From: Halobellus clavatus
GTDB taxonomy: Archaea; Halobacteriota; Halobacteria; Halobacteriales; Haloferacaceae
Assembly (NCBI RefSeq): GCF_900107195.1
Contig: NZ_FNPB01000011.1
Span: 1-64,000 of the forward strand
Length of the DNA stretch: 64,000 nucleotides
Direction: 5' to 3'
Position 1 is the stretch's first letter. Every line of letters begins with the position of its first letter. The position numbers and the translations under genes were made by a program. Below, piece by piece: positions 1-64,000 of this stretch. The notes beneath the pieces are model-generated. The model worked only from the letters and a program-made list of their open reading frames with translations. It was not told where the DNA came from and searched no databases.

Positions 1-125
1 AACATTGCGTTCGGGTGACGCGGACGCGTCGCCCTTGCCCGCTACGCTTTCACAGCGTCAGCTCTACCCGACCAACAATCTGCTTCCGAAGAGCGTTAAT
101 CTTATCCCCTAACGCTCAGTGGTGT
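1..125. other. Left-edge stretch without a recognised gene
   Basis: No convincing reading frame is visible before the insertion sequence. The segment has short self-complementary pieces (GCGTTA near 98 against TAACGC near 112) and may be leftover mobile-element sequence, but it cannot be assigned. Confidence 0.4.
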
Positions 126-129
126 TTAG

Positions 130-149
130 CTACTTGACTTCGCACGTTA
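130..149 (+). repeat. Left terminal inverted repeat of the IS
   Basis: The sequence begins CTACTTGACTTCGC and is perfectly inverted at 1355-1374. Confidence 0.8.
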
Positions 150-185
150 TGCTGTTGGAGCACGTAGAGACTACGTGAACTGCTG

Positions 186-1357
186 ATGCTGCCGATCACG
201 TCGTTCTTGTCGTGTACTGAGCCAATCGACCAGTTCAGGTGCTTCTCAACCCGGCAGAAACCCACGCCAAAACCTACGTGACAGGTCTTGTTGCGGCCAG
301 CAACAAGACCGTTCAGGGCATCTCGAACATTGTTCTCCCAGCCAAGAGCGAACGAGCCCTCAACAAGTTCCTCACCGAGTACGATTGGGACGAAGACCAG
401 CTCAACAAAGAACGACTTGAGTTGCTCCAGCAGACCGATGAAACGCGCTGGGGCAGTGAAGGTGTCGTCATCATCGACGACACCTTCACGCATAAAACGG
501 GCGACAACATCCCTCACGCTGGGAAATTCTACGATCACGGTATTCACAGCTACATCTGGGGACAGAACCTCATCTACGCACTCTACGCCGACGAGAAAAC
601 CACCTATCCTCTTGGCTTCCGTCTCTACGAGAAAGACGACAAGCGGCGTGTCGAACTCGCCATCGATCTCGTTGACGAACTCATCGAGATAGGTGTCCCC
701 GCGGACACCTATCTCTTCGATATGCTCTACTGTTCGGAGGAGTTCGTCACTTACCTCGAAAGCTACGGGAAAGAGTGGGTGTCTGCGGTCAAGAGCAATG
801 CGTACGTCACCTACGGTGGTGAGCGTATCCGTGTCGATGCGCTCGGCCAGCGCATCGACACAGTCCCGCGCACGATCAACGGCGAGACCTACCATATCTG
901 GACACAGAAGCGCGAAGTCGGCCGTCTTGGCGAGATGAAACCGCCGATCACCGAGAAGGAATCAAGCGACGAAGACGAGGAACCGAGCGTGAAGTACATC
1001 GTATCGAACAAGATCGACGCACCAGCGAGCCATCTCATCGAGTTGTACGCGATGAGATGGCGCGTGGAGACGTTCTTCAGAGACACCAAGCAGGACCTTG
1101 GTTTTGGAGACTGCGAGTTACGGCATACCGCAGGTGCCAGTCGGCACTGGCACCTGCTAATGCTGGCCTACAGCCTCCTCAAGTTCAGTGCTGCACACAG
1201 CGCTCTTGGAACACTTCTCGCACACGCGAGTTCACTCCGCAACGACGTCAAGCGATCCTTCCGCGAAAGCGTTCAAAATCTTCTCTCCTGGGCACTCAAC
1301 AGCCCTGACCGCAGCATCGACGAGCTAATGCACCAGACCGACGGTATGTTCGTCTAA
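186..1357 (+). pseudogene. IS701-type DDE transposase, frameshifted near its N-terminus
   Basis: This would be the cut-and-paste transposase of the element. From residue 1 of the GTG frame at 239 the protein has the family's landmarks: an IIDDTFTHK block with the first catalytic Asp, FDMLYCSEEF with the second, and MRWRVETFFRDTKQDLGF with the catalytic Glu. The expected N-terminus (MLPITSFLSC) starts at ATG 186 in another frame and runs into a stop. A single-base change near 236-248 would join the two frames. The remaining frame could still start at GTG 239, so residual activity is not excluded, but loss of about 18 residues makes a broken gene more likely. Confidence 0.7.
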
Positions 1358-1374
1358 CGTGCGAAGTCAAGTAG
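1355..1374 (-). repeat. Right terminal inverted repeat of the IS
   Basis: Perfect reverse complement of 130-149. It overlaps the transposase stop codon. Confidence 0.8.
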
Positions 1375-1454
1375 CTAAGCGTCATAATAATATCGAATGA
1401 TGAATAGTTCGAAGACAGAATTTTGCAGATTAAATTAAATCCTAATATCCAAAA

Positions 1455-2432
1455 CTATCTGTCTATTATGTCAAGGTCCGCGAGTCCTTGCCGAAACCAG
1501 ACCACGACACCGTTCTGGAAGTAAATGAAGAGAAGAATCAATAGAGCTCCGAAGAGAGCAGTTCGCCAGTTACTCGCATATGACGCAAGTACTTGTTCAA
1601 TCGCTACGACGATCACTGCTCCAAAAACTGGCCCAAGAGTTGTTCGGAGACCGCCTACGATAAGTACAATAAGTATCACCACGTCTATCGCAAAGAATGA
1701 GAATGCACTGGGAAGGATATAGCCTGCCTCCTTTACAATAAGTGGTCCAGTGAACCCAATAAGGAACGCCGAGAGGAATCCTGCGACCATCTTGTATCTG
1801 TCTACGTCGATTCCAATTGACTCTGCGGCCAATTCGTCTTCACGAAGGGCAGCAAATGCTACACCGTATTTTGAGTTAATTAAACGAACATAGAGAAGAA
1901 GGGAAACGAGAAGCAGGATAAGAACAAGATAGTAGACTACTACTTTATTTCCAAGTCCAGTAACTGCAGTGATTGATTCAAGTGACAGTACATCGTAGCT
2001 AAAACCAGTAGATCCTCCAGTTATATCTCGCGCCCCTACGTATATTTCTGTAAGTACGAATTGAAGACTGAGAGTAAGAATAGCAATAAGAACAACAGTG
2101 AAATTCCGTTTCGCAGAGATCCAACTTACAAGAAGGCCAATACCTCCTGCAAGGATGGCAGCCAGTGGCAAAGTAATCCAGGCCGATAGCGACAACCAAT
2201 CGGCAAGGAGTGCTGTCCCATAAGCACCAAAGCCTGCTAACCCACCACTGAATAAAAACAGTTGATCTGTCTGGCCAAATACGATATTGAGAGCTACGGC
2301 TAGTACTGAAATAAGGAGTATGCGCGCTAGAATTCCCTCATAATAGCTACTTCCAAGAACCGGAATTGGCGCAAGAGCTAGCACTACAAACGCTATCCAA
2401 ATCCCCTTATGATCGTTATCGAGCATCGACAT
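1455..2432 (-). CDS. Branched-chain amino acid-type ABC transporter permease (LivM-like)
   Basis: A 325-residue protein made almost entirely of membrane helices, with the family's conserved segments: SVLAVALNIVFGQTDQLFLFSGGLAGFGAYG near the N-terminus and the cytoplasmic ALREDELAAESIGID loop that contacts the ATPase. It would form half of the membrane channel that imports an amino-acid-like or other small organic substrate. Its ATG overlaps the stop of the livH-like gene by one base, so the two are co-translated. The ATPase genes that normally follow are absent: only about 75 bp separate this gene from the insertion sequence. Confidence 0.9.
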   Translation of the reverse strand: MSMLDNDHKGIWIAFVVLALAPIPVLGSSYYEGILARILLISVLAVALNIVFGQTDQLFLFSGGLAGFGAYGTALLADWLSLSAWITLPLAAILAGGIGLLVSWISAKRNFTVVLIAILTLSLQFVLTEIYVGARDITGGSTGFSYDVLSLESITAVTGLGNKVVVYYLVLILLLVSLLLYVRLINSKYGVAFAALREDELAAESIGIDVDRYKMVAGFLSAFLIGFTGPLIVKEAGYILPSAFSFFAIDVVILIVLIVGGLRTTLGPVFGAVIVVAIEQVLASYASNWRTALFGALLILLFIYFQNGVVVWFRQGLADLDIIDR

Positions 2433-3292
2433 TATGCTAACACCTCCGGCTTTGCCAACAGAGCTACGATTGCGGTAACAAACAAAATGATGGTAGCGAC
2501 ATATGAACCAACAAAGAAATTAGCGAATTGATTCACTGTCCCAAGAAGTAGTCCGGCAACAACAGCTCCTCCAATACTGCGAACACCGCCAACAATAGAA
2601 ACAATAAGTGCGAACGATGTAAATTCAAACCCAGTTCCAACGGAGACTGTTGTTCCTGATGCCCAAATGAGACCTGCTGATCCTGCAACGACTGTTGATA
2701 AGACGAAAATTAACGAACGAATCCGACGGATATTCACTCCCACTAGTTGCGCGCCGCGTTCATCCTGGAATATTGTTCTTGTGGCTTTTCCAAGAAACGT
2801 TCGTCGGAGGAAGATTAGTAATATTGCTAATATGAATCCGCCAATAAGAATAATCGCAATCGAAGAACCAGTTAGGATAATTTCACCAATCTGAATCGAC
2901 GAAATGTCTATCGGAAGATCATATTGGGACGGAAAAAAGTTTGTTAGAGTCCCTTCTAGTAGAACATCAAGGCCAAGTGTTATGAAAATTCCAAGGAGGA
3001 TCCGATCTTCTCCAGTGGATTGATATACAATCTCAAGCAGCGTTCTATCGACAACGAGGCCAACAAGCCCGATAAACAACAGAGCCGTAACGAGTCCTAA
3101 CGCAAGGCCAAGACCACTATTGATAGCTGTTCGTGCAGCTAGAACGGTGAGGACAGCAAATATACCGATAGCCAAGTTCAAGACTTCCCCCAACCCAAAC
3201 ACGAGTGTAATACTCACACCCAATAGTGCTAAAACCACCCCATAAGCTAAGCCGTCTACAGTTACCCCAATTAATGTGCTGGTAGCCACCAT
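2432..3292 (-). CDS. Branched-chain amino acid-type ABC transporter permease (LivH-like)
   Basis: A 286-residue integral membrane protein with the LivH pattern. It opens with a helix containing GLAYGVVLALLGVSITLVFGLGEVLNLAIG, carries the cytoplasmic loop around ATRTIFQDERGAQLVGVN, and has SIVGGVRSIGGAVVAGLLLG near the C-terminus. It should pair with the downstream LivM-like protein in the cytoplasmic membrane. It lies 144 bp after the binding-protein gene in the same transcription direction. No ATPase subunit is encoded nearby, so the transporter must borrow one or is incomplete. Confidence 0.9.
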   Translation of the reverse strand: MVATSTLIGVTVDGLAYGVVLALLGVSITLVFGLGEVLNLAIGIFAVLTVLAARTAINSGLGLALGLVTALLFIGLVGLVVDRTLLEIVYQSTGEDRILLGIFITLGLDVLLEGTLTNFFPSQYDLPIDISSIQIGEIILTGSSIAIILIGGFILAILLIFLRRTFLGKATRTIFQDERGAQLVGVNIRRIRSLIFVLSTVVAGSAGLIWASGTTVSVGTGFEFTSFALIVSIVGGVRSIGGAVVAGLLLGTVNQFANFFVGSYVATIILFVTAIVALLAKPEVLA

Positions 3293-3436
3293 ATCGATAG
3301 ATAGTGCATAACTCAGTAATGTATGTGTTTCGGTTGCGTCGGAGACTCAGAGGCCAAGCGGTGGTTCCCTCTGCTAGAATAGCTGCCCTCGGTTAATCAA
3401 GAAATCAAAACGAGATGCGTGCAGCGGTTTGTACAC

Positions 3437-4654
3437 CTACGGTTCAGGAGCCGGCAGTGACTCCGATTTTCCAACCACTTCCAGATGGTAGTCGCCGTCT
3501 GAATAGTATGACGGCGCACCCTCTGTTAATCGACTATACTGTATAACTAAATTCCGGAATTCTCCCCATTCCGTATATTCAAGCGGGTTTTGATACATTA
3601 CGTCGAAGGAATTGTTCCGAATGTAATTTGCAAGTTCGGTGGGGTCTCCGCTTCCTTCCCTCACTGCTTCAGCTACCATCATTGCGTTAATATATCCAAT
3701 CGGTGCATACGTGAACATTGTTGCGTCATATTCTTCACCGTATTGCTCACCAAGAGTAGTAAACTGATCTGAAGTTGGAACGGCTAGGTGACGAGTAATG
3801 ACGTCAGTTGCACGTGAACCTAGTGCGTCAATGATTACACGCTGAGGTGGATCAACACCCAGAATTGGTTGTTCCATCCCTAGGTCCGCCATTTGTGATG
3901 CCGCAGATACTGAACCGGGAGGATGACCAACAAAGTCCATCAGTTCGACATCATTTGGCATCTGTCGCAGATAAGATCGGAAATCACTTGTACCAACTGG
4001 GGCTGCCTCAATAGTCAGCTCAATATCGTCTGGTGTGAATTGTTCCAGGGCAGCTTCAATTGAGCGTCCCCACGCATAATCAGCAACAATAGCGCCTACA
4101 GAGCTAATGTTATTTTGCTGAAAATATTGTGCATCAGCTCGCCCGTGTGATTGGGCCTGTGGCCATCCCGTTCGAAAAACATAGCGAGTATCTCTGGATA
4201 GAATCTCCGATGATCCGGCAACGGCTAACAGGTTAGGAACTTGCAGCTCTTCTGCAGTTTGAGCAGTCCGAATACCGACGTCACTGGAAACAACACCAGT
4301 GGCTACGACGGCACCATCTTGTTCGACGTGCCGTCGGAATGCACTGTCTGCTTCACCTGGGTCAGCCCCTGTATCTGTAACCACAATCTCAATATTCTGG
4401 TCCAGCATATCGCTGTTGTTGATCTCATCAACACCGAGTCTTAATCCGCGTAGATGCTCAGTTGCCCAAGGGGAAAAGGGCCCAGACTGAGGTTCCAAAG
4501 CGGCTACAGTAATTGGTTCTGAGGATCCACTTCCTGATCCTGTAGTGGTCCCCCCACCGTTTCCACCATTACCGTTGTTTGAATTACCAGCACATCCTGC
4601 TATCGAAGCTACACTTCCTGCTCCAATTAATTTAAGGTATTTCCGTCTCTCCAT
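3437..4654 (-). CDS. Substrate-binding lipoprotein of a LivJ-type ABC transporter
   Basis: A 405-residue type-1 periplasmic-binding-fold protein. Residues 1-21 form a Tat-type lipoprotein signal with Arg3-Arg4 and a lipobox ending at Cys21, followed by a Gly/Asn/Ser-rich tether. The body opens with ITVAALEPQSGPFSPWATEHLRGLRLGVDEIN, typical of LivJ-like receptors. It would be anchored outside the membrane and deliver ligand to the two permeases encoded after it. It is the first gene of the minus-strand operon and diverges from the IclR gene. Its TATA-like box at 4681-4690 is about 28-36 bp upstream, implying a leaderless message. Confidence 0.9.
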   Translation of the reverse strand: MERRKYLKLIGAGSVASIAGCAGNSNNGNGGNGGGTTTGSGSGSSEPITVAALEPQSGPFSPWATEHLRGLRLGVDEINNSDMLDQNIEIVVTDTGADPGEADSAFRRHVEQDGAVVATGVVSSDVGIRTAQTAEELQVPNLLAVAGSSEILSRDTRYVFRTGWPQAQSHGRADAQYFQQNNISSVGAIVADYAWGRSIEAALEQFTPDDIELTIEAAPVGTSDFRSYLRQMPNDVELMDFVGHPPGSVSAASQMADLGMEQPILGVDPPQRVIIDALGSRATDVITRHLAVPTSDQFTTLGEQYGEEYDATMFTYAPIGYINAMMVAEAVREGSGDPTELANYIRNNSFDVMYQNPLEYTEWGEFRNLVIQYSRLTEGAPSYYSDGDYHLEVVGKSESLPAPEP

Positions 4655-4680
4655 ATACAGAGTTGCCTAAGAGAGTGTGC

Positions 4681-4690
4681 CTATTTAATT
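4681..4690 (-). promoter_or_regulatory. TATA box of the binding-protein gene
   Basis: On the minus strand this reads AATTAAATAG, about 28-36 bp before the start codon at 4654, which is the usual spacing for a leaderless haloarchaeal transcript. Confidence 0.5.
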
Positions 4691-4988
4691 ATTACCATTC
4701 AGAGAGTCAGATATGCTAAATAATACCACACTGTGATTATTTCTCAAGCTATCAACGTTAGAAAGGCATATTGATTGAGTGAAGATAATATGATGAATTT
4801 CTAAGGGGAAAGTCCTATTGGGAAATTCGTTATAAGCGAACGAGTTACTTAGTTTCTCAAAGAGCTGTAGAAGCGGTTTGACGAGTCATTCGAAATCTCA
4901 ATAACGTTTGACAGGCCACCAATTACAAAACTGGGACTGTAATGATACGGCTATTTTTAGTGAATCTATTGTTCGGTTATAACGGATT

Positions 4989-5071
4989 TTGGCGGTTGGC
5001 TCCAGTACTGGCTCTAAATGGCAGAGTTCCGTTTAATTAGCTATAATAATATTTGTATCGGCAACCGCCAA
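4989..5071. promoter_or_regulatory. Separated 10-bp inverted repeat, candidate IclR operator
   Basis: TTGGCGGTTG at 4989-4998 is perfectly inverted as CAACCGCCAA at 5062-5071. GC-rich arms stand out in an AT-rich spacer region. Lying between an IclR gene and the transporter operon, the arms could bind the regulator and form a loop. The role is inferred from position. Confidence 0.4.
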
Positions 5072-5116
5072 TATATTAGAATAAAATTGGGAAAGGTTGC
5101 TACCATTGCAAATGTG

Positions 5117-5124
5117 TTTTATTG
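5117..5124 (+). promoter_or_regulatory. TATA box of the IclR gene
   Basis: TTTTATTG lies 22 bp before ATG 5146. This supports that start over the upstream TTG at 5122. Confidence 0.45.
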
Positions 5125-5145
5125 TTGTGCCCTATTGGTAGAAAT

Positions 5146-5904
5146 ATGGAAAAACAGGATGCTCCACTGACGACAGTGACTCAGGCATTTGATATCCTCG
5201 ATTTTATTGAAGAAGAAGGGGTGGTTGGTCCCTCTGCAGTTGCAAAGGAGTTTGACGTTAGCCGGAGTACAGCTCACGAGTATCTTGCTTCGCTTAAGGT
5301 GACTGGCTTCGTAGTTGGGAAAAAAGGATCATATGAAATTGGATATCGATTTTTAAAGCGGGGTAGTTTGAAAAAATATAGGAACAAATTTTACCATTCA
5401 TCGAAAGTCGTATTACAAAAATTAGCTTCTGAAACTGGGGAATTAGCACATATTGGGGTCGAAGAAGATGGGGAGTGGGTACTGCTTCACGATGAAGGTA
5501 GTATTACCTCGGTTGAGCTAGGTACATACCCTGGGTTTCGGGTTCCCCTTCATACTCAGGCAGCCGGCAAGGCCCTCCTAGCTGCGATGCCAGAACCTCA
5601 GGTAGAAGAGATCTTAGATGGGAATCTAAAGAAAATGACAGAGAAGACGATCACTGATGTCGATCAAATCTATTCAGAACTCAACCAAATTTCTACAGAC
5701 GGATACGCTGTTGACTGGAATGAGCAAGTACTCGGTGTTGGGTTTGTTGGGTGTGCTGTCAATTGTGATGATGAATTACTCGGAAGCCTTTGCGTTTCCT
5801 GCCCAACCGGGCGGCTAAAAGAGGAAAACTACCGCCAGTCGTTGGTTCAGCAAGTACAAGCTGCTGCTGACGAGATTGCACTAAATTGTAGGTATGATAA
5901 CTAG
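5146..5904 (+). CDS. IclR-family transcriptional regulator
   Basis: A 252-residue regulator. The N-terminal winged helix-turn-helix includes VVGPSAVAKEFDVSRSTAHEYLASL, and the C-terminal IclR effector domain includes VPLHTQAAGKALLAAMPE and a late GSLCVSCPTGRL block. ATG 5146 is preferred to TTG 5122 because a TATA box is correctly spaced from it. It is divergent from the ABC operon and upstream of the aminomethyltransferase and MFS genes, so it probably controls uptake and breakdown of one substrate in response to that substrate. Confidence 0.9.
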   Translation: MEKQDAPLTTVTQAFDILDFIEEEGVVGPSAVAKEFDVSRSTAHEYLASLKVTGFVVGKKGSYEIGYRFLKRGSLKKYRNKFYHSSKVVLQKLASETGELAHIGVEEDGEWVLLHDEGSITSVELGTYPGFRVPLHTQAAGKALLAAMPEPQVEEILDGNLKKMTEKTITDVDQIYSELNQISTDGYAVDWNEQVLGVGFVGCAVNCDDELLGSLCVSCPTGRLKEENYRQSLVQQVQAAADEIALNCRYDN

Positions 5905-6134
5905 CCACTCATAGATTGAGGTGTAATCTTGGTTCAGCACGACCTCTTTGGGACTGTTGCTAACTTTAAGAACTCGTTCGTAACTACGCAAGTACGTAGA
6001 CCGCTTGATCTTCGGTATAGGCTTGAGATTAACACTTTATTTTTACCTCCTCGGATTCTTCTCTGTTCTATACTCAACTCGTACGAATAAACAGTAAGAA
6101 TAAAGAGTGATTATGATGAAGGCTCGGCTGCAGT

Positions 6135-7463
6135 ATGAGCGAGCACAACAATCGCAGTCTTCCGACTGTAGAAGAACTTCGAGAGAACCAGACTGATTAT
6201 CACGTCGGATGGAGAAAACGTGAGTTTTCGGGGTGGGTTGATGAGCAGGTCTCCTGGAAGGAAACTTGCTATATCGGAGATTGGTCCTTCCTTCCTGAAG
6301 CTAGGCTCAAAGGCCCAGATGCAGAAAAACTGCTTTCTGAACTATCTGTAAATACGTTTGACGATTTCGCCATTGGTCAAGCGAAGCACGTTATTCAATG
6401 TAACGAACAGGGTCTAATTGTTGCTGAAGGTCTTCTTATGCGTCTCGATGAGGATGAATACAGTCTTTCTGCGAACCCTGCCTTCTGGACTGGATATAAA
6501 CTAGCGCAGAGCGATTATGACGCATCTTGGAAAACAGTCGATACTTTTAATTTCCAGGTTCAAGGTCCAAACTCCCTAAAAGTCCTTGAGGAGTTAGTAG
6601 ATGGCTCACTCCGGGATATTGACTTCATTCATTTCGCAGATGTAACGATAGAGGATCAAAAGGTGACTGCCATTCAAGGCAATCGGAACGTGACCGCTAT
6701 CCGAATGGGAATGGCAGGCGAGGCAGGGTTCGAACTTCAAGGCCCTGCTGAATATGCTGATGAGGTATGGAATGCAGTGGTCGAGGCTGGGGAAGAATAT
6801 GGCCTCGAACAACTAGGTGCTCGGACAGTTATGATTAATCACCTAGAGGCTTGCTTCCCCACGAGGGGTAGAGATTACCTTCCTGCCATTTATCACAGTG
6901 GGATGGAGGAGTTCAATCAGTGGAAGTTAGAGAACGGCGGAGGATATACTGGAATTGTAGGGATTGCTGGAAGCTTTGAAAGTGACGAAATTACAGACTA
7001 CTATCGTAACCCAGTAGAGATGGGTTGGAAGAGGAATGTCGCCTTAGATCACGACTTCATCGGCAAAGAAGCACTTGCTGAAGAAGTTGAAAATCCAACC
7101 CGGGAGATGGTAACCTTAGAATGGAATAGTGAAGATGTAAATGACGTATCTGCATCTCTCTACCGTGATGAAACACCATACCAACCGATGGATATGCCAA
7201 CCGAACAAAAGTGGAATATGCGTGCAGACAAAGTTCTCAGTGATGGTGAACTAGTTGGTATTGCTACCTCACGGGGGTACAGCTACTACTTCCGCAAAAT
7301 GCTCTCACTCTGTACGATTGATGCTGAATACAGCGATCCTGGCACTGAAGTGACTGTCATTTGGGGCGATCCAGATCAACGTCAGAAAGAGATTCGTGCT
7401 ACTGTTGCCCCTGCTCCCTATAAGGAAGATAAGCGACGAACCAACCTTAATGAGTTCGCTTGA
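6135..7463 (+). CDS. GcvT/LigM-like aminomethyltransferase-family protein
   Basis: A 442-residue protein of the folate-binding GcvT fold. Family features include GPDAEKLLSELSVNTF near residue 65, FQVQGPNSLKVLEEL near 140, MGMAGEAGFELQGP near 195 and a C-terminal β-domain with LVGIATSRGYSYYFRKML. Relatives include glycine-cleavage T protein, DMSP demethylase DmdA and the vanillate O-demethylase LigM. All move one-carbon units to tetrahydrofolate. The transporter neighbours and IclR gene fit a catabolic demethylase for an imported methylated compound. The exact substrate cannot be told. Confidence 0.8.
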   Translation: MSEHNNRSLPTVEELRENQTDYHVGWRKREFSGWVDEQVSWKETCYIGDWSFLPEARLKGPDAEKLLSELSVNTFDDFAIGQAKHVIQCNEQGLIVAEGLLMRLDEDEYSLSANPAFWTGYKLAQSDYDASWKTVDTFNFQVQGPNSLKVLEELVDGSLRDIDFIHFADVTIEDQKVTAIQGNRNVTAIRMGMAGEAGFELQGPAEYADEVWNAVVEAGEEYGLEQLGARTVMINHLEACFPTRGRDYLPAIYHSGMEEFNQWKLENGGGYTGIVGIAGSFESDEITDYYRNPVEMGWKRNVALDHDFIGKEALAEEVENPTREMVTLEWNSEDVNDVSASLYRDETPYQPMDMPTEQKWNMRADKVLSDGELVGIATSRGYSYYFRKMLSLCTIDAEYSDPGTEVTVIWGDPDQRQKEIRATVAPAPYKEDKRRTNLNEFA

Positions 7464-7655
7464 GATAGAATCATTAGACCACGCCAAAATGCCAGGTTCA
7501 CAATAGTCTAGCATACAAACTTAAACAGATAGTATTTATATGGTACTGAAGATCATTTATATCAGAAACCTAATTCACGCACCTCATTGATAGATTACAG
7601 CGATTTCCGTGGAGTCTGAATGTATTGCGATCAAAATCGTGATGAGGTTTAATTA

Positions 7656-8852
7656 ATGGAAACTAGCTCTCAAGGCTCACAAATCGATTCGATGATAGGA
7701 TGGCTCATTGTCGGTCTTGGATTATGTACTCTAACTTTGATTTGGGGTACTGTATTCACTTTTACAGTATATGCTAACGAGCTAAAAGCTACCTTTGGTT
7801 TATCGGAATTTCAAACGTCCTTCATATTTTCAATAATGACATCATTATTTCTAGTTGCAGGTGGACTTCTTGGTATCCTCGTTGCACGATTAAAACTTCG
7901 AAAGGTAGTATTATCAACCGCCTTTGGAATAAGTATCGCAGTATTATTGTTCCAAATAGTCAATTCATACCTAGGGGTTATCATAGTATTTGGATTGATT
8001 GGTACCGCTGGTGGCACTGCGGTGATTGTAGTAATTTCTCTCGTTCCACAGTGGTTTGACAAGTATCAAGGTAGGGCGATGGGCGTTACACTGACGGGGA
8101 GTGGTCTAGGAATATTATTACTTCCATTCATATGGTTGTGGTTATTTGAGCGCACTAACATTCGTGTCTCATTCATTGTAGTTGGCGGAGTCACAGCAGG
8201 AGTATTGTTTATAGCTAGTATTGTGTACAGACGTCCGTTTGACATCAAAAATAATGATCTAGACCTAGTTGACTTGGGTTGGGTAATTGAAAATATAACA
8301 AATATTAGATTTATGACTGCTATGGTCGGGTTTGCACTTTTATGGACCTGGTATTTTGTTTTATCTGCAAAGCTAGTTGATATTCTCTCTACTCTGGGAT
8401 TTTCAGATACTCTTGCCACTGCTGCGTTTGGTTTTATTGGCGGAATTAGTATTTTCACACGAGTTAGTAGTGGGATTATCGCTGACAGGTTTGGGCTCCG
8501 AACTACATTTATAGGAGGCGTAATTCTTGCCGGAGGAGGTCTTCCTCTACTTTTAACTTCAAATTCTCGTACTGGACTGTACATCGCGTTACTGGTCTTC
8601 GGTATTGGATTAGGTGCGATCGCCTCACTCTACTCGCCAATACTCATTCAGCAGTTTGGCCCCCAAAATGCTTCAGCAATTATTGGTACCTTTACACTGG
8701 CAGAGGCTTGTACGGCCTTTCTTGGACCCCTCCTAATAAACTCTCTATTTGAAGTGACCGGTAGCTACTCTCTCCCAATTATGGGACTAGCCTGTATCAC
8801 CTTCGTTGGAGCAGTTTTGTTCTACTGGGGTACTGACTTTACACCAGTTTGA
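7656..8852 (+). CDS. MFS transporter (OxlT-like organic anion type)
   Basis: A 398-residue protein with about 12 membrane helices and typical MFS features: paired six-helix halves, a GRAMGVTLTGSGLGILLLPF segment in the first half and GIIADRFGLRTTFIGG between helices of the second half. It likely exchanges or imports a small carboxylate. A GATGAGG element upstream of the ATG may serve as a ribosome binding site. It ends the low-GC island and probably belongs to the same substrate pathway as the preceding gene. Confidence 0.85.
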   Translation: METSSQGSQIDSMIGWLIVGLGLCTLTLIWGTVFTFTVYANELKATFGLSEFQTSFIFSIMTSLFLVAGGLLGILVARLKLRKVVLSTAFGISIAVLLFQIVNSYLGVIIVFGLIGTAGGTAVIVVISLVPQWFDKYQGRAMGVTLTGSGLGILLLPFIWLWLFERTNIRVSFIVVGGVTAGVLFIASIVYRRPFDIKNNDLDLVDLGWVIENITNIRFMTAMVGFALLWTWYFVLSAKLVDILSTLGFSDTLATAAFGFIGGISIFTRVSSGIIADRFGLRTTFIGGVILAGGGLPLLLTSNSRTGLYIALLVFGIGLGAIASLYSPILIQQFGPQNASAIIGTFTLAEACTAFLGPLLINSLFEVTGSYSLPIMGLACITFVGAVLFYWGTDFTPV

Positions 8853-9102
8853 ATGAATCACTTTATAGTAGAGGACCTCGGGGTATGCGGAGGTTCAATC
8901 GCTTGATCCAGATTACCGGACGCTGGGGGCGACGAGCTGCGTCGAGAACGACGATGGGTGTCGCCTCGATATCTTCAACTGAAGTGGTACGCGGAGTTTC
9001 CTTCCACAACGAACGAGCGAGACAAGTGAGTAGGGGGTTGAAGAGCGCGGTCATATCGGCTACACACTGATCTATAAGTAGCAACAGCCTCACATTGAAA
9101 TT
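8853..9102. other. Gap before the tnpB remnant
   Basis: Base composition rises to the GC content of the rest of the window here. No credible gene is seen. The stretch is probably degraded mobile-element or flanking DNA. Confidence 0.4.
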
Positions 9103-9998
9103 GTGACAGACGGCTACGTGCGGCGGACGGCAATTACTCGCCTCTCGGTAGATGGCGAGCAATGCGAGTTGCTTGAGGAAACCATCTCTGAGTGGAAGCG
9201 TGGTTGCCAAATGGCCACGGATATGGTGGGGAAAGTGCAACGCCAAGAGTGACGTACAGCCCCTCGCCTATGACACAGTACGCGACGTAACCAACCTTGG
9301 TAGTCAGCACGCGATTCTCGCCACCCACCAAGCCGCCAAGCCATCACCGGCTGCATCGAACGTCGAAACAACGGGAAGAAGGTCAGCAAGCCGTCGTTCA
9401 CAGCACTAACGGTGAAATATGACACTCGGACTATGACGCTGTTTGATGACGATACGGTGTCGCTCTCTACTACGAAGAACCGCGTTCGGTGTGAACTTGC
9501 TCTGCCCGACGCCGACGATGGCTACTAACGGCAGTACCTCAAATCCGACAAATGGAGCGTCACGGAAAGCACGCTCACCGCCCGGGACGGCGACTACTTC
9601 CTGCATATTGGCTTTCGACGACCCAAAAATGACACCGAGCGGAACACCGCTGAGGACGGAACGGTTCTCGGGGTTGACCTCGGTGTCGAAAACCTCGCTA
9701 TCACCAGCACCGCCTACTTCTTCAGCGGCCGTGAGTTGACCCATAACCTCCGCGAGTTCGAGAAGGTACGCGCCGGACTCCAGCAGGCCAGGACGTGAAG
9801 CGCCCACCGAACGCTCGAACAAGCGAGTGGCCGCGAGCTTCGCCACATCCGCGACGTACTCTACCAAGCGTCGAACGCTATCGTAGACGAATCACTCCGG
9901 TACGACTGTGACGTAATAGCATTCGGAAGACCTAACTCATATGCGTGACCGCACGGGCGCGTCGTGGGGGCACGTGGGCGTTCCAAACGCTGTATCAG
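9103..9998 (+). pseudogene. tnpB: Decayed IS200/IS605 (IS1341-type) tnpB
   Basis: This is the remnant of an RNA-guided TnpB nuclease gene. The N-terminal phrase AITRLSVDGEQCELLEETI starts at GTG 9103. A frameshift near 9226 is needed to continue into GKCNAKSDVQPLAYD, and another near 9340 to reach TMTLFDDDTVSLSTTKNRVRC. Stops interrupt it at DDGY*RQYL and QART*SAHR. RuvC motif I (GVDLGVENLA) survives. The last recognisable piece, around 9940-9998, matches EDLTHMRDRTG and WAFQTLYQ in mixed frames. The C-terminal zinc finger and final RuvC motif are gone, so it cannot be active. Confidence 0.85.
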
Positions 9999-10357
9999 CT
10001 GAGGTAACTGCCTCGGCGTCCCCGTTGTAGAGAGCACTCCACTCTTCCTCTGTAGCGTAGTAGGTTTTCCACGGGAGAGTTTCCGTGTAGGCCTTCCTTT
10101 TCGGTAGACCGTCTTCTTCTGGGTTTTCGCGGTCGATCCGTTCGGTTTCCTCGAGGACGGGGTCCTCAAGACCGTAGCGAGTCTTGAGTGACGGACTCCG
10201 CTTCTTGATATGCTGGATGATTTCGTCCGGCGTGACCTCAGTTCGAATCGTCTGCGTACCTTCGACGTAGAATTCTCGGCCACGACCGACCATCCCGGGC
10301 GTCTTGGGCGCGGTCCAACGCATCGCGGACGGCAGCCGGGTCTGAGCCACTACTCAT
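9999..10357 (-). pseudogene. Frameshifted, truncated partner gene of the nucleotidyltransferase
   Basis: ATG 10357 overlaps the stop of the nucleotidyltransferase gene (GATGAGTAG), a typical two-gene arrangement. The first frame gives MSSGSDPAAVRDALDRAQDARDG, then a single-base shift near 10285 is needed to continue into GREFYVEGTQTIRTEVTPDEIIQHIKK. The frame then runs into the opposite strand of the tnpB remnant, so the natural C-terminus is lost. Partners in this position are often HEPN-type toxins, but what remains does not show an RX4-6H motif and cannot be assigned. Confidence 0.5.
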
Positions 10358-10690
10358 CGTTGCCGCCTTCCTCGAGGAGGAGTTTTTCGACGGTCTCGAA
10401 CTTGTTGGTCGTAAAGATTGGGATGCCCGAGACGACGATCTCCCGGATGTCCTCTGTGTAGGTCGGGATAGCTTGGACTGCTTCGACGTTGATATCGTAG
10501 GCGTACCTGTTCCCGTTGAAATCGGCGTCTTCTAAATCACGAGCGACAGCGTTCGCCTCTCGCTGTTTTGCGGCACGGTCTCCCTGAGTGAGTACCCAGA
10601 TGTCGAGGTCGCTACGTCGGTTTGCTTCCCCTCGGGCAACACTCCCGTAGAGAATGACACCTACGACGCCGTCGCCAACCTCGATGGCTG
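10350..10690 (-). pseudogene. MNT-type nucleotidyltransferase, N-terminally truncated
   Basis: The surviving protein has the minimal nucleotidyltransferase signature GSVARGEANRRSDLDIWV (GSx10DxD), which binds the metal ions and NTP, and ends in KFETVEKLLLEEGGNDE. Such proteins often act as antitoxins that AMPylate a HEPN toxin. Haloarchaeal relatives usually carry an N-terminal winged helix, which is missing here. Upstream of about 10690 the sequence reads better as coding on the opposite strand, so this looks like a truncated copy at a recombination junction. An open frame continues to 10787 but probably not as native protein. Confidence 0.6.
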
Positions 10691-10995
10691 CTGGCACCTC
10701 TCCATCCGGGAGATGAAGCCGGAGTTCATCGGACTGCTGGCCGAGGGCATCGACTTCCTCGATGCTCACAAGACCGACTTGATGCATCAGCTAGGCGGTG
10801 CCCGCAACTTCGGCGCAGGGATCGTCGACTGCCGCCTGATCAACCCGCTCTACGAGGAGCGTGAACTGAATCGCGTCTTCGACCGTGGGAAGGGCAACAC
10901 GAACAAGATGGACGAGAAAGACGACCAGTGGGAAAGAGGAGTACCGCCCGGCGTTCGTGGAGGCGCTGGAAGAGCGCATCGAGGAGGGGCTATGA
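10691..10995 (+). pseudogene. C-terminal fragment of a RAMP/Cas7-like protein, frameshifted
   Basis: The frame from about 10691 reads EMKPEFIGLLAEGIDFLD and then HQLGGARNFGAGIVDC. The LGGxxxxGxGxV pattern resembles the glycine-rich loop of CRISPR RAMP (Cas7-like) proteins. After DEKDDQW a one-base shift near 10930 is needed to reach EYRPAFVEALEERIEEGL and a TGA that overlaps the next ATG (ATGA). The 5' part is missing. No CRISPR repeats or other cas genes are seen here, so the assignment rests on one motif. Confidence 0.4.
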
Positions 10996-11561
10996 GCGAC
11001 GACACGATGGTGGCGGTCTACCACCACGATGCTCACAAGATGAACGGCCAGCCCCACGACTACGCCCCGGAGACGTTCGCGGGCGTTCCCGTGAACCAGA
11101 CGGTTCCTCACGGCGCGGACGGCGATGCGTCGGCACTCAGCCGGCCCAGCGGCCAGCCTGAACAGACCGTCGAGAACCACGAGACGCTCTACCGGCTGTC
11201 CCTCATCGAGGGCGAGAGTCGGTACGACCCACAATAGTTCACGCGCGACTACAAGGTCGGTAGCTCATATCCAAAGACAGTCTTCGTTTACGCCGAGGAT
11301 GCCTCCGGTGAATCCCTCTCCCACAATGCACTCGAAGCCATCCTTGATGATCGGAATCTCTGGTCGGATGCGCTCACTCCCGTCCTCCTCCCGAAAGGTA
11401 TCGAAGAAGACCAAGCAACCTGGTACTCCGCGTTCCAATTCCGTCCCCCGGAGCGTGCACCGAGCCTCCGCCGGGTCAAGCGCCAGCTCGACCGCGTCTT
11501 CGACAACGCCGAGATCTATCACGAAGGCCCATTCCTCGATGTGCGAATCTGGCACGAGTAG
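10992..11561 (+). pseudogene. Unknown gene with one in-frame amber codon
   Basis: A continuous frame of 190 codons starts at ATG 10992 (MSDDTMVAVYHHDAHKMNG) and ends at TAG 11559, with a single TAG at 11235 between SRYDPQ and FTRDYKVG. Both halves show normal haloarchaeal codon use and acidic composition, so the stop is probably a recent mutation. It overlaps the RAMP-like fragment by 4 bp and was likely its operon partner. The family is not recognised. Confidence 0.5.
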
Positions 11562-11609
11562 CCGCACCACCTGTTGTTTTTCACCCCCATCTGAAGTGAG
11601 GTGCACAAA

Positions 11610-12095
11610 ATGCGATCGTTCCTTCCACCGTCAGAATTCGATCTCTCGGATCTCCCCGAGAGACTCGATGTCGAACAGCAGCTCAAAAACCGACAAGGAG
11701 TCCATATGGCGTTTGCGACGACAGCCCTCACGGTCGACATACTCGGTCGTGATCAAGGCGAACGCCACAATGCCCTGAAAGGACTAGTCCAAGCGTGGGA
11801 CTACCTTGCCCGCCAGTACGGCGAGGATGTCCACGTCGAGTACACCGGGAAGCCGTGGCAGACGCTCAACATCGACGTCATCGATCGCGCCGGCGAGCCC
11901 GCAGCAGGAGGCGAAATCACCCAATACGGTGTGCTCAACACGGAACGAGACATCCTCCTCAAGCTCGGTCAGTTCGGCCCGACACTCACAACGAACCGTG
12001 AGAAGGCGGCCAAGCAGGCACAGGCGGACAGCCACCTCAAGCTCGTCGAGGTCACGACCATTCCGCTCGATCAAGAGAACCCACTCTCGCACTAA
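11610..12095 (+). CDS. Hypothetical protein, plasmid type
   Basis: A 161-residue soluble acidic protein starting at ATG 11610, with GAGGTG about 8 bp upstream as ribosome binding site; the earlier GTG at 11601 is less likely. It has a Leu-rich N-terminus (SEFDLSDLPERLDVEQQL) and a β-rich middle (VHVEYTGKPWQTLNIDVID). It is the first intact gene after the remnant zone and begins a long run of same-strand small genes. The function is not recognised. Confidence 0.7.
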   Translation: MRSFLPPSEFDLSDLPERLDVEQQLKNRQGVHMAFATTALTVDILGRDQGERHNALKGLVQAWDYLARQYGEDVHVEYTGKPWQTLNIDVIDRAGEPAAGGEITQYGVLNTERDILLKLGQFGPTLTTNREKAAKQAQADSHLKLVEVTTIPLDQENPLSH

Positions 12096-12107
12096 CCAAA
12101 GGAGAAT

Positions 12108-12494
12108 ATGACCTCAGAACCCCAGCGCCAGCTTCCCACCGAAACGTCCGACGCCGTCTCCGCACACATCGCCGCCAGTGAAGAGGCCAGTGACCTCACC
12201 TTCCAAGACGCCATCGAGGCGCTCCGAGAAGGGATCGATGGCTACGGGGACCGGGTTCACGCAACCGCCGAAGTTCTCCGCGCCGTCGACGACCTCGGGA
12301 TCCCGAACAACATCCTGACCCACCCCCGCGTCGAACAAGGTATCTGGCGATACAGCCACGACGCAGACACCGTCCGCCGCGAGATCGAGATCACCATCGA
12401 GCGCGAGGCAGACGACGACATCACCGCCGACGAGATTGTCGCCGCTTATCGCGTTGCCGCCGCCCGTCTCGACACGCCTATCGACGTGGACTAA
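12108..12494 (+). CDS. Hypothetical small acidic protein
   Basis: A 128-residue mostly helical protein with GGAG seven bases before the ATG. It follows the previous gene by 12 bp, so the two are probably one operon. It contains no cysteine knuckle, membrane segment or recognised motif. Confidence 0.7.
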   Translation: MTSEPQRQLPTETSDAVSAHIAASEEASDLTFQDAIEALREGIDGYGDRVHATAEVLRAVDDLGIPNNILTHPRVEQGIWRYSHDADTVRREIEITIEREADDDITADEIVAAYRVAAARLDTPIDVD

Positions 12495-12530
12495 CCCACC
12501 ACGTCCAAATCCGCTAGTAGCCCCGCGGGG

Positions 12531-12540
12531 TGTCAAACCC
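12531..12540. promoter_or_regulatory. CCCCGCGGGG palindrome upstream of a zinc-ribbon gene
   Basis: A perfect 10-bp palindrome lies 24 bp before ATG 12565. Similar palindromes occur at 46801 and 47064. It could be an operator or a hairpin; the sequence does not distinguish these. Confidence 0.35.
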
Positions 12541-12564
12541 AGCAGCTCCCTTCTCAAGCCTCCC

Positions 12565-12963
12565 ATGACAGTCATCGTCATCAACATCAAAGAAGAGCGA
12601 ATCGACTCCGAAGATCAATCCCCCTCAGACGTTCTTGAGTCACTCCTCATCCCCACCAAATCGCCGGACGATGATACTGTCGGTCCCGAGTACGTCCAGA
12701 AACTCCTCCGTCAGCTTCCGTCCGACGCACTCAAAATCCGGCAATCAATTCACGAACCGGACTGGGGATTCGGAGAGCCCTGTCCCGTCTGTGGGACCGA
12801 AGCCCTGAGCGCCATGACGGTCAGCGAAGACATTTACAACTCAAGTCACGGCGAGTTCGAGTACGTCAAGACTGGCGACGCGAACGGTCCCGTCCTCTCG
12901 GTTATCTGCCCCGAGTGCCGGACGTACCTCTCGCACGTCCCGTACCAAAATCTGACCACCTGA
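12565..12963 (+). CDS. Small zinc-ribbon protein (paralogue of 43565-43966)
   Basis: A 132-residue protein beginning MTVIVINIKEERID, with a C-terminal zinc knuckle CPVC ... CPEC (about residues 74-77 and 116-119). The start at ATG 12565 is chosen because the paralogue at 43565 begins in the same way (MTTIVITLKDG). Both share the GEF, GP-LS and CRT-L-H-PY pattern between and after the cysteine pairs. The family appears to be carried on haloarchaeal plasmids. A nucleic-acid or protein-binding role is possible but not shown. Confidence 0.75.
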   Translation: MTVIVINIKEERIDSEDQSPSDVLESLLIPTKSPDDDTVGPEYVQKLLRQLPSDALKIRQSIHEPDWGFGEPCPVCGTEALSAMTVSEDIYNSSHGEFEYVKTGDANGPVLSVICPECRTYLSHVPYQNLTT

Positions 12964-12966
12964 CCG

Positions 12967-13470
12967 ATGGCATCCATCGACACCGATCCCGACATTACCG
13001 TCGGATACTCACGGCTCTCGCCAAACGCCGTGTGGTGCTTCTTCTACGAGATCGACGATGTCCCGACTCTGACCGCCGCCGAAGAACAGGGAGAGGCGTG
13101 GGAGGCCCTTCTCGACGGCGACCGCGTCGGAATGGCAGTCGTCGATACCGTCGGAATGCCGTTCGTGAGTCGAATCGCCGTCACACCGAACGCGCGACGG
13201 AGAGGCGTCGCGACCGCAATTCTGGACCGGCTCCAAGACAAGTATTCGCGCCTCCGCTGTCGCGTTCACAAGGAAAATCTGGCAGGTATCAGACTCGTCG
13301 AATCCACCGCGTTCCACCGGAAACAGGAGGGTCGCCACGGCGAGCTCCGGTGGTACGATATACAGGTCAACGACGTCGAGGAGGGAGACCAACTCGACAC
13401 GGAGAGCGACACTACCGCGGTATCCTCGACGCCCGCTTCGACGGCGTCCCTATCAGGAGGTAACCAATGA
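12967..13470 (+). CDS. GNAT-family N-acetyltransferase
   Basis: A 167-residue protein with the acetyl-CoA loop VTPNARRRGVATAILDRL (R-x-x-G-x-A type) near residues 77-94 and a following CRVHKENLAGIRLVESTAF segment typical of motif B. It would transfer an acetyl group to an amine of an unknown substrate. It starts 3 bp after the zinc-ribbon gene and overlaps the next gene by 4 bp. The last 30 residues form a Ser/Thr-rich tail. Confidence 0.8.
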   Translation: MASIDTDPDITVGYSRLSPNAVWCFFYEIDDVPTLTAAEEQGEAWEALLDGDRVGMAVVDTVGMPFVSRIAVTPNARRRGVATAILDRLQDKYSRLRCRVHKENLAGIRLVESTAFHRKQEGRHGELRWYDIQVNDVEEGDQLDTESDTTAVSSTPASTASLSGGNQ

Positions 13471-14150
13471 TCGACCACGACACCCGTATCAACCCCGACT
13501 GGACCGTTGCACAGCTCCTCGATCTCTACGACGGCCATACGTACGAGACGAAGCACGACCATCCCGACCGCTTCATCTGTGACTTCTGCGCCGCTGGCGT
13601 CGCCTATTCGAGCACTCCCCGTGTCGCACAGTACGTTACCGACCGCATCCTCAATCCCGACCATCCCGTCTGGCAGTCCAAAATGCGCGAGCATCCCGGG
13701 AAGCGGCCGCTCACACCACTCGCGACCTACTGCGAGGACTGCGCCGCGCGCCGTCTCTACTTTCCGTGTGAGGGTTTCAACGAGGCCCGAGTGTTCTTCA
13801 CCCTCAAGGAGGATCGCACGATGTCGAATCCCGAGGTTACGGACATCTCGTCGGCCGACGACGGGATACCCTGGAACCCCCGTGAACTCTCCGAAAAGAT
13901 CACAGGCGTCCCTTGGGAGGCGAACGCCATCCTTGCCGGGGATGAACTCTGGGGGCCCGAAAATATGGTCACAGTCTTTCTCTCGATGGGGAGTGGCGTC
14001 GACATCCGCGAACTCGTTAAGTGGGACGGATCACTCGATCCGCAAGTCCTCGGCCACGCACGCCGTGAGTATCGTGCGTTCACTCGGAAGATGCTCGAGA
14101 AGGGACAGACTCGAACTGCGTTCCGTGACCACGTTCGCGGAGACAACTGA
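13467..14150 (+). CDS. Hypothetical protein with two CxxC pairs
   Basis: A 227-residue protein whose N-terminal half has CDFC (about residue 36) and CEDC (about residue 91), likely a zinc site. The second half (PWNPRELSEKITGVPWEANAI onward) resembles no family I can name. Its ATG overlaps the GNAT stop by 4 bp and follows AGGAGGT, a strong ribosome binding site, so it is translated with the preceding genes. Confidence 0.75.
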   Translation: MIDHDTRINPDWTVAQLLDLYDGHTYETKHDHPDRFICDFCAAGVAYSSTPRVAQYVTDRILNPDHPVWQSKMREHPGKRPLTPLATYCEDCAARRLYFPCEGFNEARVFFTLKEDRTMSNPEVTDISSADDGIPWNPRELSEKITGVPWEANAILAGDELWGPENMVTVFLSMGSGVDIRELVKWDGSLDPQVLGHARREYRAFTRKMLEKGQTRTAFRDHVRGDN

Positions 14151-14208
14151 TGTGTGGCACTGCCGAGAGGTGGGTTTTTTCGTCGCCGATAGACAGCGAG
14201 CGCCTCTT

Positions 14209-15294
14209 ATGACCGACTCAACCAGAACTCCTCAAGCGCAGCTCACGGACCTCGACTACAAGGGACACGTCCTCGAACAACCTCCTGCGGAGCGAGTAAC
14301 GGCTTCCGTAGAGACAGCCGAAGACCTCTATGCGGCAGACGAAGGCGACCTTCTCTGGATCGATGGCACCGAATACGCGGTCGTCAAACGAAACTTCGGG
14401 ATCTTCCACAGCCCGCTCTCGGTCGTCGACGAAGACGGCACACAAGGACGGCTCATCGGGGGCACCATCAACCAGCAGTCGTCGATAGCCGGCATCGCGT
14501 GGACACACGACATCCCCGGAGACGACGACGATCGCGCCCCACAGCCGAGTGACCTGCTTGCGCGGTTCGACCGCGTCTACCGCCTCGAGGAAGACCGCCT
14601 CGACTGTCTCCACGCCTGGACGCCCGATAGCGACCATCGCGTCTGCCCTGCGTGTGAGGAACGCAGTGGCGAACCGATACGTATCGAACAGCAGGCCGGC
14701 AAGGCCGTCGAACTCCGGCAGTGTACGAACACCGACTGCCAACACATCTATCGGTACGTTCGACCCTTCCCGGAACCGGATACCGCAGCCCTCCTCATTT
14801 CTACGGGCACAGTGGACTCTCCCGTGCTCGGGTCGGAATACACCACGAGTGAAACCGTCGACGAGTATGAACTCTCAGGGGTCTTCCGCTGTACCGAGCA
14901 GGACGATTTCAAGTTCCTCGTCGAGACGAACCGTGGTCGCGACGACGGCTTTTACTTAGCCTCTGAAGTCGCCGCATTCTGCAACCCAAAGCTCGATCAC
15001 GACGATCCCGACGACCGTTTCGGTACCGTCACCGTCGACACCAACGACCGCACTGGGGGAACAGTCATTCGATGGCGCGACGCACCAGGTAGTCAAGCGA
15101 AGATGACCGTCGAGTTTCAGGAACTCGTCGGCGGAACGAGCTCGCCCACGCCGGACTACGACCGCGCTCTCGACTGGAACCTCAACCGAGACGCGCTCAT
15201 CGCAGTTGTCGATCAGACTGGCTCAACCTGTTCCGACACGTATCCTGACCCTCCCTCTCAACAGAGCACACCCAACGATTACACAACTGCCTGA
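14209..15294 (+). CDS. Hypothetical zinc-knuckle protein
   Basis: A 361-residue acidic protein starting at ATG 14209. The frame is open upstream, but that part has poor codon use and overlaps the preceding gene. A cysteine cluster at about residues 128-173 (C-L-H, CPAC, CTNTDC) suggests zinc binding. The rest has β-rich segments such as GDLLWIDGTEYAVVKRNFG. No known family is recognised. Confidence 0.7.
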   Translation: MTDSTRTPQAQLTDLDYKGHVLEQPPAERVTASVETAEDLYAADEGDLLWIDGTEYAVVKRNFGIFHSPLSVVDEDGTQGRLIGGTINQQSSIAGIAWTHDIPGDDDDRAPQPSDLLARFDRVYRLEEDRLDCLHAWTPDSDHRVCPACEERSGEPIRIEQQAGKAVELRQCTNTDCQHIYRYVRPFPEPDTAALLISTGTVDSPVLGSEYTTSETVDEYELSGVFRCTEQDDFKFLVETNRGRDDGFYLASEVAAFCNPKLDHDDPDDRFGTVTVDTNDRTGGTVIRWRDAPGSQAKMTVEFQELVGGTSSPTPDYDRALDWNLNRDALIAVVDQTGSTCSDTYPDPPSQQSTPNDYTTA

Positions 15295-15351
15295 CTCACC
15301 CGACCGTTAATACTAGCGAGCCTACAACCGATACACACGACGCGAACAGCG

Positions 15352-16116
15352 ATGGCCACAGATAGTACATTCGAGGAGGATGTCATCCACCTCTGGCGAA
15401 CGCTCCGCTCTGTCGTCCTCGTACTTGTCTTCATCTTTGGCGCGATCATTACCAGCCTCATCGTCGGCTATGTGGGCATCGTCGTTCTCGATCAGGCCTT
15501 CCCAGTTGCCCAGCGGTCAGAGACGGCACGCTTCCTCGCTTCCGCCGCGTTTAGTGAACTCGGATACGCGATCTTTGTCGGTGGTCTCCTCTCCTGGAAA
15601 GCGGACCTCCTCCCCGCAGGCCTCCGCTTCCGTCGTCCGACCCGCCGCGACGCTCGCTGGATACTCGGCAGCATTCTCGTGATGATTGTCACAGAATACG
15701 TACTCACGTCCCTCTTCACGTTTTTCAACGCTCCAACCGCACAGAACGCGACTGCGATCGAGGCCACCAAACACGCCTCCCTCCCTATGTTCGGCGGGCT
15801 CATCGTCGTATCCCTTCTCATCACTGGACCCTGCGAAGAAATCCTGTTTCGCGGCCTCATTCAAGGGTATCTCCGCAGGTACTTCTCGGCCATCGGAGCA
15901 ATACTCCTCGCCAGCCTCTTTTTTGCGAGCGTACATCTCTTCGCCCTGCAGGGTTCTTTGAGCGGCATCCGAAACGTCCTCCTCTCACTCTTTGCGCTAT
16001 CACTCATCCTCGGCTTCGCCTACGAGCGTACCGACTCACTCTTCGTCCCGATCCTCATTCACGGTAGCTATAACGCTATCCTCTTCGCCAATCTCGGCCT
16101 CACTAGCCTCTACTAA
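15352..16116 (+). CDS. CPBP-family intramembrane metalloprotease
   Basis: A 254-residue membrane protein with about seven helices. The catalytic signature of the CAAX/CPBP (Abi) family is present: EEILFRGLIQGYLRR near residue 162, the following FFASVHLF with its His near 193, and a later HGSYNAILF. Such glutamic proteases cleave within membranes. In some microbes they process peptides or confer immunity, but no peptide gene is visible here. It has its own 57-bp upstream gap. Confidence 0.85.
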   Translation: MATDSTFEEDVIHLWRTLRSVVLVLVFIFGAIITSLIVGYVGIVVLDQAFPVAQRSETARFLASAAFSELGYAIFVGGLLSWKADLLPAGLRFRRPTRRDARWILGSILVMIVTEYVLTSLFTFFNAPTAQNATAIEATKHASLPMFGGLIVVSLLITGPCEEILFRGLIQGYLRRYFSAIGAILLASLFFASVHLFALQGSLSGIRNVLLSLFALSLILGFAYERTDSLFVPILIHGSYNAILFANLGLTSLY

Positions 16117-16172
16117 CGGCCGTCCCGATCTCACCCAAGCCATCCCGCTGTTCACACCTATTCTACCGGTAT

Positions 16173-16182
16173 TTTTTAATAT
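16173..16182 (+). promoter_or_regulatory. TATA box for the 16204 gene
   Basis: TTTTTAATAT is preceded by a purine/CG-rich ACCGGTA element and sits 22 bp before ATG 16204, fitting a leaderless transcript. Confidence 0.55.
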
Positions 16183-16203
16183 CGGATATACGACGAGTGG
16201 GCT

Positions 16204-16716
16204 ATGCGTTTCGCATTAGCAGAAGCAAACTGGGGAGACGACGACGGCACCACGTCGCTCGCAATCGTCACGCCAACAGGCCTCGATCGGCCCTCAGAGT
16301 ACGGCCGGGCCGCAACGGGCTATCAAACCGCTGAAATCGGCTACGAATTCGACTCCACATACGATCCAACCGTCAACGACCACCCCGATCCGACTCCCGT
16401 CATCTTCTACCCCAACGAACTCCGCGACATCATTACGGAAGTCCGGAATACGCTCCCTGTTGATCCATTCTCACCCGCGAACTTCGATGTTCTCGTCGAC
16501 TGGGCTGACAACCAGGAGGGTGGAGAAGGGCTTCTCGCGGAGATCGGTACAAACGAAAAGGGGAAATGGTGTAAGCAGCTCAAAATGCTCCGAAACGACG
16601 GCGGCCACCCCTATCTCAAAGTCCAGCGCGGCGCCCACCACACTTGGCTCCGCGGATCGCCGACCCTCGGTCGCAAAGAGTTCGAGGGCGTCTTCGGAAA
16701 CGTCACCGTCATCTGA
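16204..16716 (+). CDS. Hypothetical protein
   Basis: A 170-residue soluble protein with its own well-spaced promoter. It starts MRFALAEANWGDDDG. The C-terminal half contains GKWCKQLKMLRNDGGHPYLKVQRG. No membrane segment or known motif is visible. It converges with the minus-strand gene that ends 9 bp away. Confidence 0.65.
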   Translation: MRFALAEANWGDDDGTTSLAIVTPTGLDRPSEYGRAATGYQTAEIGYEFDSTYDPTVNDHPDPTPVIFYPNELRDIITEVRNTLPVDPFSPANFDVLVDWADNQEGGEGLLAEIGTNEKGKWCKQLKMLRNDGGHPYLKVQRGAHHTWLRGSPTLGRKEFEGVFGNVTVI

Positions 16717-16724
16717 CACGAGAA

Positions 16725-17099
16725 TCAGTCCCCCTTCGGATTGACAGGCGCGATATACTCGTTCTTCCAAGTGTCACCGTCTCGCCATTGCCAATAATAA
16801 TACCTGTATCCCTGTTTCGGCTCCTTCACCGTGATGTAGGTCCCTGTAGCAGGGACATCATCGTAGTCGTCGGGGTCCATCGAGACACCCTGCTCCTCAA
16901 GGTCTTCGACGACATCATCGTCGACAGCATCCTCGGGAGCAGTATCTGGAGATGCAGGTGGTTGCTCCCGCTTCCAATCGGCAAGAGCCTGTGCGTAGTC
17001 AGCCAAGTCCTCCAGCTCCTCGACCGATAATTCATCCACCACGTCTCGAACGTGTGCCGGAAGGTCAGGTCCAGAAGGTCGCTCAGTGTCGTCCGTCAT
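16725..17099 (-). CDS. Small acidic protein with a DUF6788-like C-terminus
   Basis: A 124-residue protein. The N-terminal helix (VRDVVDELSVEELEDLADYAQAL) is followed by an acidic linker and an aromatic C-terminus (GYRYYYWQWRDGDTWKNEYI) like that of small DUF6788-type proteins. Its ATG lies 3 bp from one arm of the GTTACCCCAC inverted repeat, and a TATA-like ATAGTTAT falls inside the repeat's spacer. The repeat therefore probably controls this gene and the divergent SWIM gene. It could be the regulator that binds the repeat, but it has no recognisable DNA-binding domain. Confidence 0.65.
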   Translation of the reverse strand: MTDDTERPSGPDLPAHVRDVVDELSVEELEDLADYAQALADWKREQPPASPDTAPEDAVDDDVVEDLEEQGVSMDPDDYDDVPATGTYITVKEPKQGYRYYYWQWRDGDTWKNEYIAPVNPKGD

Positions 17100-17101
17100 T
17101 A

Positions 17102-17144
17102 GTTACCCCACAGAGGGGCATAGCCATAACTATTGTGGGGTAAA
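17102..17144. promoter_or_regulatory. GTTACCCCAC-N21-GTGGGGTAA inverted repeat, copy 1
   Basis: Left arm 17102-17112 and right arm 17134-17144 are separated by 21 bp, between two divergent genes. The plus-strand ATG is 60 bp beyond the right arm. It is one of four copies in the window and is interpreted as an operator. Confidence 0.65.
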
Positions 17145-17204
17145 TTGTGATGAGCACTCTCCAGTTGCTTTCTCGCCCCCCACAGGAGGTGGAGGTAACT
17201 ACGG

Positions 17205-18086
17205 ATGTCTACCCACCAGATCACCCCGGCGGACGAGCACCTCCCACCGCTCGAACTTCCCCCAGGCGCGCTCGACGCATCGCACCCTGACTATGAGAAC
17301 ACCACGGGTAATGACCCACCGGAGATCGAACCGATCGAGCACCGCATCCGTCTCGACATCATCGAGGCTGGCGGGCTCTTATCTCACGAGACCCACCCTC
17401 CCACCCCGCTCGCCCGGCAGTACATCCAGAAAACGCTCGTCGATACTTACGAAAGCGAACGCCGGTTCTTTCCCTCCTACGACCGCCTCGATAACTTCCT
17501 GGGCGAGGCTCCTGCCTTCCTCACAGGTGAGCTCGAACCACATTACCGCGAGCTCGAGCAGATTCGCGCCGATCGCCGAAAGTGGTACACGGAGCTCATC
17601 CCGAAAAATCTCGACACTATTCAAGGAACAGCCGACTCCCTCCTCCCCCTCCACGCAAACACTTTCCACGGAGTCGTCATCGTCGACGCGAACACCGATC
17701 CCATCGAGTATGCCGACGAACACGACCTCGATGTAGACGACATCATTCGGGAAGCCCAGCTCGATAACCACATCCTGCCCGCCGAATACGGGGTCACTCT
17801 CCCGGCGCCACTTCTCGTCGGGGAATTCGCCAGCGGGTCCACTTACGCATTCCTTCCCTGGTCAGACGCTGTCGTCTGTGGCTGTCCCTACAAGCAGACG
17901 AACAAGTGGGCGGTGATGTGCAAGCACGAGCTCGCGGCTGCGTCCCGTCTCGCCAACGCTTACGAAGGAGACGTCGATGCCAAGTACGTTCTCCCGATCG
18001 ACGTCGGTGTTGACATCCCGCAGCGCGCCCGCCGGTTCGTCAGCCCGACCGTCGCAGCCACTCACACGCCCCGGAAGCAACGGTGA
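17205..18086 (+). CDS. SWIM zinc-finger protein
   Basis: A 293-residue protein with a SWIM signature CGCPYKQTNKWAVMCKH (CxCx(n)CxH) at about residues 226-242. SWIM domains bind zinc and mediate DNA or protein contacts, often beside recombinases or helicases. The N-terminus is Pro-rich and the middle helical. The ATG follows GGAGGTGGAGG, a strong ribosome binding site within a possible leader hairpin. It heads an operon of at least three genes controlled from repeat copy 1. Confidence 0.8.
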   Translation: MSTHQITPADEHLPPLELPPGALDASHPDYENTTGNDPPEIEPIEHRIRLDIIEAGGLLSHETHPPTPLARQYIQKTLVDTYESERRFFPSYDRLDNFLGEAPAFLTGELEPHYRELEQIRADRRKWYTELIPKNLDTIQGTADSLLPLHANTFHGVVIVDANTDPIEYADEHDLDVDDIIREAQLDNHILPAEYGVTLPAPLLVGEFASGSTYAFLPWSDAVVCGCPYKQTNKWAVMCKHELAAASRLANAYEGDVDAKYVLPIDVGVDIPQRARRFVSPTVAATHTPRKQR

Positions 18087-18091
18087 TCACG

Positions 18092-18445
18092 ATGACGCCT
18101 TCCATCACAGACCCGGGGAGCCACCCCCAGCTGCAGTGGCTCATTCGCGGGTCGCCCGCGATTACGCTCACTGAAGCTCTCCACAACGCCATCCCTGTCG
18201 AGGTCCTCGACAACACCATTGTCGACGCTGACGCCTACTATCACGTCGCGACAGACACCATCATCGTCGTCCAATTCGATACGGTCCAAACCGTCCTCGA
18301 ACGGGACGGTGCTCCTCTCCGCTGCCCACACGACAACGACCCGGCTTCTTGTCCGTCGTGTGCTACTCAAGGAGACACGACCGATTGCGATTCACTCGAT
18401 AGCACCGACCACCATCCACACGATCCGTCACCAGCCTGTTCGTGA
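18092..18445 (+). CDS. Hypothetical protein with a C-terminal CxxC cluster
   Basis: A 117-residue protein. ATG 18092 is chosen because GGTGATC, complementary to the 16S rRNA tail, lies just upstream; the GTG at 18083 overlaps that signal and the previous stop. The N-terminal two thirds form an α/β domain (VEVLDNTIVDADAYYHVATDTIIVVQF). Residues after about 77 carry CPHD and CPSC, possibly one zinc site. Confidence 0.65.
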   Translation: MTPSITDPGSHPQLQWLIRGSPAITLTEALHNAIPVEVLDNTIVDADAYYHVATDTIIVVQFDTVQTVLERDGAPLRCPHDNDPASCPSCATQGDTTDCDSLDSTDHHPHDPSPACS

Positions 18446-18512
18446 GTGCCGATGTCCTGCGGACTTCACACGTTCGACGAGAGCCTACCCAAGCACTCCA
18501 CTCCTCCTGACT

Positions 18513-19184
18513 ATGCAGATCGACACAGCCACCCTCACACAGATCCAGGAGTATCGCGTCACCGCCGACCCAATCATTGCAAGCGACCACGCCACCGGCA
18601 CCGCCAACCTCAAGAACGGTATCCACGAGGAACGCCGCACACTCGTCGAGGATACATCAGTCGGTGAACGTGTGCCCGTCGCGACGTGGGGTGAGCTCAC
18701 AGCGCTCTGTTCGACAGCCTCCCTAACGCACGCCGCGTTCACGAACGCGAGGTTCGTCCGCCTCTATCAATACGCCCTCCGAGAATACCTCGACAGGATA
18801 GCTAGCGACGACCAGAACGCGAACGCGATACTTCCCTCGAACTTCCCGGTCTTGCCGGCGGACGATGAGACGCACGAGTACGCCCGTGAACTCCGCGAGG
18901 CGCTCAAGCGCGACCGCGACCGCTGGTTCACCGAGCACGTCGACGAACTCGACATCGAAACCGACGGCGTCCCGACGGCATTCTGGCTCCACGATTCCAC
19001 GACGACAGCAGCAGAACTTCTCGCCGAGTGGTACGCGGTCGGTGAAGTCTCCGACCAGCTTCTCCAGAGTCTCCCCAGTCTCCCCGGACAGACTCCCGGA
19101 GAGAACCCTGAGACAGCCGAGAGTGCAGCCACCCAGACAACCGACGAGAGTGACCCGGCACAGGCCGGTCTCGATATGTTCTGA
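18513..19184 (+). CDS. Hypothetical helical protein
   Basis: A 223-residue protein starting at ATG 18513; upstream in-frame sequence overlaps the preceding gene and has poor codon use. The middle is largely helical (FVRLYQYALREYLDRIA, YARELREALKRDRDRWFTEHVDEL). The C-terminus is a Thr/Glu-rich acidic tail. It is the likely third gene of the SWIM operon. The function is not recognised. Confidence 0.65.
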   Translation: MQIDTATLTQIQEYRVTADPIIASDHATGTANLKNGIHEERRTLVEDTSVGERVPVATWGELTALCSTASLTHAAFTNARFVRLYQYALREYLDRIASDDQNANAILPSNFPVLPADDETHEYARELREALKRDRDRWFTEHVDELDIETDGVPTAFWLHDSTTTAAELLAEWYAVGEVSDQLLQSLPSLPGQTPGENPETAESAATQTTDESDPAQAGLDMF

Positions 19185-19268
19185 CTGACTTTGTGAAATC
19201 GCCAAAGTCTGACAATCTTTCCACCGCCATCGATACATACAGAAAGTACACTTACTGCTCAATTCAGA

Positions 19269-19673
19269 TTATGATCGGACGGCCACGAGGCCCGCGAGAA
19301 CAAGTAATGCACCAGTGGCGATTGCGAACAGCGGCGTGCTGAGACTGGAGGGCGAATCAATGGTGAGCAAGAGCGCAGTGCCCGAACAGCTTAACGCGAT
19401 GAGTGCACTGAGGATCTCGATATGGCGTGGCTTAGCAGTCCCGGTGCGGACACTGCTATACAGGGCGTGTCCAAGCACAGCGACTGGAAAGACGCCTGCG
19501 ACCACGAGCGCGAAATGGATTGCAATCACGCCTGCCGTGTCGAGTACCGGAATGCTGTTACTGACAAGCGTCCCGAGAGCGTACAATCCGAGTAAGCCAA
19601 CCAAGAGGACTGCGAGTAAGCGTTCGACACGATTGGCCGACAGACGCGGGGAGTGAGACACTATCTTACCCAT
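19269..19673 (-). CDS. Four-helix membrane protein
   Basis: A 134-residue protein with four predicted membrane helices and a short Arg-containing N-terminus (LSANRVERLLAVLLVGLLGLY). It resembles small haloarchaeal membrane proteins with no known role. It converges with the plus-strand operon to its left. Confidence 0.65.
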   Translation of the reverse strand: MGKIVSHSPRLSANRVERLLAVLLVGLLGLYALGTLVSNSIPVLDTAGVIAIHFALVVAGVFPVAVLGHALYSSVRTGTAKPRHIEILSALIALSCSGTALLLTIDSPSSLSTPLFAIATGALLVLAGLVAVRS

Positions 19674-19775
19674 GCAAGAAAACCTCGTTCAGAAAGTCTT
19701 AAAGTCTCCGACAAGAAGCCCGGGGAGGCAACACTAACTGATTAGTTCGCACAGCGGAGTCTACAATATGGTTAC

Positions 19776-20183
19776 TCATTCGAGCAGACGTTCACGGTCG
19801 GCCGTGGTGCGTTCCATGTCTTCGGTTTCGAGGAGCTGGTCAAGGCGTCGCTGAAATGCTTCGTCGCTGAGCTCGCCCTCCGCGTATCGTCGTCGGAGTG
19901 TTTCAATTGCAGTCTCGCTTGCCTGGTTTGGTTCCCGTTCGTTTTGTGGCCCTGCCGTGGGTGCTGCGTTCGCCTGTCGAACGACGCCACGTGTTAACTG
20001 CCCGGCGACAACGAGGGTGACGACACTAACGAGGAGAAACAGGAGTCCTGTTGCGGCGTTACCAGTCAGTCCGATGAGTCCCAATACCAATGCTGGAACG
20101 CCAATCAGCGAGGCGATGATTGCGACAGCGGTTCGACCGGCAGGACTCTCCGGGGCATACTGGTGGACCAATTCATACATCAT
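19776..20183 (-). CDS. SHOCT-domain membrane protein
   Basis: A 135-residue protein with two membrane helices (about residues 18-65) and a C-terminal SHOCT motif (ETLRRRYAEGELSDEAFQRRLDQLLE), a short oligomerisation domain common at the ends of haloarchaeal membrane proteins. The biological role is unknown. It lies about 100 bp upstream of the other membrane-protein gene on the same strand. Confidence 0.85.
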   Translation of the reverse strand: MMYELVHQYAPESPAGRTAVAIIASLIGVPALVLGLIGLTGNAATGLLFLLVSVVTLVVAGQLTRGVVRQANAAPTAGPQNEREPNQASETAIETLRRRYAEGELSDEAFQRRLDQLLETEDMERTTADRERLLE

Positions 20184-20235
20184 CTACATCGTAGCAATCC
20201 CACTACAAAAGCGCCCGGAAGCCGGACAATCCACT

Positions 20236-20272
20236 GCACCACTTTGAAGAGTTAAGCACTCTAGAGTGGTGC
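20236..20272. repeat. Inverted repeat GCACCACT-N21-AGTGGTGC
   Basis: Arms at 20236-20243 and 20265-20272 are separated by 21 bp, upstream of the SHOCT gene. The geometry matches the GTTACCCCAC elements, but the arm sequence differs. Confidence 0.4.
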
Positions 20273-20420
20273 GGGTCGGCTAGAAGCTCGCACAGGCTGA
20301 GAGCAGTTGGGTAGTCACTTTCCTTGGAGGCCATTACACCACAATCGGTCAATACAGAGGATCTATCTGATGTTTCAATTATGTAAAAATACTTGTGAGT
20401 AAATCACTATACAGCAGACA

Positions 20421-20588
20421 ATGGTACAAGATCGAGTCATTCTCCGGCTGAATCTCGTTATCTGGCTTCTATTCGTTATGATAGCAATGGACCTATGGCC
20501 AGTTCTCCGGATGACGAGAGGTATCATTGTTATCATAGCCGTGACGCTGGCCGCGGTTCTCTATTGGTTACTTTACAAATTAGAGTAG
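20421..20588 (+). CDS. Small two-helix membrane protein (55 aa)
   Basis: ATG 20421 to TAG 20588 encodes 55 residues with two hydrophobic stretches (LNLVIWLLFVMIAMDLW and GIIVIIAVTLAAVLYWLLY) joined by a short Arg-containing loop. A TATA-like TAAAAATAC lies about 30 bp upstream, consistent with a leaderless message. It resembles the small membrane proteins often seen in haloarchaea and has no assigned function. Confidence 0.6.
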   Translation: MVQDRVILRLNLVIWLLFVMIAMDLWPVLRMTRGIIVIIAVTLAAVLYWLLYKLE

Positions 20589-20902
20589 GATTCCACGATT
20601 GCTCAAGTCGCAGGGACTATGTAACGGCTGTTTCACCGTGAATAGTATCTAATTAATAGTATTTCAACAGAGGCTTCTAACCCGTCTCCGTTCGAGGATG
20701 CCCATAGCAGTCACGGTGTACCGTGAGCGACCCCGCCGGGCCAGTAATCGTCGCCAACGCCAAGCGGATGTCCCGTACATCACCGTCGACGGCCTCTAAA
20801 CGGTCATTCTCACCGGCCTCCTCTAAGAGACAGCCGTTGAAGCCAGCTCTCGGAACGCAGTCGGGCGATTTTTTTCCTCCAACTGAAATCGAGAGTGGTT
20901 TC
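20589..20902. other. Gap with possible decayed coding sequence
   Basis: No intact gene is seen. The GC-rich stretch from about 20690 to 20860 looks like old coding DNA. A run of seven T bases lies at about 20869-20876, upstream of the 41-residue coding frame that follows. Confidence 0.4.
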
Positions 20903-21028
20903 ATGCCTGCACAGTCACCCACGACGACCGAGAGGGCGTACTCTGCGTTCGTGCGTCGGTACGGCTTCCCCGGCCCGGAACGTCAAACCATCCCCCAGCC
21001 CCGCTCAACTAGGAGGGCAAGTCGATGA
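20903..21028 (+). CDS. 41-residue peptide, translationally coupled to the next gene
   Basis: The peptide starts MPAQSPTTTERAYSAF and overlaps the next start as ATGA. The next gene's AGGAGG ribosome site lies inside it. Its RRYGFPGPERQTI resembles QRFGFPGPGAHKY of the PP-loop protein at 36668, so it may be a leftover of such a gene that now serves as a leader. Confidence 0.45.
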   Translation: MPAQSPTTTERAYSAFVRRYGFPGPERQTIPQPRSTRRASR

Positions 21029-21876
21029 GTATCTCGCCGGCGCAGCCATCGGTCGAGTCCGCCAACGAGCCCGCCTTCCCTACGGGTGAGCGGAGTCAGC
21101 TCAGTGACCTATCGGACATCTACGAACACGGGGCGCTCGCTCTCATCGGGTGTGGGGCCGCAAAGCGCGACCCAACCAACGATGACGACATCCGTGTGGC
21201 CTCGGTCCGCCCCGACGAGTCCTTCGGCCCCGACTGGAGGGACGAAACCGGGCCCGCGTGGAAGGCTCGCGATCTCTACACCTCGAACTATTTCGGCCTG
21301 AAGAAGCAGTTCGCCAGACGCATCACCGGCGTCGAGGGCGGCCGAGACGGCGCCAGCCCATGGGCGATTCTCTCCGCCAAACACCACGTCCTCATGCCCT
21401 GGGAGGACGTCAAGTACTACAACAAGTCGATCGACGAACTAGGTGGCGACGAAACGAATCCCGACCACCGCGACGACAACCCCTACGGCCTCCGGCGGCC
21501 GGACGGCCGCGAAATCGTCACCGAACTCGACCAGTGGACGCGGCTCGTCGCCTTCGGCCTGGTGAAGTGGATTGCGCCCTTCCGCGCTGTCCGCGACACT
21601 CCGGAAACGACGAACGCGCAGACGCTCTTCATCCTCGCCGGCCAAGACTACATCAACCCACTCCGCGACCACGGCGTCTTCAAGTACGGGATCTCGAGGA
21701 TGACCGGCAATCCCAACCAGCTCACCGAATTCCCCCTCGAACCCCGCTTCCTCTTCGAGGAGATCAACAATGACGGCATCGGCGACCAGATGAGCTGGCT
21801 TTCGGACGCCGTCAACCGACTCGACGAGCCCGCAGCGCCCACAGATCAGGTGACCTTCGAAGGGTGGTCGCCATGA
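21025..21876 (+). CDS. DUF6884-like protein (YaaA-like pattern)
   Basis: A 283-residue protein with the family pattern ALIGCGAAKRD near residue 40, KARDLYTSNYFGLKK near 81, WAILSAKHHVLMPWEDVKYYN near 113 and LFILAGQDYINPLRD near 203. DUF6884/YaaA-like proteins occur on phages and plasmids and in some DNA-modification clusters. The Gly-Cys and Ser-Ala-Lys-His positions look like an active site. It is coupled by ATGA to the upstream peptide and overlaps the next gene. The reaction is unknown. Confidence 0.6.
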   Translation: MSISPAQPSVESANEPAFPTGERSQLSDLSDIYEHGALALIGCGAAKRDPTNDDDIRVASVRPDESFGPDWRDETGPAWKARDLYTSNYFGLKKQFARRITGVEGGRDGASPWAILSAKHHVLMPWEDVKYYNKSIDELGGDETNPDHRDDNPYGLRRPDGREIVTELDQWTRLVAFGLVKWIAPFRAVRDTPETTNAQTLFILAGQDYINPLRDHGVFKYGISRMTGNPNQLTEFPLEPRFLFEEINNDGIGDQMSWLSDAVNRLDEPAAPTDQVTFEGWSP

Positions 21877-22406
21877 TGGAGAACGCTATTCTTGCAGCCT
21901 ACACCTCTACCGAGACCGAACCGGAAGACACGGCTTCACCATCGCTCGAAGAACGCCTCCTTGCGGCCGTCTCAACGACGCTCGGCCTCCGCCTCATTCC
22001 TGGAACTGGTGAGCCCTTCTACCTCAAGAACCGAGGAAAGGAACGTTATCTCTTCCGTGACGACCACGCCCACTGGTACATCCTCCAGCCGTCAGCAAAG
22101 GCTTCCGAGGAGGCCTATGTTCGCTGGGTATTCCTCCCGGAGGATAAGCCCACGTACCTCGCTCGCACCGGCCTCGAGCATCACACTGTCGTCGGTTACG
22201 ACTATGTCCGCCGATTCGAGGCTCCTGACCCAGTCGAGACTACAGTCACTGCGAAGGAACTCACGGTTAGATGGGGCGAAACCACCTATGAGTGCGGTGG
22301 GTGCGGCGAAGACTTCGACGAATCACTCGATCACGCACTCCACTGCTGGGAGGAACATCCGTGGATACCGACGCCTGGCCAGATTCGTCTCGAACGGGAG
22401 AGGTAA
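21873..22406 (+). CDS. Hypothetical protein with a C-terminal C2H2-like finger
   Basis: A 177-residue protein. ATG 21873 overlaps the previous stop by 4 bp and is preferred to GTG 21864. The C-terminus has CGGCGEDFDESLDHALHCWEEH, a Cys2-His/Cys-His arrangement that could bind one zinc ion. The N-terminal domain is α/β (FYLKNRGKERYLFRDDHAHWYIL). It lies directly before the cytosine methyltransferase and is likely in its operon. Confidence 0.65.
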   Translation: MMENAILAAYTSTETEPEDTASPSLEERLLAAVSTTLGLRLIPGTGEPFYLKNRGKERYLFRDDHAHWYILQPSAKASEEAYVRWVFLPEDKPTYLARTGLEHHTVVGYDYVRRFEAPDPVETTVTAKELTVRWGETTYECGGCGEDFDESLDHALHCWEEHPWIPTPGQIRLERER

Positions 22407-22409
22407 CCG

Positions 22410-23144
22410 ATGTCAGTCATCTCAGATGGCACTATTGGCGACCAAGCGCTCGAAGATCTCTGGGATCGCCCACTCGCACTCGATCTCTTCGCCGGCGCCG
22501 GGGGCGCCTGCCGAGGCCTCCAGACGTACGGCCATCACGGGCTCGGCTGGGAAGTTATCGGCATCGACGGTGACCCGCGGAAGGCTCGTTACTACCCTGG
22601 CGTCTTCGTCAAGCACGATCTGACCGAGGGACTTCCCTAGTTCGTCGACGACTACGCCGACCAGATCGAAGTTGTCTGGGCCTCTGCCCCCTGCACGTTC
22701 GCGACGGATCTTCAATTCGCACGTTCCGGAGAAAACCTCATCCCGCTCGCCCGCGACCTCTGTCAGGAGATCGATCCGCCGGTGTGGATACTCGAGAACG
22801 TGCCGGGTGCTCGCGATCATCTTGAGAATCCCGTCCAGTTCTGCGGGTCAGCGTTCGGTCTTGGCGTCCGCAAACACCGGCTCTTCGAGACGTCGTTCTT
22901 CGCGCACGGGACGCCGTGTTCGCACCCCGAGAAGTTCGACTACGCAATCGGCGACCGCGAAGCCCCGGTGACCGGCTACCGGCAGGCCCACGGTCTCTCC
23001 CCGCGTGCCCCGTTGCCCGCGAAAGCCCTCCGTGAAGTCATCCCACTCGCCTACATCCACGAACTCCTCGATCAATACACCCACTACGCCCCACACACCT
23101 ACGAAACCACTCACTCGGCCGACCACACTCCAAAATGCCAGTAA
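22410..23144 (+). pseudogene. C5-cytosine DNA methyltransferase interrupted by one amber codon
   Basis: The single frame from ATG 22410 to TAA 23144 encodes 244 codons with one internal TAG at 22638. Motif I (DLFAGAGGACRGL, residues 25-37), GIDGDP (motif II), ASAPCT with the catalytic Pro-Cys (about 91-96), ENVPGA (motif VI) and GVRKHRLFE (motif VIII-like) are all present. The rest is compact, with little room for a target-recognition domain. The TAG separates motifs I-II from the catalytic Cys, so the gene yields a full enzyme only if read through. TAG ends normal genes elsewhere in the window, so mutation or sequencing error is likelier than recoding. Confidence 0.75.
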
Positions 23145-23845
23145 GACCACCGCTTCCCGATAGCGTCTCACCTCCCTCTACTGTGAATGGGTGGGTCTAC
23201 GACGACGAGGCTTCGTGGAACGCTCACGTCTGGACAGCTCCCGATGCCCCTCAATCAGTCGCCATCTTCGACCACTTCGACGAGGTAGCTGTCAAAGCCA
23301 TCGACGACCGCGTACAAGGCCTCCACAACCGCGCTCCGGTCGCGACCGTCGACGCCGTGGAAAACGACCGTTCGGCTAGTGTTGTCCGAGCGATCGACAA
23401 AGCCGTCGATTGGATGGAAGCTATCTCTCCCGGCGCTTGGAAGCACCCTGCTGTCAACGAGGCTGTATTCGACCCACCACCCGGTTACGAACTCACGCAC
23501 TACTACATCGAGAGCAGAGAGGTGATCGTCTACTACCATCGAGAAGGTACTCACGAAGATCAGCGACCTACGGGGAGCACGACCGCAGACGGTCTCGAAG
23601 TGACTACTGAAACATATCCGTACCTTGTCGTCAAAACGTGGCGAGGCAGCGGGAACGCTACCGTCGCGCTCGCCCCGTGGGACTATGCACACGAAACTGA
23701 GATGGTCGACGTCCGAAATCCACCCGACGGGTGCGGACTCGACATCTCACTGACGATTGCTCGCGACTATGTTGCCGCCGTAATCGGCGATGACACCAAT
23801 CCGCCTGCCGTCGGGCAAGCAAACCTCACAGCGTGGACACAGTAG
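23135..23845 (+). CDS. Hypothetical protein
   Basis: A 236-residue acidic protein overlapping the methyltransferase gene by 10 bp. Segments such as HVWTAPDAPQSVAIFDHFDEVAVKAID and SREVIVYYHREGTHEDQ suggest an α/β fold. There are no membrane segments and no known motif. It appears to be the last gene of the operon starting at 20903. Confidence 0.65.
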   Translation: MPVRPPLPDSVSPPSTVNGWVYDDEASWNAHVWTAPDAPQSVAIFDHFDEVAVKAIDDRVQGLHNRAPVATVDAVENDRSASVVRAIDKAVDWMEAISPGAWKHPAVNEAVFDPPPGYELTHYYIESREVIVYYHREGTHEDQRPTGSTTADGLEVTTETYPYLVVKTWRGSGNATVALAPWDYAHETEMVDVRNPPDGCGLDISLTIARDYVAAVIGDDTNPPAVGQANLTAWTQ

Positions 23846-23894
23846 TTTACCATCCATACACTGTACATCACACCCTTCACCGAGAATTTCTCAC

Positions 23895-23913
23895 CCTCCA
23901 CGAAGAGTGGAGG
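23895..23913 (+). promoter_or_regulatory. Leader hairpin containing the ribosome binding site
   Basis: CCTCCAC (23895-23901) pairs perfectly with GTGGAGG (23907-23913) around a 5-nt loop. The GGAGG sits 12 nt before ATG 23926. If transcribed, the hairpin would mask the Shine-Dalgarno sequence. Confidence 0.5.
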
Positions 23914-23925
23914 TTCTATCGATAG

Positions 23926-24525
23926 ATGCATCAGCTTATCCGCGTACTTGTTCCCGGTACCACTCAAGACGATGCCCTCGCCCGCGCTCACAGTGCCCTC
24001 GACAAACTCGTCGGTGTCGGCATCGATACTGCCAGTGTCTACGACTACTACGGGACGTTCGAACAGGCGGACTCGCGTTACAAGCCGTACGTCGCGAACG
24101 TCATCAGTGACGGCAGCTCTGAGACTGTCGACGAGACAACGGTCGCTCCAACGTTCCCACTCGACAGCGAAGAGGGACAAGCACTCCTCGATGATGCGCT
24201 CGAGGAACAAACGGAGGAGTTCGGAGATACATTGTCAAAATTTCAATCGAAAGTCGACGATCTCTCCGTTGAGGACGTGATGAACAACGTCGACGGAGTA
24301 CGATTCCACCTGGGACAGCTCGCCGAATGTCGAGGACCGTCAGTGTACATCTATAACGAATACGGAGGCGGTCTCGTATCACCGAAGGCCGTCGACAAAT
24401 ACGTCGATCGCCTACACAACGCCTCGTCCGGTACTTCCGGCGGCGACGGTGACGCCGCAGCGGCCACAAAAGGAGATGAGCAGATGTCCCGGGGATGGCT
24501 CGTCCCCGCCGACGTCCATTTCTAG
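23926..24525 (+). CDS. Hypothetical protein
   Basis: A 199-residue protein with an N-terminal α/β domain (QLIRVLVPGTTQDDALARAHSALDKL) and a Ser/Gly/Asp-rich tail. It is preceded by a hairpin that covers its ribosome binding site. The family is not recognised. Confidence 0.65.
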   Translation: MHQLIRVLVPGTTQDDALARAHSALDKLVGVGIDTASVYDYYGTFEQADSRYKPYVANVISDGSSETVDETTVAPTFPLDSEEGQALLDDALEEQTEEFGDTLSKFQSKVDDLSVEDVMNNVDGVRFHLGQLAECRGPSVYIYNEYGGGLVSPKAVDKYVDRLHNASSGTSGGDGDAAAATKGDEQMSRGWLVPADVHF

Positions 24526-24531
24526 CGCGTT

Positions 24532-24837
24532 ATGCCGAGTGAGCCACAGCTCTTCGAGACGCTTAACGACCCGAATCGGATAGCCTTCCGGGTAGAGCTC
24601 CCTGACGGGAAATCAACAGCGTTCGCGACGACTGGACGGACCGACGTTGCAGTCGGCGAGCAGTACTGGAATTCCTACGACGGCGAACTATACCGCGTCA
24701 CGATCATCGACGACAAGACGGTCGAAGCAGTCCGCGAATTCGGCTGTGGAGATATCCCCCGATCAGTCTCCTTCGACTGTGAGTGGTTTACTCCAGACGG
24801 TGACTCCCTCCACCACATCGCTCCGGAGACCGAGTAA
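24532..24837 (+). CDS. Hypothetical small β-rich protein
   Basis: A 101-residue protein, 6 bp after the previous gene. Alternating hydrophobic segments (IAFRVELPDGKSTAFATTG, LYRVTIIDDKTVEAVREF) suggest a β-sandwich or barrel. It has no known motif. Confidence 0.6.
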   Translation: MPSEPQLFETLNDPNRIAFRVELPDGKSTAFATTGRTDVAVGEQYWNSYDGELYRVTIIDDKTVEAVREFGCGDIPRSVSFDCEWFTPDGDSLHHIAPETE

Positions 24838-24864
24838 CCGCCATCACTCTATCGGCTCACCAGT

Positions 24865-25791
24865 ATGTCAGCACTTGCTTTCCCCGTTCGCGACGGTTCG
24901 GAACCAGCACCTCTTGACCATTCCTCGCTGGCCAGCAACAAACCAACCGAACTCGCATCGACGATCCGCGCCGGCGACCACATCTTCGAGCGAACCGTCA
25001 CCGACTCTCGAAATCAGTTCCCCATTCCCGAGGTGAAGGCTGTTTACCGACGTCGCATAATTACTAACGTTGAGCTCACTCAGGAAGGACGTTCATTGGC
25101 CGTCCACTTCCAGGAACGGCTCCCTGCCGATGAGTCGATGGTCGCAGTGCTTCATTCGAGTGATCCCGAGTGGCGTACATACCCGCCAGCGGGAATGCCG
25201 GATTTCCCACGGCTGGACGTCGAACCTGATGAAAAACCGGATTGGAGGGTCTCCCATTGGGAACCCGAGCGTGTCACACCACCGCCCCTCCAAGACATCA
25301 CCGACCTCACAGTCCACCGCGTTAGCGGACGAGGGAGTCGACGACTCATCAATCACCTTCTTATCGGTGGTCCGGACGGCCGCATCGACCACCGCCTCGG
25401 CGGTGTCGCGAAATGGAAGGCCGGATTCATCGCTACCCAGGATGGGCATCCGTACTCAGTGGCGGTGCTCGCGCAGCCGTACACATACTGTTACGACGGG
25501 GCTCGTGAAGAGCTGTACGTTACACGGCTTGCGAATCACCCGAATCGCCCACCGAATACGTCGAGTTGGATGCTTGCGCGTCTTCGAGACTGGGTACGTG
25601 AGCATACCGAGCGAGAGCGGCTCGTCGCGATCGCCGGCGTCGACGACAACACTGGAGTCTGCTACCGAGCCGCTGGGTTCGAACTCGATCGGATCAAACC
25701 CGTCTCGAGTACTGATTGGGAGAACCGTGAAGGACGTACTGTGCCCCGTCGCGACGAGTGGACGAAACGAAGGTACGTCTCATCAGTATAA
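24865..25791 (+). CDS. GNAT-like protein with Mom-type features
   Basis: A 308-residue protein. The C-terminal half looks like a GNAT fold: HPYSVAVLAQPYTYCYDG, ELYVTRLANHPNRPPNTSSWMLARLRDW (β-strand, acyl-CoA loop, helix) and a late CYRAAGFELD. This layout recalls the phage Mom/XF1762 type of GNAT proteins that modify DNA bases. The N-terminal 130 residues are of unknown type. It ends 11 bp before the convergent orc1 gene. The fold call is moderate and the substrate is inference. Confidence 0.5.
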   Translation: MSALAFPVRDGSEPAPLDHSSLASNKPTELASTIRAGDHIFERTVTDSRNQFPIPEVKAVYRRRIITNVELTQEGRSLAVHFQERLPADESMVAVLHSSDPEWRTYPPAGMPDFPRLDVEPDEKPDWRVSHWEPERVTPPPLQDITDLTVHRVSGRGSRRLINHLLIGGPDGRIDHRLGGVAKWKAGFIATQDGHPYSVAVLAQPYTYCYDGAREELYVTRLANHPNRPPNTSSWMLARLRDWVREHTERERLVAIAGVDDNTGVCYRAAGFELDRIKPVSSTDWENREGRTVPRRDEWTKRRYVSSV

Positions 25792-25802
25792 CATCTGATT
25801 AG

Positions 25803-27200
25803 TCAGGCGAACCGTTTCAGCGAGGATTTAGAGATATCTCCGAATCGAGAATCCTCCATTACGATATCAAGGATAGCCTCAGGATTGTGGAGTAACCGAT
25901 GAGAGTTGTGGCGGCCACCGCCTTTTCCCATATTCACCTCTTTAGTTTCGATTACCTGGCTGAGCTGCATCTCATCGAGGATATCCCGGAAGCGCCGTAT
26001 CCCGATCGTGTCCATATCTATCGCGTTAGTGATCTGCTGGTACGCATCGTAGAGTTCACCTGTGATGATGTAATCGTCACGCGAGTAAAGTGATTTAGCA
26101 GCGATCGAGAGACAAGCTGCTTTCATTTGAGTGGGGGTTCCCTGGAGGAAGTCGCGGAATCTATCCTTTTCAAGTGCGTCTTGGGCTCTTCGCACGTGGT
26201 CTTCCTCAACTACGTCTGCTCCCTCACGATCGGCTAGCTCTCCTGCGGTCCTGAACAATCGCATTGCTTTCCGTGCATCACCGTGTTCCTGGGCTGAGAA
26301 AGCCGCGACAAGAGGAATAACCTCATCAGTAAGAACACCATCACGAAATGCGTCATCACGCCCGCGAAGAATCTCTTGAATCTGATTTGCATTATATGGG
26401 TCGAAATTGAGTTCTTGAGTCTGGAAGGCACTCTTGGTGCGTGGGTTCAACTCGTCGAAGAAGTTGATTTGATTGCTTATTGCGATGATCCCGATTTGAC
26501 ACGACGTATCATTCGATTCGACTGCCTTCGCGAGACTCATCAGAACGTGGTCGCTCTTGAGAAGGTCGACTTCGTCAAGAATAATGATAGCCGAGTCGTA
26601 GTGATCGAGAATCTGCCAGAGCCGTTTGTAGAACTTGTCTTTCGGTAGCCCGGTATCGGGCATTTTCACGATGTCCTCATCCTCGTCATAGATATCCTCG
26701 TCGTTCAGCTGTTGCCCGATTGTCGAGATGACTTGGACTTCAGTTGAGGATTTCGAGCAGTCTAGATACGTATGGCCTATTCGGATATCATCAACTGCCG
26801 CATTGACAGCTCGACGAGTGACGTATCGGGAGACAAGAGATTTTCCCGTTCCTGTTTTCCCAGTAATTGAGATGTGATTTGGGGCACCACCATAGACAGC
26901 GTCGTTCAGACAGCTACTGATAGTGGAAATATAATCGTCACGTCCGACAATTCGATCGCCATCAGGTACCCAACCGACACGGACCATCTCCTTATTTTGG
27001 AAAACCCCCTTCCGTTTAGAAAAGAGCGGGTCGTCAACCTTGAATTGTTGACCGTCCCCGTCGCTTGATGGCGGTTTTCCATTCTCGTCTGGACTCCCCT
27101 TCGGTTCCGATGTTTGGACACGAGATCGGTCGTCTTGACCGTCTGAAGACGTAGAATCCAAATCTCGACTTTCATCGGAAGTCGAGGTGCCGTTTGACAT
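25803..27200 (-). CDS. Orc1/Cdc6-family replication initiator
   Basis: A 465-residue AAA+ protein that binds origin repeats and starts replication. An acidic disordered N-terminus (about 1-55) is followed by Walker A GKTGTGKS (114-121), Walker B IIILDEVD (205-212), sensor-1-like IGIIAISNQINF, the FDPYNANQIQEIL lid segment and a C-terminal winged helix. It lies at the edge of an array of origin recognition boxes. A correctly placed TATA box gives a leaderless start at 27200. Box-like sequences inside its first codons and in its promoter suggest that it represses itself. Confidence 0.95.
   Translation of the reverse strand: MSNGTSTSDESRDLDSTSSDGQDDRSRVQTSEPKGSPDENGKPPSSDGDGQQFKVDDPLFSKRKGVFQNKEMVRVGWVPDGDRIVGRDDYISTISSCLNDAVYGGAPNHISITGKTGTGKSLVSRYVTRRAVNAAVDDIRIGHTYLDCSKSSTEVQVISTIGQQLNDEDIYDEDEDIVKMPDTGLPKDKFYKRLWQILDHYDSAIIILDEVDLLKSDHVLMSLAKAVESNDTSCQIGIIAISNQINFFDELNPRTKSAFQTQELNFDPYNANQIQEILRGRDDAFRDGVLTDEVIPLVAAFSAQEHGDARKAMRLFRTAGELADREGADVVEEDHVRRAQDALEKDRFRDFLQGTPTQMKAACLSIAAKSLYSRDDYIITGELYDAYQQITNAIDMDTIGIRRFRDILDEMQLSQVIETKEVNMGKGGGRHNSHRLLHNPEAILDIVMEDSRFGDISKSSLKRFA
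27095..27108 (-). repeat. Origin-box-like half site inside the orc1 gene
   Basis: CCCCTTCGGTTCCG is identical to the core of the box at 27327-27350 and lies within codons for the disordered N-terminus. It may be chance or a binding site. Confidence 0.35.
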
Positions 27201-27252
27201 AGAGGCACCGACGAAACCCGATTACTTAAAAGTATTCCCACCTCGACTTCCG
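27172..27252. promoter_or_regulatory. 14-bp inverted repeat flanking the orc1 start and promoter
   Basis: CGGAAGTCGAGGTG (27176-27189) is inverted as CACCTCGACTTCCG (27239-27252). Both resemble weak origin boxes. The TATA box and ATG lie between them, so Orc1 binding could close its own promoter. Confidence 0.5.
27222..27231 (-). promoter_or_regulatory. TATA box of orc1/cdc6
   Basis: On the minus strand TTTTAAGTAA is 22 bp before the start codon at 27200, the spacing of a leaderless haloarchaeal promoter. Confidence 0.6.
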
Positions 27253-27258
27253 ACGTAA
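27235..27258 (-). repeat. Weak origin recognition box
   Basis: Reads TTACGTCGGAAGTCGAGG on the minus strand and overlaps the orc1 promoter arm. Confidence 0.5.
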
Positions 27259-27326
27259 ATCTACCACGATGGAAAGTCTACTGGAAGGACTACCTCGATC
27301 TTCGAACAATCACGGGACCCAACACA

Positions 27327-27350
27327 CACACCCCTTCGGTTCCGTCGTTA
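27327..27350 (-). repeat. Origin recognition box 1
   Basis: Minus-strand copy TAACGACGGAACCGAA followed by GGGGTGTG, the same sequence as box 3. Confidence 0.85.
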
Positions 27351-27636
27351 CCGACGAACGTGTACCCCCCACGGGAAGGATAGGTACAATCACGGTTTAG
27401 AGGATAGAACGCGTCTCTACGGCGTTTCTGGACGTTCCAACCCGTTACCGAGCTTCGTCTCGAACGTACCAGTCGCTCCGCTTCTTTATCCCTAGAATTT
27501 CGTCCTGCGGAGTTGTTCAAGCTGTACCGTAATAAACCTAGGGGTGAAATAACTCAAATTTCACATATTCTTATCGTGGGACAGAATCCAGGCGACTCTT
27601 GCTATTCTCAGTCTAGTTACCGCTTTTCGCGGCTGC

Positions 27637-27660
27637 TAACGTCGGAACTGGTGGGGTGTG
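27637..27660 (+). repeat. Origin recognition box 2
   Basis: TAACGTCGGAACTGGT followed by GGGGTGTG. Confidence 0.85.
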
Positions 27661-27701
27661 TCTGGTCATCGTGATCTTGAGCTGCGTTGCCCTTGTCTAC
27701 C

Positions 27702-27725
27702 TAACGACGGAACCGAAGGGGTGTG
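27702..27725 (+). repeat. Origin recognition box 3
   Basis: TAACGACGGAACCGAA followed by GGGGTGTG, 65 bp after box 2. Confidence 0.85.
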
Positions 27726-27914
27726 GGTCCGTCATCGAGTAGTGGTAGGATTTCCCCGAGACCAATTCTCGTCTCTAACCTTCGTTTATAGACCTGTTCT
27801 GCCCGTGGTATCCTGAAGTATTCATCCTTGACGAGAGTTATGAGGCTTTTCTTCCGTTTTTTCATTCCACTCATCCCGCTCTTACTCTCATCTAAAGAGA
27901 GTAAATTCGCACGC

Positions 27915-27938
27915 TAACGTCGGAACTGGTGGGGTGTC
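27915..27938 (+). repeat. Origin recognition box 4
   Basis: TAACGTCGGAACTGGT followed by GGGGTGTC. Confidence 0.85.
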
Positions 27939-27979
27939 CCCACCCGAGATCTGGAGACTTCATACGATTTGTCCCTCGT

Positions 27980-28003
27980 TTACGACGGAAGTCCAGGGGT
28001 GTC
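27980..28003 (+). repeat. Origin recognition box 5
   Basis: TTACGACGGAAGTCCA followed by GGGGTGTC, 65 bp after box 4. Confidence 0.8.
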
Positions 28004-28013
28004 CCCATAGCGA

Positions 28014-28037
28014 TAACGCCGGAACCAGTGGGGTGTT
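28014..28037 (+). repeat. Origin recognition box 6
   Basis: TAACGCCGGAACCAGT followed by GGGGTGTT, 34 bp after box 5. Confidence 0.8.
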
Positions 28038-28049
28038 TTCCGCCTCGCC

Positions 28050-28073
28050 TTACGACGGAACTGGTGGGGTGTC
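28050..28073 (+). repeat. Origin recognition box 7
   Basis: TTACGACGGAACTGGT followed by GGGGTGTC, 36 bp after box 6 and about 50 bp before the next gene. Confidence 0.85.
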
Positions 28074-28121
28074 CCCTCTCTGGATTTTTCTCTCCCTACG
28101 TTGAACTGAGGCGATTCGTCG

Positions 28122-29009
28122 ATGGCTTCCATCACCGACCCGAGTACATACGAACCAATCACCGAGAATCTCGATGAAGTCCACAAGAAAACGGGCTTTC
28201 GTACATACGACGTCTTCACGAACTGGCTCAATTTCACCGTCACCGCTCTTAGTCGGAACGACGACGACTACCTTGACCTCGTTCACGATCTCACAGATCG
28301 TCTCCACGATGATGACGATCTCATCAGAGATGTTCTCGAGACCTATGGGACTGCACTCGGAGCCCTCGTCAATACAATGGAAGAAACGACCGTTCCGGGA
28401 TACCCGCACACGGCGGAACTCCTCGGCGGGATTTACGAACACTACGGAGCTAACAGTGATGCCTTCGGCCAGCACTTCACACCCCAGAATGTCGCCATCG
28501 CGAAGGCTCAGATGCTCTTCAGCGCCCCCGAGGGCATTCGTGACGCCACTCAGAAGGACCCTATCACGATCAGCGATCCGGCGTGCGGGAGTGGTCGATT
28601 CCCGTTCCACGCTGTCCAGCAGCTCCGTCACATTTCACCTAACACGCCCACCGTTGTCGTTGCACGCGACATCGACAAGACGTGCGCTCATATGGCCGTC
28701 ATCAACTTTGCACTCCACGCCATCCCCGCGTACGTCGTCCACGGAAACTCCCTCACCTACGAGACGTGGCACGTTTGGCGAATAAACCATCCCACGCGAA
28801 TCCTTACCGACTCAACCGCCAACGGGGTTATCACCGAACTTGACCCCGACAACGTACCCATCAAAACGGACTTTGAGGAGGCCGATGGCTCCGCTCAGGA
28901 CGACACCAACAACGATAGCGACCTCTCTGAAGGAAACGTTGAGGACGCCGTCACGATCGATGATCCCGATACCATCGAGAACGTCACGCTTGACGCCTTC
29001 AGCGAATAA
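28122..29009 (+). CDS. N6-adenine DNA methylase-like protein without an NPPY motif
   Basis: A 295-residue protein with the HsdM-type layout. A helical N-terminus leads to AFGQHFTPQNVAIAKAQM (about residues 121-138) and SAM-binding motif I DPACGSGRF (about 151-159), with VVARDIDKTCAHMAVINFALH (motif II region) and YVVHGNSLT after it. The NPPY/F or DPPY catalytic motif that should follow is not found. Instead the chain continues ETWHVWRINHPTR and an acidic tail. It may bind SAM or DNA without methylating, or use an unusual active site. It is the first gene beside the origin array. Confidence 0.7.
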   Translation: MASITDPSTYEPITENLDEVHKKTGFRTYDVFTNWLNFTVTALSRNDDDYLDLVHDLTDRLHDDDDLIRDVLETYGTALGALVNTMEETTVPGYPHTAELLGGIYEHYGANSDAFGQHFTPQNVAIAKAQMLFSAPEGIRDATQKDPITISDPACGSGRFPFHAVQQLRHISPNTPTVVVARDIDKTCAHMAVINFALHAIPAYVVHGNSLTYETWHVWRINHPTRILTDSTANGVITELDPDNVPIKTDFEEADGSAQDDTNNDSDLSEGNVEDAVTIDDPDTIENVTLDAFSE

Positions 29010-29032
29010 CTATCTGTATTCCACACTCCACA

Positions 29033-29563
29033 ATGTCCGTTGTTCTCCAATCCGAGGCGAACCGGCGTCAAGCCCTTCGAGAACTCTTCCAGGCCCTCGA
29101 GGACAACGCGACGCCGCCACGGGGTCTCGCACAAACCAAGTCTGGCGTCGTAGCTGCGATCGGGCCCGCACCGATGACCACCCGTGCGTGGTTCCTCGAG
29201 CGATACCCTCATCTCAAGGCCAGCGAAGAAACCGCCGAAGCGCAGGTCTATCGAGCGTACTGCTTCGACCCGACTCACACCCGGAAACCAACTACGGATC
29301 CCCGCGATCACATCCAAGGGAATTTCGTAGACGATCAGCTCGTCACCTGTCAAGTGTTCGTCCTTGATCTTCCTGCTACCAACTTCGAAAATTGTACGAG
29401 ACTGGACGCAATCCTCCGGATCGCCAGCGAGCAATTCACTCCTATCATCCGTGACGGGCAACGTGTCCTTGAGAAGACGATTGTTGGCTCCGCTCGAGAC
29501 GTCCACGCACTCTATCAGCGCACTCGATATCAACCAGCTTGCGACCCATCGACGGATATGTGA
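29033..29563 (+). CDS. Hypothetical protein
   Basis: A 176-residue protein following the methylase-like gene by 23 bp, probably in the same operon. It opens with helical EANRRQALRELFQALEDN, followed by an α/β part (DDQLVTCQVFVLDLPATNFE). No family is recognised. Confidence 0.65.
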   Translation: MSVVLQSEANRRQALRELFQALEDNATPPRGLAQTKSGVVAAIGPAPMTTRAWFLERYPHLKASEETAEAQVYRAYCFDPTHTRKPTTDPRDHIQGNFVDDQLVTCQVFVLDLPATNFENCTRLDAILRIASEQFTPIIRDGQRVLEKTIVGSARDVHALYQRTRYQPACDPSTDM

Positions 29564-29663
29564 ACTACACTGCTAACTCGATAGGAACGACGACTACACG
29601 CTCGCTCGCGTCGACGACTAGCCAGTTCACGTTGGTCATTCGTAACATTACGGAGTTCTCACG

Positions 29664-30671
29664 ATGCCATCGAATTCCCAATCCCAACTCGATGCGTTCA
29701 CGACGACCGAAGAATCGACATCCGGCCACTCAACAAATACTCCCGCAGTAACATCGACGACTGAGAAGTCTGAAGCGACCCACTCCACAGCGGAAACACC
29801 GCTAAACGATTTCTACGAAAATGTCCACAGGGTCTTCGAGAAAACATATCCGTCGGCACTGTTGAACGTCGATCAGGTTATGGCGCTCACTCCGGATCAT
29901 AACGTCTTCTGTACATCTGACCTTCCTGATGAGCTCAAAGTCGCCCCAGCCCGTATCGGTCAGTGGGAACTCGATTACCACGACGATACGACCATCACCT
30001 ACCGAGCCTCGGGACGTGCCTTCGACGAACGATGGGGACAAGGCGGGTCGATTGTCCGACACCGTATCTATCTGAACGACTCCGGAGCGAACCGCGACGG
30101 GATGTGGCACTATATGACCGAACTCGTGACCGGCTACGGGAACCCCTCACAGGTTCGGAAGGCAGACACCAGCGATAAGGCGCGACTTTCTGGGATACGC
30201 GGCCACAGCGTCCAGAACAACGACGGCGACTACGGCGTCTCCGGAGGGACGAACGCACGTATTGAAGACATCAAGACCGCAGTCGCGACGGTCGTTGCCC
30301 AACTCCATACAGAGCCCTCCACAATCCGAACGCACCTCCCTGACACCGACGACCTGGAGTGGACGCTGTCCAAATACGGCCTCAGGACGGCTACTTACGA
30401 GCGGCTGGCACCAAACGAAACAGATTACGACTACTTGCGTCTCACCGCAACGCAGGATCGCGTCTACCTCAAGGGGCTCAAAGAGAACGAGTCATCAGCT
30501 CAACACGACAGCGTACCTGTCCCCATACCTGATTCGATCCCGCCCGGCTGTGCTACTCAGACCGAGCGAGCGACCACCGTTGTTGCCTCCTCGCTTTCCC
30601 CCCTGCTCATCAAGCCAATCCTCAAACCGCCAGTCGAGGAGGTGCTTGAAGCTACCGCGCTTCCGCAATGA
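29664..30671 (+). CDS. Hypothetical protein with a disordered N-terminus
   Basis: A 335-residue protein. About 45 Ser/Thr-rich residues precede a folded domain (LNDFYENVHRVFEKTYPSALLNVDQVM) and a β-rich centre with a repeated RASGRAFDERWGQGGSIVRHRIYL-like character. It is soluble and of unknown family. It is separated by 100 bp from the previous gene and may have its own promoter. Confidence 0.6.
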   Translation: MPSNSQSQLDAFTTTEESTSGHSTNTPAVTSTTEKSEATHSTAETPLNDFYENVHRVFEKTYPSALLNVDQVMALTPDHNVFCTSDLPDELKVAPARIGQWELDYHDDTTITYRASGRAFDERWGQGGSIVRHRIYLNDSGANRDGMWHYMTELVTGYGNPSQVRKADTSDKARLSGIRGHSVQNNDGDYGVSGGTNARIEDIKTAVATVVAQLHTEPSTIRTHLPDTDDLEWTLSKYGLRTATYERLAPNETDYDYLRLTATQDRVYLKGLKENESSAQHDSVPVPIPDSIPPGCATQTERATTVVASSLSPLLIKPILKPPVEEVLEATALPQ

Positions 30672-30741
30672 GGATGAGACAGTCTCACTTCCCGGAACAG
30701 TCTTTTTCTTGCACGAAGAAGATGGAGCAACAGCTCCAGAG

Positions 30742-31278
30742 ATGCATAGACGTGGTCATTACGGGCTCGCTCTTCTCGCCTTCTCACCGCTGGCGTTTTT
30801 CCTTACCGTTAGTCGAGCATCCGGAGAAGCCCTCTTGGGGATACTTATCGTCGCCGGCGTGGCACCGATTCCCGATATCGACCAGCGTCTCCCCTTCGTT
30901 TCGCACCGCGGTATCACGCACACCGTCTGGTTCATCATCGTCGCGTCCACGATCGCAACGGCTGTGACGTGGGCCGCGGCGCTTCAGGGAACACAATCGG
31001 TGAACGGGACGCTGTCAACAGCAAGCGCTCCGTCTCTCGTTGTTCCTGCGCTTGGCGTCGGCTTTCTCGTCGCGCTGGGGCTCACGACGCACCTCCTCGG
31101 TGACGTGATAACGCCGATGGGGATCCAACCGTTCGCCCCCGTGGACGACACGGAGTACACGTGGAATCTTACGACGTCAGCGAACAGTACGGCAAATAAC
31201 GCCCTCTTTGTCGCTGGACTCGGTGCCACAGGAGCTGCTATCTATATCCCGCAGGTCCTCGCGACGATCGGCGTGTAA
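30742..31278 (+). CDS. DUF457/YdjM-type membrane-bound metal-dependent hydrolase
   Basis: A 178-residue protein with four or five membrane helices. ATG 30742 is chosen because the family begins with HRRGHYG, the first metal-binding His motif. PDIDQRLPFVSHRGITHTVWF (about residues 48-68) and LTTHLLGDVITPMGIQPF (about 120-137) supply the other conserved His and Asp residues. Members are integral membrane phosphohydrolase-like proteins of uncertain substrate, common in haloarchaea. The open frame upstream overlaps the previous gene and is not coding. Confidence 0.85.
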   Translation: MHRRGHYGLALLAFSPLAFFLTVSRASGEALLGILIVAGVAPIPDIDQRLPFVSHRGITHTVWFIIVASTIATAVTWAAALQGTQSVNGTLSTASAPSLVVPALGVGFLVALGLTTHLLGDVITPMGIQPFAPVDDTEYTWNLTTSANSTANNALFVAGLGATGAAIYIPQVLATIGV

Positions 31279-31319
31279 TCGCGGCTCTAACGCGCTAATT
31301 GAGCAGGCCGTCTCTGTCA

Positions 31320-31362
31320 GTTACCCCACGAAATGGGCGATACCATCTCTGCGTGGGGTAAC
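31320..31362. promoter_or_regulatory. GTTACCCCACG-N21-CGTGGGGTAAC inverted repeat, copy 2
   Basis: Perfect 11-bp arms at 31320-31330 and 31352-31362. The right arm ends 57 bp before ATG 31420. Confidence 0.7.
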
Positions 31363-31394
31363 TCAGATAGATCGTCGACCGAATTTCTCTCTCC

Positions 31395-31410
31395 CCTCTA
31401 CTGGTGGAGG
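31395..31410 (+). promoter_or_regulatory. Leader hairpin over the ribosome binding site of the 31420 gene
   Basis: CCTCTAC faces GTGGAGG (one G-U pair), preceded by GAATTTCTC as in the leader at 23884-23892. The GGAGG is 9 nt before the ATG. Confidence 0.4.
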
Positions 31411-31419
31411 AATCTACGT

Positions 31420-31629
31420 ATGGGTAGTCTTTCTCGACACCGCGCACAGCAACGCTTCCGCAAGGCACTCGACCAGCGGCTCCAGGATACGTCGAGTCCA
31501 ACCGAGACGTATTCAGCCTACGAGGAAGCCATCGAGGAGTTCATCGGATTGGCCCTCAACGCCGACGAACTCAACAAGGCAGCTTGCCGCGTCGCAACCG
31601 ATCCCGACGCAATAGACTTCCCCGACTAA
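31420..31629 (+). CDS. Small helical protein
   Basis: A 69-residue protein (MGSLSRHRAQQRFRKAL...) with a basic N-terminal helix and an acidic C-terminal helix. ATG 31420 is placed after a GGTGGAGG ribosome site; the earlier in-frame ATG at 31333 falls inside the inverted repeat. It heads the operon controlled by repeat copy 2. Confidence 0.65.
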   Translation: MGSLSRHRAQQRFRKALDQRLQDTSSPTETYSAYEEAIEEFIGLALNADELNKAACRVATDPDAIDFPD

Positions 31630-31639
31630 CGCCACACTC

Positions 31640-32131
31640 ATGTCCGAATCCGACCCGACCGACGACCGCTGGATCGACGCCCACAGCGTAACCTGCGCCA
31701 TTTGTGGCTATCTCGCTGACGAACGCGAAACGAAGAACCTCTACAAAGACGACGACATACACCTTGAGGGCGAGGCACATTGGGACTGCTGGGAAACCCA
31801 CGACTGCCTTGAGGGCGGCTGGCTGATTCGCGATCCCGGCCCCGACGTCGAGGCAGACATCGATCCGCAGTCCGAGACCGTTTCACTCCCTGTCGTCTGC
31901 AAGGTCTGTGGGAAGGTTTACCGGATGTGCTACGACTTCGCCGCTCTCTACGACCCAGAGGCCGATACGTTCGAGGTACCGGTACAGATCGACGACAACA
32001 TCCAGGGCCTCCTCAACACCGTCAATAGACTAGCCAACAACGGACAGATCGACCCTGAAGAAGCTCAGTACCTTCGGGATAACATCATCGCGATCAAGGA
32101 CCGCCTCGGACAACACCGCTCACGCGAGTAG
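31640..32131 (+). CDS. Zinc-binding hypothetical protein
   Basis: A 163-residue protein with CAIC (about residue 19), C-W-E-T-H-D-C and CKVCGKVYRMC (about residues 87-97), enough for one or two zinc sites, followed by a helical C-terminus. It starts 10 bp after the small helical gene. The family is unknown. Confidence 0.65.
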   Translation: MSESDPTDDRWIDAHSVTCAICGYLADERETKNLYKDDDIHLEGEAHWDCWETHDCLEGGWLIRDPGPDVEADIDPQSETVSLPVVCKVCGKVYRMCYDFAALYDPEADTFEVPVQIDDNIQGLLNTVNRLANNGQIDPEEAQYLRDNIIAIKDRLGQHRSRE

Positions 32132-32169
32132 CAGAAGGCGACATTCAGCAAAGTTCAGCACAAAGTGCA

Positions 32170-32322
32170 TCACTCCGGTGCGACAACGTCCCCGCATCCC
32201 GGACAATCGGCCCACACGCCTTCTGTCCCATCATCTTTTTCGTATTCAACTAGAGTCCACGCAGTAGTAATACGCTCATTACAGTCCGGGCAGTGACCGA
32301 GTATCTGCGTGTCGTCGGGCAT
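32170..32322 (-). CDS. 50-residue zinc-ribbon protein
   Basis: Minus-strand ATG 32322 to TGA 32170. The protein starts MPDDTQILGHCPDCNERITT and ends with ADCPGCGDVVAPE, giving two CxxC knuckles (C11/C14 and about C40/C43), the classic zinc-ribbon spacing for a protein this small. Paired inverted repeats lie over its promoter. Confidence 0.7.
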   Translation of the reverse strand: MPDDTQILGHCPDCNERITTAWTLVEYEKDDGTEGVWADCPGCGDVVAPE

Positions 32323-32333
32323 GGAAAGGGGAT

Positions 32334-32366
32334 GGAAGGAGCGTGTGATAGTGTTCCTTCCACACG
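32334..32366. promoter_or_regulatory. Two interleaved inverted repeats
   Basis: GGAAGGA (32334-32340) pairs with TCCTTCC (32355-32361), and CGTGTG (32342-32347) pairs with CACACG (32361-32366). They lie 12-44 bp upstream of the 50-residue zinc-ribbon start, where a promoter is expected, and may be an operator. Confidence 0.35.
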
Positions 32367-32483
32367 AACCTTGAATGTTGTCAAAAATGAGCTTTTAGCG
32401 GGCTTGCAGGCCGCCCACACCAGAATTTCGGGGAGACAGCCCACCAGAACCATTAATTCAGAGCCGCCGGAACAGGACAACTT

Positions 32484-32638
32484 ATGAGTGTCCGCACAAT
32501 TCTCGCTCGGTTTCTCTCCACTGGGAAGACAGAGATGGTCGTCGAGTGTCGCCAGTGCGGGACAACGTCTCTTCGGACACTGATGAATGTCCCGGGTGCG
32601 GATTGGAAGAGATTGGGTGCTATCAAATCCCGACGTGA
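32484..32638 (+). pseudogene. Small zinc-ribbon gene with a frameshift
   Basis: ATG 32484 gives MSVRTILARFLSTGKTEMVVECRQCGTTS, with the first CxxC knuckle. The second knuckle (SDTDECPGCGLEEIGCYQIPT) is in another frame ending at TGA 32636. A single-base change near 32568-32574 would restore a normal 51-residue two-knuckle protein. The unshifted frame stays open to 32663 but loses the second knuckle. Confidence 0.6.
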
Positions 32639-32670
32639 ATTTGTCACTGGCCGCATCAAGTGATCCGTCT

Positions 32671-32892
32671 ATGACGATCGAAACCGCACACAACGCTCCC
32701 GAAGCTGTCATCGCGCCGGCTGAGGAGATCCACGACTTCCTCGCGACTCGATTCGGTCGCGACGACGTCCTCGTTGAGGTTGAGTCATCCGGCGCCGTCC
32801 AGACCACAATCCACCAGGATGCCGGCATTGAGTACCCCGGCGAATGGGACACTTTTCAAGATTTCACACCCTCATCAACCGACACCGCCTAA
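32671..32892 (+). CDS. Small hypothetical protein (73 aa)
   Basis: ATG 32671 starts MTIETAHNAPEAVIAPAEEIHDFL. The protein is acidic, α/β and without cysteines. It lies between zinc-ribbon genes and may be co-transcribed with them. Confidence 0.55.
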   Translation: MTIETAHNAPEAVIAPAEEIHDFLATRFGRDDVLVEVESSGAVQTTIHQDAGIEYPGEWDTFQDFTPSSTDTA

Positions 32893-32971
32893 CCCTATTG
32901 GTCCCCTCGATCACTTCAGCAGTCCCTCGGCTCCTAGCGTCTTTGTTTGCGGCCACGGGCCTGAACCGCTT

Positions 32972-33439
32972 ATGACAACCCTGCAAGCAACCACCGCATC
33001 GAATCATCCGACCGTCGACCCCGATGTGGTCGAGGCTATCGAAGCAATCATCGACGATTACGACTTCTACGGGAGTTTCCACTCCCTGACCATCGGCGTC
33101 GTCGAACCCGACCAGGAGGACGCCGACCCGTACCTCGAACTCTACGGGTACGTCGCCTTCGAGGTCACAAAGCCAATTTTCGACGAAGACGGGAGTGTCG
33201 TCGATCGAACAGAATACTGCACCGAGGAGTTCCTTGAACGTCTCGCTCCCCATCTTGAGGAGCAACTCGTCGTGGAGACCGTCGGATTCGAGAAGTGCCG
33301 TTTCCCGCTGCTTGCCGGCCAGTGGGTCGCTTGGCCTGATGGGACTCTTACCTACAATTCGTTCGACCACGCTCCTGAGAACCCGTCCGAGGAGTCGGCT
33401 ACGGAAACTCTCGACGCACCGTCTGAATCGTCTGCGTAA
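32972..33439 (+). CDS. Hypothetical acidic protein
   Basis: A 155-residue protein starting at ATG 32972. A mixed α/β domain (VEAIEAIIDDYDFYGSFHSLTIGVVEPDQ) precedes a Ser/Glu-rich tail. No motif is recognised. Confidence 0.6.
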   Translation: MTTLQATTASNHPTVDPDVVEAIEAIIDDYDFYGSFHSLTIGVVEPDQEDADPYLELYGYVAFEVTKPIFDEDGSVVDRTEYCTEEFLERLAPHLEEQLVVETVGFEKCRFPLLAGQWVAWPDGTLTYNSFDHAPENPSEESATETLDAPSESSA

Positions 33440-33460
33440 TCCCACACCCAGCTCATCATT

Positions 33461-33976
33461 ATGGAACCACCAGATACAACGTCCGAGAATCAAGATACTG
33501 ACGAGAACGCAGACCCAGCCGCTAAGCCGACATACATCAGTATACAGCCAGCGTGTCCAGTCTGTCAGAACTCCAAGTTCGAATCTACCGAAGAAGGGGT
33601 GCCGAACAATTTCGACACCCACTACGTCCACGTCAGATGTGCGAGATGCAAGACCCAGCTCACCCTCGAGTATCGTGCCATCGATGTCTTCTGGCACGGC
33701 GGATTCGACGGCCAACATAGCGCCGTTTCGCAGGACCTCCTCACCCCTATCCAAAACGAGTACGTCGACGAAGCATCGTATGGGATACTTCCAGATAGCG
33801 ACCTCCTCTCATCCCTCGACTGGCCGCTCACCTGTGACTGCGGCGAGAACCTCACGGGAAACGAGCTCGTCTCCGATCCAACCGTCCTCCCCGATCACGA
33901 TGTCGACTACGATGATCCCGACTGCGAAACCATCCTCTTTCGATGCGTGAACTGCGACACCATCGTCACCGTATAG
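33461..33976 (+). CDS. Zinc-ribbon hypothetical protein with two metal sites
   Basis: A 171-residue protein. A disordered N-terminus precedes CPVCQNSKF and VRCARCKTQL (first zinc ribbon, about residues 32-68), then CDCGENL and FRCVNCDTIV (second, about 126-168). It resembles the other small zinc-ribbon proteins of this window and lies 21 bp after the previous gene. Confidence 0.65.
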   Translation: MEPPDTTSENQDTDENADPAAKPTYISIQPACPVCQNSKFESTEEGVPNNFDTHYVHVRCARCKTQLTLEYRAIDVFWHGGFDGQHSAVSQDLLTPIQNEYVDEASYGILPDSDLLSSLDWPLTCDCGENLTGNELVSDPTVLPDHDVDYDDPDCETILFRCVNCDTIVTV

Positions 33977-34049
33977 TGTCTCAGAGCGGCGGCTACAGAA
34001 AGTGCAGATAACAACAGCGAATCAAACGAAATAGGATGACGAAATCGGC

Positions 34050-34217
34050 TTAGAGATCTCGAATTTGAACGGTCTTCCTGTCGTTCGCGTCTGCACGACG
34101 CGCAGCATCGTCAAGGAGGTCAGCGACTTCCTCGTCAAGCGCATCGAAGAAGTCTGCCGAGACGTTCATTTCGTCGAGATGCTCTCGAACCTTCGATTGG
34201 ACAATCAGGTCTGCCAT
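34050..34217 (-). CDS. DUF1931 histone-fold-like protein
   Basis: Minus-strand ATG 34217 to TAA 34050 encodes 55 residues. MADLIVQSKVREHLDEMNVSAD and ANDRKTVQIRDL match the small DUF1931 family, which has a histone-like fold and is nearly universal in haloarchaea. The usual role is unknown but may involve DNA. A copy in this region suggests an accessory paralogue. Confidence 0.85.
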   Translation of the reverse strand: MADLIVQSKVREHLDEMNVSADFFDALDEEVADLLDDAARRADANDRKTVQIRDL

Positions 34218-34315
34218 ACGATTCCCCGATTCTCAGACTCCGACTTAATAATTAACGCCTCTATCGTTTGATTTCTCCCGTCCGATCGGTTCCGAGGACT
34301 CAGAATGCTCAAGAC

Positions 34316-34465
34316 TCAATCAACTCTGTTGAATAACTCATATACCTCACCAACATCAGATACGTCAGATACAATCTCGACCGAACCGGCCACATCCCCG
34401 ACGTAACCCATCAGTAACACTCGCCCTCCCTGTAGCGCCCGCTCCGCGAACCATCCTCCACTCAT
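34316..34465 (-). CDS. Possible 49-residue protein, divergent from the tandem methyltransferase
   Basis: Minus-strand ATG 34465 to TGA 34316 reads MSGGWFAERALQGGRVLLMG and then GYVGDVAGSVEIVSDVSDVGEVYELFNRVD. Its alternating hydrophobic pattern looks protein-like, and it starts 4 bp from the divergent ATG 34470. It is too short to be sure. Confidence 0.35.
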   Translation of the reverse strand: MSGGWFAERALQGGRVLLMGYVGDVAGSVEIVSDVSDVGEVYELFNRVD

Positions 34466-34469
34466 CAGT

Positions 34470-35936
34470 ATGCCCACCTCGCTCTCCTACTGGACGATCC
34501 AACCCGACCGCTGGACGTTCAACGCACAGAAGCTTCGTGATTGGGTCGAATCGCAACTCGACGGTCGTGTCCTCAACGCGTGTGCTGGACGGACCCAGCT
34601 CACCCATAATGGGCGGATCGTCCGGAACGACATCAATCCCGAGATCGATGCTGACTATCACGTTGATGTCCGCGATCTTCCTGACATCCTCGAAGCTGAA
34701 TCGTTCGATATGATCGTCCTCGACCCACCCTTCTCGGAACAACAGAACACGACTACTTACGATCGCGAGGACGACACACTACCTACGATCACCGAACTCG
34801 CTAGCGTGGTCGACGCCCTTCTGAAACCCGGTGGTCGCGTCATCCGACTCGGCTATACGACGACGCTTATGCCGCCTGGAGAGGAGTATCTGCTCGAAGA
34901 GGTCACCATCTGGAACACCCTCGGTCGCCAGCACGACTGGCTTGGGACCGTCGCTCAGAAACCCGATAACGAGACTGCGTCGGCAACCCGCCCAGTACAC
35001 GTGACTGACGCCGCAGTTCCGAACGCAGGAGCCACCGCGTCAGGCGGTGTCGCGACCAGCGGGAACGGGAACACGCCCCTCTCCCTCGAGTACATCCGCC
35101 TCAGCCCCGAGATTATGCCCCAAGCCGGCGTCGCCGACTACCTTGACACCCACCTCTCCGGACGTGTCCTCGACGTCTCGACGTACGAACGGTCACTCTC
35201 CCACGACGGCCACTTAGTGCAGACGAGCGTCGATGAATCCGTCGACGCCGCGTACCATTTCGACGAGCGTGAACTTGCCGCCGAATTCGCTGCTGACATC
35301 TTCCACACCGTCGTCGTGGACCTTCCGAGTGAGGCGTTCCAGCAGACCACTAATTATGGTGGCCGCACTACTGGCCGGGATACAGCACTCAAGCAGGAAC
35401 TCCACCCACTCATCGCCGCGGGCGGCCAGATATTCCAAGTCGGCCACACCGCGACCTGTATGCCGCAGCGCCTCGACTATCGTCGATCCCGAGTCGCCGT
35501 CATCGAGCATCCCTGCGTCGAGCAGGACTGGATCATCAGTATCGACATGAAACAGAACACGGGACTCGATGTCCACGCGACCGACCGCTCACCCCTGGAC
35601 ATCCACGTGCCCGACTCAGACGCCGAGGCACAGCACTCGTGTATTCGGTGTGGCGAGGGCTGGTATCTCCACCCCTCCTGGTACGTCGACTGTCCTACCT
35701 GCGGAGCGCGACCCGAGAACTACTGCGTCACCGACGACGACACCATCCTTTACCGCCCACACCCCGAGCGCCTTGACTACCTCGAAGAGCACCACAACCG
35801 ACACGAATGCGATCCCGGCGTCACTTCCAGAACGCCATCCACTCTTTCCCCCGACCAGGAGGACGACTCCACAACCTCCTCGACAGCCCCAACCGAACAG
35901 GAATCCCTCGAACAGTTCGCTTCACAGAAGAACTAA
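34470..35936 (+). CDS. Tandem SAM-methyltransferase-like protein with a degenerate second copy
   Basis: A 488-residue protein. Residues 1-165 form a Rossmann methyltransferase with VLNACAGRTQLTHNG (SAM loop, 34-48) and IVLDPPFSEQQ (catalytic DPPF, 85-88). Residues 201-350 repeat the same domain at a constant offset of 199 (VLDVSTYERSLSHDG at 233; VVVDLPSEAFQQ with DLPS at 284-287), so the copy has lost its catalytic prolines and aromatic. A zinc knuckle CIRC...CPTC (391-411) and an acidic tail follow. DPPF suggests N6-adenine or N4-cytosine methylation of DNA or RNA by the first half; the second half may recognise the target. Confidence 0.7.
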   Translation: MPTSLSYWTIQPDRWTFNAQKLRDWVESQLDGRVLNACAGRTQLTHNGRIVRNDINPEIDADYHVDVRDLPDILEAESFDMIVLDPPFSEQQNTTTYDREDDTLPTITELASVVDALLKPGGRVIRLGYTTTLMPPGEEYLLEEVTIWNTLGRQHDWLGTVAQKPDNETASATRPVHVTDAAVPNAGATASGGVATSGNGNTPLSLEYIRLSPEIMPQAGVADYLDTHLSGRVLDVSTYERSLSHDGHLVQTSVDESVDAAYHFDERELAAEFAADIFHTVVVDLPSEAFQQTTNYGGRTTGRDTALKQELHPLIAAGGQIFQVGHTATCMPQRLDYRRSRVAVIEHPCVEQDWIISIDMKQNTGLDVHATDRSPLDIHVPDSDAEAQHSCIRCGEGWYLHPSWYVDCPTCGARPENYCVTDDDTILYRPHPERLDYLEEHHNRHECDPGVTSRTPSTLSPDQEDDSTTSSTAPTEQESLEQFASQKN

Positions 35937-35963
35937 CCTCTGTCCCCCACCCTTCCCAACACT

Positions 35964-36245
35964 ATGTCCTCTCGCGCTCACTCTACGACAACTCGCCGCC
36001 AACACCATCAGCGCGCCTCAGCCCACGCCTGTCCCGAATGCGGAGCTGATCCGCTCATCATCATCTTCACTGACCCCGCCTCGAACGAGGACGCGACCTA
36101 CTGGTTCGACTGTCCACACTGCACCTTCGCTTCGGCGCTTCGTGCGATCCCAACAACTGACGACGAACCCACTCCTCATGCCCCGTTAGCACAGGAAAAT
36201 ATCAACGAGTACGTCGCAGCGATCGACGTCGAACCACCGTTCTAA
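35964..36245 (+). CDS. Small zinc-ribbon protein
   Basis: A 93-residue protein with CPECGADPLIIIF (about residues 23-26) and FDCPHCTFASAL (about 49-52). It lies 27 bp after the tandem methyltransferase and is probably in its operon. Confidence 0.7.
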   Translation: MSSRAHSTTTRRQHHQRASAHACPECGADPLIIIFTDPASNEDATYWFDCPHCTFASALRAIPTTDDEPTPHAPLAQENINEYVAAIDVEPPF

Positions 36246-36320
36246 CAGCACCCTCCTCGCTCGGTGTGTTTTTCTCGCTCTTCGAGCCTGAAAGCCCGTC
36301 GAACGGGCTGCGTGATCCAT

Positions 36321-36671
36321 ATGACCGAGACAGGCTCCACCACGTCCCCCGACGCCCGCAGCGAGACCTCCTACCAGCTCACTGGGCCCCGTCCAAGCGA
36401 CGAACCGTACTGCGTCACAGCCATCGCACGCGACGACTGGGAGCCGGGTCAGCCCTGTCCCGAGTGTGGGACGTCCCACCTCCACGAGATGCATCTGAAC
36501 GAGGAATGCGCGATTCATCACGATGGGTCGAGCGCGTTCAGCGCCGCCCTCGATCGACTCGGCACCGTCGAGTACTGGTGTCCCGAGTGTGAGACCGTCC
36601 TCTACCGCCACGCCGCATACGCTCTCTGGCTCGCCCTCACAAACAACCTCGAGCACGACGCCTCAGTATGA
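36321..36671 (+). CDS. Small zinc-ribbon protein
   Basis: A 116-residue protein with ATG 36321, chosen over an upstream GTG/TTG because codon use improves there. CPECGTSHLHEMHLNEE and YWCPECETVLYRH supply the two CxxC knuckles. Its stop overlaps the next ATG (ATGA), so it is co-translated with the PP-loop gene and may be its partner. Confidence 0.7.
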   Translation: MTETGSTTSPDARSETSYQLTGPRPSDEPYCVTAIARDDWEPGQPCPECGTSHLHEMHLNEECAIHHDGSSAFSAALDRLGTVEYWCPECETVLYRHAAYALWLALTNNLEHDASV

Positions 36672-37594
36672 GCTCTACTGCCGCCGTCTCGTCGACGTCG
36701 GACTTCCGGCTGGGTTTCCCCGACGACGTCGACGCCGAGGCCGCGAACACCGCCCGTCGCGTGATCAAGGCCGCCCCTGAAACAGACCGTGTCTACGCGC
36801 TCGTCTCCGGCGGCCACGATTCATTGACTGCGATGCACGTTGTCTATCAATCTCACTACCTCGATCTGGATGGTATCATCCACATCAACACCGGGATCGG
36901 CATCCCGGAGACGACCGCATTTGTCGAGGAGCGAGCAGAAGCGCTCGACATCCCGTACTACGAGGTTGGGGCGCCCTGCGACGATCCGGGCCAAGAGCAC
37001 GAGTACCGTCGGCCGCACGAGGAATACACGACGCTCATCCAGCGATTTGGCTTCCCTGGCCCCGGAGCGCACAAGTATATGTACTGGAATCTCAAGGAGA
37101 AGCCGCTCTCGCGCTTCCTGAAGATGCTTGAGGACGACCTCCTTCTCATCTCCGGTGTCTCCCGGCACGAATCGCAGAACCGGATGGAAAACGTCGACGC
37201 GAGCGGTCAGCAGGAGTTCCTTGGCCATCCGACGATCTCTCCGCTCGTCGAATTCACTCCACTCGATGTTCGCCGCTACCGACGCAGCCTCGATCTCCCG
37301 ATGTCACCCGTAAAGGAGACGCTCGAAATCTCGGGAGAATGCCTCTGTGGGGCGTTCTCCAAACGGAAAGAACTCCGGATGATCCGGCTCTTCTATCCCG
37401 ATGTCTATCGGCGCATTCTCTGTCTCGAAGCAACCGTCGGCGCGTTCGCCGCCCTGGACGACGGACCCGACGAGGCGTACAACCGCTGGGGCCATAACCG
37501 ACTGAAAGACCACGAACGCGAGGCGATGGACGATCCTGACCAGATGCTCCTCTGCCAGAGTTGCGAGCAGCGCCATCAGTGCAATACATCCTAA
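36668..37594 (+). CDS. PP-loop ATPase of the PAPS-reductase/sulfurtransferase family
   Basis: A 308-residue protein with the PP-loop SGGHDSL (47-53) that adenylates a substrate, followed by INTGIGIPETTAFVEE typical of PAPS-reductase-like proteins. Cysteines at 225, 227, 296, 299 and 305 (ECLCGAF; CQSCEQRHQC) could hold an iron-sulfur cluster, as in DndC-like and tRNA-thiolation enzymes. Phage and plasmid members often act in nucleic acid modification. It is coupled to the zinc-ribbon gene by ATGA. Sulfur transfer to DNA or tRNA is inference. Confidence 0.75.
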   Translation: MSSTAAVSSTSDFRLGFPDDVDAEAANTARRVIKAAPETDRVYALVSGGHDSLTAMHVVYQSHYLDLDGIIHINTGIGIPETTAFVEERAEALDIPYYEVGAPCDDPGQEHEYRRPHEEYTTLIQRFGFPGPGAHKYMYWNLKEKPLSRFLKMLEDDLLLISGVSRHESQNRMENVDASGQQEFLGHPTISPLVEFTPLDVRRYRRSLDLPMSPVKETLEISGECLCGAFSKRKELRMIRLFYPDVYRRILCLEATVGAFAALDDGPDEAYNRWGHNRLKDHEREAMDDPDQMLLCQSCEQRHQCNTS

Positions 37595-37781
37595 CCGTCG
37601 CTCTGGACCACAACTCGTCACCTGAACGCTCGAACTCTCAAGATATGAAATCCTCCATCTCTCGGGACAGTACCTGTCTCGCGAGTCTTTCTTCGCGGCA
37701 GCTGGCCTGAGCCGCTGCACAGCACGGCATCCGTATCGTTCGTCAAGTATCGCTGCAACCAGCTGTTCACACCACCCGCGT

Positions 37782-38864
37782 ATGGCTTCTAGTTCCCTTC
37801 AGGTAGCCTCGGCTGCGGCTGAGCCGCAACGTCCGTTCACGCCACCGCACGCGGCACCCGAGCCGGACACCCTCGAGTCGTCCCGTCGCCCCGCATATAT
37901 CGGCTTCCTCTTCAGAGCGCCGTTCGCCACAGACGCCTACAAACTTGGCTTCACCACGGGCATCCGTGAGGACTATCGCCTCCAGATCGACTCCTACCGG
38001 AATGTCGACCTCCCGGTGGTTATGCTCGACAACGAGTTCCGCGACCCCGATCCCGACCGATACGTCGACCGGTTTCGCGAGTACGAACCCGATGTGGCCG
38101 TCATCGGTGACGCTGAGACGCCACAGGACGCCTGCGAGTACACCCAGCTCGCTCGCGACCTCCGCGAAGAGTTCCCGTCGACAACGTACATTATCGTCCC
38201 GAAGTGTCGCGAGGCAATCGAGATCATCGACGACGACCTCGTCCTCGGGTATCCGCTCGGCTATTCATCCCTCCACGCAGACGACTACAGCGACCCAGTG
38301 GACTGGCGTGACCGTCATATTCATCTCCTCGGCGGGAGTTCCCCCATCCAGTACGAGGCGCTCCAAGACCTCACGCAGCCAACACTCACGAATGCGCCGC
38401 CGGCGAACATCGTCGGAATGGACTGGAACGGACCAGCCAAGGTCGCCTACCTCGGAGAGTACTGGAGTCGCGATGGCTGGCAATCCGCCGACCATCTCGG
38501 GATTCGTGAGACTGTCCGTCGGAGTCTCCGTGAGATGCGTGCCTTCTGGCAGGAGCGCGATCTCTGGCCGGAGACGACCCCCTGTGACGTCTACGGAGAA
38601 GCGGTTCAGGAGCCACAGGACCCCGTCTGGGCAGCGAGCGGGCGAAATATCTACGAAAAGCCGAGTCCCTTCGCTCCTGACGATGCACCGGTCTACGATC
38701 CGGAGAATCCCGACTACGACCCTCTCGAGGATGCGATCGTGGTCGAGTATGAGAACGGATGGACGCTCGCGTACCGCAACGAGTCGGAACGGAAGCGGAT
38801 CGAGTATCAAGAGGGACTCACGCGTATCAACGGTGATAAGCCTCCTCGCGTTACCCCACGATAA
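37782..38864 (+). CDS. Hypothetical protein, possibly TGT/DpdA-like
   Basis: A 360-residue soluble protein conserved in style with proteins of haloviruses and plasmids. An α/β pattern (YIGFLFRAPFATDAYKLGFTTGIREDY, LPVVMLDNEFRD, YIIVPKCREAIEII, HIHLLGGSSPIQYEALQDL) resembles the TIM barrel of tRNA-guanine transglycosylase-like enzymes, including the DpdA group that inserts deazaguanines into DNA. The late LGGSSPIQYEAL is the closest match. I could not locate the full catalytic Asp pair, so the assignment is weak. Its last codons form the left arm of inverted repeat copy 3. Confidence 0.5.
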   Translation: MASSSLQVASAAAEPQRPFTPPHAAPEPDTLESSRRPAYIGFLFRAPFATDAYKLGFTTGIREDYRLQIDSYRNVDLPVVMLDNEFRDPDPDRYVDRFREYEPDVAVIGDAETPQDACEYTQLARDLREEFPSTTYIIVPKCREAIEIIDDDLVLGYPLGYSSLHADDYSDPVDWRDRHIHLLGGSSPIQYEALQDLTQPTLTNAPPANIVGMDWNGPAKVAYLGEYWSRDGWQSADHLGIRETVRRSLREMRAFWQERDLWPETTPCDVYGEAVQEPQDPVWAASGRNIYEKPSPFAPDDAPVYDPENPDYDPLEDAIVVEYENGWTLAYRNESERKRIEYQEGLTRINGDKPPRVTPR

Positions 38865-38892
38865 GGATCCACAACGGATTTCGTGGGGTAAC
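38850..38892. promoter_or_regulatory. GTTACCCCACG-N21-CGTGGGGTAAC inverted repeat, copy 3
   Basis: Perfect 11-bp arms at 38850-38860 and 38882-38892. The left arm overlaps the end of the preceding gene. The right arm ends about 84 bp before ATG 38977. Confidence 0.7.
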
Positions 38893-38976
38893 TACGGAGA
38901 ACGCTACCACCTCTGAACGGAAAATCACCCAGAAACGCGGGTTTTTCTCCACCGCTAAGCAGGTGAAGTGCTTCAT

Positions 38977-39252
38977 ATGTCAACTGCTGCCTCGACTATC
39001 GACCCAGACACGATCGCACAAGCCGGTGACTCGCCTGTAACTATCCGCGACAAGGTCCTCCGCACGCTCTACCACACTGTTCCGGAGATCGAACTTGAAG
39101 ATGTCCTCGAACTCCAGGTACTCATCGACCCGCCGGCGAACGAGGATTCACATTCGAGGCAAGCGCAAGCCGTCCTCACAGCCGTCCAGGAGGAAGTAGA
39201 GACGTGGCCTGACCCGCCGACGATCCACACCCCACCTTCGGCCTATGAGTAA
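38977..39252 (+). CDS. Small hypothetical protein (91 aa)
   Basis: ATG 38977 begins MSTAASTIDPDTIAQAG; an upstream GTG at 38968 is less likely. The protein is acidic and helical (IRDKVLRTLYHTVPEIELEDVLEL). Its stop overlaps the next start by 8 bp. It heads the operon behind repeat copy 3. Confidence 0.6.
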   Translation: MSTAASTIDPDTIAQAGDSPVTIRDKVLRTLYHTVPEIELEDVLELQVLIDPPANEDSHSRQAQAVLTAVQEEVETWPDPPTIHTPPSAYE

Positions 39253-39499
39253 GGCGTCATCCAATGGAGTCGAAGATATCGGGACTGACTCAGACGACAA
39301 GATCCTCGAGGAACTCCCACCGAAACGATTTCTCGACACGTCCAACGCCCGCCTTATTAAGGCGGGCCTCCACTGTATGCATTCCCGAGAGACGATCCAG
39401 CAGTACCTCGCTTACGAGAACCAGCACAAAAACCGAACGTGGGTACAACGACTTCTCGCGAGACGAGCCCGAGAACTTGCCGACGAGCAGTCGGAGTAG
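39245..39499 (+). CDS. Small helical protein (84 aa)
   Basis: The start overlaps the previous gene. The C-terminal half is basic and helical (RETIQQYLAYENQHKNRTWVQRLLARRARELADEQ), which could bind nucleic acid or a partner. The family is not recognised. Confidence 0.6.
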   Translation: MSKASSNGVEDIGTDSDDKILEELPPKRFLDTSNARLIKAGLHCMHSRETIQQYLAYENQHKNRTWVQRLLARRARELADEQSE

Positions 39500-39536
39500 T
39501 CACGAACATACCACCGCTTCAAGTGGTCCTTCACCT

Positions 39537-40523
39537 ATGACATCCAAGCAATCAACCCTCAGTTCCCTCGCTCATTCAGATAACAACAGCACATCAACCG
39601 CCAAGACCGCGTCACCAGACGACTCCGACAGCTCATCTTCGTCACCGACTCCTCCAAATGACGACGCCTCTACGCCAGCCGAATCGGAAACTTCAGCTGA
39701 GTCATCGACCACCGGCCACTCTGGGGGACCACCGACAGACATCGATGAGAATCAAATAACAACGCTCGACGCCAGTGAGGGACTTGACGAATGGACGTTC
39801 ACCTGCGAGGCCGACAAACTCGATTACGCATATCTCCACGTCCAGGTGGACGTTTATCGAACGCTTACCGACACGTGGTGGGGGCTTCGCGTCACAACGC
39901 AGGAGAAGATAATCGAGAATTCCCGGAACAGCTATGGCGGATATGTCAGACAGCACCGCCCCGATCCCGACGAACTCGTCGATACGATCATCAACTGGGT
40001 GAGCTCAACGCTCGCCACACCTTTCCTCCCCATGAATGACCACGATCTCCCCATCGGTCACCATCTCCGGTCGGTTCCGAGTGACCGGATTCGTGTCTTC
40101 ATCGGTGATGACGCGGTCGACTTCCTCACAGAACGCGACATCCCTATTGACGAGGTACTCACTGCACTGGACAATCTCGAAGAGCACTCACCCCCCTCAG
40201 CGTACAAGAAGCAAGTGAGGGAGTACTACGATGCTCGAGACACCATCGACACTTCACGTACCCGAATCCGTAAAATCGAGCAAGCAATCGGGGCCGTATT
40301 CGGTATCTCGACCGGATATGGTGGGAACGTCCTCAGCGCTCCGCCAGTAGAGTATGCTTCACTCTCTCCGAATGACCTCCAAGACGAGTTGAAAACGGAG
40401 CGCGAAACTCAGCAGACAGCTGAAGCCAAACGAGATTCCCTCAAAGAGGAACTGGCGTCACGACAGTCGGCGTGGGCTGACGACCTCAAAACAACGCTAA
40501 TAGGCCGTCTTCCGTCTTTTTAG
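39537..40523 (+). CDS. Hypothetical protein with a coiled-coil C-terminus
   Basis: A 328-residue protein. About 75 Ser/Thr/Asp-rich residues precede a β-rich domain (YLHVQVDVYRTLTDTWWGLRVTTQEKII). A long C-terminal coiled coil follows (LQDELKTERETQQTAEAKRDSLKEEL). ATG 39537 follows a hairpin-like ACCAC...GTGGT. It is the last gene of the operon behind repeat copy 3. Confidence 0.6.
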   Translation: MTSKQSTLSSLAHSDNNSTSTAKTASPDDSDSSSSSPTPPNDDASTPAESETSAESSTTGHSGGPPTDIDENQITTLDASEGLDEWTFTCEADKLDYAYLHVQVDVYRTLTDTWWGLRVTTQEKIIENSRNSYGGYVRQHRPDPDELVDTIINWVSSTLATPFLPMNDHDLPIGHHLRSVPSDRIRVFIGDDAVDFLTERDIPIDEVLTALDNLEEHSPPSAYKKQVREYYDARDTIDTSRTRIRKIEQAIGAVFGISTGYGGNVLSAPPVEYASLSPNDLQDELKTERETQQTAEAKRDSLKEELASRQSAWADDLKTTLIGRLPSF

Positions 40524-40603
40524 AAATATCCACACAACAACCCCTCAAGCTGTTCTACGCAGGTACACCTCGCCTATTGAGAGAGCGATATGGACTGACA
40601 CGT

Positions 40604-41686
40604 TTACATCTCGGCAGGGTCGCGAGCCTGCTTCTGGTACTGATTATAGAGATCTTCTCCCCATTGGACTACCGCTTCGTTTGAACTGAGGATCATCGCG
40701 ATATGTTCTCCCTCCCCCGTTTTATTATACGCCCCAACCGCGATTTGCTCCCTGTCGTAGATCCCAATGCCGAGGGTTAGTGGTTCGTCGAGACAGAAAA
40801 TCTGAAAGTTGTCGTAGTTTGAGTCGTCCAGAAAGTACTCCATCTCCTCTTCATGGAGTCGCTGGTAGAGCGAGGCGTCGACGATCGCCTCCCCTTTCAG
40901 ACCAAGTTTGAGCAGTTTATCGTACGCGCTAAAGAGTGTCGGGTTGAAGATCGATGTCAACACGCGGAAGTGGTCAAGCCGTGGATCGCAGAGTTTGAGA
41001 GCTGTCGCCAGGACGATTCCTGGAGAGTGGGGTGAGGAGACATACAGCTTTGCGTCAGCGAGGGCTCGAACTGGAATATCCGTCCTAATTGGACTGAGCC
41101 GTTGGAACCAAGGTGCTTTATCCAACACCTGCTCGATTGTCTCGGCCAGTTCCTCATACCGTTCTAATGTATGCTGTCCAGCGGGCGTGAGCCTGTGAAC
41201 ACCGTCGCTCTCTACACTCCATCCTTCCGTCTCAAACATCCGTAACGCTCTCCGAACAGTTGCACGCGACGGAGACCCGTTGGTTGTGTCCACCAACTCG
41301 CTCGGACGGCTGGGTTGCTCTACAAGCGTTTGTAACAACGGGATAGTATGTCTCGACCGAGTTAGCTGGGTGAGTGGCTCGCGATCGAGACCATCTGGAC
41401 ACGATTCGAACGCTTCCAGCGTGATTTTCCCGCCTGCCGTCAGTTCATATCCACCCGTACCAGCTGTTTTCGTCAATCCCCAATCGGAAAGTTGCACGAG
41501 ATGTTTCGATACCGTCTGTCGGGTGATTTCTCCCGATTCTGCGATAGTCGAGGCCGTCTTTGCGCGCCCGTCGAGTGAACGCAGTATATCTAAAGAGGTG
41601 GACCCAGCAAGATCACTAATAAATTCACGGACGACGATCCGTTCGTCCGTGAGTGGATTTGTGGTCGCACGCTCGGACTGCGTCAC
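40604..41686 (-). CDS. Winged-helix regulator with FilR1-type C-terminal domain
   Basis: A 360-residue regulator with two N-terminal helix-turn-helix units (about 15-85: TASTIAESGEITRQTVSKHLVQLSDWGL; about 100-165: SRATVRRALRMFETEGWSVE) and a C-terminal FilR1/DUF1724-like domain ending QIFCLDEPLTLGIGIYDREQIAVGAYN and NEAVVQWGEDLYNQY. It is divergent from the P450 gene with about 160 bp between starts and is likely its regulator or an independent sensor. Confidence 0.8.
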   Translation of the reverse strand: MTQSERATTNPLTDERIVVREFISDLAGSTSLDILRSLDGRAKTASTIAESGEITRQTVSKHLVQLSDWGLTKTAGTGGYELTAGGKITLEAFESCPDGLDREPLTQLTRSRHTIPLLQTLVEQPSRPSELVDTTNGSPSRATVRRALRMFETEGWSVESDGVHRLTPAGQHTLERYEELAETIEQVLDKAPWFQRLSPIRTDIPVRALADAKLYVSSPHSPGIVLATALKLCDPRLDHFRVLTSIFNPTLFSAYDKLLKLGLKGEAIVDASLYQRLHEEEMEYFLDDSNYDNFQIFCLDEPLTLGIGIYDREQIAVGAYNKTGEGEHIAMILSSNEAVVQWGEDLYNQYQKQARDPAEM

Positions 41687-41816
41687 TTGTTTTCACCCGT
41701 TACTAAACTGCGTACCCAACGCTATGAATATATCGCACAAATCTGATATTGAATCGAGCTTATTCGAATACCCATCCCTTTCAAAACCCAACCGAAACCC
41801 GTCTCTCAGCGGTACT

Positions 41817-41827
41817 TTTTACATATA
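41817..41827 (+). promoter_or_regulatory. TATA box of the P450 gene
   Basis: TTTTACATATA ends 22 bp before the GTG start at 41849 and supports that start. Confidence 0.55.
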
Positions 41828-41848
41828 CTGATACAAAGAGCGACTATC

Positions 41849-43234
41849 GTGAGCTCCCAACTACCACCGGCACCGTCCGGTTATCCGGTCCTCAAAAACG
41901 CTGTCCAGTTCGCTCGCGATCCATTCACGTTTGTAGAGCGGGCGACGTCGGAGTGCGGAGACATCTACCGGATGGCTCTCCCGGCAGTTGACGATGTCTT
42001 TGTTTTCACTCACCCGGACCATCTTGACCGTATCCTCGTGTCTGATGTCGAAGCCTTCGGGAAAACCGAGGACTATCAACGTGCGTTCGGGAACGGTCTC
42101 CTTTCGGTCGAGGGGCAGAAGTGGCGACAACAGCGCGATATGTTACAACCGCTCTTCTACCGAGACCACATAAGAGGCTACACAGAGCAAATGGTTGCGT
42201 GTACCGAACGACGTCTCGAGACGTGGATTGAGGGTGAAACACTAGATATGGAGCCTGAGATGAAGAATCTCACTCTGGAGGTCCTCTTTTCCACGCTGTT
42301 CGGTCGTTCGTTGGTCCCAGGCGAGGATCAAGAACTTCGGGATGCCGCTGACGGACTCAACGAATGGTTCACACCATCATCGTGGATTCTGCCACCGTGG
42401 ATTCCGACACCAGCACGGCGTCGATTCAATCAATCCACGAAGCGCCTCCGTCAGGAGGTTCGAAGATTACTCGAAGAAGGAAGCGACCGAACAAGAATCT
42501 CAGGCGACGAGGCAAGTGGGTCCAAGGACCAATCGAACTCTAAGCAGGCTGCTCACTCAAATACTCCAGACCTGCTCACACAGCTCCAAAAGGCGCGTAA
42601 TAGGGCGGATGAAACAGATATCACAATCGAAGAGATCGAAGATCAACTGATCACTATGGTTTTTGCGGGGCACGAGACGACCGCCGCAGCTCTTGCATTT
42701 ACTTGGTACGCGCTGGCGACGAACCCAGACCTCCAAGAGCAACTTCATACGGAACTGGACACAGTTCTCGATGGAGACTCGCCCACTTACGACGACCTCC
42801 AAAACTTGGAGTTCACAGAGCGAATAATCTCTGAGGCGCTACGGCTCTACCCACCAGTTCATACGATTCCGCGTCGGGCGCTCACTGATGTCGAAGTCGG
42901 TGGATATCGGATTCCCGAGGACCACGAGATCCATCTATCGATAATCCATATTCATCGAGATGGACGGTTCTATGATGAACCTCTGGCGTTCCGCCCGGAA
43001 CGATGGACTGATGAGTTTGAGGAGGAACTCCACGACTTTGCGTATGCCCCCTTTGGTGGTGGACGTCGAACTTGCATCGGTCGGGAGTTCGCTCTCTTAG
43101 AAGCAAAAGTAGTCCTAGCAACGGTCGGACAGAAATTCCAATTTGATTGGGAGAACGACGAAGCAATTGAACTTGAACCGCGGGTTACGACTCGATCAAA
43201 AGAAGGCATCCCATTGCGAATTCGACAACGTTGA
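41849..43234 (+). CDS. Cytochrome P450 monooxygenase
   Basis: A 461-residue P450. The I-helix oxygen-activation motif FAGHETTA is near residue 273, the ExxR of the K helix is in SEALRLYPP, a PERF-like FRPERW follows, and the heme loop FGGGRRTCIGREF places the axial cysteine at about residue 409. It would hydroxylate an organic substrate using electrons from a ferredoxin partner not encoded here. The GTG start is supported by the TATA spacing. A Ser/Gln/Lys-rich insertion around residues 213-237 is unusual for the family. Confidence 0.95.
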   Translation: MSSQLPPAPSGYPVLKNAVQFARDPFTFVERATSECGDIYRMALPAVDDVFVFTHPDHLDRILVSDVEAFGKTEDYQRAFGNGLLSVEGQKWRQQRDMLQPLFYRDHIRGYTEQMVACTERRLETWIEGETLDMEPEMKNLTLEVLFSTLFGRSLVPGEDQELRDAADGLNEWFTPSSWILPPWIPTPARRRFNQSTKRLRQEVRRLLEEGSDRTRISGDEASGSKDQSNSKQAAHSNTPDLLTQLQKARNRADETDITIEEIEDQLITMVFAGHETTAAALAFTWYALATNPDLQEQLHTELDTVLDGDSPTYDDLQNLEFTERIISEALRLYPPVHTIPRRALTDVEVGGYRIPEDHEIHLSIIHIHRDGRFYDEPLAFRPERWTDEFEEELHDFAYAPFGGGRRTCIGREFALLEAKVVLATVGQKFQFDWENDEAIELEPRVTTRSKEGIPLRIRQR

Positions 43235-43564
43235 GAGCATAACATACATCTGATCTGATAAACATCCCCTCCGTAATCATCGATTAAATCCCCGCCTTCT
43301 GAACCTGTGTATGTTCATACATTTTGACGGTGTAAACACGGGTGAGTATAACACACAACCCGGTGATATTCAAAAGCGTATCTCATGAACCGGAATTCAA
43401 TCGGCGATCTCCTACTCTTCCCATCTCTAAAGCAGTCATTACTGTTCGATATCTGCCTGCCCGCCCTGCCCGAATTAGACAATGTCAGCACAACACTAGT
43501 TCAAAACCCACCGCTCCGGAAGTATTGCCCTGCCAACCGCTCCCTGCAATAGTAGAATGCCCCA
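43235..43564. other. Gap after the P450 gene
   Basis: About 330 bp without a credible gene. A spaced palindrome TGTATG-TT-CATACA lies at 43308-43321 and could be a regulator site for the next gene. Nothing else is seen. Confidence 0.4.
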
Positions 43565-43966
43565 ATGACGACCATCGTCATCACACTGAAAGACGGAAAG
43601 ATATCCACCGACGGAGGAATCGATGTTTCGTCCAGCCAATCGACGGCCCCAACCACTGATTCCCACAATATCAATCGTCACCTCGACCTCGATACAGTGG
43701 TTGATCTCGTCGAACAAATGTCCGAAGATGAGATCTGCGCCCGACAGAGCACCAAATATCCAAACTGGTCCCGAGGTGACCCTTGCCCTGTCTGTGAAAA
43801 CACCGAACTCGCTATAATGGAGCTTAGAGAAGCTACCTACACTTCCTCTGACGGCGAGTTCGACTTTGACCACTTTACTGATAACACAGGACCACAGCTC
43901 TCGATTGTCTGCAAAGAATGCCGGACACACCTCCTCCACATCCCCTATCACACACTATCTGAATAG
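43565..43966 (+). CDS. Small zinc-ribbon protein (paralogue of 12565-12963)
   Basis: A 133-residue protein starting MTTIVITLKDGKIS, with CPVC (about residue 77) and CKECRTHLLHIPYH (about 119). It aligns end to end with the protein at 12565 in spacing and in the GEF and GP-LS-C pattern, so the two are diverged copies within one replicon. Confidence 0.75.
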   Translation: MTTIVITLKDGKISTDGGIDVSSSQSTAPTTDSHNINRHLDLDTVVDLVEQMSEDEICARQSTKYPNWSRGDPCPVCENTELAIMELREATYTSSDGEFDFDHFTDNTGPQLSIVCKECRTHLLHIPYHTLSE

Positions 43967-44113
43967 GCCGGCTACGACTCGCTCAGCGTTACGGAGCCCA
44001 GCTATTGAGAACACAGCTACAAAGTACTCACCACTCAATTAGGAACTCCTTGGATAAGAAACGGATATTAGATCAAGTTTAACTGAATGTCGGGCGGTCT
44101 GAAGAACACTTCG

Positions 44114-44122
44114 CTTTTATTG
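44114..44122 (+). promoter_or_regulatory. TATA box of the rdfA-sph operon
   Basis: CTTTTATTG is about 28 bp upstream of ATG 44150. Confidence 0.5.
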
Positions 44123-44149
44123 ATGTGGACATAGAATTCCTACCCCGAG

Positions 44150-44980
44150 ATGTGCAAAGTCGACGATCTCATCGCAGAGTATGGATTAACAGCCCCCGGG
44201 TCTGACTATGACTCTGTAGATGACTACCTCGCGAAACGGTGGACTGGAACTGACGGCCGCACTTCAGAAGGATATAAAAAACTCACAGACTGGTTCAACA
44301 AACGAGTTCTCAAGTCGATATATGAAAAACACGGGAGATCCACTGTTAGCATCCATCTTGACCGAGAATACGATGTTATTATAAACGAAGATAACATCCA
44401 ACGCGCCGAGCTCGCGGCCGACCTCGAGGGCGACGGGATGGACATCGACGAACTCAAGAAAACGCTCATCTCTCACGGCACAATCCGAAATCACCTCAAA
44501 AACTGTCTCGAAGTCGAAAAAGACACTCAGTCCACAACCAATTCCACTACTACGACTCGAGAGAAAGCCATCACGTCGGCGAAACGAATGGCTGCCTCAA
44601 AAACAGAAAACATCCTTCCAGAACTGGCAAAAGACGGCGTTGTTCCTTTTGCAGACCAAGCCACCGTCGACGTCGAAATCAGACTACAATGCCCCAAATG
44701 CGACACACGGGTCCCCATCGAAGATGCAATCAATCGGGGGTACGTCTGTAACGACCATATGACGGATCCAAACAATACAGACCCACCTAACAATCCAACT
44801 CCAGATTCGCCGGAGAATACCGAATCTGACGAAGACGATTCACACCATCAGTCAGATACAACGATGAATTCTATGCCCTCATCACAATCCTCTCTCCTGC
44901 TCTCTCTACTGGCCCTCGGAGTCACTTCGTTCTCGTCCCAATCGCCTATGCTAATAGATAGTATGCTCAACACCACGTAA
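44150..44980 (+). CDS. rdfA: Rod-determining factor RdfA-like protein
   Basis: A 276-residue protein with the RdfA pattern: CKVDDLIAEYGL at the start, YLAKRWTGTDGRTSEGYKKLTDWFNKRVLK, then a middle helical part and CPKCDTRVPIEDAINRGYVC, a zinc knuckle. RdfA in Haloferax promotes rod-shaped cells and is encoded with an SMC-like Sph protein, as here. This copy has an extra Asp/Ser-rich tail ending in a hydrophobic stretch (SSLLLSLLALGVTSF) that may contact the membrane. It lies 2 bp before sph. Confidence 0.85.
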   Translation: MCKVDDLIAEYGLTAPGSDYDSVDDYLAKRWTGTDGRTSEGYKKLTDWFNKRVLKSIYEKHGRSTVSIHLDREYDVIINEDNIQRAELAADLEGDGMDIDELKKTLISHGTIRNHLKNCLEVEKDTQSTTNSTTTTREKAITSAKRMAASKTENILPELAKDGVVPFADQATVDVEIRLQCPKCDTRVPIEDAINRGYVCNDHMTDPNNTDPPNNPTPDSPENTESDEDDSHHQSDTTMNSMPSSQSSLLLSLLALGVTSFSSQSPMLIDSMLNTT

Positions 44981-44982
44981 CC

Positions 44983-46773
44983 ATGACCTGGCATCTAGAA
45001 ATCGAAAATATTGCAGGCATCCATCGAGGGGAGGCTACGATCGAATCCGGTGTGAACGCTGTCCGAGCGAGTAACTGGCAAGGAAAATCGAGCTTCCTAA
45101 CCGCAATTGAAACAGCCTTCGGGACTGAAACAAGCCTCACCGAAGGCCAAGATCACGGTCATGTTGAGCTCGAAATCGACGACACCACCTACGCTGTCGA
45201 CCTTGATCGTACCAACGGCACGATTACACAATCCGGCGATCCATACCTCACCGATGATGTCGATCGCGTCTGTGCTGACCTCTTCGCGTTCCTCGATGAA
45301 ACCAACGAGGTCCGCCAAGCCGTCCGTGTGGGTGAAAACCTTGAGGACCTCCTCACTCGTCCCCTCGATTTCGAGAACATCGACGAGCAGATTGCCGACC
45401 TTAAAGCCGAACAGAAACAGGTCGAGGCCGAACTCGACCGAGCCCAAAACGCTGCTAACCGCCTCCCGCGCCTCCAAGAGAGGGTCACTTCGCTCGAATC
45501 CCAACTCGAAGACCTTCAGGAAGAGTGGGACGAACTCGACAACGAAGCTTCTTCAGATAGTGACGCTCGAGACGAGCTGAGTAACCTCCGCGCCCAGCTC
45601 GAGAAGACCAAGACAGACATCAACCGGTACGAATCAACCGCAGATCGCGTCGGGGATGAACTTGAAGCAAAAAAAGAGGAACTTGAGACGTTGGATGTCC
45701 CAACACACGAGGAGCTCGAAGACGACCTCGAGGATCTCCAATCTGACCTCCACGAAATCGAACGGGATAAAGAACTCCTCCAGTCGATTTATGAGGTAAA
45801 TCAGCGCATTCTCGAAGAAGACCGTCTCTCGCTTCTCACAGACGTCTCTCACGATATGCTCTCCGACCAGCTTGCCTGCTGGATCTGTGGCAACGACACC
45901 TCTCGTGAAGAGGTCGAGGCACAGTTAGACAGTATCTCTGACCGTCTTAATTCACTCCGCGACCAAGAGTCGACTCTCCGCAACAAGGTAAACGAGCTTC
46001 AGGAGAAACAACAGACTGTACGGGATGCGGAGCGGAAAGAACGCGACCTCCGCGACCGCATCGGAGAGCTTGAATCTCAGCTGGATGACGCACAGACGAA
46101 TCTTGAATCGGCCAGAGAACGAAAAGCCTCCCTCGAAGCACAGATTGACGAACTCGAAGATCAGGTCAGCGAGACGCAAGACCACGCGACTGACCTCCAG
46201 AGTGAGATCAAATACACGGAAGCTGAGCTTGAAGACGCTCGTGACGAACTTGAGACAGTCAAGTCGGAAGCCTCGCAGCGTGATGTCCTCGAAGAGGAAC
46301 TCGAATCTCTCCGCTCCGAGGTCGAGGACCTTCGAACACGCAAGGAGCGTGTGAAGCGAAACACTCGGGACGCATTCGATTCGGCGCTCTCCGACATTCT
46401 CACGAGATTCGACGTCGGGTTCGAGACAGCACGCCTCACCGACAACTTCGACCTCATCGTCGCACGTGGAGGCCGCGAAGCCAGCCTTGACGCTCTCAGT
46501 GAAGGCGAGCGGGAACTCCTCGGCATCATCGCTGCTCTTGCCGGCCACGAAGCATTCGATGTCGCTGACCGGGTTCCCGTTATGCTGCTCGACGGGCATA
46601 CCGGTCTCGACGATACCAACATCCACCATCTCGTCGATTACCTCTCTGAACGCGTCGATGTCCTCGTCCTCTCCGCCTTCCCCGAGTACGACGCCTTCGA
46701 GGGTCACGAAGTCACTCCAACCAACTGGGAGACCATCTCCTACGGGGACGATGTTGAGGAAGTCGTAGGATAG
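44983..46773 (+). CDS. sph: Archaea-specific SMC-related protein Sph
   Basis: A 596-residue ATPase of the SMC/Rad50 class. The N-terminal head has a Walker A variant ASNWQGKSSF (about residues 29-38). A long antiparallel coiled coil is split at about residue 300 by CWICGND, a zinc-hook-like turn. The C-terminal head has the ABC signature LSEGERELLG and Walker B PVMLLDGHTGLDD. Sph proteins of halophiles pair with RdfA and influence cell shape and DNA handling. It is co-transcribed with rdfA and followed by a GC palindrome. Confidence 0.9.
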   Translation: MTWHLEIENIAGIHRGEATIESGVNAVRASNWQGKSSFLTAIETAFGTETSLTEGQDHGHVELEIDDTTYAVDLDRTNGTITQSGDPYLTDDVDRVCADLFAFLDETNEVRQAVRVGENLEDLLTRPLDFENIDEQIADLKAEQKQVEAELDRAQNAANRLPRLQERVTSLESQLEDLQEEWDELDNEASSDSDARDELSNLRAQLEKTKTDINRYESTADRVGDELEAKKEELETLDVPTHEELEDDLEDLQSDLHEIERDKELLQSIYEVNQRILEEDRLSLLTDVSHDMLSDQLACWICGNDTSREEVEAQLDSISDRLNSLRDQESTLRNKVNELQEKQQTVRDAERKERDLRDRIGELESQLDDAQTNLESARERKASLEAQIDELEDQVSETQDHATDLQSEIKYTEAELEDARDELETVKSEASQRDVLEEELESLRSEVEDLRTRKERVKRNTRDAFDSALSDILTRFDVGFETARLTDNFDLIVARGGREASLDALSEGERELLGIIAALAGHEAFDVADRVPVMLLDGHTGLDDTNIHHLVDYLSERVDVLVLSAFPEYDAFEGHEVTPTNWETISYGDDVEEVVG

Positions 46774-46800
46774 TTCTCGCTGCTCACTCTCGATTTTATA

Positions 46801-46810
46801 CCCCGCGGGG
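46801..46810. promoter_or_regulatory. CCCCGCGGGG palindrome after sph
   Basis: A perfect 10-bp core flanked by TA and GGTTA, in the 271-bp gap between sph and the surface-protein gene. It could be a terminator stem or an operator. Confidence 0.35.
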
Positions 46811-47044
46811 GGTTAATCTCTCAACGACTTTTTGCGAAGACGCGACTTCTGGCTCCCATATACTACTCTGTCCGCCCTGGCGTTCACTCATCACGCTCAC
46901 GAGTAGCTGCTCTACTGTCTCCCAATCGCGGAAAACACTTTGTCGCCGGACCACATATCCGCAGGTAAGTTCGCCCCCTATGCGGCCAGTAGCACTCGCA
47001 ACTACCATCATCCGGGTTACTATCCAGTCCCGGAGTGGTGATGT

Positions 47045-49165
47045 ATGACCTCCCGGTTTGATACCCCCGCGGGGGATCAAGACAACCCCCGTCCATCCGA
47101 CGAGCCTTCGTTGACGATCACTAGGGCTACACCTCGGCAGTTTTCCAGCCTCTTCGTCGCCTTCCTTCTCCTTTCGAGTGTCTGCTTCTCCACGATTGCG
47201 GTAGTCGCGACCAACGAATCCAACTCTACCGCGCAACCGCCGGTTGACGGGAATGCTCGTGTATTTGTCGCGAGTGACCGCGATACGGAGGCTCTCGGCA
47301 TTCCGGGTGGCGGTCGTGGTGGCATTCTCCTCCAGTATGTTGTGGAGGCCAACGCGTCGACTGAAAATCTCTCTCGTGCTGTCGACACCTACACGCTTAC
47401 GACCAATCCAGAGACGCGCGTCCGTATTGATGGCTCACCCCGGACACTGCAGGAGTATCGACTTGACCAGTTGGCGAGAGTTGAACGAACAAACTCAACG
47501 AGTCGGTGGCCGGCAAGCGCACCGGACCGGGAGGATAGCCTATTCATCAAAGACGGCTTCATCGCGTATATGGGTGCGACCAGCGCTGCCGAAGTGAACG
47601 CCCCAGGAGCGGAAACAAACGGCACTTATCTAATGGGGCCAGACGGGCGTATCCTTGAGTACGTCGACTACCGCGTCGCCCTCCCAGAACCAAATACGAC
47701 CACCCGCTATGTCCGCGAAACAAAGGATGTCACCCTCAACATCCCTGCGCCGGAGGATAACTCGTCGGACGACGTACAGACCGTCACCAAGACAGTTGAG
47801 TTCGAGACGCTCGACGGTCACACTATCACGCGTACCGTCAGCGCCACCGGTCGTGGCCCGCTAACCGTAAATCGCTCTGTGACGGCCGTCGTCGGCGGCT
47901 ATCGCACTAACACCACATACGATCTCGCCTCACAACGGGTTGAGCGTAACCTCAGCATCGACGATCAGACGTGGTCGAAACACACGACACCAGAAACATC
48001 GGCACGAGAGGCCCGGTATATCGACTACGCAAACGCTCCCCCTTCGGATGGTGAGAGGCAACGTCTAGAGCTTCAGGCGACGATCAACGTCACCGCGGAA
48101 GTCACCACTGATCACTATTTCTACCATCCGCACAACGATACGTGGACGTACACTCACACGGAAGTCAATGCCACCTATGATGAGCTCACCGTTACCGACG
48201 ATCGGCCAGCCCACGTTGTCCCACCAGACAGCGTCTCGATTTCCCAGCGCGTAATTGAGGAACCACACGACCGTCGCTCCATCGTCCTCTCTATCGAGGG
48301 CCCGGAGCATCTCTCTGAACGGGCACTTTGGAGTTGGGCCGCCCTCAACGTAGAAGGAGACTCGAATGCTAATGCCCAACGCCTAACGAACGTCTGGCAG
48401 GTCTACGGTGTCCGTCAGTACCGCTGGGGCGAAACAACGTCGAACTGGGACACAGACCCACAACGTACGGAGTTCCCACCAACACTTGCCCTCCGACTCA
48501 CTGCTCGACAACCGTCCCCAAGTGTTGAGGCCGTCGGAGAAACGGATGTGTATCGTCACGGACGGGTGACGGATCTCCGCCAGCGCACTGTTCCTGGTGT
48601 CTCGAACCGGGCGACCCTGGCGGAAAATGTGAATCTCACTACGGCGACCGCCAACCAGACCTCGAGAATTGTCATCAGGGACGCTCCCGGTCAGATCACC
48701 TCAGTAACGTCGGTCTTCGGGGATGAAATACCCGTCTCGACAACAGAGGTCACCTCGATGGAGGATTCGTCGCTCACCTACACCGTGATTCCGCCGGAAG
48801 AAGGGGAAGAAAACGAGCCGCCGGAACTCAGACTCCGTCTTACTGGCCCAGACGGAACTCCACTCCCGGATCGGAAACTAATCTTGACCGGGGCGGTCGA
48901 ATCCTCAGTCACTACAAACGACAACGGTGTCGCCTACGCTACGTTCGATAGTGCGACGATCACCGCGCGCTTCCCTGGTGACCCATACACAGAGAATCAC
49001 GACATCTACTACTCGTCCAGCCACACAACCGCGATCTCTCCCGGAAACGGGAGCCTGATTGTTGATCTCTGGACGTTCTTTTTACAGCCAGTACAGGCCG
49101 CTCTCCTCTCGCTGGCTGTGAGCGTAGGCTTGCTCGTCGGGGTCGGCTGGTATACCATCAAGTAG
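47045..49165 (+). CDS. Large secreted, membrane-anchored surface protein
   Basis: A 706-residue protein. Residues 36-56 form a signal-like helix (FVAFLLLSSVCFSTIAVV), followed by about 610 residues of Thr/Asn-rich β-structure with many N-glycosylation sites. An Ig-like segment (LRLTGPDGTPLPDRKLILTGAVESSVTTNDNGVAYA, about 596-631) precedes a C-terminal helix (LSLAVSVGLLVGVGWYTI). It opens the conjugation-like module and may act at the cell surface in mating contact. The region from the start to residue 30 overlaps a GC palindrome. Confidence 0.75.
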   Translation: MTSRFDTPAGDQDNPRPSDEPSLTITRATPRQFSSLFVAFLLLSSVCFSTIAVVATNESNSTAQPPVDGNARVFVASDRDTEALGIPGGGRGGILLQYVVEANASTENLSRAVDTYTLTTNPETRVRIDGSPRTLQEYRLDQLARVERTNSTSRWPASAPDREDSLFIKDGFIAYMGATSAAEVNAPGAETNGTYLMGPDGRILEYVDYRVALPEPNTTTRYVRETKDVTLNIPAPEDNSSDDVQTVTKTVEFETLDGHTITRTVSATGRGPLTVNRSVTAVVGGYRTNTTYDLASQRVERNLSIDDQTWSKHTTPETSAREARYIDYANAPPSDGERQRLELQATINVTAEVTTDHYFYHPHNDTWTYTHTEVNATYDELTVTDDRPAHVVPPDSVSISQRVIEEPHDRRSIVLSIEGPEHLSERALWSWAALNVEGDSNANAQRLTNVWQVYGVRQYRWGETTSNWDTDPQRTEFPPTLALRLTARQPSPSVEAVGETDVYRHGRVTDLRQRTVPGVSNRATLAENVNLTTATANQTSRIVIRDAPGQITSVTSVFGDEIPVSTTEVTSMEDSSLTYTVIPPEEGEENEPPELRLRLTGPDGTPLPDRKLILTGAVESSVTTNDNGVAYATFDSATITARFPGDPYTENHDIYYSSSHTTAISPGNGSLIVDLWTFFLQPVQAALLSLAVSVGLLVGVGWYTIK
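47064..47075. promoter_or_regulatory. CCCCCGCGGGGG palindrome in the first codons of the surface-protein gene
   Basis: A perfect 12-bp core extended by TTGAT on the left and ATCAA on the right, 19 bp after the ATG. It pairs in style with 46801 and 12531. Confidence 0.35.
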
Positions 49166-49447
49166 CCATCCCTCGCAATATTCTCTCAAGATTGACGACA
49201 CCCACTTCTTCGTCATTCAGCCGGCCTTGCGAACTTCAGTTGACGATGAGATCGTAGCGCGACTCACTGTCCTCGGTCAATGGCTATATCCGATTGGTTC
49301 GGGGATAGAAGTTATAGGTATTGGACAACGTATTCTGACACAGCGATTCACATGGAGCGCTCTCCAACCACCCTTAGTAGGTGGCTCTACCGTGTCGGTC
49401 GCCGTCTTCGCCACCGAAAGTCTAGGGACTCAACAGAAACCTCCGCA

Positions 49448-51352
49448 ATGGAACCGTCGACGTCATCCAGCATCCTCTCGGCCAAAATTCAAGACCGTCT
49501 CTTGGGTATCGCACCTACAGCTCAACAAACCGTTTCCTCCACTGCGGCGATGGCTGCCCTCCCGATCATTCCGCTATTTAATCCCCTTGATCCAGAGGAT
49601 TGGTTCGAGGGGATCGTCAACACGCTCGCGACCGGCTTGACGAACGTCCTGGGCGAGGTTTTCGTGGGAATGGTCCAGGAGTTTCTCGTTATCGACCCGT
49701 TGTACTACCAGGAAGGAGCGAATGCAACTTTTATACAGAATCTCCAGTACTCGCTGATTCTCTTTCCGACCGTCATCGTCCTCGGAACGATCGCGGCACT
49801 CTTTTCGGAAGCCCCAGAGGGCTCCTATTTACGGCAGGGAATCCGTATTGTTAAAGCCCTCTTCGCACTCGCTCTCATCCGTCCATTCCTCCACGTCGCT
49901 GTCGTCTTCACGAATAGCGTTACGAAGCTCGTGATGCCCGAGACTTACGCGGTCTCCCTCGCCGGCCCCGCCCTCAACAACGCCATCGGCGATTTGATGG
50001 GCTCGGCTATCGCCGCTGTGCTCGTTTACCTCGCCGCCGGTACAATCTCTCTCATCGCTATCGCTCTCGTTGTGATGATCCTCTTCCTCCGCATCTTTAT
50101 GATCCATCTCGTCTACACCGCTTTCCCGATCCTGCTTGTTATGTGGTACACCGACTGGGGACCACTCCGGTACGCGAACGACGTCGCTATGTTTGTCTTC
50201 AAGGTCACAGCGTATCTCCTCCTCGCGGGGCCGCTCATCGCGCTCGCTCTTCAGACCGGCTGTAGTATGTCCGCCCCGGACATCTGTGTGGCTAACGCGA
50301 GCGGGGCTCACGGCCCGGAAGCACTCACTGCCGGAATTGACCCATCGCAGAATAAGCTCGTCCTTTGGAAGCGGTTCCTCGGCTGGCTTTCCGGCCTCGG
50401 CCTCGCCGGTTTCGTCGGGATACAGGCCCTGTCGATGGGTGGGAGTTCCGCCGGTCATCTTCTAGGGTTTAGTGGCCTGAGTGCGTTACGCGGCGGTGGC
50501 AGCGGTAGTCCGTCTTCGTCCGGAGGTAGTGGTGGTGGAGGAGGTGGCGGTGGACCGACTCCGTCCGGTGGCGGTGGCGCCGGACAGCACACCCTCCGAA
50601 ACTTCGGCGGCGGTAGCGGAACCGGCCCAAAGGCGTATGGAGCGACTGGCTCAGCAAAACCCGAATTCCACCCCCGACAGGCAGCTAGTTCGGCGAAAAC
50701 TAATCTGAAACAACGTGTCTCATCGGCACGGGATACTGCACGGAGTAACGCGCAGCGCGCCTACCGTGGCGTAAAATCACGGAAAGAATGGATGAGTCAG
50801 GCTACGTGGGGACAGGGCGCTCGAGCTGGGGCCGGATTAGCTGGCGGTGGCGTGGCGCTCGGTGCTCGCGAGGCAAAAGCGGGTGTGAGCCACGTGAAAA
50901 ATAATCTCAACGAGCCGATTGCGAATTGGCCCGGCCACGTCTATCGGCGGGCGAAGAACGGCAATTGGAACCCACCGAATGACGATCTGGGTGCAAGTAC
51001 GGAAAGCGAAGTCACAGCGGATAATGAAGTGTTGGCACTACCTGAGGGGGATCCGCCTCTCCCAGAGGGTGAGACTCTGACCCCAGAGTATGAAGACAGA
51101 GCACTCGATCCCAAGGAAGCTCAAGCGGTTGCTGGCGGGTCCGACATCGAAGACGCGAATCCGCATTCGGTCAACGAATCAGTCCAAGCTTGGTACGACC
51201 GCGTGAAGGCAAAGGACCAGCAAAAAGTGGAGGCGATGCGCCCTGACCTCATCAATCGAGATGTCTCCCCGCCTTCCTCCTCACCATCGGAGGAACAAAT
51301 CCAGGAGTCCGTCGACGACTACGTCGATAGAACCCGCAACACAGACTCATAA
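49448..51352 (+). CDS. Polytopic membrane protein, VirB6/TrbL-like
   Basis: A 634-residue protein with ATG 49448 as likely start; the open frame extends to 49280 but with codons unusual for this genome. About seven membrane helices lie in residues 45-330. They are followed by a Gly/Ser-rich linker (about 348-390) and a long basic, then acidic, soluble tail. This layout is that of the channel protein VirB6/TrbL of type IV secretion systems. It probably forms the inner-membrane pore for DNA export. It lies in line with the VirB4-like ATPase. Confidence 0.7.
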   Translation: MEPSTSSSILSAKIQDRLLGIAPTAQQTVSSTAAMAALPIIPLFNPLDPEDWFEGIVNTLATGLTNVLGEVFVGMVQEFLVIDPLYYQEGANATFIQNLQYSLILFPTVIVLGTIAALFSEAPEGSYLRQGIRIVKALFALALIRPFLHVAVVFTNSVTKLVMPETYAVSLAGPALNNAIGDLMGSAIAAVLVYLAAGTISLIAIALVVMILFLRIFMIHLVYTAFPILLVMWYTDWGPLRYANDVAMFVFKVTAYLLLAGPLIALALQTGCSMSAPDICVANASGAHGPEALTAGIDPSQNKLVLWKRFLGWLSGLGLAGFVGIQALSMGGSSAGHLLGFSGLSALRGGGSGSPSSSGGSGGGGGGGGPTPSGGGGAGQHTLRNFGGGSGTGPKAYGATGSAKPEFHPRQAASSAKTNLKQRVSSARDTARSNAQRAYRGVKSRKEWMSQATWGQGARAGAGLAGGGVALGAREAKAGVSHVKNNLNEPIANWPGHVYRRAKNGNWNPPNDDLGASTESEVTADNEVLALPEGDPPLPEGETLTPEYEDRALDPKEAQAVAGGSDIEDANPHSVNESVQAWYDRVKAKDQQKVEAMRPDLINRDVSPPSSSPSEEQIQESVDDYVDRTRNTDS

Positions 51353-51507
51353 CGATTCAACCTGAATCCCTCCACTGGTACCGAGTCCCCTCCAGGACCA
51401 CATTAGAACCAGTAATTGACCCTTCTATGCTGTTGCTCGAGGGGCGTGCTTCCCGGCTGATATTTTAAATAGCAGAACGCGGTAGATTAGTACAGAAACA
51501 CAAACAC

Positions 51508-52686
51508 ATGGGTTCCGAAACGACCACCGCCCGTCGCGTGCTGGCGACTCTCCCTAGGCACCCACTCTCGATCTCGGATTTCATCAGCCTCCAAGCACCC
51601 GATAGTTTCGAATCCACCTCCACCTTGGACGGAACCGACATTCACACCCGAGTCGACAACTCCAACATTCAAAATCTGGGCGGCGTCGTCGCTATCGGTG
51701 ATGACTGGGTCGACCGTGAGGGCATCGTTGGCTTCCGCTTCATCGCCGGAGACACTTGGTTCGGTGTCGGCTTCGAACCAGAGACTGGCTGGACCATCCT
51801 CACCGAGGATTCCATCGACGAGAAGTTCTCGCAGGCTATCGATGATCGTATCGCGACTTGGGCAACCACCTTCTACGAGGAGGAAACCGTCCGGCCGTCG
51901 TTCTATGATACTTTCGCGGCCGCCTGTGTGTCCCAGCTTCCCCCGCGCCCGCTCCAGCACGGTGAACTCGGGGAGATACTCACTCCTGGAGGGATTTACC
52001 AGGAGTCCTTCGTTGAGGTGGTTCCCGTTCCCATCATCCAGATCGAACACACCGACAAGGTCATCGCCTTTTTGATGAAGGTTACTGCCCCTGATCGGTC
52101 CGGTCACGTCGTTGAGTATGGGTACCGCCTCCACACCGACGGCGTCTGGCGCAAGGCATGGGCTGACATCATCCCCGGCGAAGAGACCGAGGAAGTCGGT
52201 CTTCGTGATCGGCCAGTCGCCACTCTCATCGATGACGCCAATCAGGATTACTTGAATGAGATCGACTTACTCGTGGAGCCTCCGACCGATCACATCCAGA
52301 TCGAGGTCTACATCGATGTGATGTCACCAGAGCCAGCACCCGGTGGTATGTGGACTGCGGCATCTGACTGGTTCCCATCCATCGAGTACGGTGCTCCTAT
52401 CGTGGGCCTAAATACTGATGAGAATCCGGGCGAATTGACCGTCGTCGGCTACCTCGAGGGAACGGAGACCGCCGTTTATGTCGGTCTCAACCGCCAGGAT
52501 GACACGTGGGAAGAGATCATTTCTTTCGACCGCCCCGCCGACAAACGACAGGACACGGAAGTTGTCAATGCTATCGACGGCTGGCTTCAGAGCCAGTACG
52601 GCGCTCTCGTTGGGCCGTCGCACCACCCGCTCATCCAGCTCACCGACTGGGAGTCGAAGGTTCCCGACCTTTTTGCTTCCAAGTAA
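51508..52686 (+). CDS. Hypothetical soluble protein of the conjugation module
   Basis: A 392-residue acidic protein with two similar β-rich halves (GVVAIGDDWVDREGIVGFRF; NTDENPGELTVVGYLEGTETAVYVG). It has no membrane helix. A TATA box (TATTTTAAATAG, 51461-51472) gives it its own promoter. The function is unknown; its position suggests a cytoplasmic accessory or regulator of the secretion apparatus. Confidence 0.7.
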   Translation: MGSETTTARRVLATLPRHPLSISDFISLQAPDSFESTSTLDGTDIHTRVDNSNIQNLGGVVAIGDDWVDREGIVGFRFIAGDTWFGVGFEPETGWTILTEDSIDEKFSQAIDDRIATWATTFYEEETVRPSFYDTFAAACVSQLPPRPLQHGELGEILTPGGIYQESFVEVVPVPIIQIEHTDKVIAFLMKVTAPDRSGHVVEYGYRLHTDGVWRKAWADIIPGEETEEVGLRDRPVATLIDDANQDYLNEIDLLVEPPTDHIQIEVYIDVMSPEPAPGGMWTAASDWFPSIEYGAPIVGLNTDENPGELTVVGYLEGTETAVYVGLNRQDDTWEEIISFDRPADKRQDTEVVNAIDGWLQSQYGALVGPSHHPLIQLTDWESKVPDLFASK

Positions 52687-52754
52687 TCGACCTCGATGTC
52701 AATCGGGGAGAGAATTTTTAGGCATTCACGACACGTATTCACACGAGACGTCCC

Positions 52755-54032
52755 ATGAAACGGTACCCAGTAGCCGGCCAGTTACTCGAGCATCGCCTCT
52801 TCTTCGGACTCAGCGTCAGCGATCTCGAAGTCGGCGTAATCCCACTCGCCGCTATCATCCTTGCGTCCGGTATCAACAACGTCTTCGAGCCCTCGTTCAG
52901 TGGGCTACTTACTATCGGAAGCGGGATTCTCGGCCTCCTCGTCGGCTTGTACGTTCTCTGGCGAACACCTGCCGGTCAGACCCCTCGCGAGTGGCTCTTC
53001 GGGGCTGCAAAACACATCGTGGGCCCGGATCGCTATCTCTGGCAACCCGTCGAACGCGGTCTCGTTTCTGGACAGCACCTTGACGACATCCGTACTCTAC
53101 ATTCTGAGGATTCCGAAACCTCCGACGACAACAGCGATCCGGACCCAGAAACCTCGTCCTCGAGTGGCCCCCAGCAGTCCGCCTCAGATGATAACAGCGG
53201 TCAGCAAATCGTAACTGACGGCGGGCAGATGCACTCTCGCGAACGCCCACAGCGTGACCCGAGCCAGTACTACCACCAGCTCACGCAGGAGGAAACAACA
53301 ACGCAGGCGCAACTAGCTTTCGAGTATGTTCGCGAAGACGGCATTCTAGTCACGGAGAGCGACAACGAGGAACCTGCGTACGTCGGCCTTGTTCACATCA
53401 CCCCGACGAGTTGGCTTTCCCTCGACGATGAAGGACGCCAGTCTACGATCAACGCGTACGCTGACGTTCTCCGTGGAATCTCCTACCCCTTCCAAGTGCT
53501 CGCCCTTCCTCGTGAATTTGATTTGACGACGCACTTCGAGGAGATCGAACGTGCAGCCTACGAGGCCGAGGATCCGCCAGACATTATGCAGCTTGGTCGG
53601 TCGACGTACATCGACTGGCTCAATGAGTCGGTCGGTACCCGGCGAGTCAAAGTTCGTGATTTCTACATCGCCGTTAGGGTCGAGAGTTCGCACGTCCGAG
53701 AACAGTCCTATGGACACTCTACAGACGTTGTTTCGGGATCTCTCTTCCAACGAATCGTCGGCTGTGTCAATTCTGTCACCTCCTCAGTTCGTTCTCGGAT
53801 CGGCTCGAATACCGACGACGACGTCATCGAACGACAGTGTATTTCTGAAGTTAGAAGTCGGCAACACGAGTTTGCCGAAGCACTCCCCAGGACCGGTGTT
53901 CAGACCGAAGTGATGGACGACCGGGCAGACGTTCTGGACGTCCTCTACCGCTACTACAACCACGCTGACTCACCACTCGACGAGTATTCTCCCAAATCCT
54001 ACGCGGAAGTTCTCCCAGCTCGCCGGTCGTAG
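52755..54032 (+). CDS. PrgI/VirB3-like protein with a long cytoplasmic domain
   Basis: A 425-residue protein with two N-terminal membrane helices (about 22-44 and 47-69), the arrangement of PrgI/VirB3 proteins that sit next to VirB4. The sequence VEVGVIPLAAIILASGINNVFEP style and following RTPAGQTPREWLFGAAKHIVG are typical. A disordered acidic linker then leads to a domain (LVHITPTSWLSLDDEGRQSTINAYADVLRGI) like the N-terminal region of VirB4-class ATPases. It is immediately upstream of repeat copy 4 and the ATPase gene. Confidence 0.7.
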   Translation: MKRYPVAGQLLEHRLFFGLSVSDLEVGVIPLAAIILASGINNVFEPSFSGLLTIGSGILGLLVGLYVLWRTPAGQTPREWLFGAAKHIVGPDRYLWQPVERGLVSGQHLDDIRTLHSEDSETSDDNSDPDPETSSSSGPQQSASDDNSGQQIVTDGGQMHSRERPQRDPSQYYHQLTQEETTTQAQLAFEYVREDGILVTESDNEEPAYVGLVHITPTSWLSLDDEGRQSTINAYADVLRGISYPFQVLALPREFDLTTHFEEIERAAYEAEDPPDIMQLGRSTYIDWLNESVGTRRVKVRDFYIAVRVESSHVREQSYGHSTDVVSGSLFQRIVGCVNSVTSSVRSRIGSNTDDDVIERQCISEVRSRQHEFAEALPRTGVQTEVMDDRADVLDVLYRYYNHADSPLDEYSPKSYAEVLPARRS

Positions 54033-54111
54033 TGATTCCCGACCATCTCAGCATTTCTTCCTCCATCTTCTCGACTGTTCCTGCGGCGCTTGAGGTATCA
54101 CACCTGCCAGC

Positions 54112-54153
54112 GTTACCCCACGAGTGAATTATCTCCGCACTTTGTGGGGTAAC
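54112..54153. promoter_or_regulatory. GTTACCCCACG-N20-TGTGGGGTAAC inverted repeat, copy 4
   Basis: Arms at 54112-54122 and 54143-54153, 10 of 11 paired. The right arm ends 99 bp before ATG 54253. The spacer is 20 bp instead of 21. Confidence 0.7.
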
Positions 54154-54252
54154 TCGCTATCCTCCCTCAACCCACTTGCCGAAACGTCTACTTTGTGGAA
54201 AGCTATCAACGGGCGAAACCATTTACCGAGGCACTACGTATCCCACGATAGC

Positions 54253-56892
54253 ATGAGTAGCGTCCCAGTAGCCTGGGTACTCGGAATAGCATCCGCTACC
54301 GGGCAAGTGCAACAGATCATTCAGACGATCCAACGAGCGATTCAAGGCGGCCCGAACGCCCCGTCACCATTCATTCTTATCGGCGTCGCCGTCGGCGTCG
54401 CCCTCCTCCTCGGTCTTGGTATTCTTGCGTCACGCCGACTTGTCGGTTCGAGTCAACATCCATCTACAAACGCAACGAACGGCGCACCTGAGACGGAGGT
54501 CGACAGCGGCCGTCTGAATCGTCTTCTCTCTTGGCTTCCCGGTGGTTCTGGATCTATCCCTGGTGCCGGTACCTCCGCCCGAACAGATCCAGCCAACGTC
54601 AACCTCGAGAAAATCGACGACGAAACCTTCGACCGCGCCGTCAGCATCCTCGAACAAGAAGGCCGAGAGACGAGTCGGGCAAACATCCGTGAACAGGTTG
54701 CTCGCCTCATCGACTTTGAGGCCGCAGACCCCGACGAATTCCGCCTTGGACTCATCCAAGACGCCGACAGCCAAGCCCAGATCGACCAAGCGAGCGTCGC
54801 CCCACCAAGTATCGTCCCCGAAGATCCAACCACTCTCTACCGGAACGGCGAATTCGTCCGTATCCTCACTCCCGCAAGCGCTCCTGAGAGTGTCTTCGGT
54901 GGCTGGCTTATCAACCTCACCACGACCAATCTTGATGTCCGCGTCAGCTATCATCACACTCCCCGCGACCCCACGACGATTCGTGGTGCCCTCCAGGACC
55001 GTCTCACTGAACTCCAGATCGCCCTTTCTCGGAAGGAGGAAAAGGGCGCGACAGACTATCACGAAGACCTCAACCGCCGGGAAGAACTCGATCGTCTCCT
55101 TCGTCGCCTCACCGAAGGGACGACTCGACTCTACGACATCGGTATCTACATCGAAGTCGCTGGCAGTACCCGCGATGAACTCGAAGAGACCGCTCGGAAG
55201 GTCCAGCAACTCGTGGCTGACCGCGACGTCGAACTCGTTCCCCTTGAATTTCGCCAACTTGAATCCCAAGACGCGATCGCACCTGTCGTCTCCGACCCCA
55301 TCCAGAACACGGACCTTATGGAACACGACGCGGCGGCCACCCTCTTCGGCTTCGTCGAGCCCGCCATCGCTCACGAGGACGGTGTCCTCTATGGCTTCGA
55401 TGAGACTGGAAACCCTGTCATCGTCGACCGATACAGCCTCTCCGGCTTCTCTAAAGTCATCACTGGGAAGATCGGGTCCGGAAAAACGTTCGCCGCGAAA
55501 CTTTCTCTCTGGCGCCGTCTCCTCATCGACCCTGAATTCACGGCTATTGCATTCGACCCCACCGGTGACGACTTTGTCGACTTCTTCGAGACCCTCGGTG
55601 GCGATGTCGTCACCTTCGGTGGCGACGTCACCATCAACCCGCTCGAAATCCACCGCGGTACGGGTGAGGCTGAAGACCCCTACAAGGACAAACTCCGTTC
55701 CTTGACGGGGATGGTGCGGACGTTCTACGATCAGAGCGGCGACAGCCTGAGCGCTGAACGTGCTGGTCTCATTCAGCAGGTCTTCCACCTTGCATACCTT
55801 ATGTACGGTATCACTTCCGAACCCCGCACTCACGAACGCGAAAACCCCACTATGGAAGACGTCCTCGACATCCTCAAGGCTCTTGCTGATGGTGAGGACC
55901 CACTTGAATTCGTCAGCTACCAAGGAGACGCTACCGAACTTCACCGTGAGGAACGCGACGAGCTCGATGAACGCGTCGACGAAGTCACCTCCCGACTTCA
56001 GTCGAAGGACGATAGCAACCTCAAGTCCGAAGCCAACAGCCTCCTCCGCTCGCTCGAAGCCTTCCAGCCAGGTGGCGTCGCTGCGAACCTCTCTGGGAAG
56101 ACGACCGTCGACCTCGAGGACGAGCGGCTCATCGTCTTCGATATGAGTGCCTTCCAGGATACCAATCAAGCCCCTCTCCTTCAACACGTTATGCTTGATT
56201 GGAGCTACCAGCGGGCTCGCGAGAACTCCCGCCGGATGGAGGTCATCTTCGAGGAGGTTCACTACCTGCTCAGTCAGAAATCTGCCCGCTCGCTCATCGG
56301 CCTGTTCACCCGCCATTCCCGACACTTCAACGCTGGCTTGACGCTCATCTCCCAGACTGCAGAAGAATTCATGCAGGAGACCGACGATGTCCACTCACCA
56401 CGCGCGATCTACGACCAGTGCGACATCAAGCAGCTGTTTTACCAGGAATCAATTTCAGACGAGGTGATCGACTACTACGACCTCTCCCCAGCTGATGTCG
56501 AGGCCATCCAGAGCTTTGCACGTGGACAGGAGTCCGAGTTCAGTGAATGTCTCCTGAGCGTCACCGGAATCGCGCGTCGACATCTCGAAATCCACGCGAG
56601 CGAGCTCACGGTTGATCTCCTTACTGAACCTGAGACGGCCGCCGCAACCGCTCAGTTGGTTGAACAGCGTCGCCAACAGGCTGCCACCGCCCGCAGTGAA
56701 CAGACTACCACCCAACCAGAAGAGAACGCCGAGACTGCCGGTGGTTTGGGCGAAGAAGCTGCTGAGAAGGAAACTACTGACTCCAGTACGACACCCAGCG
56801 AAACGAGTGAGCCACCAACTGACCCCATCACAGACGGAAGTGGGGGCTCATCCTCCTCTGGGGACACTGCTGACGACACTAATTCCGAATAA
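54253..56892 (+). CDS. VirB4/HerA-type conjugation ATPase
   Basis: An 879-residue ATPase. ATG 54253 is chosen because the frame's earlier ATG/GTG codons fall in the inverted repeat. One membrane helix (about 36-60) precedes a VirB4-like N-terminal domain (about 150-380) and the motor domain: Walker A GKIGSGKTF (405-413), AFDPTGDDFVDFFETLGG and Walker B-like RLIVFDMSAF (about 623-632), with HSRHFNAGLTLISQTAEEF and a late Gln/Arg finger segment. It powers substrate transfer or pilus assembly. An acidic Ser/Thr tail of about 90 residues follows. Confidence 0.85.
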   Translation: MSSVPVAWVLGIASATGQVQQIIQTIQRAIQGGPNAPSPFILIGVAVGVALLLGLGILASRRLVGSSQHPSTNATNGAPETEVDSGRLNRLLSWLPGGSGSIPGAGTSARTDPANVNLEKIDDETFDRAVSILEQEGRETSRANIREQVARLIDFEAADPDEFRLGLIQDADSQAQIDQASVAPPSIVPEDPTTLYRNGEFVRILTPASAPESVFGGWLINLTTTNLDVRVSYHHTPRDPTTIRGALQDRLTELQIALSRKEEKGATDYHEDLNRREELDRLLRRLTEGTTRLYDIGIYIEVAGSTRDELEETARKVQQLVADRDVELVPLEFRQLESQDAIAPVVSDPIQNTDLMEHDAAATLFGFVEPAIAHEDGVLYGFDETGNPVIVDRYSLSGFSKVITGKIGSGKTFAAKLSLWRRLLIDPEFTAIAFDPTGDDFVDFFETLGGDVVTFGGDVTINPLEIHRGTGEAEDPYKDKLRSLTGMVRTFYDQSGDSLSAERAGLIQQVFHLAYLMYGITSEPRTHERENPTMEDVLDILKALADGEDPLEFVSYQGDATELHREERDELDERVDEVTSRLQSKDDSNLKSEANSLLRSLEAFQPGGVAANLSGKTTVDLEDERLIVFDMSAFQDTNQAPLLQHVMLDWSYQRARENSRRMEVIFEEVHYLLSQKSARSLIGLFTRHSRHFNAGLTLISQTAEEFMQETDDVHSPRAIYDQCDIKQLFYQESISDEVIDYYDLSPADVEAIQSFARGQESEFSECLLSVTGIARRHLEIHASELTVDLLTEPETAAATAQLVEQRRQQAATARSEQTTTQPEENAETAGGLGEEAAEKETTDSSTTPSETSEPPTDPITDGSGGSSSSGDTADDTNSE

Positions 56893-57024
56893 TACCCTTC
56901 CCTTCTCTTCTCGCTCGGTCTACCTTGCCTCTCGTCATTTCACACCTTCCCTGTAGTCCACCAGTACAATCGGAGAGAGCGGGTTTTCGCCTGTACCCCC
57001 GGTGGAGTTAAGTGTTAGACCAGC

Positions 57025-57510
57025 ATGGTTCAAACTAACCGGGAGACAGATATGACCAGCGTACTCCTCGGTGTCCAGCTCGCAGCTTTTGCCATCGCGG
57101 ATGCCCTCCCTGGTGGCCTACGCGGGCTTGGACTCCTCACGGCTGCCCGCGCACAGTTCGCGACCATAAAAGCCGACCTGATGGCTCAGGCCGCGCCGAT
57201 TTGGACTCGGCAGATGAGTGTGATCTTGCAGGCAGACTGTCCAGATGGGACTGAGGTTAGCTCAAATGAAGTCATCCAGTCCATCCACAACATCAACGAC
57301 TTCATCTTCCTCCTTGGATGGACGCTTGTGCCCGGAGGATTCGTCCTCGGAGGTATCCTCTACTTCTACGGCTGGAACCAGTCTTGGAAAAAGCGGGGCC
57401 TCCGGCTGATGGTTGGCGCGGTCGCGATCGCCGGCGTCATCCTTCTTTGGGGCGCTATCGCTAACCTCATCCAGTGGGCGACCGGCGGCACTTGTGCGCC
57501 CACCACGTAA
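57025..57510 (+). CDS. Small membrane protein of the conjugation module
   Basis: A 161-residue protein with a hydrophobic N-terminal part (VLLGVQLAAFAIADALPGG) and two C-terminal helices (FIFLLGWTLVPGGFVLGGILYFYG; LMVGAVAIAGVILLWGAIANLIQW). A start at 57052 is an alternative. Size and two-helix layout are like VirB2/pilin-type or channel accessory proteins, but no clear match is seen. Confidence 0.55.
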   Translation: MVQTNRETDMTSVLLGVQLAAFAIADALPGGLRGLGLLTAARAQFATIKADLMAQAAPIWTRQMSVILQADCPDGTEVSSNEVIQSIHNINDFIFLLGWTLVPGGFVLGGILYFYGWNQSWKKRGLRLMVGAVAIAGVILLWGAIANLIQWATGGTCAPTT

Positions 57511-57606
57511 CGGCGTTGAGTCGATTATTGGCGCTGGCAGACTGCCGCCTTGCCGTCCCCATCTTCTCGGCATCATCAGTAACTACAACCTGTGACCACG
57601 CTCTTG

Positions 57607-59055
57607 TTAAGGCGAGCTGTCACACCCCTTTCGCTCTCGGAGTACCGCAATCCTGTCCTCGACTGAGGGGTGCACTCGAAGGAACCACTCGATAACAAAC
57701 GGAGCCCCCCATGGAAGGGACGACGTCTCCGTCTTTTTCGAACTCTCCCTCGCTCGGAGATCGGCAACCGACTGCAATGCGGTTATCGCGGTCTCACTTC
57801 CCACCCGTTGTCGTTCGTATTCGTCGGCAGCCAACTCAGCTCGGCGAACCCACCGTACGAGGCCGAACCGGAACCCGAATGCGAGAATGCCCATCACCAC
57901 ACCGAGTGTCTGCATCGATGGCGAAACAACCGCGAGTATCCCACCGACACCACCGAAGAAAACCAATCCGGCCCCAGCAGCGAGGCGAAGATGTCCAAGA
58001 ACGTGATGCCCGTGCTCGTGGTGGAGGATTGCGCGGAGTGATTCTGGCGAAATACTGTCATCTTCGAGGAGGGTCTCGCCAACGAAGACCCGGCGAAAGG
58101 GCCAGACACCCGCCGCCATCGCCGTCGAACGAAGCCCCACCGTGGCAACCCAAATCGACGTGTGGGGGTCAGCATCGATCTCCTCTGGTACGATCGCTGC
58201 GTATTCTTCAGGTGTGAGCGGCCGCGCCATATTCAGAAACGGCAAGAGCGTGATTGCGAAGAACAGGTAGGTGAACGTGAGCGCCCAGGTCACCGGCATT
58301 CTGAGCTCAGATGGAATCGGCAGCGCCGTCCACGGTGCTACAACTAATATAAAGAGTCCACCAACGACCAACGCAACCCGGAGAGCGTGATCGTGGCGCG
58401 CCTCCGGCGTCTCAAGATGACTTGTCGTCTCCCTCCAAAACATCGAGATTAACGGCGCACCTGTCACCGCCAAACACCCGAAATAGCTCGCAAGGATGAG
58501 CATCGGAAAGAGTCCTTTGACGACGACATTCGGTGAGGGCATCGGATATTCTGGCGTTAGTCTAACAAAGAACACCCAGACCAGAGTGGTGAATCCACCA
58601 CTGACGATAGACCCCCCTAAGAACAGCACGAAGAAGTTGTTCAAGTGATCTGGAAGCCAAGAGACCCACCGAAAGCCTTCGGACACTTCATATTCTTCCG
58701 AGGCGGTTTGATCCGTGTTTTCCGATGATTCCGTCGACGCCGATGCCTCTTCGCGGTTCAACCTATACTCATCGTAACGGTTTACCGCAGCACCGATCTG
58801 CCAGCCAAGTGCCACTGCGATAAGCATCGGGACCGTCACCCCGACGAAGAGCAGCGCCGTCGCCGATGTAACCCCAAACACGAATCTGACCAGAACATAA
58901 CTGAAGCCCGCCACTATAGGGGCAGTAAGAAATACACCCAACCCCCACCAGACCAACGTATCGACCGGCGAAGGTAGCCACGCAAGCGACGAACGAGCCT
59001 CGGATAGTACTCGTCGCCACCGTGGACAGGGGCTTGAGTCGCCATTCGAGGGCAT
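57607..59055 (-). CDS. M48-family membrane metalloprotease
   Basis: A 482-residue protein with six or so membrane helices and the zinc protease signature HHEHGHHVLGH (HExxH type, about residues 346-356), followed by the downstream ELAADEYE that supplies the third ligand. It resembles HtpX/Ste24-type proteases. It is encoded against the direction of the secretion genes and inserted between two of them, so it may process or degrade misassembled secretion proteins. Its 5' end faces the giant ATPase gene. Confidence 0.85.
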   Translation of the reverse strand: MPSNGDSSPCPRWRRVLSEARSSLAWLPSPVDTLVWWGLGVFLTAPIVAGFSYVLVRFVFGVTSATALLFVGVTVPMLIAVALGWQIGAAVNRYDEYRLNREEASASTESSENTDQTASEEYEVSEGFRWVSWLPDHLNNFFVLFLGGSIVSGGFTTLVWVFFVRLTPEYPMPSPNVVVKGLFPMLILASYFGCLAVTGAPLISMFWRETTSHLETPEARHDHALRVALVVGGLFILVVAPWTALPIPSELRMPVTWALTFTYLFFAITLLPFLNMARPLTPEEYAAIVPEEIDADPHTSIWVATVGLRSTAMAAGVWPFRRVFVGETLLEDDSISPESLRAILHHEHGHHVLGHLRLAAGAGLVFFGGVGGILAVVSPSMQTLGVVMGILAFGFRFGLVRWVRRAELAADEYERQRVGSETAITALQSVADLRARESSKKTETSSLPWGAPFVIEWFLRVHPSVEDRIAVLRERKGCDSSP

Positions 59056-59248
59056 CTTTTACCGTAGATCATGCTATCTGAACCCAAAAATTGTCCGGGG
59101 GAACTCCAGTCCCTCGACCCACTGGCTATGAAAACGATTGCTTAGGAGACATCAGCGCATCGACTGAGCGAGCAATCGACCGGCCCCAAACTCCCGAATA
59201 GTATTTTACGCTGAGCAGATGAAATATCTGTAGAGGCCACTACTGGCT

Positions 59249-62200
59249 ATGCCGACGCTCCCAGCCTTCACTCGAGCTTGGCTCTCGCCGGCCCCGCTCA
59301 CCGATGACCATACCCAGTCGCCGCCCGATGCAAGGACAGATCGTACTTCGCATTCGTCGCGGTCGGTAGAGCCGACCCAGACGTCTCGATCCACTCGCTC
59401 AGGCCGCCCGAGGAATCGCCGTCCCCTGTACGGTGTTCTGTTGGCCCTGAGCGTCATCGGTATCCTACTCACGGCGGCCACTGGCCCAGCTCTCGCAGCA
59501 CACCCCGCTGACTCCACGAGTACCACAGAGAGCCAGGACCTCTCTTCTACTTCGCTGCAATCCACGAATACAACCTCGCCGTGCCAAACTCAGAACAATA
59601 ACTCGTACGGATGGACGGAACACTACGCGTGTATTCAAGTTCATCTCTACCAGCAGGATCAGGATCTCTCGATCTTCCCAGAAGACGCAACACAGGCCCG
59701 GGAAGCTGCGAAGAACGGAGAGTCGGCTGAAACCATCGAGGATTGGCTCTTCCGATACTATCGTACGGAGCAATACCCCGACTGGTGGATGCCGTCAGAG
59801 GAACAGATTGAGCAAACCCCGAAGCTCAAGCTCTACCCACTCACGAACGAAACAGTTCACGAGTACGAGACCACTCAATCTCTCTCCGTGTTTCCGGAGG
59901 ACGCTCGAGCCGTCCGATTCGCGGCAACTCATAACGCGACGGTGAACGAACTCCGGATGGCCCTCCTCAACTACTACGCCGTTCAGTGGGATCAGGGCTG
60001 GCGGCCGGACTCAGAATCATCCACGACCACCACAGCCAACACATCCGTAGGAGGCGGCTCAAACGGAGGAGAATCGGAGGCTACCGCCGGGTCGAGTTCA
60101 AGCCCCGCTTGGTATGCTCCGTACCTTAGTGGGATCGTCGACGCCGCAAATCAATTTCGTGGATGGATGAGAGGAGTGCAGGAGTTCATCGGTGGGCTCC
60201 TCATTTGGAGCTTCAAGAATCCCATTATCGCAGGGATTGTCATCTTCACGTCTCTCGTCGTGTTCCTCCTTCTCGGAGTCGCACGGCGGATGCGGCGGAC
60301 GTGGACGGCGATGCTTGCGGTCTGGTCTCGATTCGTCCGCGCGATCGTCTGGGTGGCCGACACTATTGGCATCGGAACGATCCGGCGAACACAAATCAAA
60401 TTCTTCCGATTCCGTCGCACCCTCAACGTCTATGCTCACGCGTTCGCAGCGATGACTGGCTGGGCAATCCGCGAAGGGTTTCACCGTGTCGACCGTACGA
60501 TCACAGACTACGTCACCGACGAAGACTCCAGCACGTGGTCGTATATCGCACCACCCGCTCACGCACGCGCCAGTAGCGCAGCTGATGCCGCCGTCTCGGA
60601 GACAACGTATGCGAAGAGCAAGCGCCTCCTTGATCCTCTCGATGCACCAGCCGTGTACGAACTCGATGAGGATGAACCACCGCGACCAGGAGACGACCTC
60701 TGGTACCGCATTACGGCCTCCGATCAACCGGCCTCACCGGAGACAATCACTAAACAGATCGAAGGTCTACCCAATCTCACTGACGGGCTGGAAGTCATCA
60801 TCCGATCGGCACCTCATGACCCCGAGATCGGAGGAGAAGAAAGCGAGCTTCAAACTACTGAAGGCGATGGCACCCGACTCGCAATCGAGGTTCTAATCCA
60901 CTTCATCGAGGACGGCCAGACGAGCACGCTCGACCGGACGAAGCACAACTGGGTACGACAAGCCTTCGGTGGTCCCGACTACGACGTCACGCCAGTCTCG
61001 ACGACGCTCCAGCGACTCCTCCGCGCCCGGCCGTACCGGCGGTGCAAGCATCTTCTCGGGAATGATGCGCCCCCATCAGCGACGTTCCCTTGGAGTAACG
61101 CGCAATCATCGGACGCCGCGACAGACGGTGGGCGGACTATCGGCGAGGACACGCCCACACCGAGCGAACGCGCAGCTGCAGCCGAGGCGATTCCTCAACG
61201 GTACTTCCGAGAGCATCTTGAGGATCAGTTCACTGCGGTCTGCCCGGAAGCGCCCGTGAGCTATCCACTCGGCTCCCGAGGAACCCGCCGCTGGGACTTC
61301 CTCCAGCGACTCAACGTCTTCGACGAAACCGCTGCCGAAGAAGCCCCTCCGATGGAAGCCGCTCTCGATGCCCTCCTTGAGACCGACGAACCCGCACTTC
61401 TCCGTGCCCGGATTACATCCGCAGGCGACCTTAGTGATCTCATTCGGCAGAAACTCGACGTCATCGAGGGTGAGGAAAGTACCCAGTTCGACAAACGAAC
61501 GAATCGCCGTGGGCGTAGCCGTGCGACACCAAGCTCAGGAGAGAATACCACCGAGGAAGACCGGGCTGCTGCTCGAGAACGAGAGAGTAGTCGGGTCCGT
61601 GGGGAAGTCGCGAGCGCGGAAGGGACACGGAACGAAGAACTCCAGAACAAGGGTGTAACTCGGAGTTTCAAAGTCACGATGGATGTCTTCACCCAACCCA
61701 CACCCTTCTTGAATGATGCCCTCGAAGAGACTGCTGGAGGGTCAGTTGAACCCTCCTCAGAGGCCCACCCCGTCCCCTCCCCCCTCTTCCATTCAGATGG
61801 GGACTCCACCTCTGCCTCGACAAATACGGCGAGTGACGGGGGCGTCTTCACCGAAGAACAGCCCGACCTCAACGAGATAGACAGTACTGCCGATCTATCT
61901 GGTTCCGACGCCGACATCGAGACCTTAGCGAGTCGTGGTGACACTCTTCGAGTGACTCCCGAGACGCTTGCCGAAGCCGCAGCCAGCCAGCGGACTACGG
62001 CTCGCGACGACGCCTGGCGGCTCGCAAAAACGTGGGCGACTGCTGCTGACGGCGAGTTCAACAAGCTCACTGAACCACCAGAGAACAGCCGCCTCGCAAA
62101 GTGGGCACGGCAGTTTGGATGGCGGAGACATACGCTCGGACAGCTCCGTGACTCGTACCGTTTCCACCGCGCTCAGGAGTATGCTGGTAGGGCACCCACA

Positions 62201-64000
62201 TTCGGCCTACACTACTCTCTCCGTCGCCGCTGGCCGATCGTCCTCGCCGCCGCCGACGAACTCCCTTCGTTCACAGCACTCCCGAGTACCAGCGCTGTCT
62301 CGGACGACCTCGCAGCCCATATGGAACGCCAACTCTCCCACACAGCCCCACTCTCTGAACTCTCTCCTGCCGAGGACAACGAAATCATCGGTACGGACAT
62401 TGACGGGGCCACGCTCGGCTATGCGTTCGATCGTCTCCACGCTCGCGACCTCGCTCGTCCCGTCAAACATCGCACGGACTATATGGACCGGTCGATCCTC
62501 CACCAAGGGCTCCCCGGCTCCGGGAAGTCTGTCGACCAAGCTCACGAGATCGTCGAGCGTCGGAAGGCCACGAACGGCCCCATCATCATCTACGCCGGCC
62601 CTGGCGCAAACGTCGGTGAACTCGCTGTGCGCGGTCTCTTGGATGAATTCGGCGAAGACTGGGTGCGCGAGCACGTCCACTGGTTCGATATGCCCGAGGT
62701 CCTCCCCGGACTAACGGTCTTTGACACACGACCCGCCCAACAGGCTGACGACGCCCACGGCAACCCCGAGGCCGCAGAGAGCGTCGCAACCGACGACACC
62801 TCTTCCCAGCGCCCTGATATCGCTTCCAAGGACACCAGTTGGGAGACACACGGCTCACAGGTTATGCAGACTGTCCGGAAGATAGCCGAACTTCTGATGG
62901 GTGAGAGCGACTTCCAGAACGCCCGCGTGTCCCGTGATGTCCTTCGAGCCCTTGGAACAGCCGGTTTCTCACCGCATACATACCCGACAGGCGTCGACGG
63001 CACGCCTGCGTACCAGCGGAACGGTAGCGACACCAGCAGTAACACACTCCCAACTGCTGACGACCTCGTGAACGGCGAAAGTCACTCCAATGATGGAAAT
63101 GAGGACGATTCAAGATCGCGCCAACCGACTGTGATGCCGTTCCGCTGGGGATACGACGCCAGCCCGTACGTCTACCCTCTCTGGCAGCTCCAAGAGCAGA
63201 CCCAGCAGGTCACCGAACTGACGAGGTTGATGGACCCGGACATCCCGATCAACCCCAAGGAAATACTGCCTGATCCGGGCTCGCACGCAATCAAGCGGAA
63301 TATGGAGACGCCGTTTAACAACCAACAGCACACCGCCCAGCAGATCCTCGGCGGTGTCACTAACCGTCTGAACGCGCTTACGACGGACGCCCGGCTCGCA
63401 CCCCTCTTCAATAACACGACCCGGCGGTTCTCCTTCGCCGACTTCCTCTCTGGCGACCGCCAGAACGACGTCCTCATTTTCGACGTCGAGGACCTTGACC
63501 CGGATGCCCAGCGTGACTTCGTCCTTACACACGAACTCCTAATGCAGTACGAACTCGAACTCTACAAGTCCTTCCTCAAAGAGGAGGCAACTGCGGACGA
63601 TTACTACGTCAGCGTCTTCATCGACGAGGCCGGCCGCCTCGTCGAGCCGGATGACCTTGCGAAGATGATCGCCGTCGCCCGCAACCACTCTGTCTCCCTC
63701 TCACTTGCCGTCCAGACGCCCGACCAGCTCTTCGACGCCGACACCGACAACAGTGTTGGCGACGACCCGACGTACGCCGAGATCATCGGTAATATTCAGA
63801 CGACCGTCGTGCGTGCCGGTGAAATCACGCGTCAGCAGGCAAAGGCGCTTTGTCCGGCCGACCTCGAGGTCGAGGACTTCATGGATCACGTCCGTGATCT
63901 CCCCGTCGACCACCGGCTCGTCCAGTATCCGACACCTTCCGAAGGAACACGGTCTCAGACCATCGAAATCGCCCGCATTCCCCTTCCGAACTGGCATCAG
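59249..64000 (+). CDS. Giant TraG/VirD4-like coupling ATPase with surface domain (runs off the right edge)
   Basis: One uninterrupted frame from ATG 59249 to the last base, at least 1584 residues. A signal-like helix (about 60-85) leads to an outside domain of about 220 residues. This has two copies of a module (LSIFPEDATQAREAAKNG near 140; LSVFPEDARAVRFAATHN near 212). A second membrane helix lies at about 305-340, and then a long cytoplasmic part with an acidic linker. The motor has Walker A GLPGSGKS (about 1087-1094), Walker B DVLIFDVEDLD (about 1405) and FIDEAGRLVEP (about 1457). It probably feeds DNA into the export channel. The end is not in the window. Confidence 0.85.
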   Translation, partial: MPTLPAFTRAWLSPAPLTDDHTQSPPDARTDRTSHSSRSVEPTQTSRSTRSGRPRNRRPLYGVLLALSVIGILLTAATGPALAAHPADSTSTTESQDLSSTSLQSTNTTSPCQTQNNNSYGWTEHYACIQVHLYQQDQDLSIFPEDATQAREAAKNGESAETIEDWLFRYYRTEQYPDWWMPSEEQIEQTPKLKLYPLTNETVHEYETTQSLSVFPEDARAVRFAATHNATVNELRMALLNYYAVQWDQGWRPDSESSTTTTANTSVGGGSNGGESEATAGSSSSPAWYAPYLSGIVDAANQFRGWMRGVQEFIGGLLIWSFKNPIIAGIVIFTSLVVFLLLGVARRMRRTWTAMLAVWSRFVRAIVWVADTIGIGTIRRTQIKFFRFRRTLNVYAHAFAAMTGWAIREGFHRVDRTITDYVTDEDSSTWSYIAPPAHARASSAADAAVSETTYAKSKRLLDPLDAPAVYELDEDEPPRPGDDLWYRITASDQPASPETITKQIEGLPNLTDGLEVIIRSAPHDPEIGGEESELQTTEGDGTRLAIEVLIHFIEDGQTSTLDRTKHNWVRQAFGGPDYDVTPVSTTLQRLLRARPYRRCKHLLGNDAPPSATFPWSNAQSSDAATDGGRTIGEDTPTPSERAAAAEAIPQRYFREHLEDQFTAVCPEAPVSYPLGSRGTRRWDFLQRLNVFDETAAEEAPPMEAALDALLETDEPALLRARITSAGDLSDLIRQKLDVIEGEESTQFDKRTNRRGRSRATPSSGENTTEEDRAAARERESSRVRGEVASAEGTRNEELQNKGVTRSFKVTMDVFTQPTPFLNDALEETAGGSVEPSSEAHPVPSPLFHSDGDSTSASTNTASDGGVFTEEQPDLNEIDSTADLSGSDADIETLASRGDTLRVTPETLAEAAASQRTTARDDAWRLAKTWATAADGEFNKLTEPPENSRLAKWARQFGWRRHTLGQLRDSYRFHRAQEYAGRAPTFGLHYSLRRRWPIVLAAADELPSFTALPSTSAVSDDLAAHMERQLSHTAPLSELSPAEDNEIIGTDIDGATLGYAFDRLHARDLARPVKHRTDYMDRSILHQGLPGSGKSVDQAHEIVERRKATNGPIIIYAGPGANVGELAVRGLLDEFGEDWVREHVHWFDMPEVLPGLTVFDTRPAQQADDAHGNPEAAESVATDDTSSQRPDIASKDTSWETHGSQVMQTVRKIAELLMGESDFQNARVSRDVLRALGTAGFSPHTYPTGVDGTPAYQRNGSDTSSNTLPTADDLVNGESHSNDGNEDDSRSRQPTVMPFRWGYDASPYVYPLWQLQEQTQQVTELTRLMDPDIPINPKEILPDPGSHAIKRNMETPFNNQQHTAQQILGGVTNRLNALTTDARLAPLFNNTTRRFSFADFLSGDRQNDVLIFDVEDLDPDAQRDFVLTHELLMQYELELYKSFLKEEATADDYYVSVFIDEAGRLVEPDDLAKMIAVARNHSVSLSLAVQTPDQLFDADTDNSVGDDPTYAEIIGNIQTTVVRAGEITRQQAKALCPADLEVEDFMDHVRDLPVDHRLVQYPTPSEGTRSQTIEIARIPLPNWHQ

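Follow-up and report, generated by a model that had tools for sequence, protein, structure and literature searches.

In plasmid RK2, the helix-turn-helix proteins KorA and KorB coordinate replication, maintenance and transfer through palindromic operators dispersed on one plasmid. How transfer and upkeep are coordinated on haloarchaeal plasmids is, to our knowledge, largely unknown. In R388, ArdK, KorA and StbA are small plasmid-encoded repressors that control their own promoters together with several dispersed promoters for conjugation and maintenance (PMC3937220); all of them act in negative feedback, which leads to a burst of expression when the plasmid enters a new cell, and the targets of ArdK include ardC (PMC3937220). 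The inverted repeats analyzed here in Halobellus clavatus are similar to the RK2 operators in being palindromic and dispersed on a single plasmid, and the candidate regulator resembles the R388 repressors in being small and plasmid-encoded and, by inference, in repressing its own promoter together with several dispersed ones; in addition, an ArdC-like gene is found among the targets of the repeat in Halomarina. Differences are also evident. The candidate haloarchaeal regulator is unrelated in sequence to the R388 repressors, which are bacterial, as far as profile libraries show, and its putative operator is a 10-22-10 inverted repeat around an archaeal TATA promoter; differently from KorA and KorB, no helix-turn-helix was found in the protein, and within the window (the whole stretch of DNA analyzed, 64,000 nucleotides) no operator copy is present at the Orc1/Cdc6 gene (25803-27200). 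The best reading of the data is a function like that of KorA or ArdK, carried out by an undescribed protein family of haloarchaea.

The contig measures 119.8 kb and the window covers its first 64 kb, in which an Orc1/Cdc6-type replication initiator, encoded on the minus strand, marks the element as a replicon. Re-checking of the coordinates placed four inverted repeats exactly where the earlier note had reported them, at 17102-17144 (copy 1), 31320-31362 (copy 2), 38850-38892 (copy 3) and 54112-54153 (copy 4); these putative operators are not assigned to either strand. They have the form GTTACCCCAC-N22/23-GTGGGGTAAC, with exact arms in copies 2-4 and a single mismatch in the right arm of copy 1 (GTGGGGTAAA). 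The arms had been described as 11 bp long, but the strict palindrome covers only 10 bp, the inner eleventh base (G/A) being asymmetric in copy 4; at most sites outside the window the palindrome is extended by an outer A...T. Counted with 10-bp arms, the spacers of copies 1-4 measure 23, 23, 23 and 22 bp. The distance between half-sites is about 32 bp from centre to centre, close to three helical turns, which places them on one face of the DNA. As previously indicated, the window has no fifth copy, even when up to 5 mismatches are allowed over 22 arm positions; no match was obtained from 100 shuffled versions of the window, and outside the window the 3.75-Mb genome contains no exact match to the pattern. 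A site-specific recombination site was also considered and set aside, because the spacers are unrelated between copies and variable in length.

The gaps from copies 1-4 to the downstream start codons are 60, 57, 84 and 99 bp, in agreement with the range of 57-99 bp given before. Copy 1 is located between two divergent genes. The one on its plus side (17205-18086), preceded by a Shine-Dalgarno-like sequence, had been named SWIM: a CxC...CxH (SWIM-like) pattern can indeed be recognized by eye, but there is no Pfam match. On the other side is the minus-strand gene 16725-17099, whose start at 17099 is separated from the repeat by 2 bp, rather than the 3 bp reported; the TATA-like stretch noticed inside the spacer of copy 1 is present and oriented for this gene. 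Copies 2 and 3 precede operons on the plus strand, beginning with genes for proteins of unknown family: 31420-31629 (69 aa, with GGAGG ahead of the start) and 38977-39252 (91 aa), respectively. The left arm of copy 3 overlaps the final 15 bases of gene 37782-38864. Copy 4 is followed on the plus strand by the gene for a VirB4-like conjugation ATPase (54253-56892; NCBIfam NF045971, E = 8e-43), an identity that is supported, although the score is below the NCBIfam curated cut-off. Elsewhere on the element, a gene for an SMC-related coiled-coil protein (44983-46773) adjoins an RdfA-like gene (44150-44980), so named from the annotation of a collinear plasmid, CP101163.1.

CP101163.1 is a complete circular plasmid of 148.7 kb from Halorarius halobius, with which the contig of the window is collinear site for site. 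The same four sites are found, at unchanged distances from the downstream genes. Taking all four sites together, 79 of the 80 arm positions have the same base on both elements. The spacers have diverged at copies 2 and 3, with only 14/24 and 16/24 identical bases, respectively, and lengths that differ by one, which suggests selection on the arms.

The search of haloarchaeal genomes proposed in the earlier note found the exact motif in 45 of 391 sampled genomes, with up to 12 occurrences per genome, far above chance; a reversed control pattern had no matches in the listed genomes. When 84,980 prokaryotic species genomes were scanned, every record title among the matches listed was haloarchaeal. 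Spacer lengths keep sharply within 20-24 bp, 22 being the most frequent. In line with the earlier proposal, the sites lie between genes and close to promoters: intergenic DNA holds 161 of the 179 distinct sites, as compared to 23% of positions drawn at random from the same loci, and a facing start codon is present within 150 bp at 107 of the 179 (17% for random positions). Genes were called with a simple hexamer-based caller written for the analysis, so that individual distances could be wrong at genes with an ambiguous start. The repeat lies on plasmids and, as anticipated, recurs ahead of the VirB4-like gene in relatives; the wider list of targets includes the VirB4-like ATPase, a ParA-type ATPase, an ArdC-like protein, an ATP-dependent DNA ligase, an HNH endonuclease, DUF6610 and VWA proteins, a set that is typical of plasmid transfer and upkeep. 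A mainly viral motif was ruled out, since only five stretches of the viral collection contain it. These intergenic, plasmid-borne and promoter-proximal sites support the proposal of an element-wide regulon with a protein-binding operator and an undescribed regulator, binding itself being inferred.

For this regulator, which the earlier note had left without a candidate, a strong one is the overlooked divergent gene 16725-17099. Clustering of the genes located after the sites revealed a dominant family of proteins of about 125 aa, accounting for 44 of 161 assignments, while the next family has 8; this enrichment is not built in, since the loci were picked by the DNA motif alone. The member in the window is the product of 16725-17099, a protein of 124 aa with a helical N-terminal half and a C-terminal three-stranded antiparallel sheet, in which the family has an invariant Y-x-YWQWR motif. 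It is the repeated adjacency of the family to the repeat, together with their co-occurrence, that indicates this gene as the candidate. The proximal arm usually ends 1-2 bp short of the start codon of the family gene, or 10-11 bp in one subgroup. At the family sites a TATA-like element, ATTGATAT, occupies a fixed place in the spacer, about 27 bp ahead of the start codon, which is where the TATA box of a leaderless haloarchaeal gene is expected; the start of these genes looks leaderless. The presence of a perfect inverted repeat ahead of start codons is also compatible with a hairpin formed in the leader RNA of the downstream genes, the alternative raised in the earlier note. However, at 33 sites the repeat finishes 1-2 bp ahead of the start with the TATA-like element inside it, which indicates a promoter and not a transcript; moreover, one of the copies is shared by two divergent genes, a hairpin would have a loop of 20-24 unconserved nucleotides, and the window contains no Rfam match (and no tRNA). 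A hairpin can therefore hardly be credited, and the repeat is better read as a protein-binding operator.

No family or named PHROG was found for the 16725-17099 protein in Pfam, NCBIfam and PHROGs, a sequence search of the PDB returned chance-level matches only, and, over 295 genomes of the phylum, the family was not found in any organism other than haloarchaea. The literature search retrieved no haloarchaeal paper with the arm sequences and no description of a haloarchaeal plasmid regulator; subscription papers were mostly beyond reach, and an earlier description is not excluded. The AlphaFold2 model has three helices followed by the C-terminal three-stranded antiparallel sheet (mean pLDDT 79, pTM 0.51), and the sheet is alike when modelled alone (pLDDT 82). 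Foldseek and VIA gave no significant fold match, either with the whole model or with the C-terminal domain alone, and the protein has no recognisable DNA-binding domain and no significant match, in sequence or fold, to a known DNA-binding protein. With the sheet alone, the arm-type DNA-binding domains of P4-like and HPI integrases (3rmp and 3jtz), which are also small three-stranded antiparallel sheets, rank 1 and 3 in Foldseek; nevertheless E is about 1, and they do not appear among the best rows of VIA, which are other proteins with Z of 4.2 or less. The resemblance, resting on a predicted model and not significant, is thus a lead only, and the role of the sheet as the DNA-reading part is inferred. 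In one ortholog (L111:1269-1649) the N-terminal half is near-identical to the window protein and the region of the sheet is different, which suggests that the sheet domain has been swapped between members of the family.

A profile built from the family alignment was run against the same 391 haloarchaeal genomes. Orthologs were defined by E <= 1e-26 (38 genomes) and paralogs by E >= 1e-23, with the cut set post hoc at a visible gap in the scores. The exact motif is present in 34 of the 38 genomes with an ortholog and in 11 of the 353 without (Fisher p = 6e-35); four genomes have an ortholog above threshold and lack the exact motif. The exact GTTACCCCAC operators of the 11 genomes with no detected ortholog are unexplained: they may be relics, assembly gaps or the sites of another binder.

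Paralogs, chosen by protein only, also have inverted repeats of the same architecture just ahead of their start, with arms that are mainly TTAACCAAC...GTTGGTTAA. Such an inverted repeat is found within 100 bp upstream in 28 of 34 distinct paralogs (shuffled mean, 0.28), and 84 of 97 distinct homologs have an in-register operator ahead of their own start. Among these 84, the operators are of type C5C8 (n=48), A5A8 (n=35) and, in a single case, A5C8, the two arms being always of the same type. On the protein tree the operator type changes twice, which is the minimum possible (shuffled mean, 27.8), and the protein with the sole intermediate operator branches between the two groups, even if many forks of the tree are poorly resolved. 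Arm type thus tracks protein subfamily. The groups are completely split by two residues of the third strand, 111 and 113 (W/N versus V, I or T/S); the covariation of these residues with operator type is a lead and not a proof, being confounded with common descent, because the switch from C to A operators occurred about once on the tree. In a small subgroup of paralogs (L188, L191 and L195) the half-sites TACCCCAC...GTGGGATA are separated by only about 10 bp, which is shorter than the usual spacing by roughly one helical turn.

The pattern TTAACCAAC-N20-26-GTTGGTTAA is found in 99 of 145 genomes, with up to 30 occurrences per genome, and 72 of 80 distinct sites of this type are intergenic. Such operators are present in 74 of the 79 genomes with a strong paralog, compared to 14 of the 46 without any homolog (p = 7.5e-14). 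Paralogs occur on 227 haloarchaeal plasmid records, always labelled as hypothetical protein, including pNRC200 of Halobacterium NRC-1. In the latter, ahead of VNG_RS11815 (L292:5850-6000), the proximal half-site GTTGGTTAA is kept and the distal arm is gone, as if through a rearrangement. In the cell from which the window derives, GTTACCCCAC operators and the ortholog are found only on contig C21, while 16 TTAACCAAC operators are distributed on C8, C16, C28 and C29, with none on C21; paralog genes immediately adjoin TTAACCAAC operators on two of these contigs, C16 and C28. These data bear on the possibility that another factor, perhaps encoded by the host, binds the repeats, and that the 125-aa family is merely their commonest target. 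Both the 11 genomes with operators and no ortholog and the absence of a recognisable DNA-binding domain would be in line with such a factor. Conversely, paralogs own different operators whose type follows the protein tree, so that any separate binder would need to have changed along with them, and two operator types are found on different contigs of one cell, each with the matching paralog; we consider a separate binder improbable and retain the family itself as the one that reads the repeats. More tentatively, and with more doubt than confidence, a haloarchaea-wide operator code can be proposed, with one family present in most haloarchaeal genomes and plasmids and subfamilies each reading their own bipartite operator (GTTACCCCAC, TTAACCAAC or the intermediate CTAACCCAC), keeping the networks of co-resident plasmids separate by means of a DNA-reading sheet new to transcription regulators.

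For the window, the repeats are likely operators for the product of 16725-17099, an autoregulated and probably repressing plasmid-wide regulator of an undescribed haloarchaeal family; binding and repression are inferred, with no binding or expression data. The protein would bind the two 10-bp half-sites on one face of the DNA. At its own gene, where the half-sites flank the core promoter, the bound protein would keep TBP/TFB off, closing a negative feedback loop. At the distal operons (SWIM-like, 31420, 38977 and VirB4-like), with sites 57-99 bp ahead of the start, the promoter may be at or near the repeat and be followed by an untranslated leader; this would fit the Shine-Dalgarno-like sequences found at several distal targets, and is a weaker case. 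The predicted outcome is an autoregulated regulon joining conjugation and accessory genes over the plasmid and, by analogy with R388, a burst of expression could also follow the arrival of the plasmid in a new cell. What is expected of a regulator acting from its own element on dispersed operators is observed: the gene is adjacent to copy 1, and likewise in dozens of relatives, and the four operators precede operons both in the window and on CP101163.1. A counterpoint to the model is the spacer range, which is loose for a rigid dimer.

Repression is less certain at the distal targets, because a clear TATA-like signature is limited to the promoter of the regulator and does not extend to the repeats of other targets, and activation there is not excluded. 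The same protein and operators could activate the distal genes from sites at -57 to -99, with repression restricted to its own gene, or could even activate throughout; the position of the repeat, well upstream of non-self targets and without a TATA-like signature in the spacer, would be consistent with this. However, at its own gene the half-sites exactly flank the core promoter, and Shine-Dalgarno-like sequences, strong at 18 of 64 distal targets, fit a promoter at the repeat and not downstream of it, so that activation appears unlikely, if somewhat less so than the other alternatives to a plasmid-wide repressor.

In some Halobacterium relatives (L012, L102, L004 and L011) the regulator gene and the gene for a ParA-type ATPase are divergently oriented, and two operators about 470 bp apart are located one on either side of the regulator gene. 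This arrangement, with operators between and beside the genes, raises the possibility of a mainly partition, centromere-binding protein, for which the repeats would be dispersed centromere-like sites and transcriptional control a by-product; dual-role proteins are known, such as KorB of RK2. Nevertheless, both in the window and in CP101163.1, the four sites extend over 38 kb, all of them ahead of operons and away from the annotated parA, and most sites elsewhere adjoin other genes; the clustering at a parA/parB locus typical of ParB-type systems is not found, adjacency to ParA being limited to some relatives. A primary role in partition is therefore doubtful at best, and an autoregulated plasmid-wide regulator remains the preferred reading.

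A specific protein and a specific site are thus available for immediate testing in a group that is amenable to genetics, and regulons are predicted on hundreds of plasmids, including pNRC200 of the model Halobacterium salinarum. The matched changes in operator and protein constitute a natural series from which the mode of DNA reading may be deduced, and orthogonal pairs within one cell could account for the compatibility of plasmids and could serve as regulatory tools for archaea.
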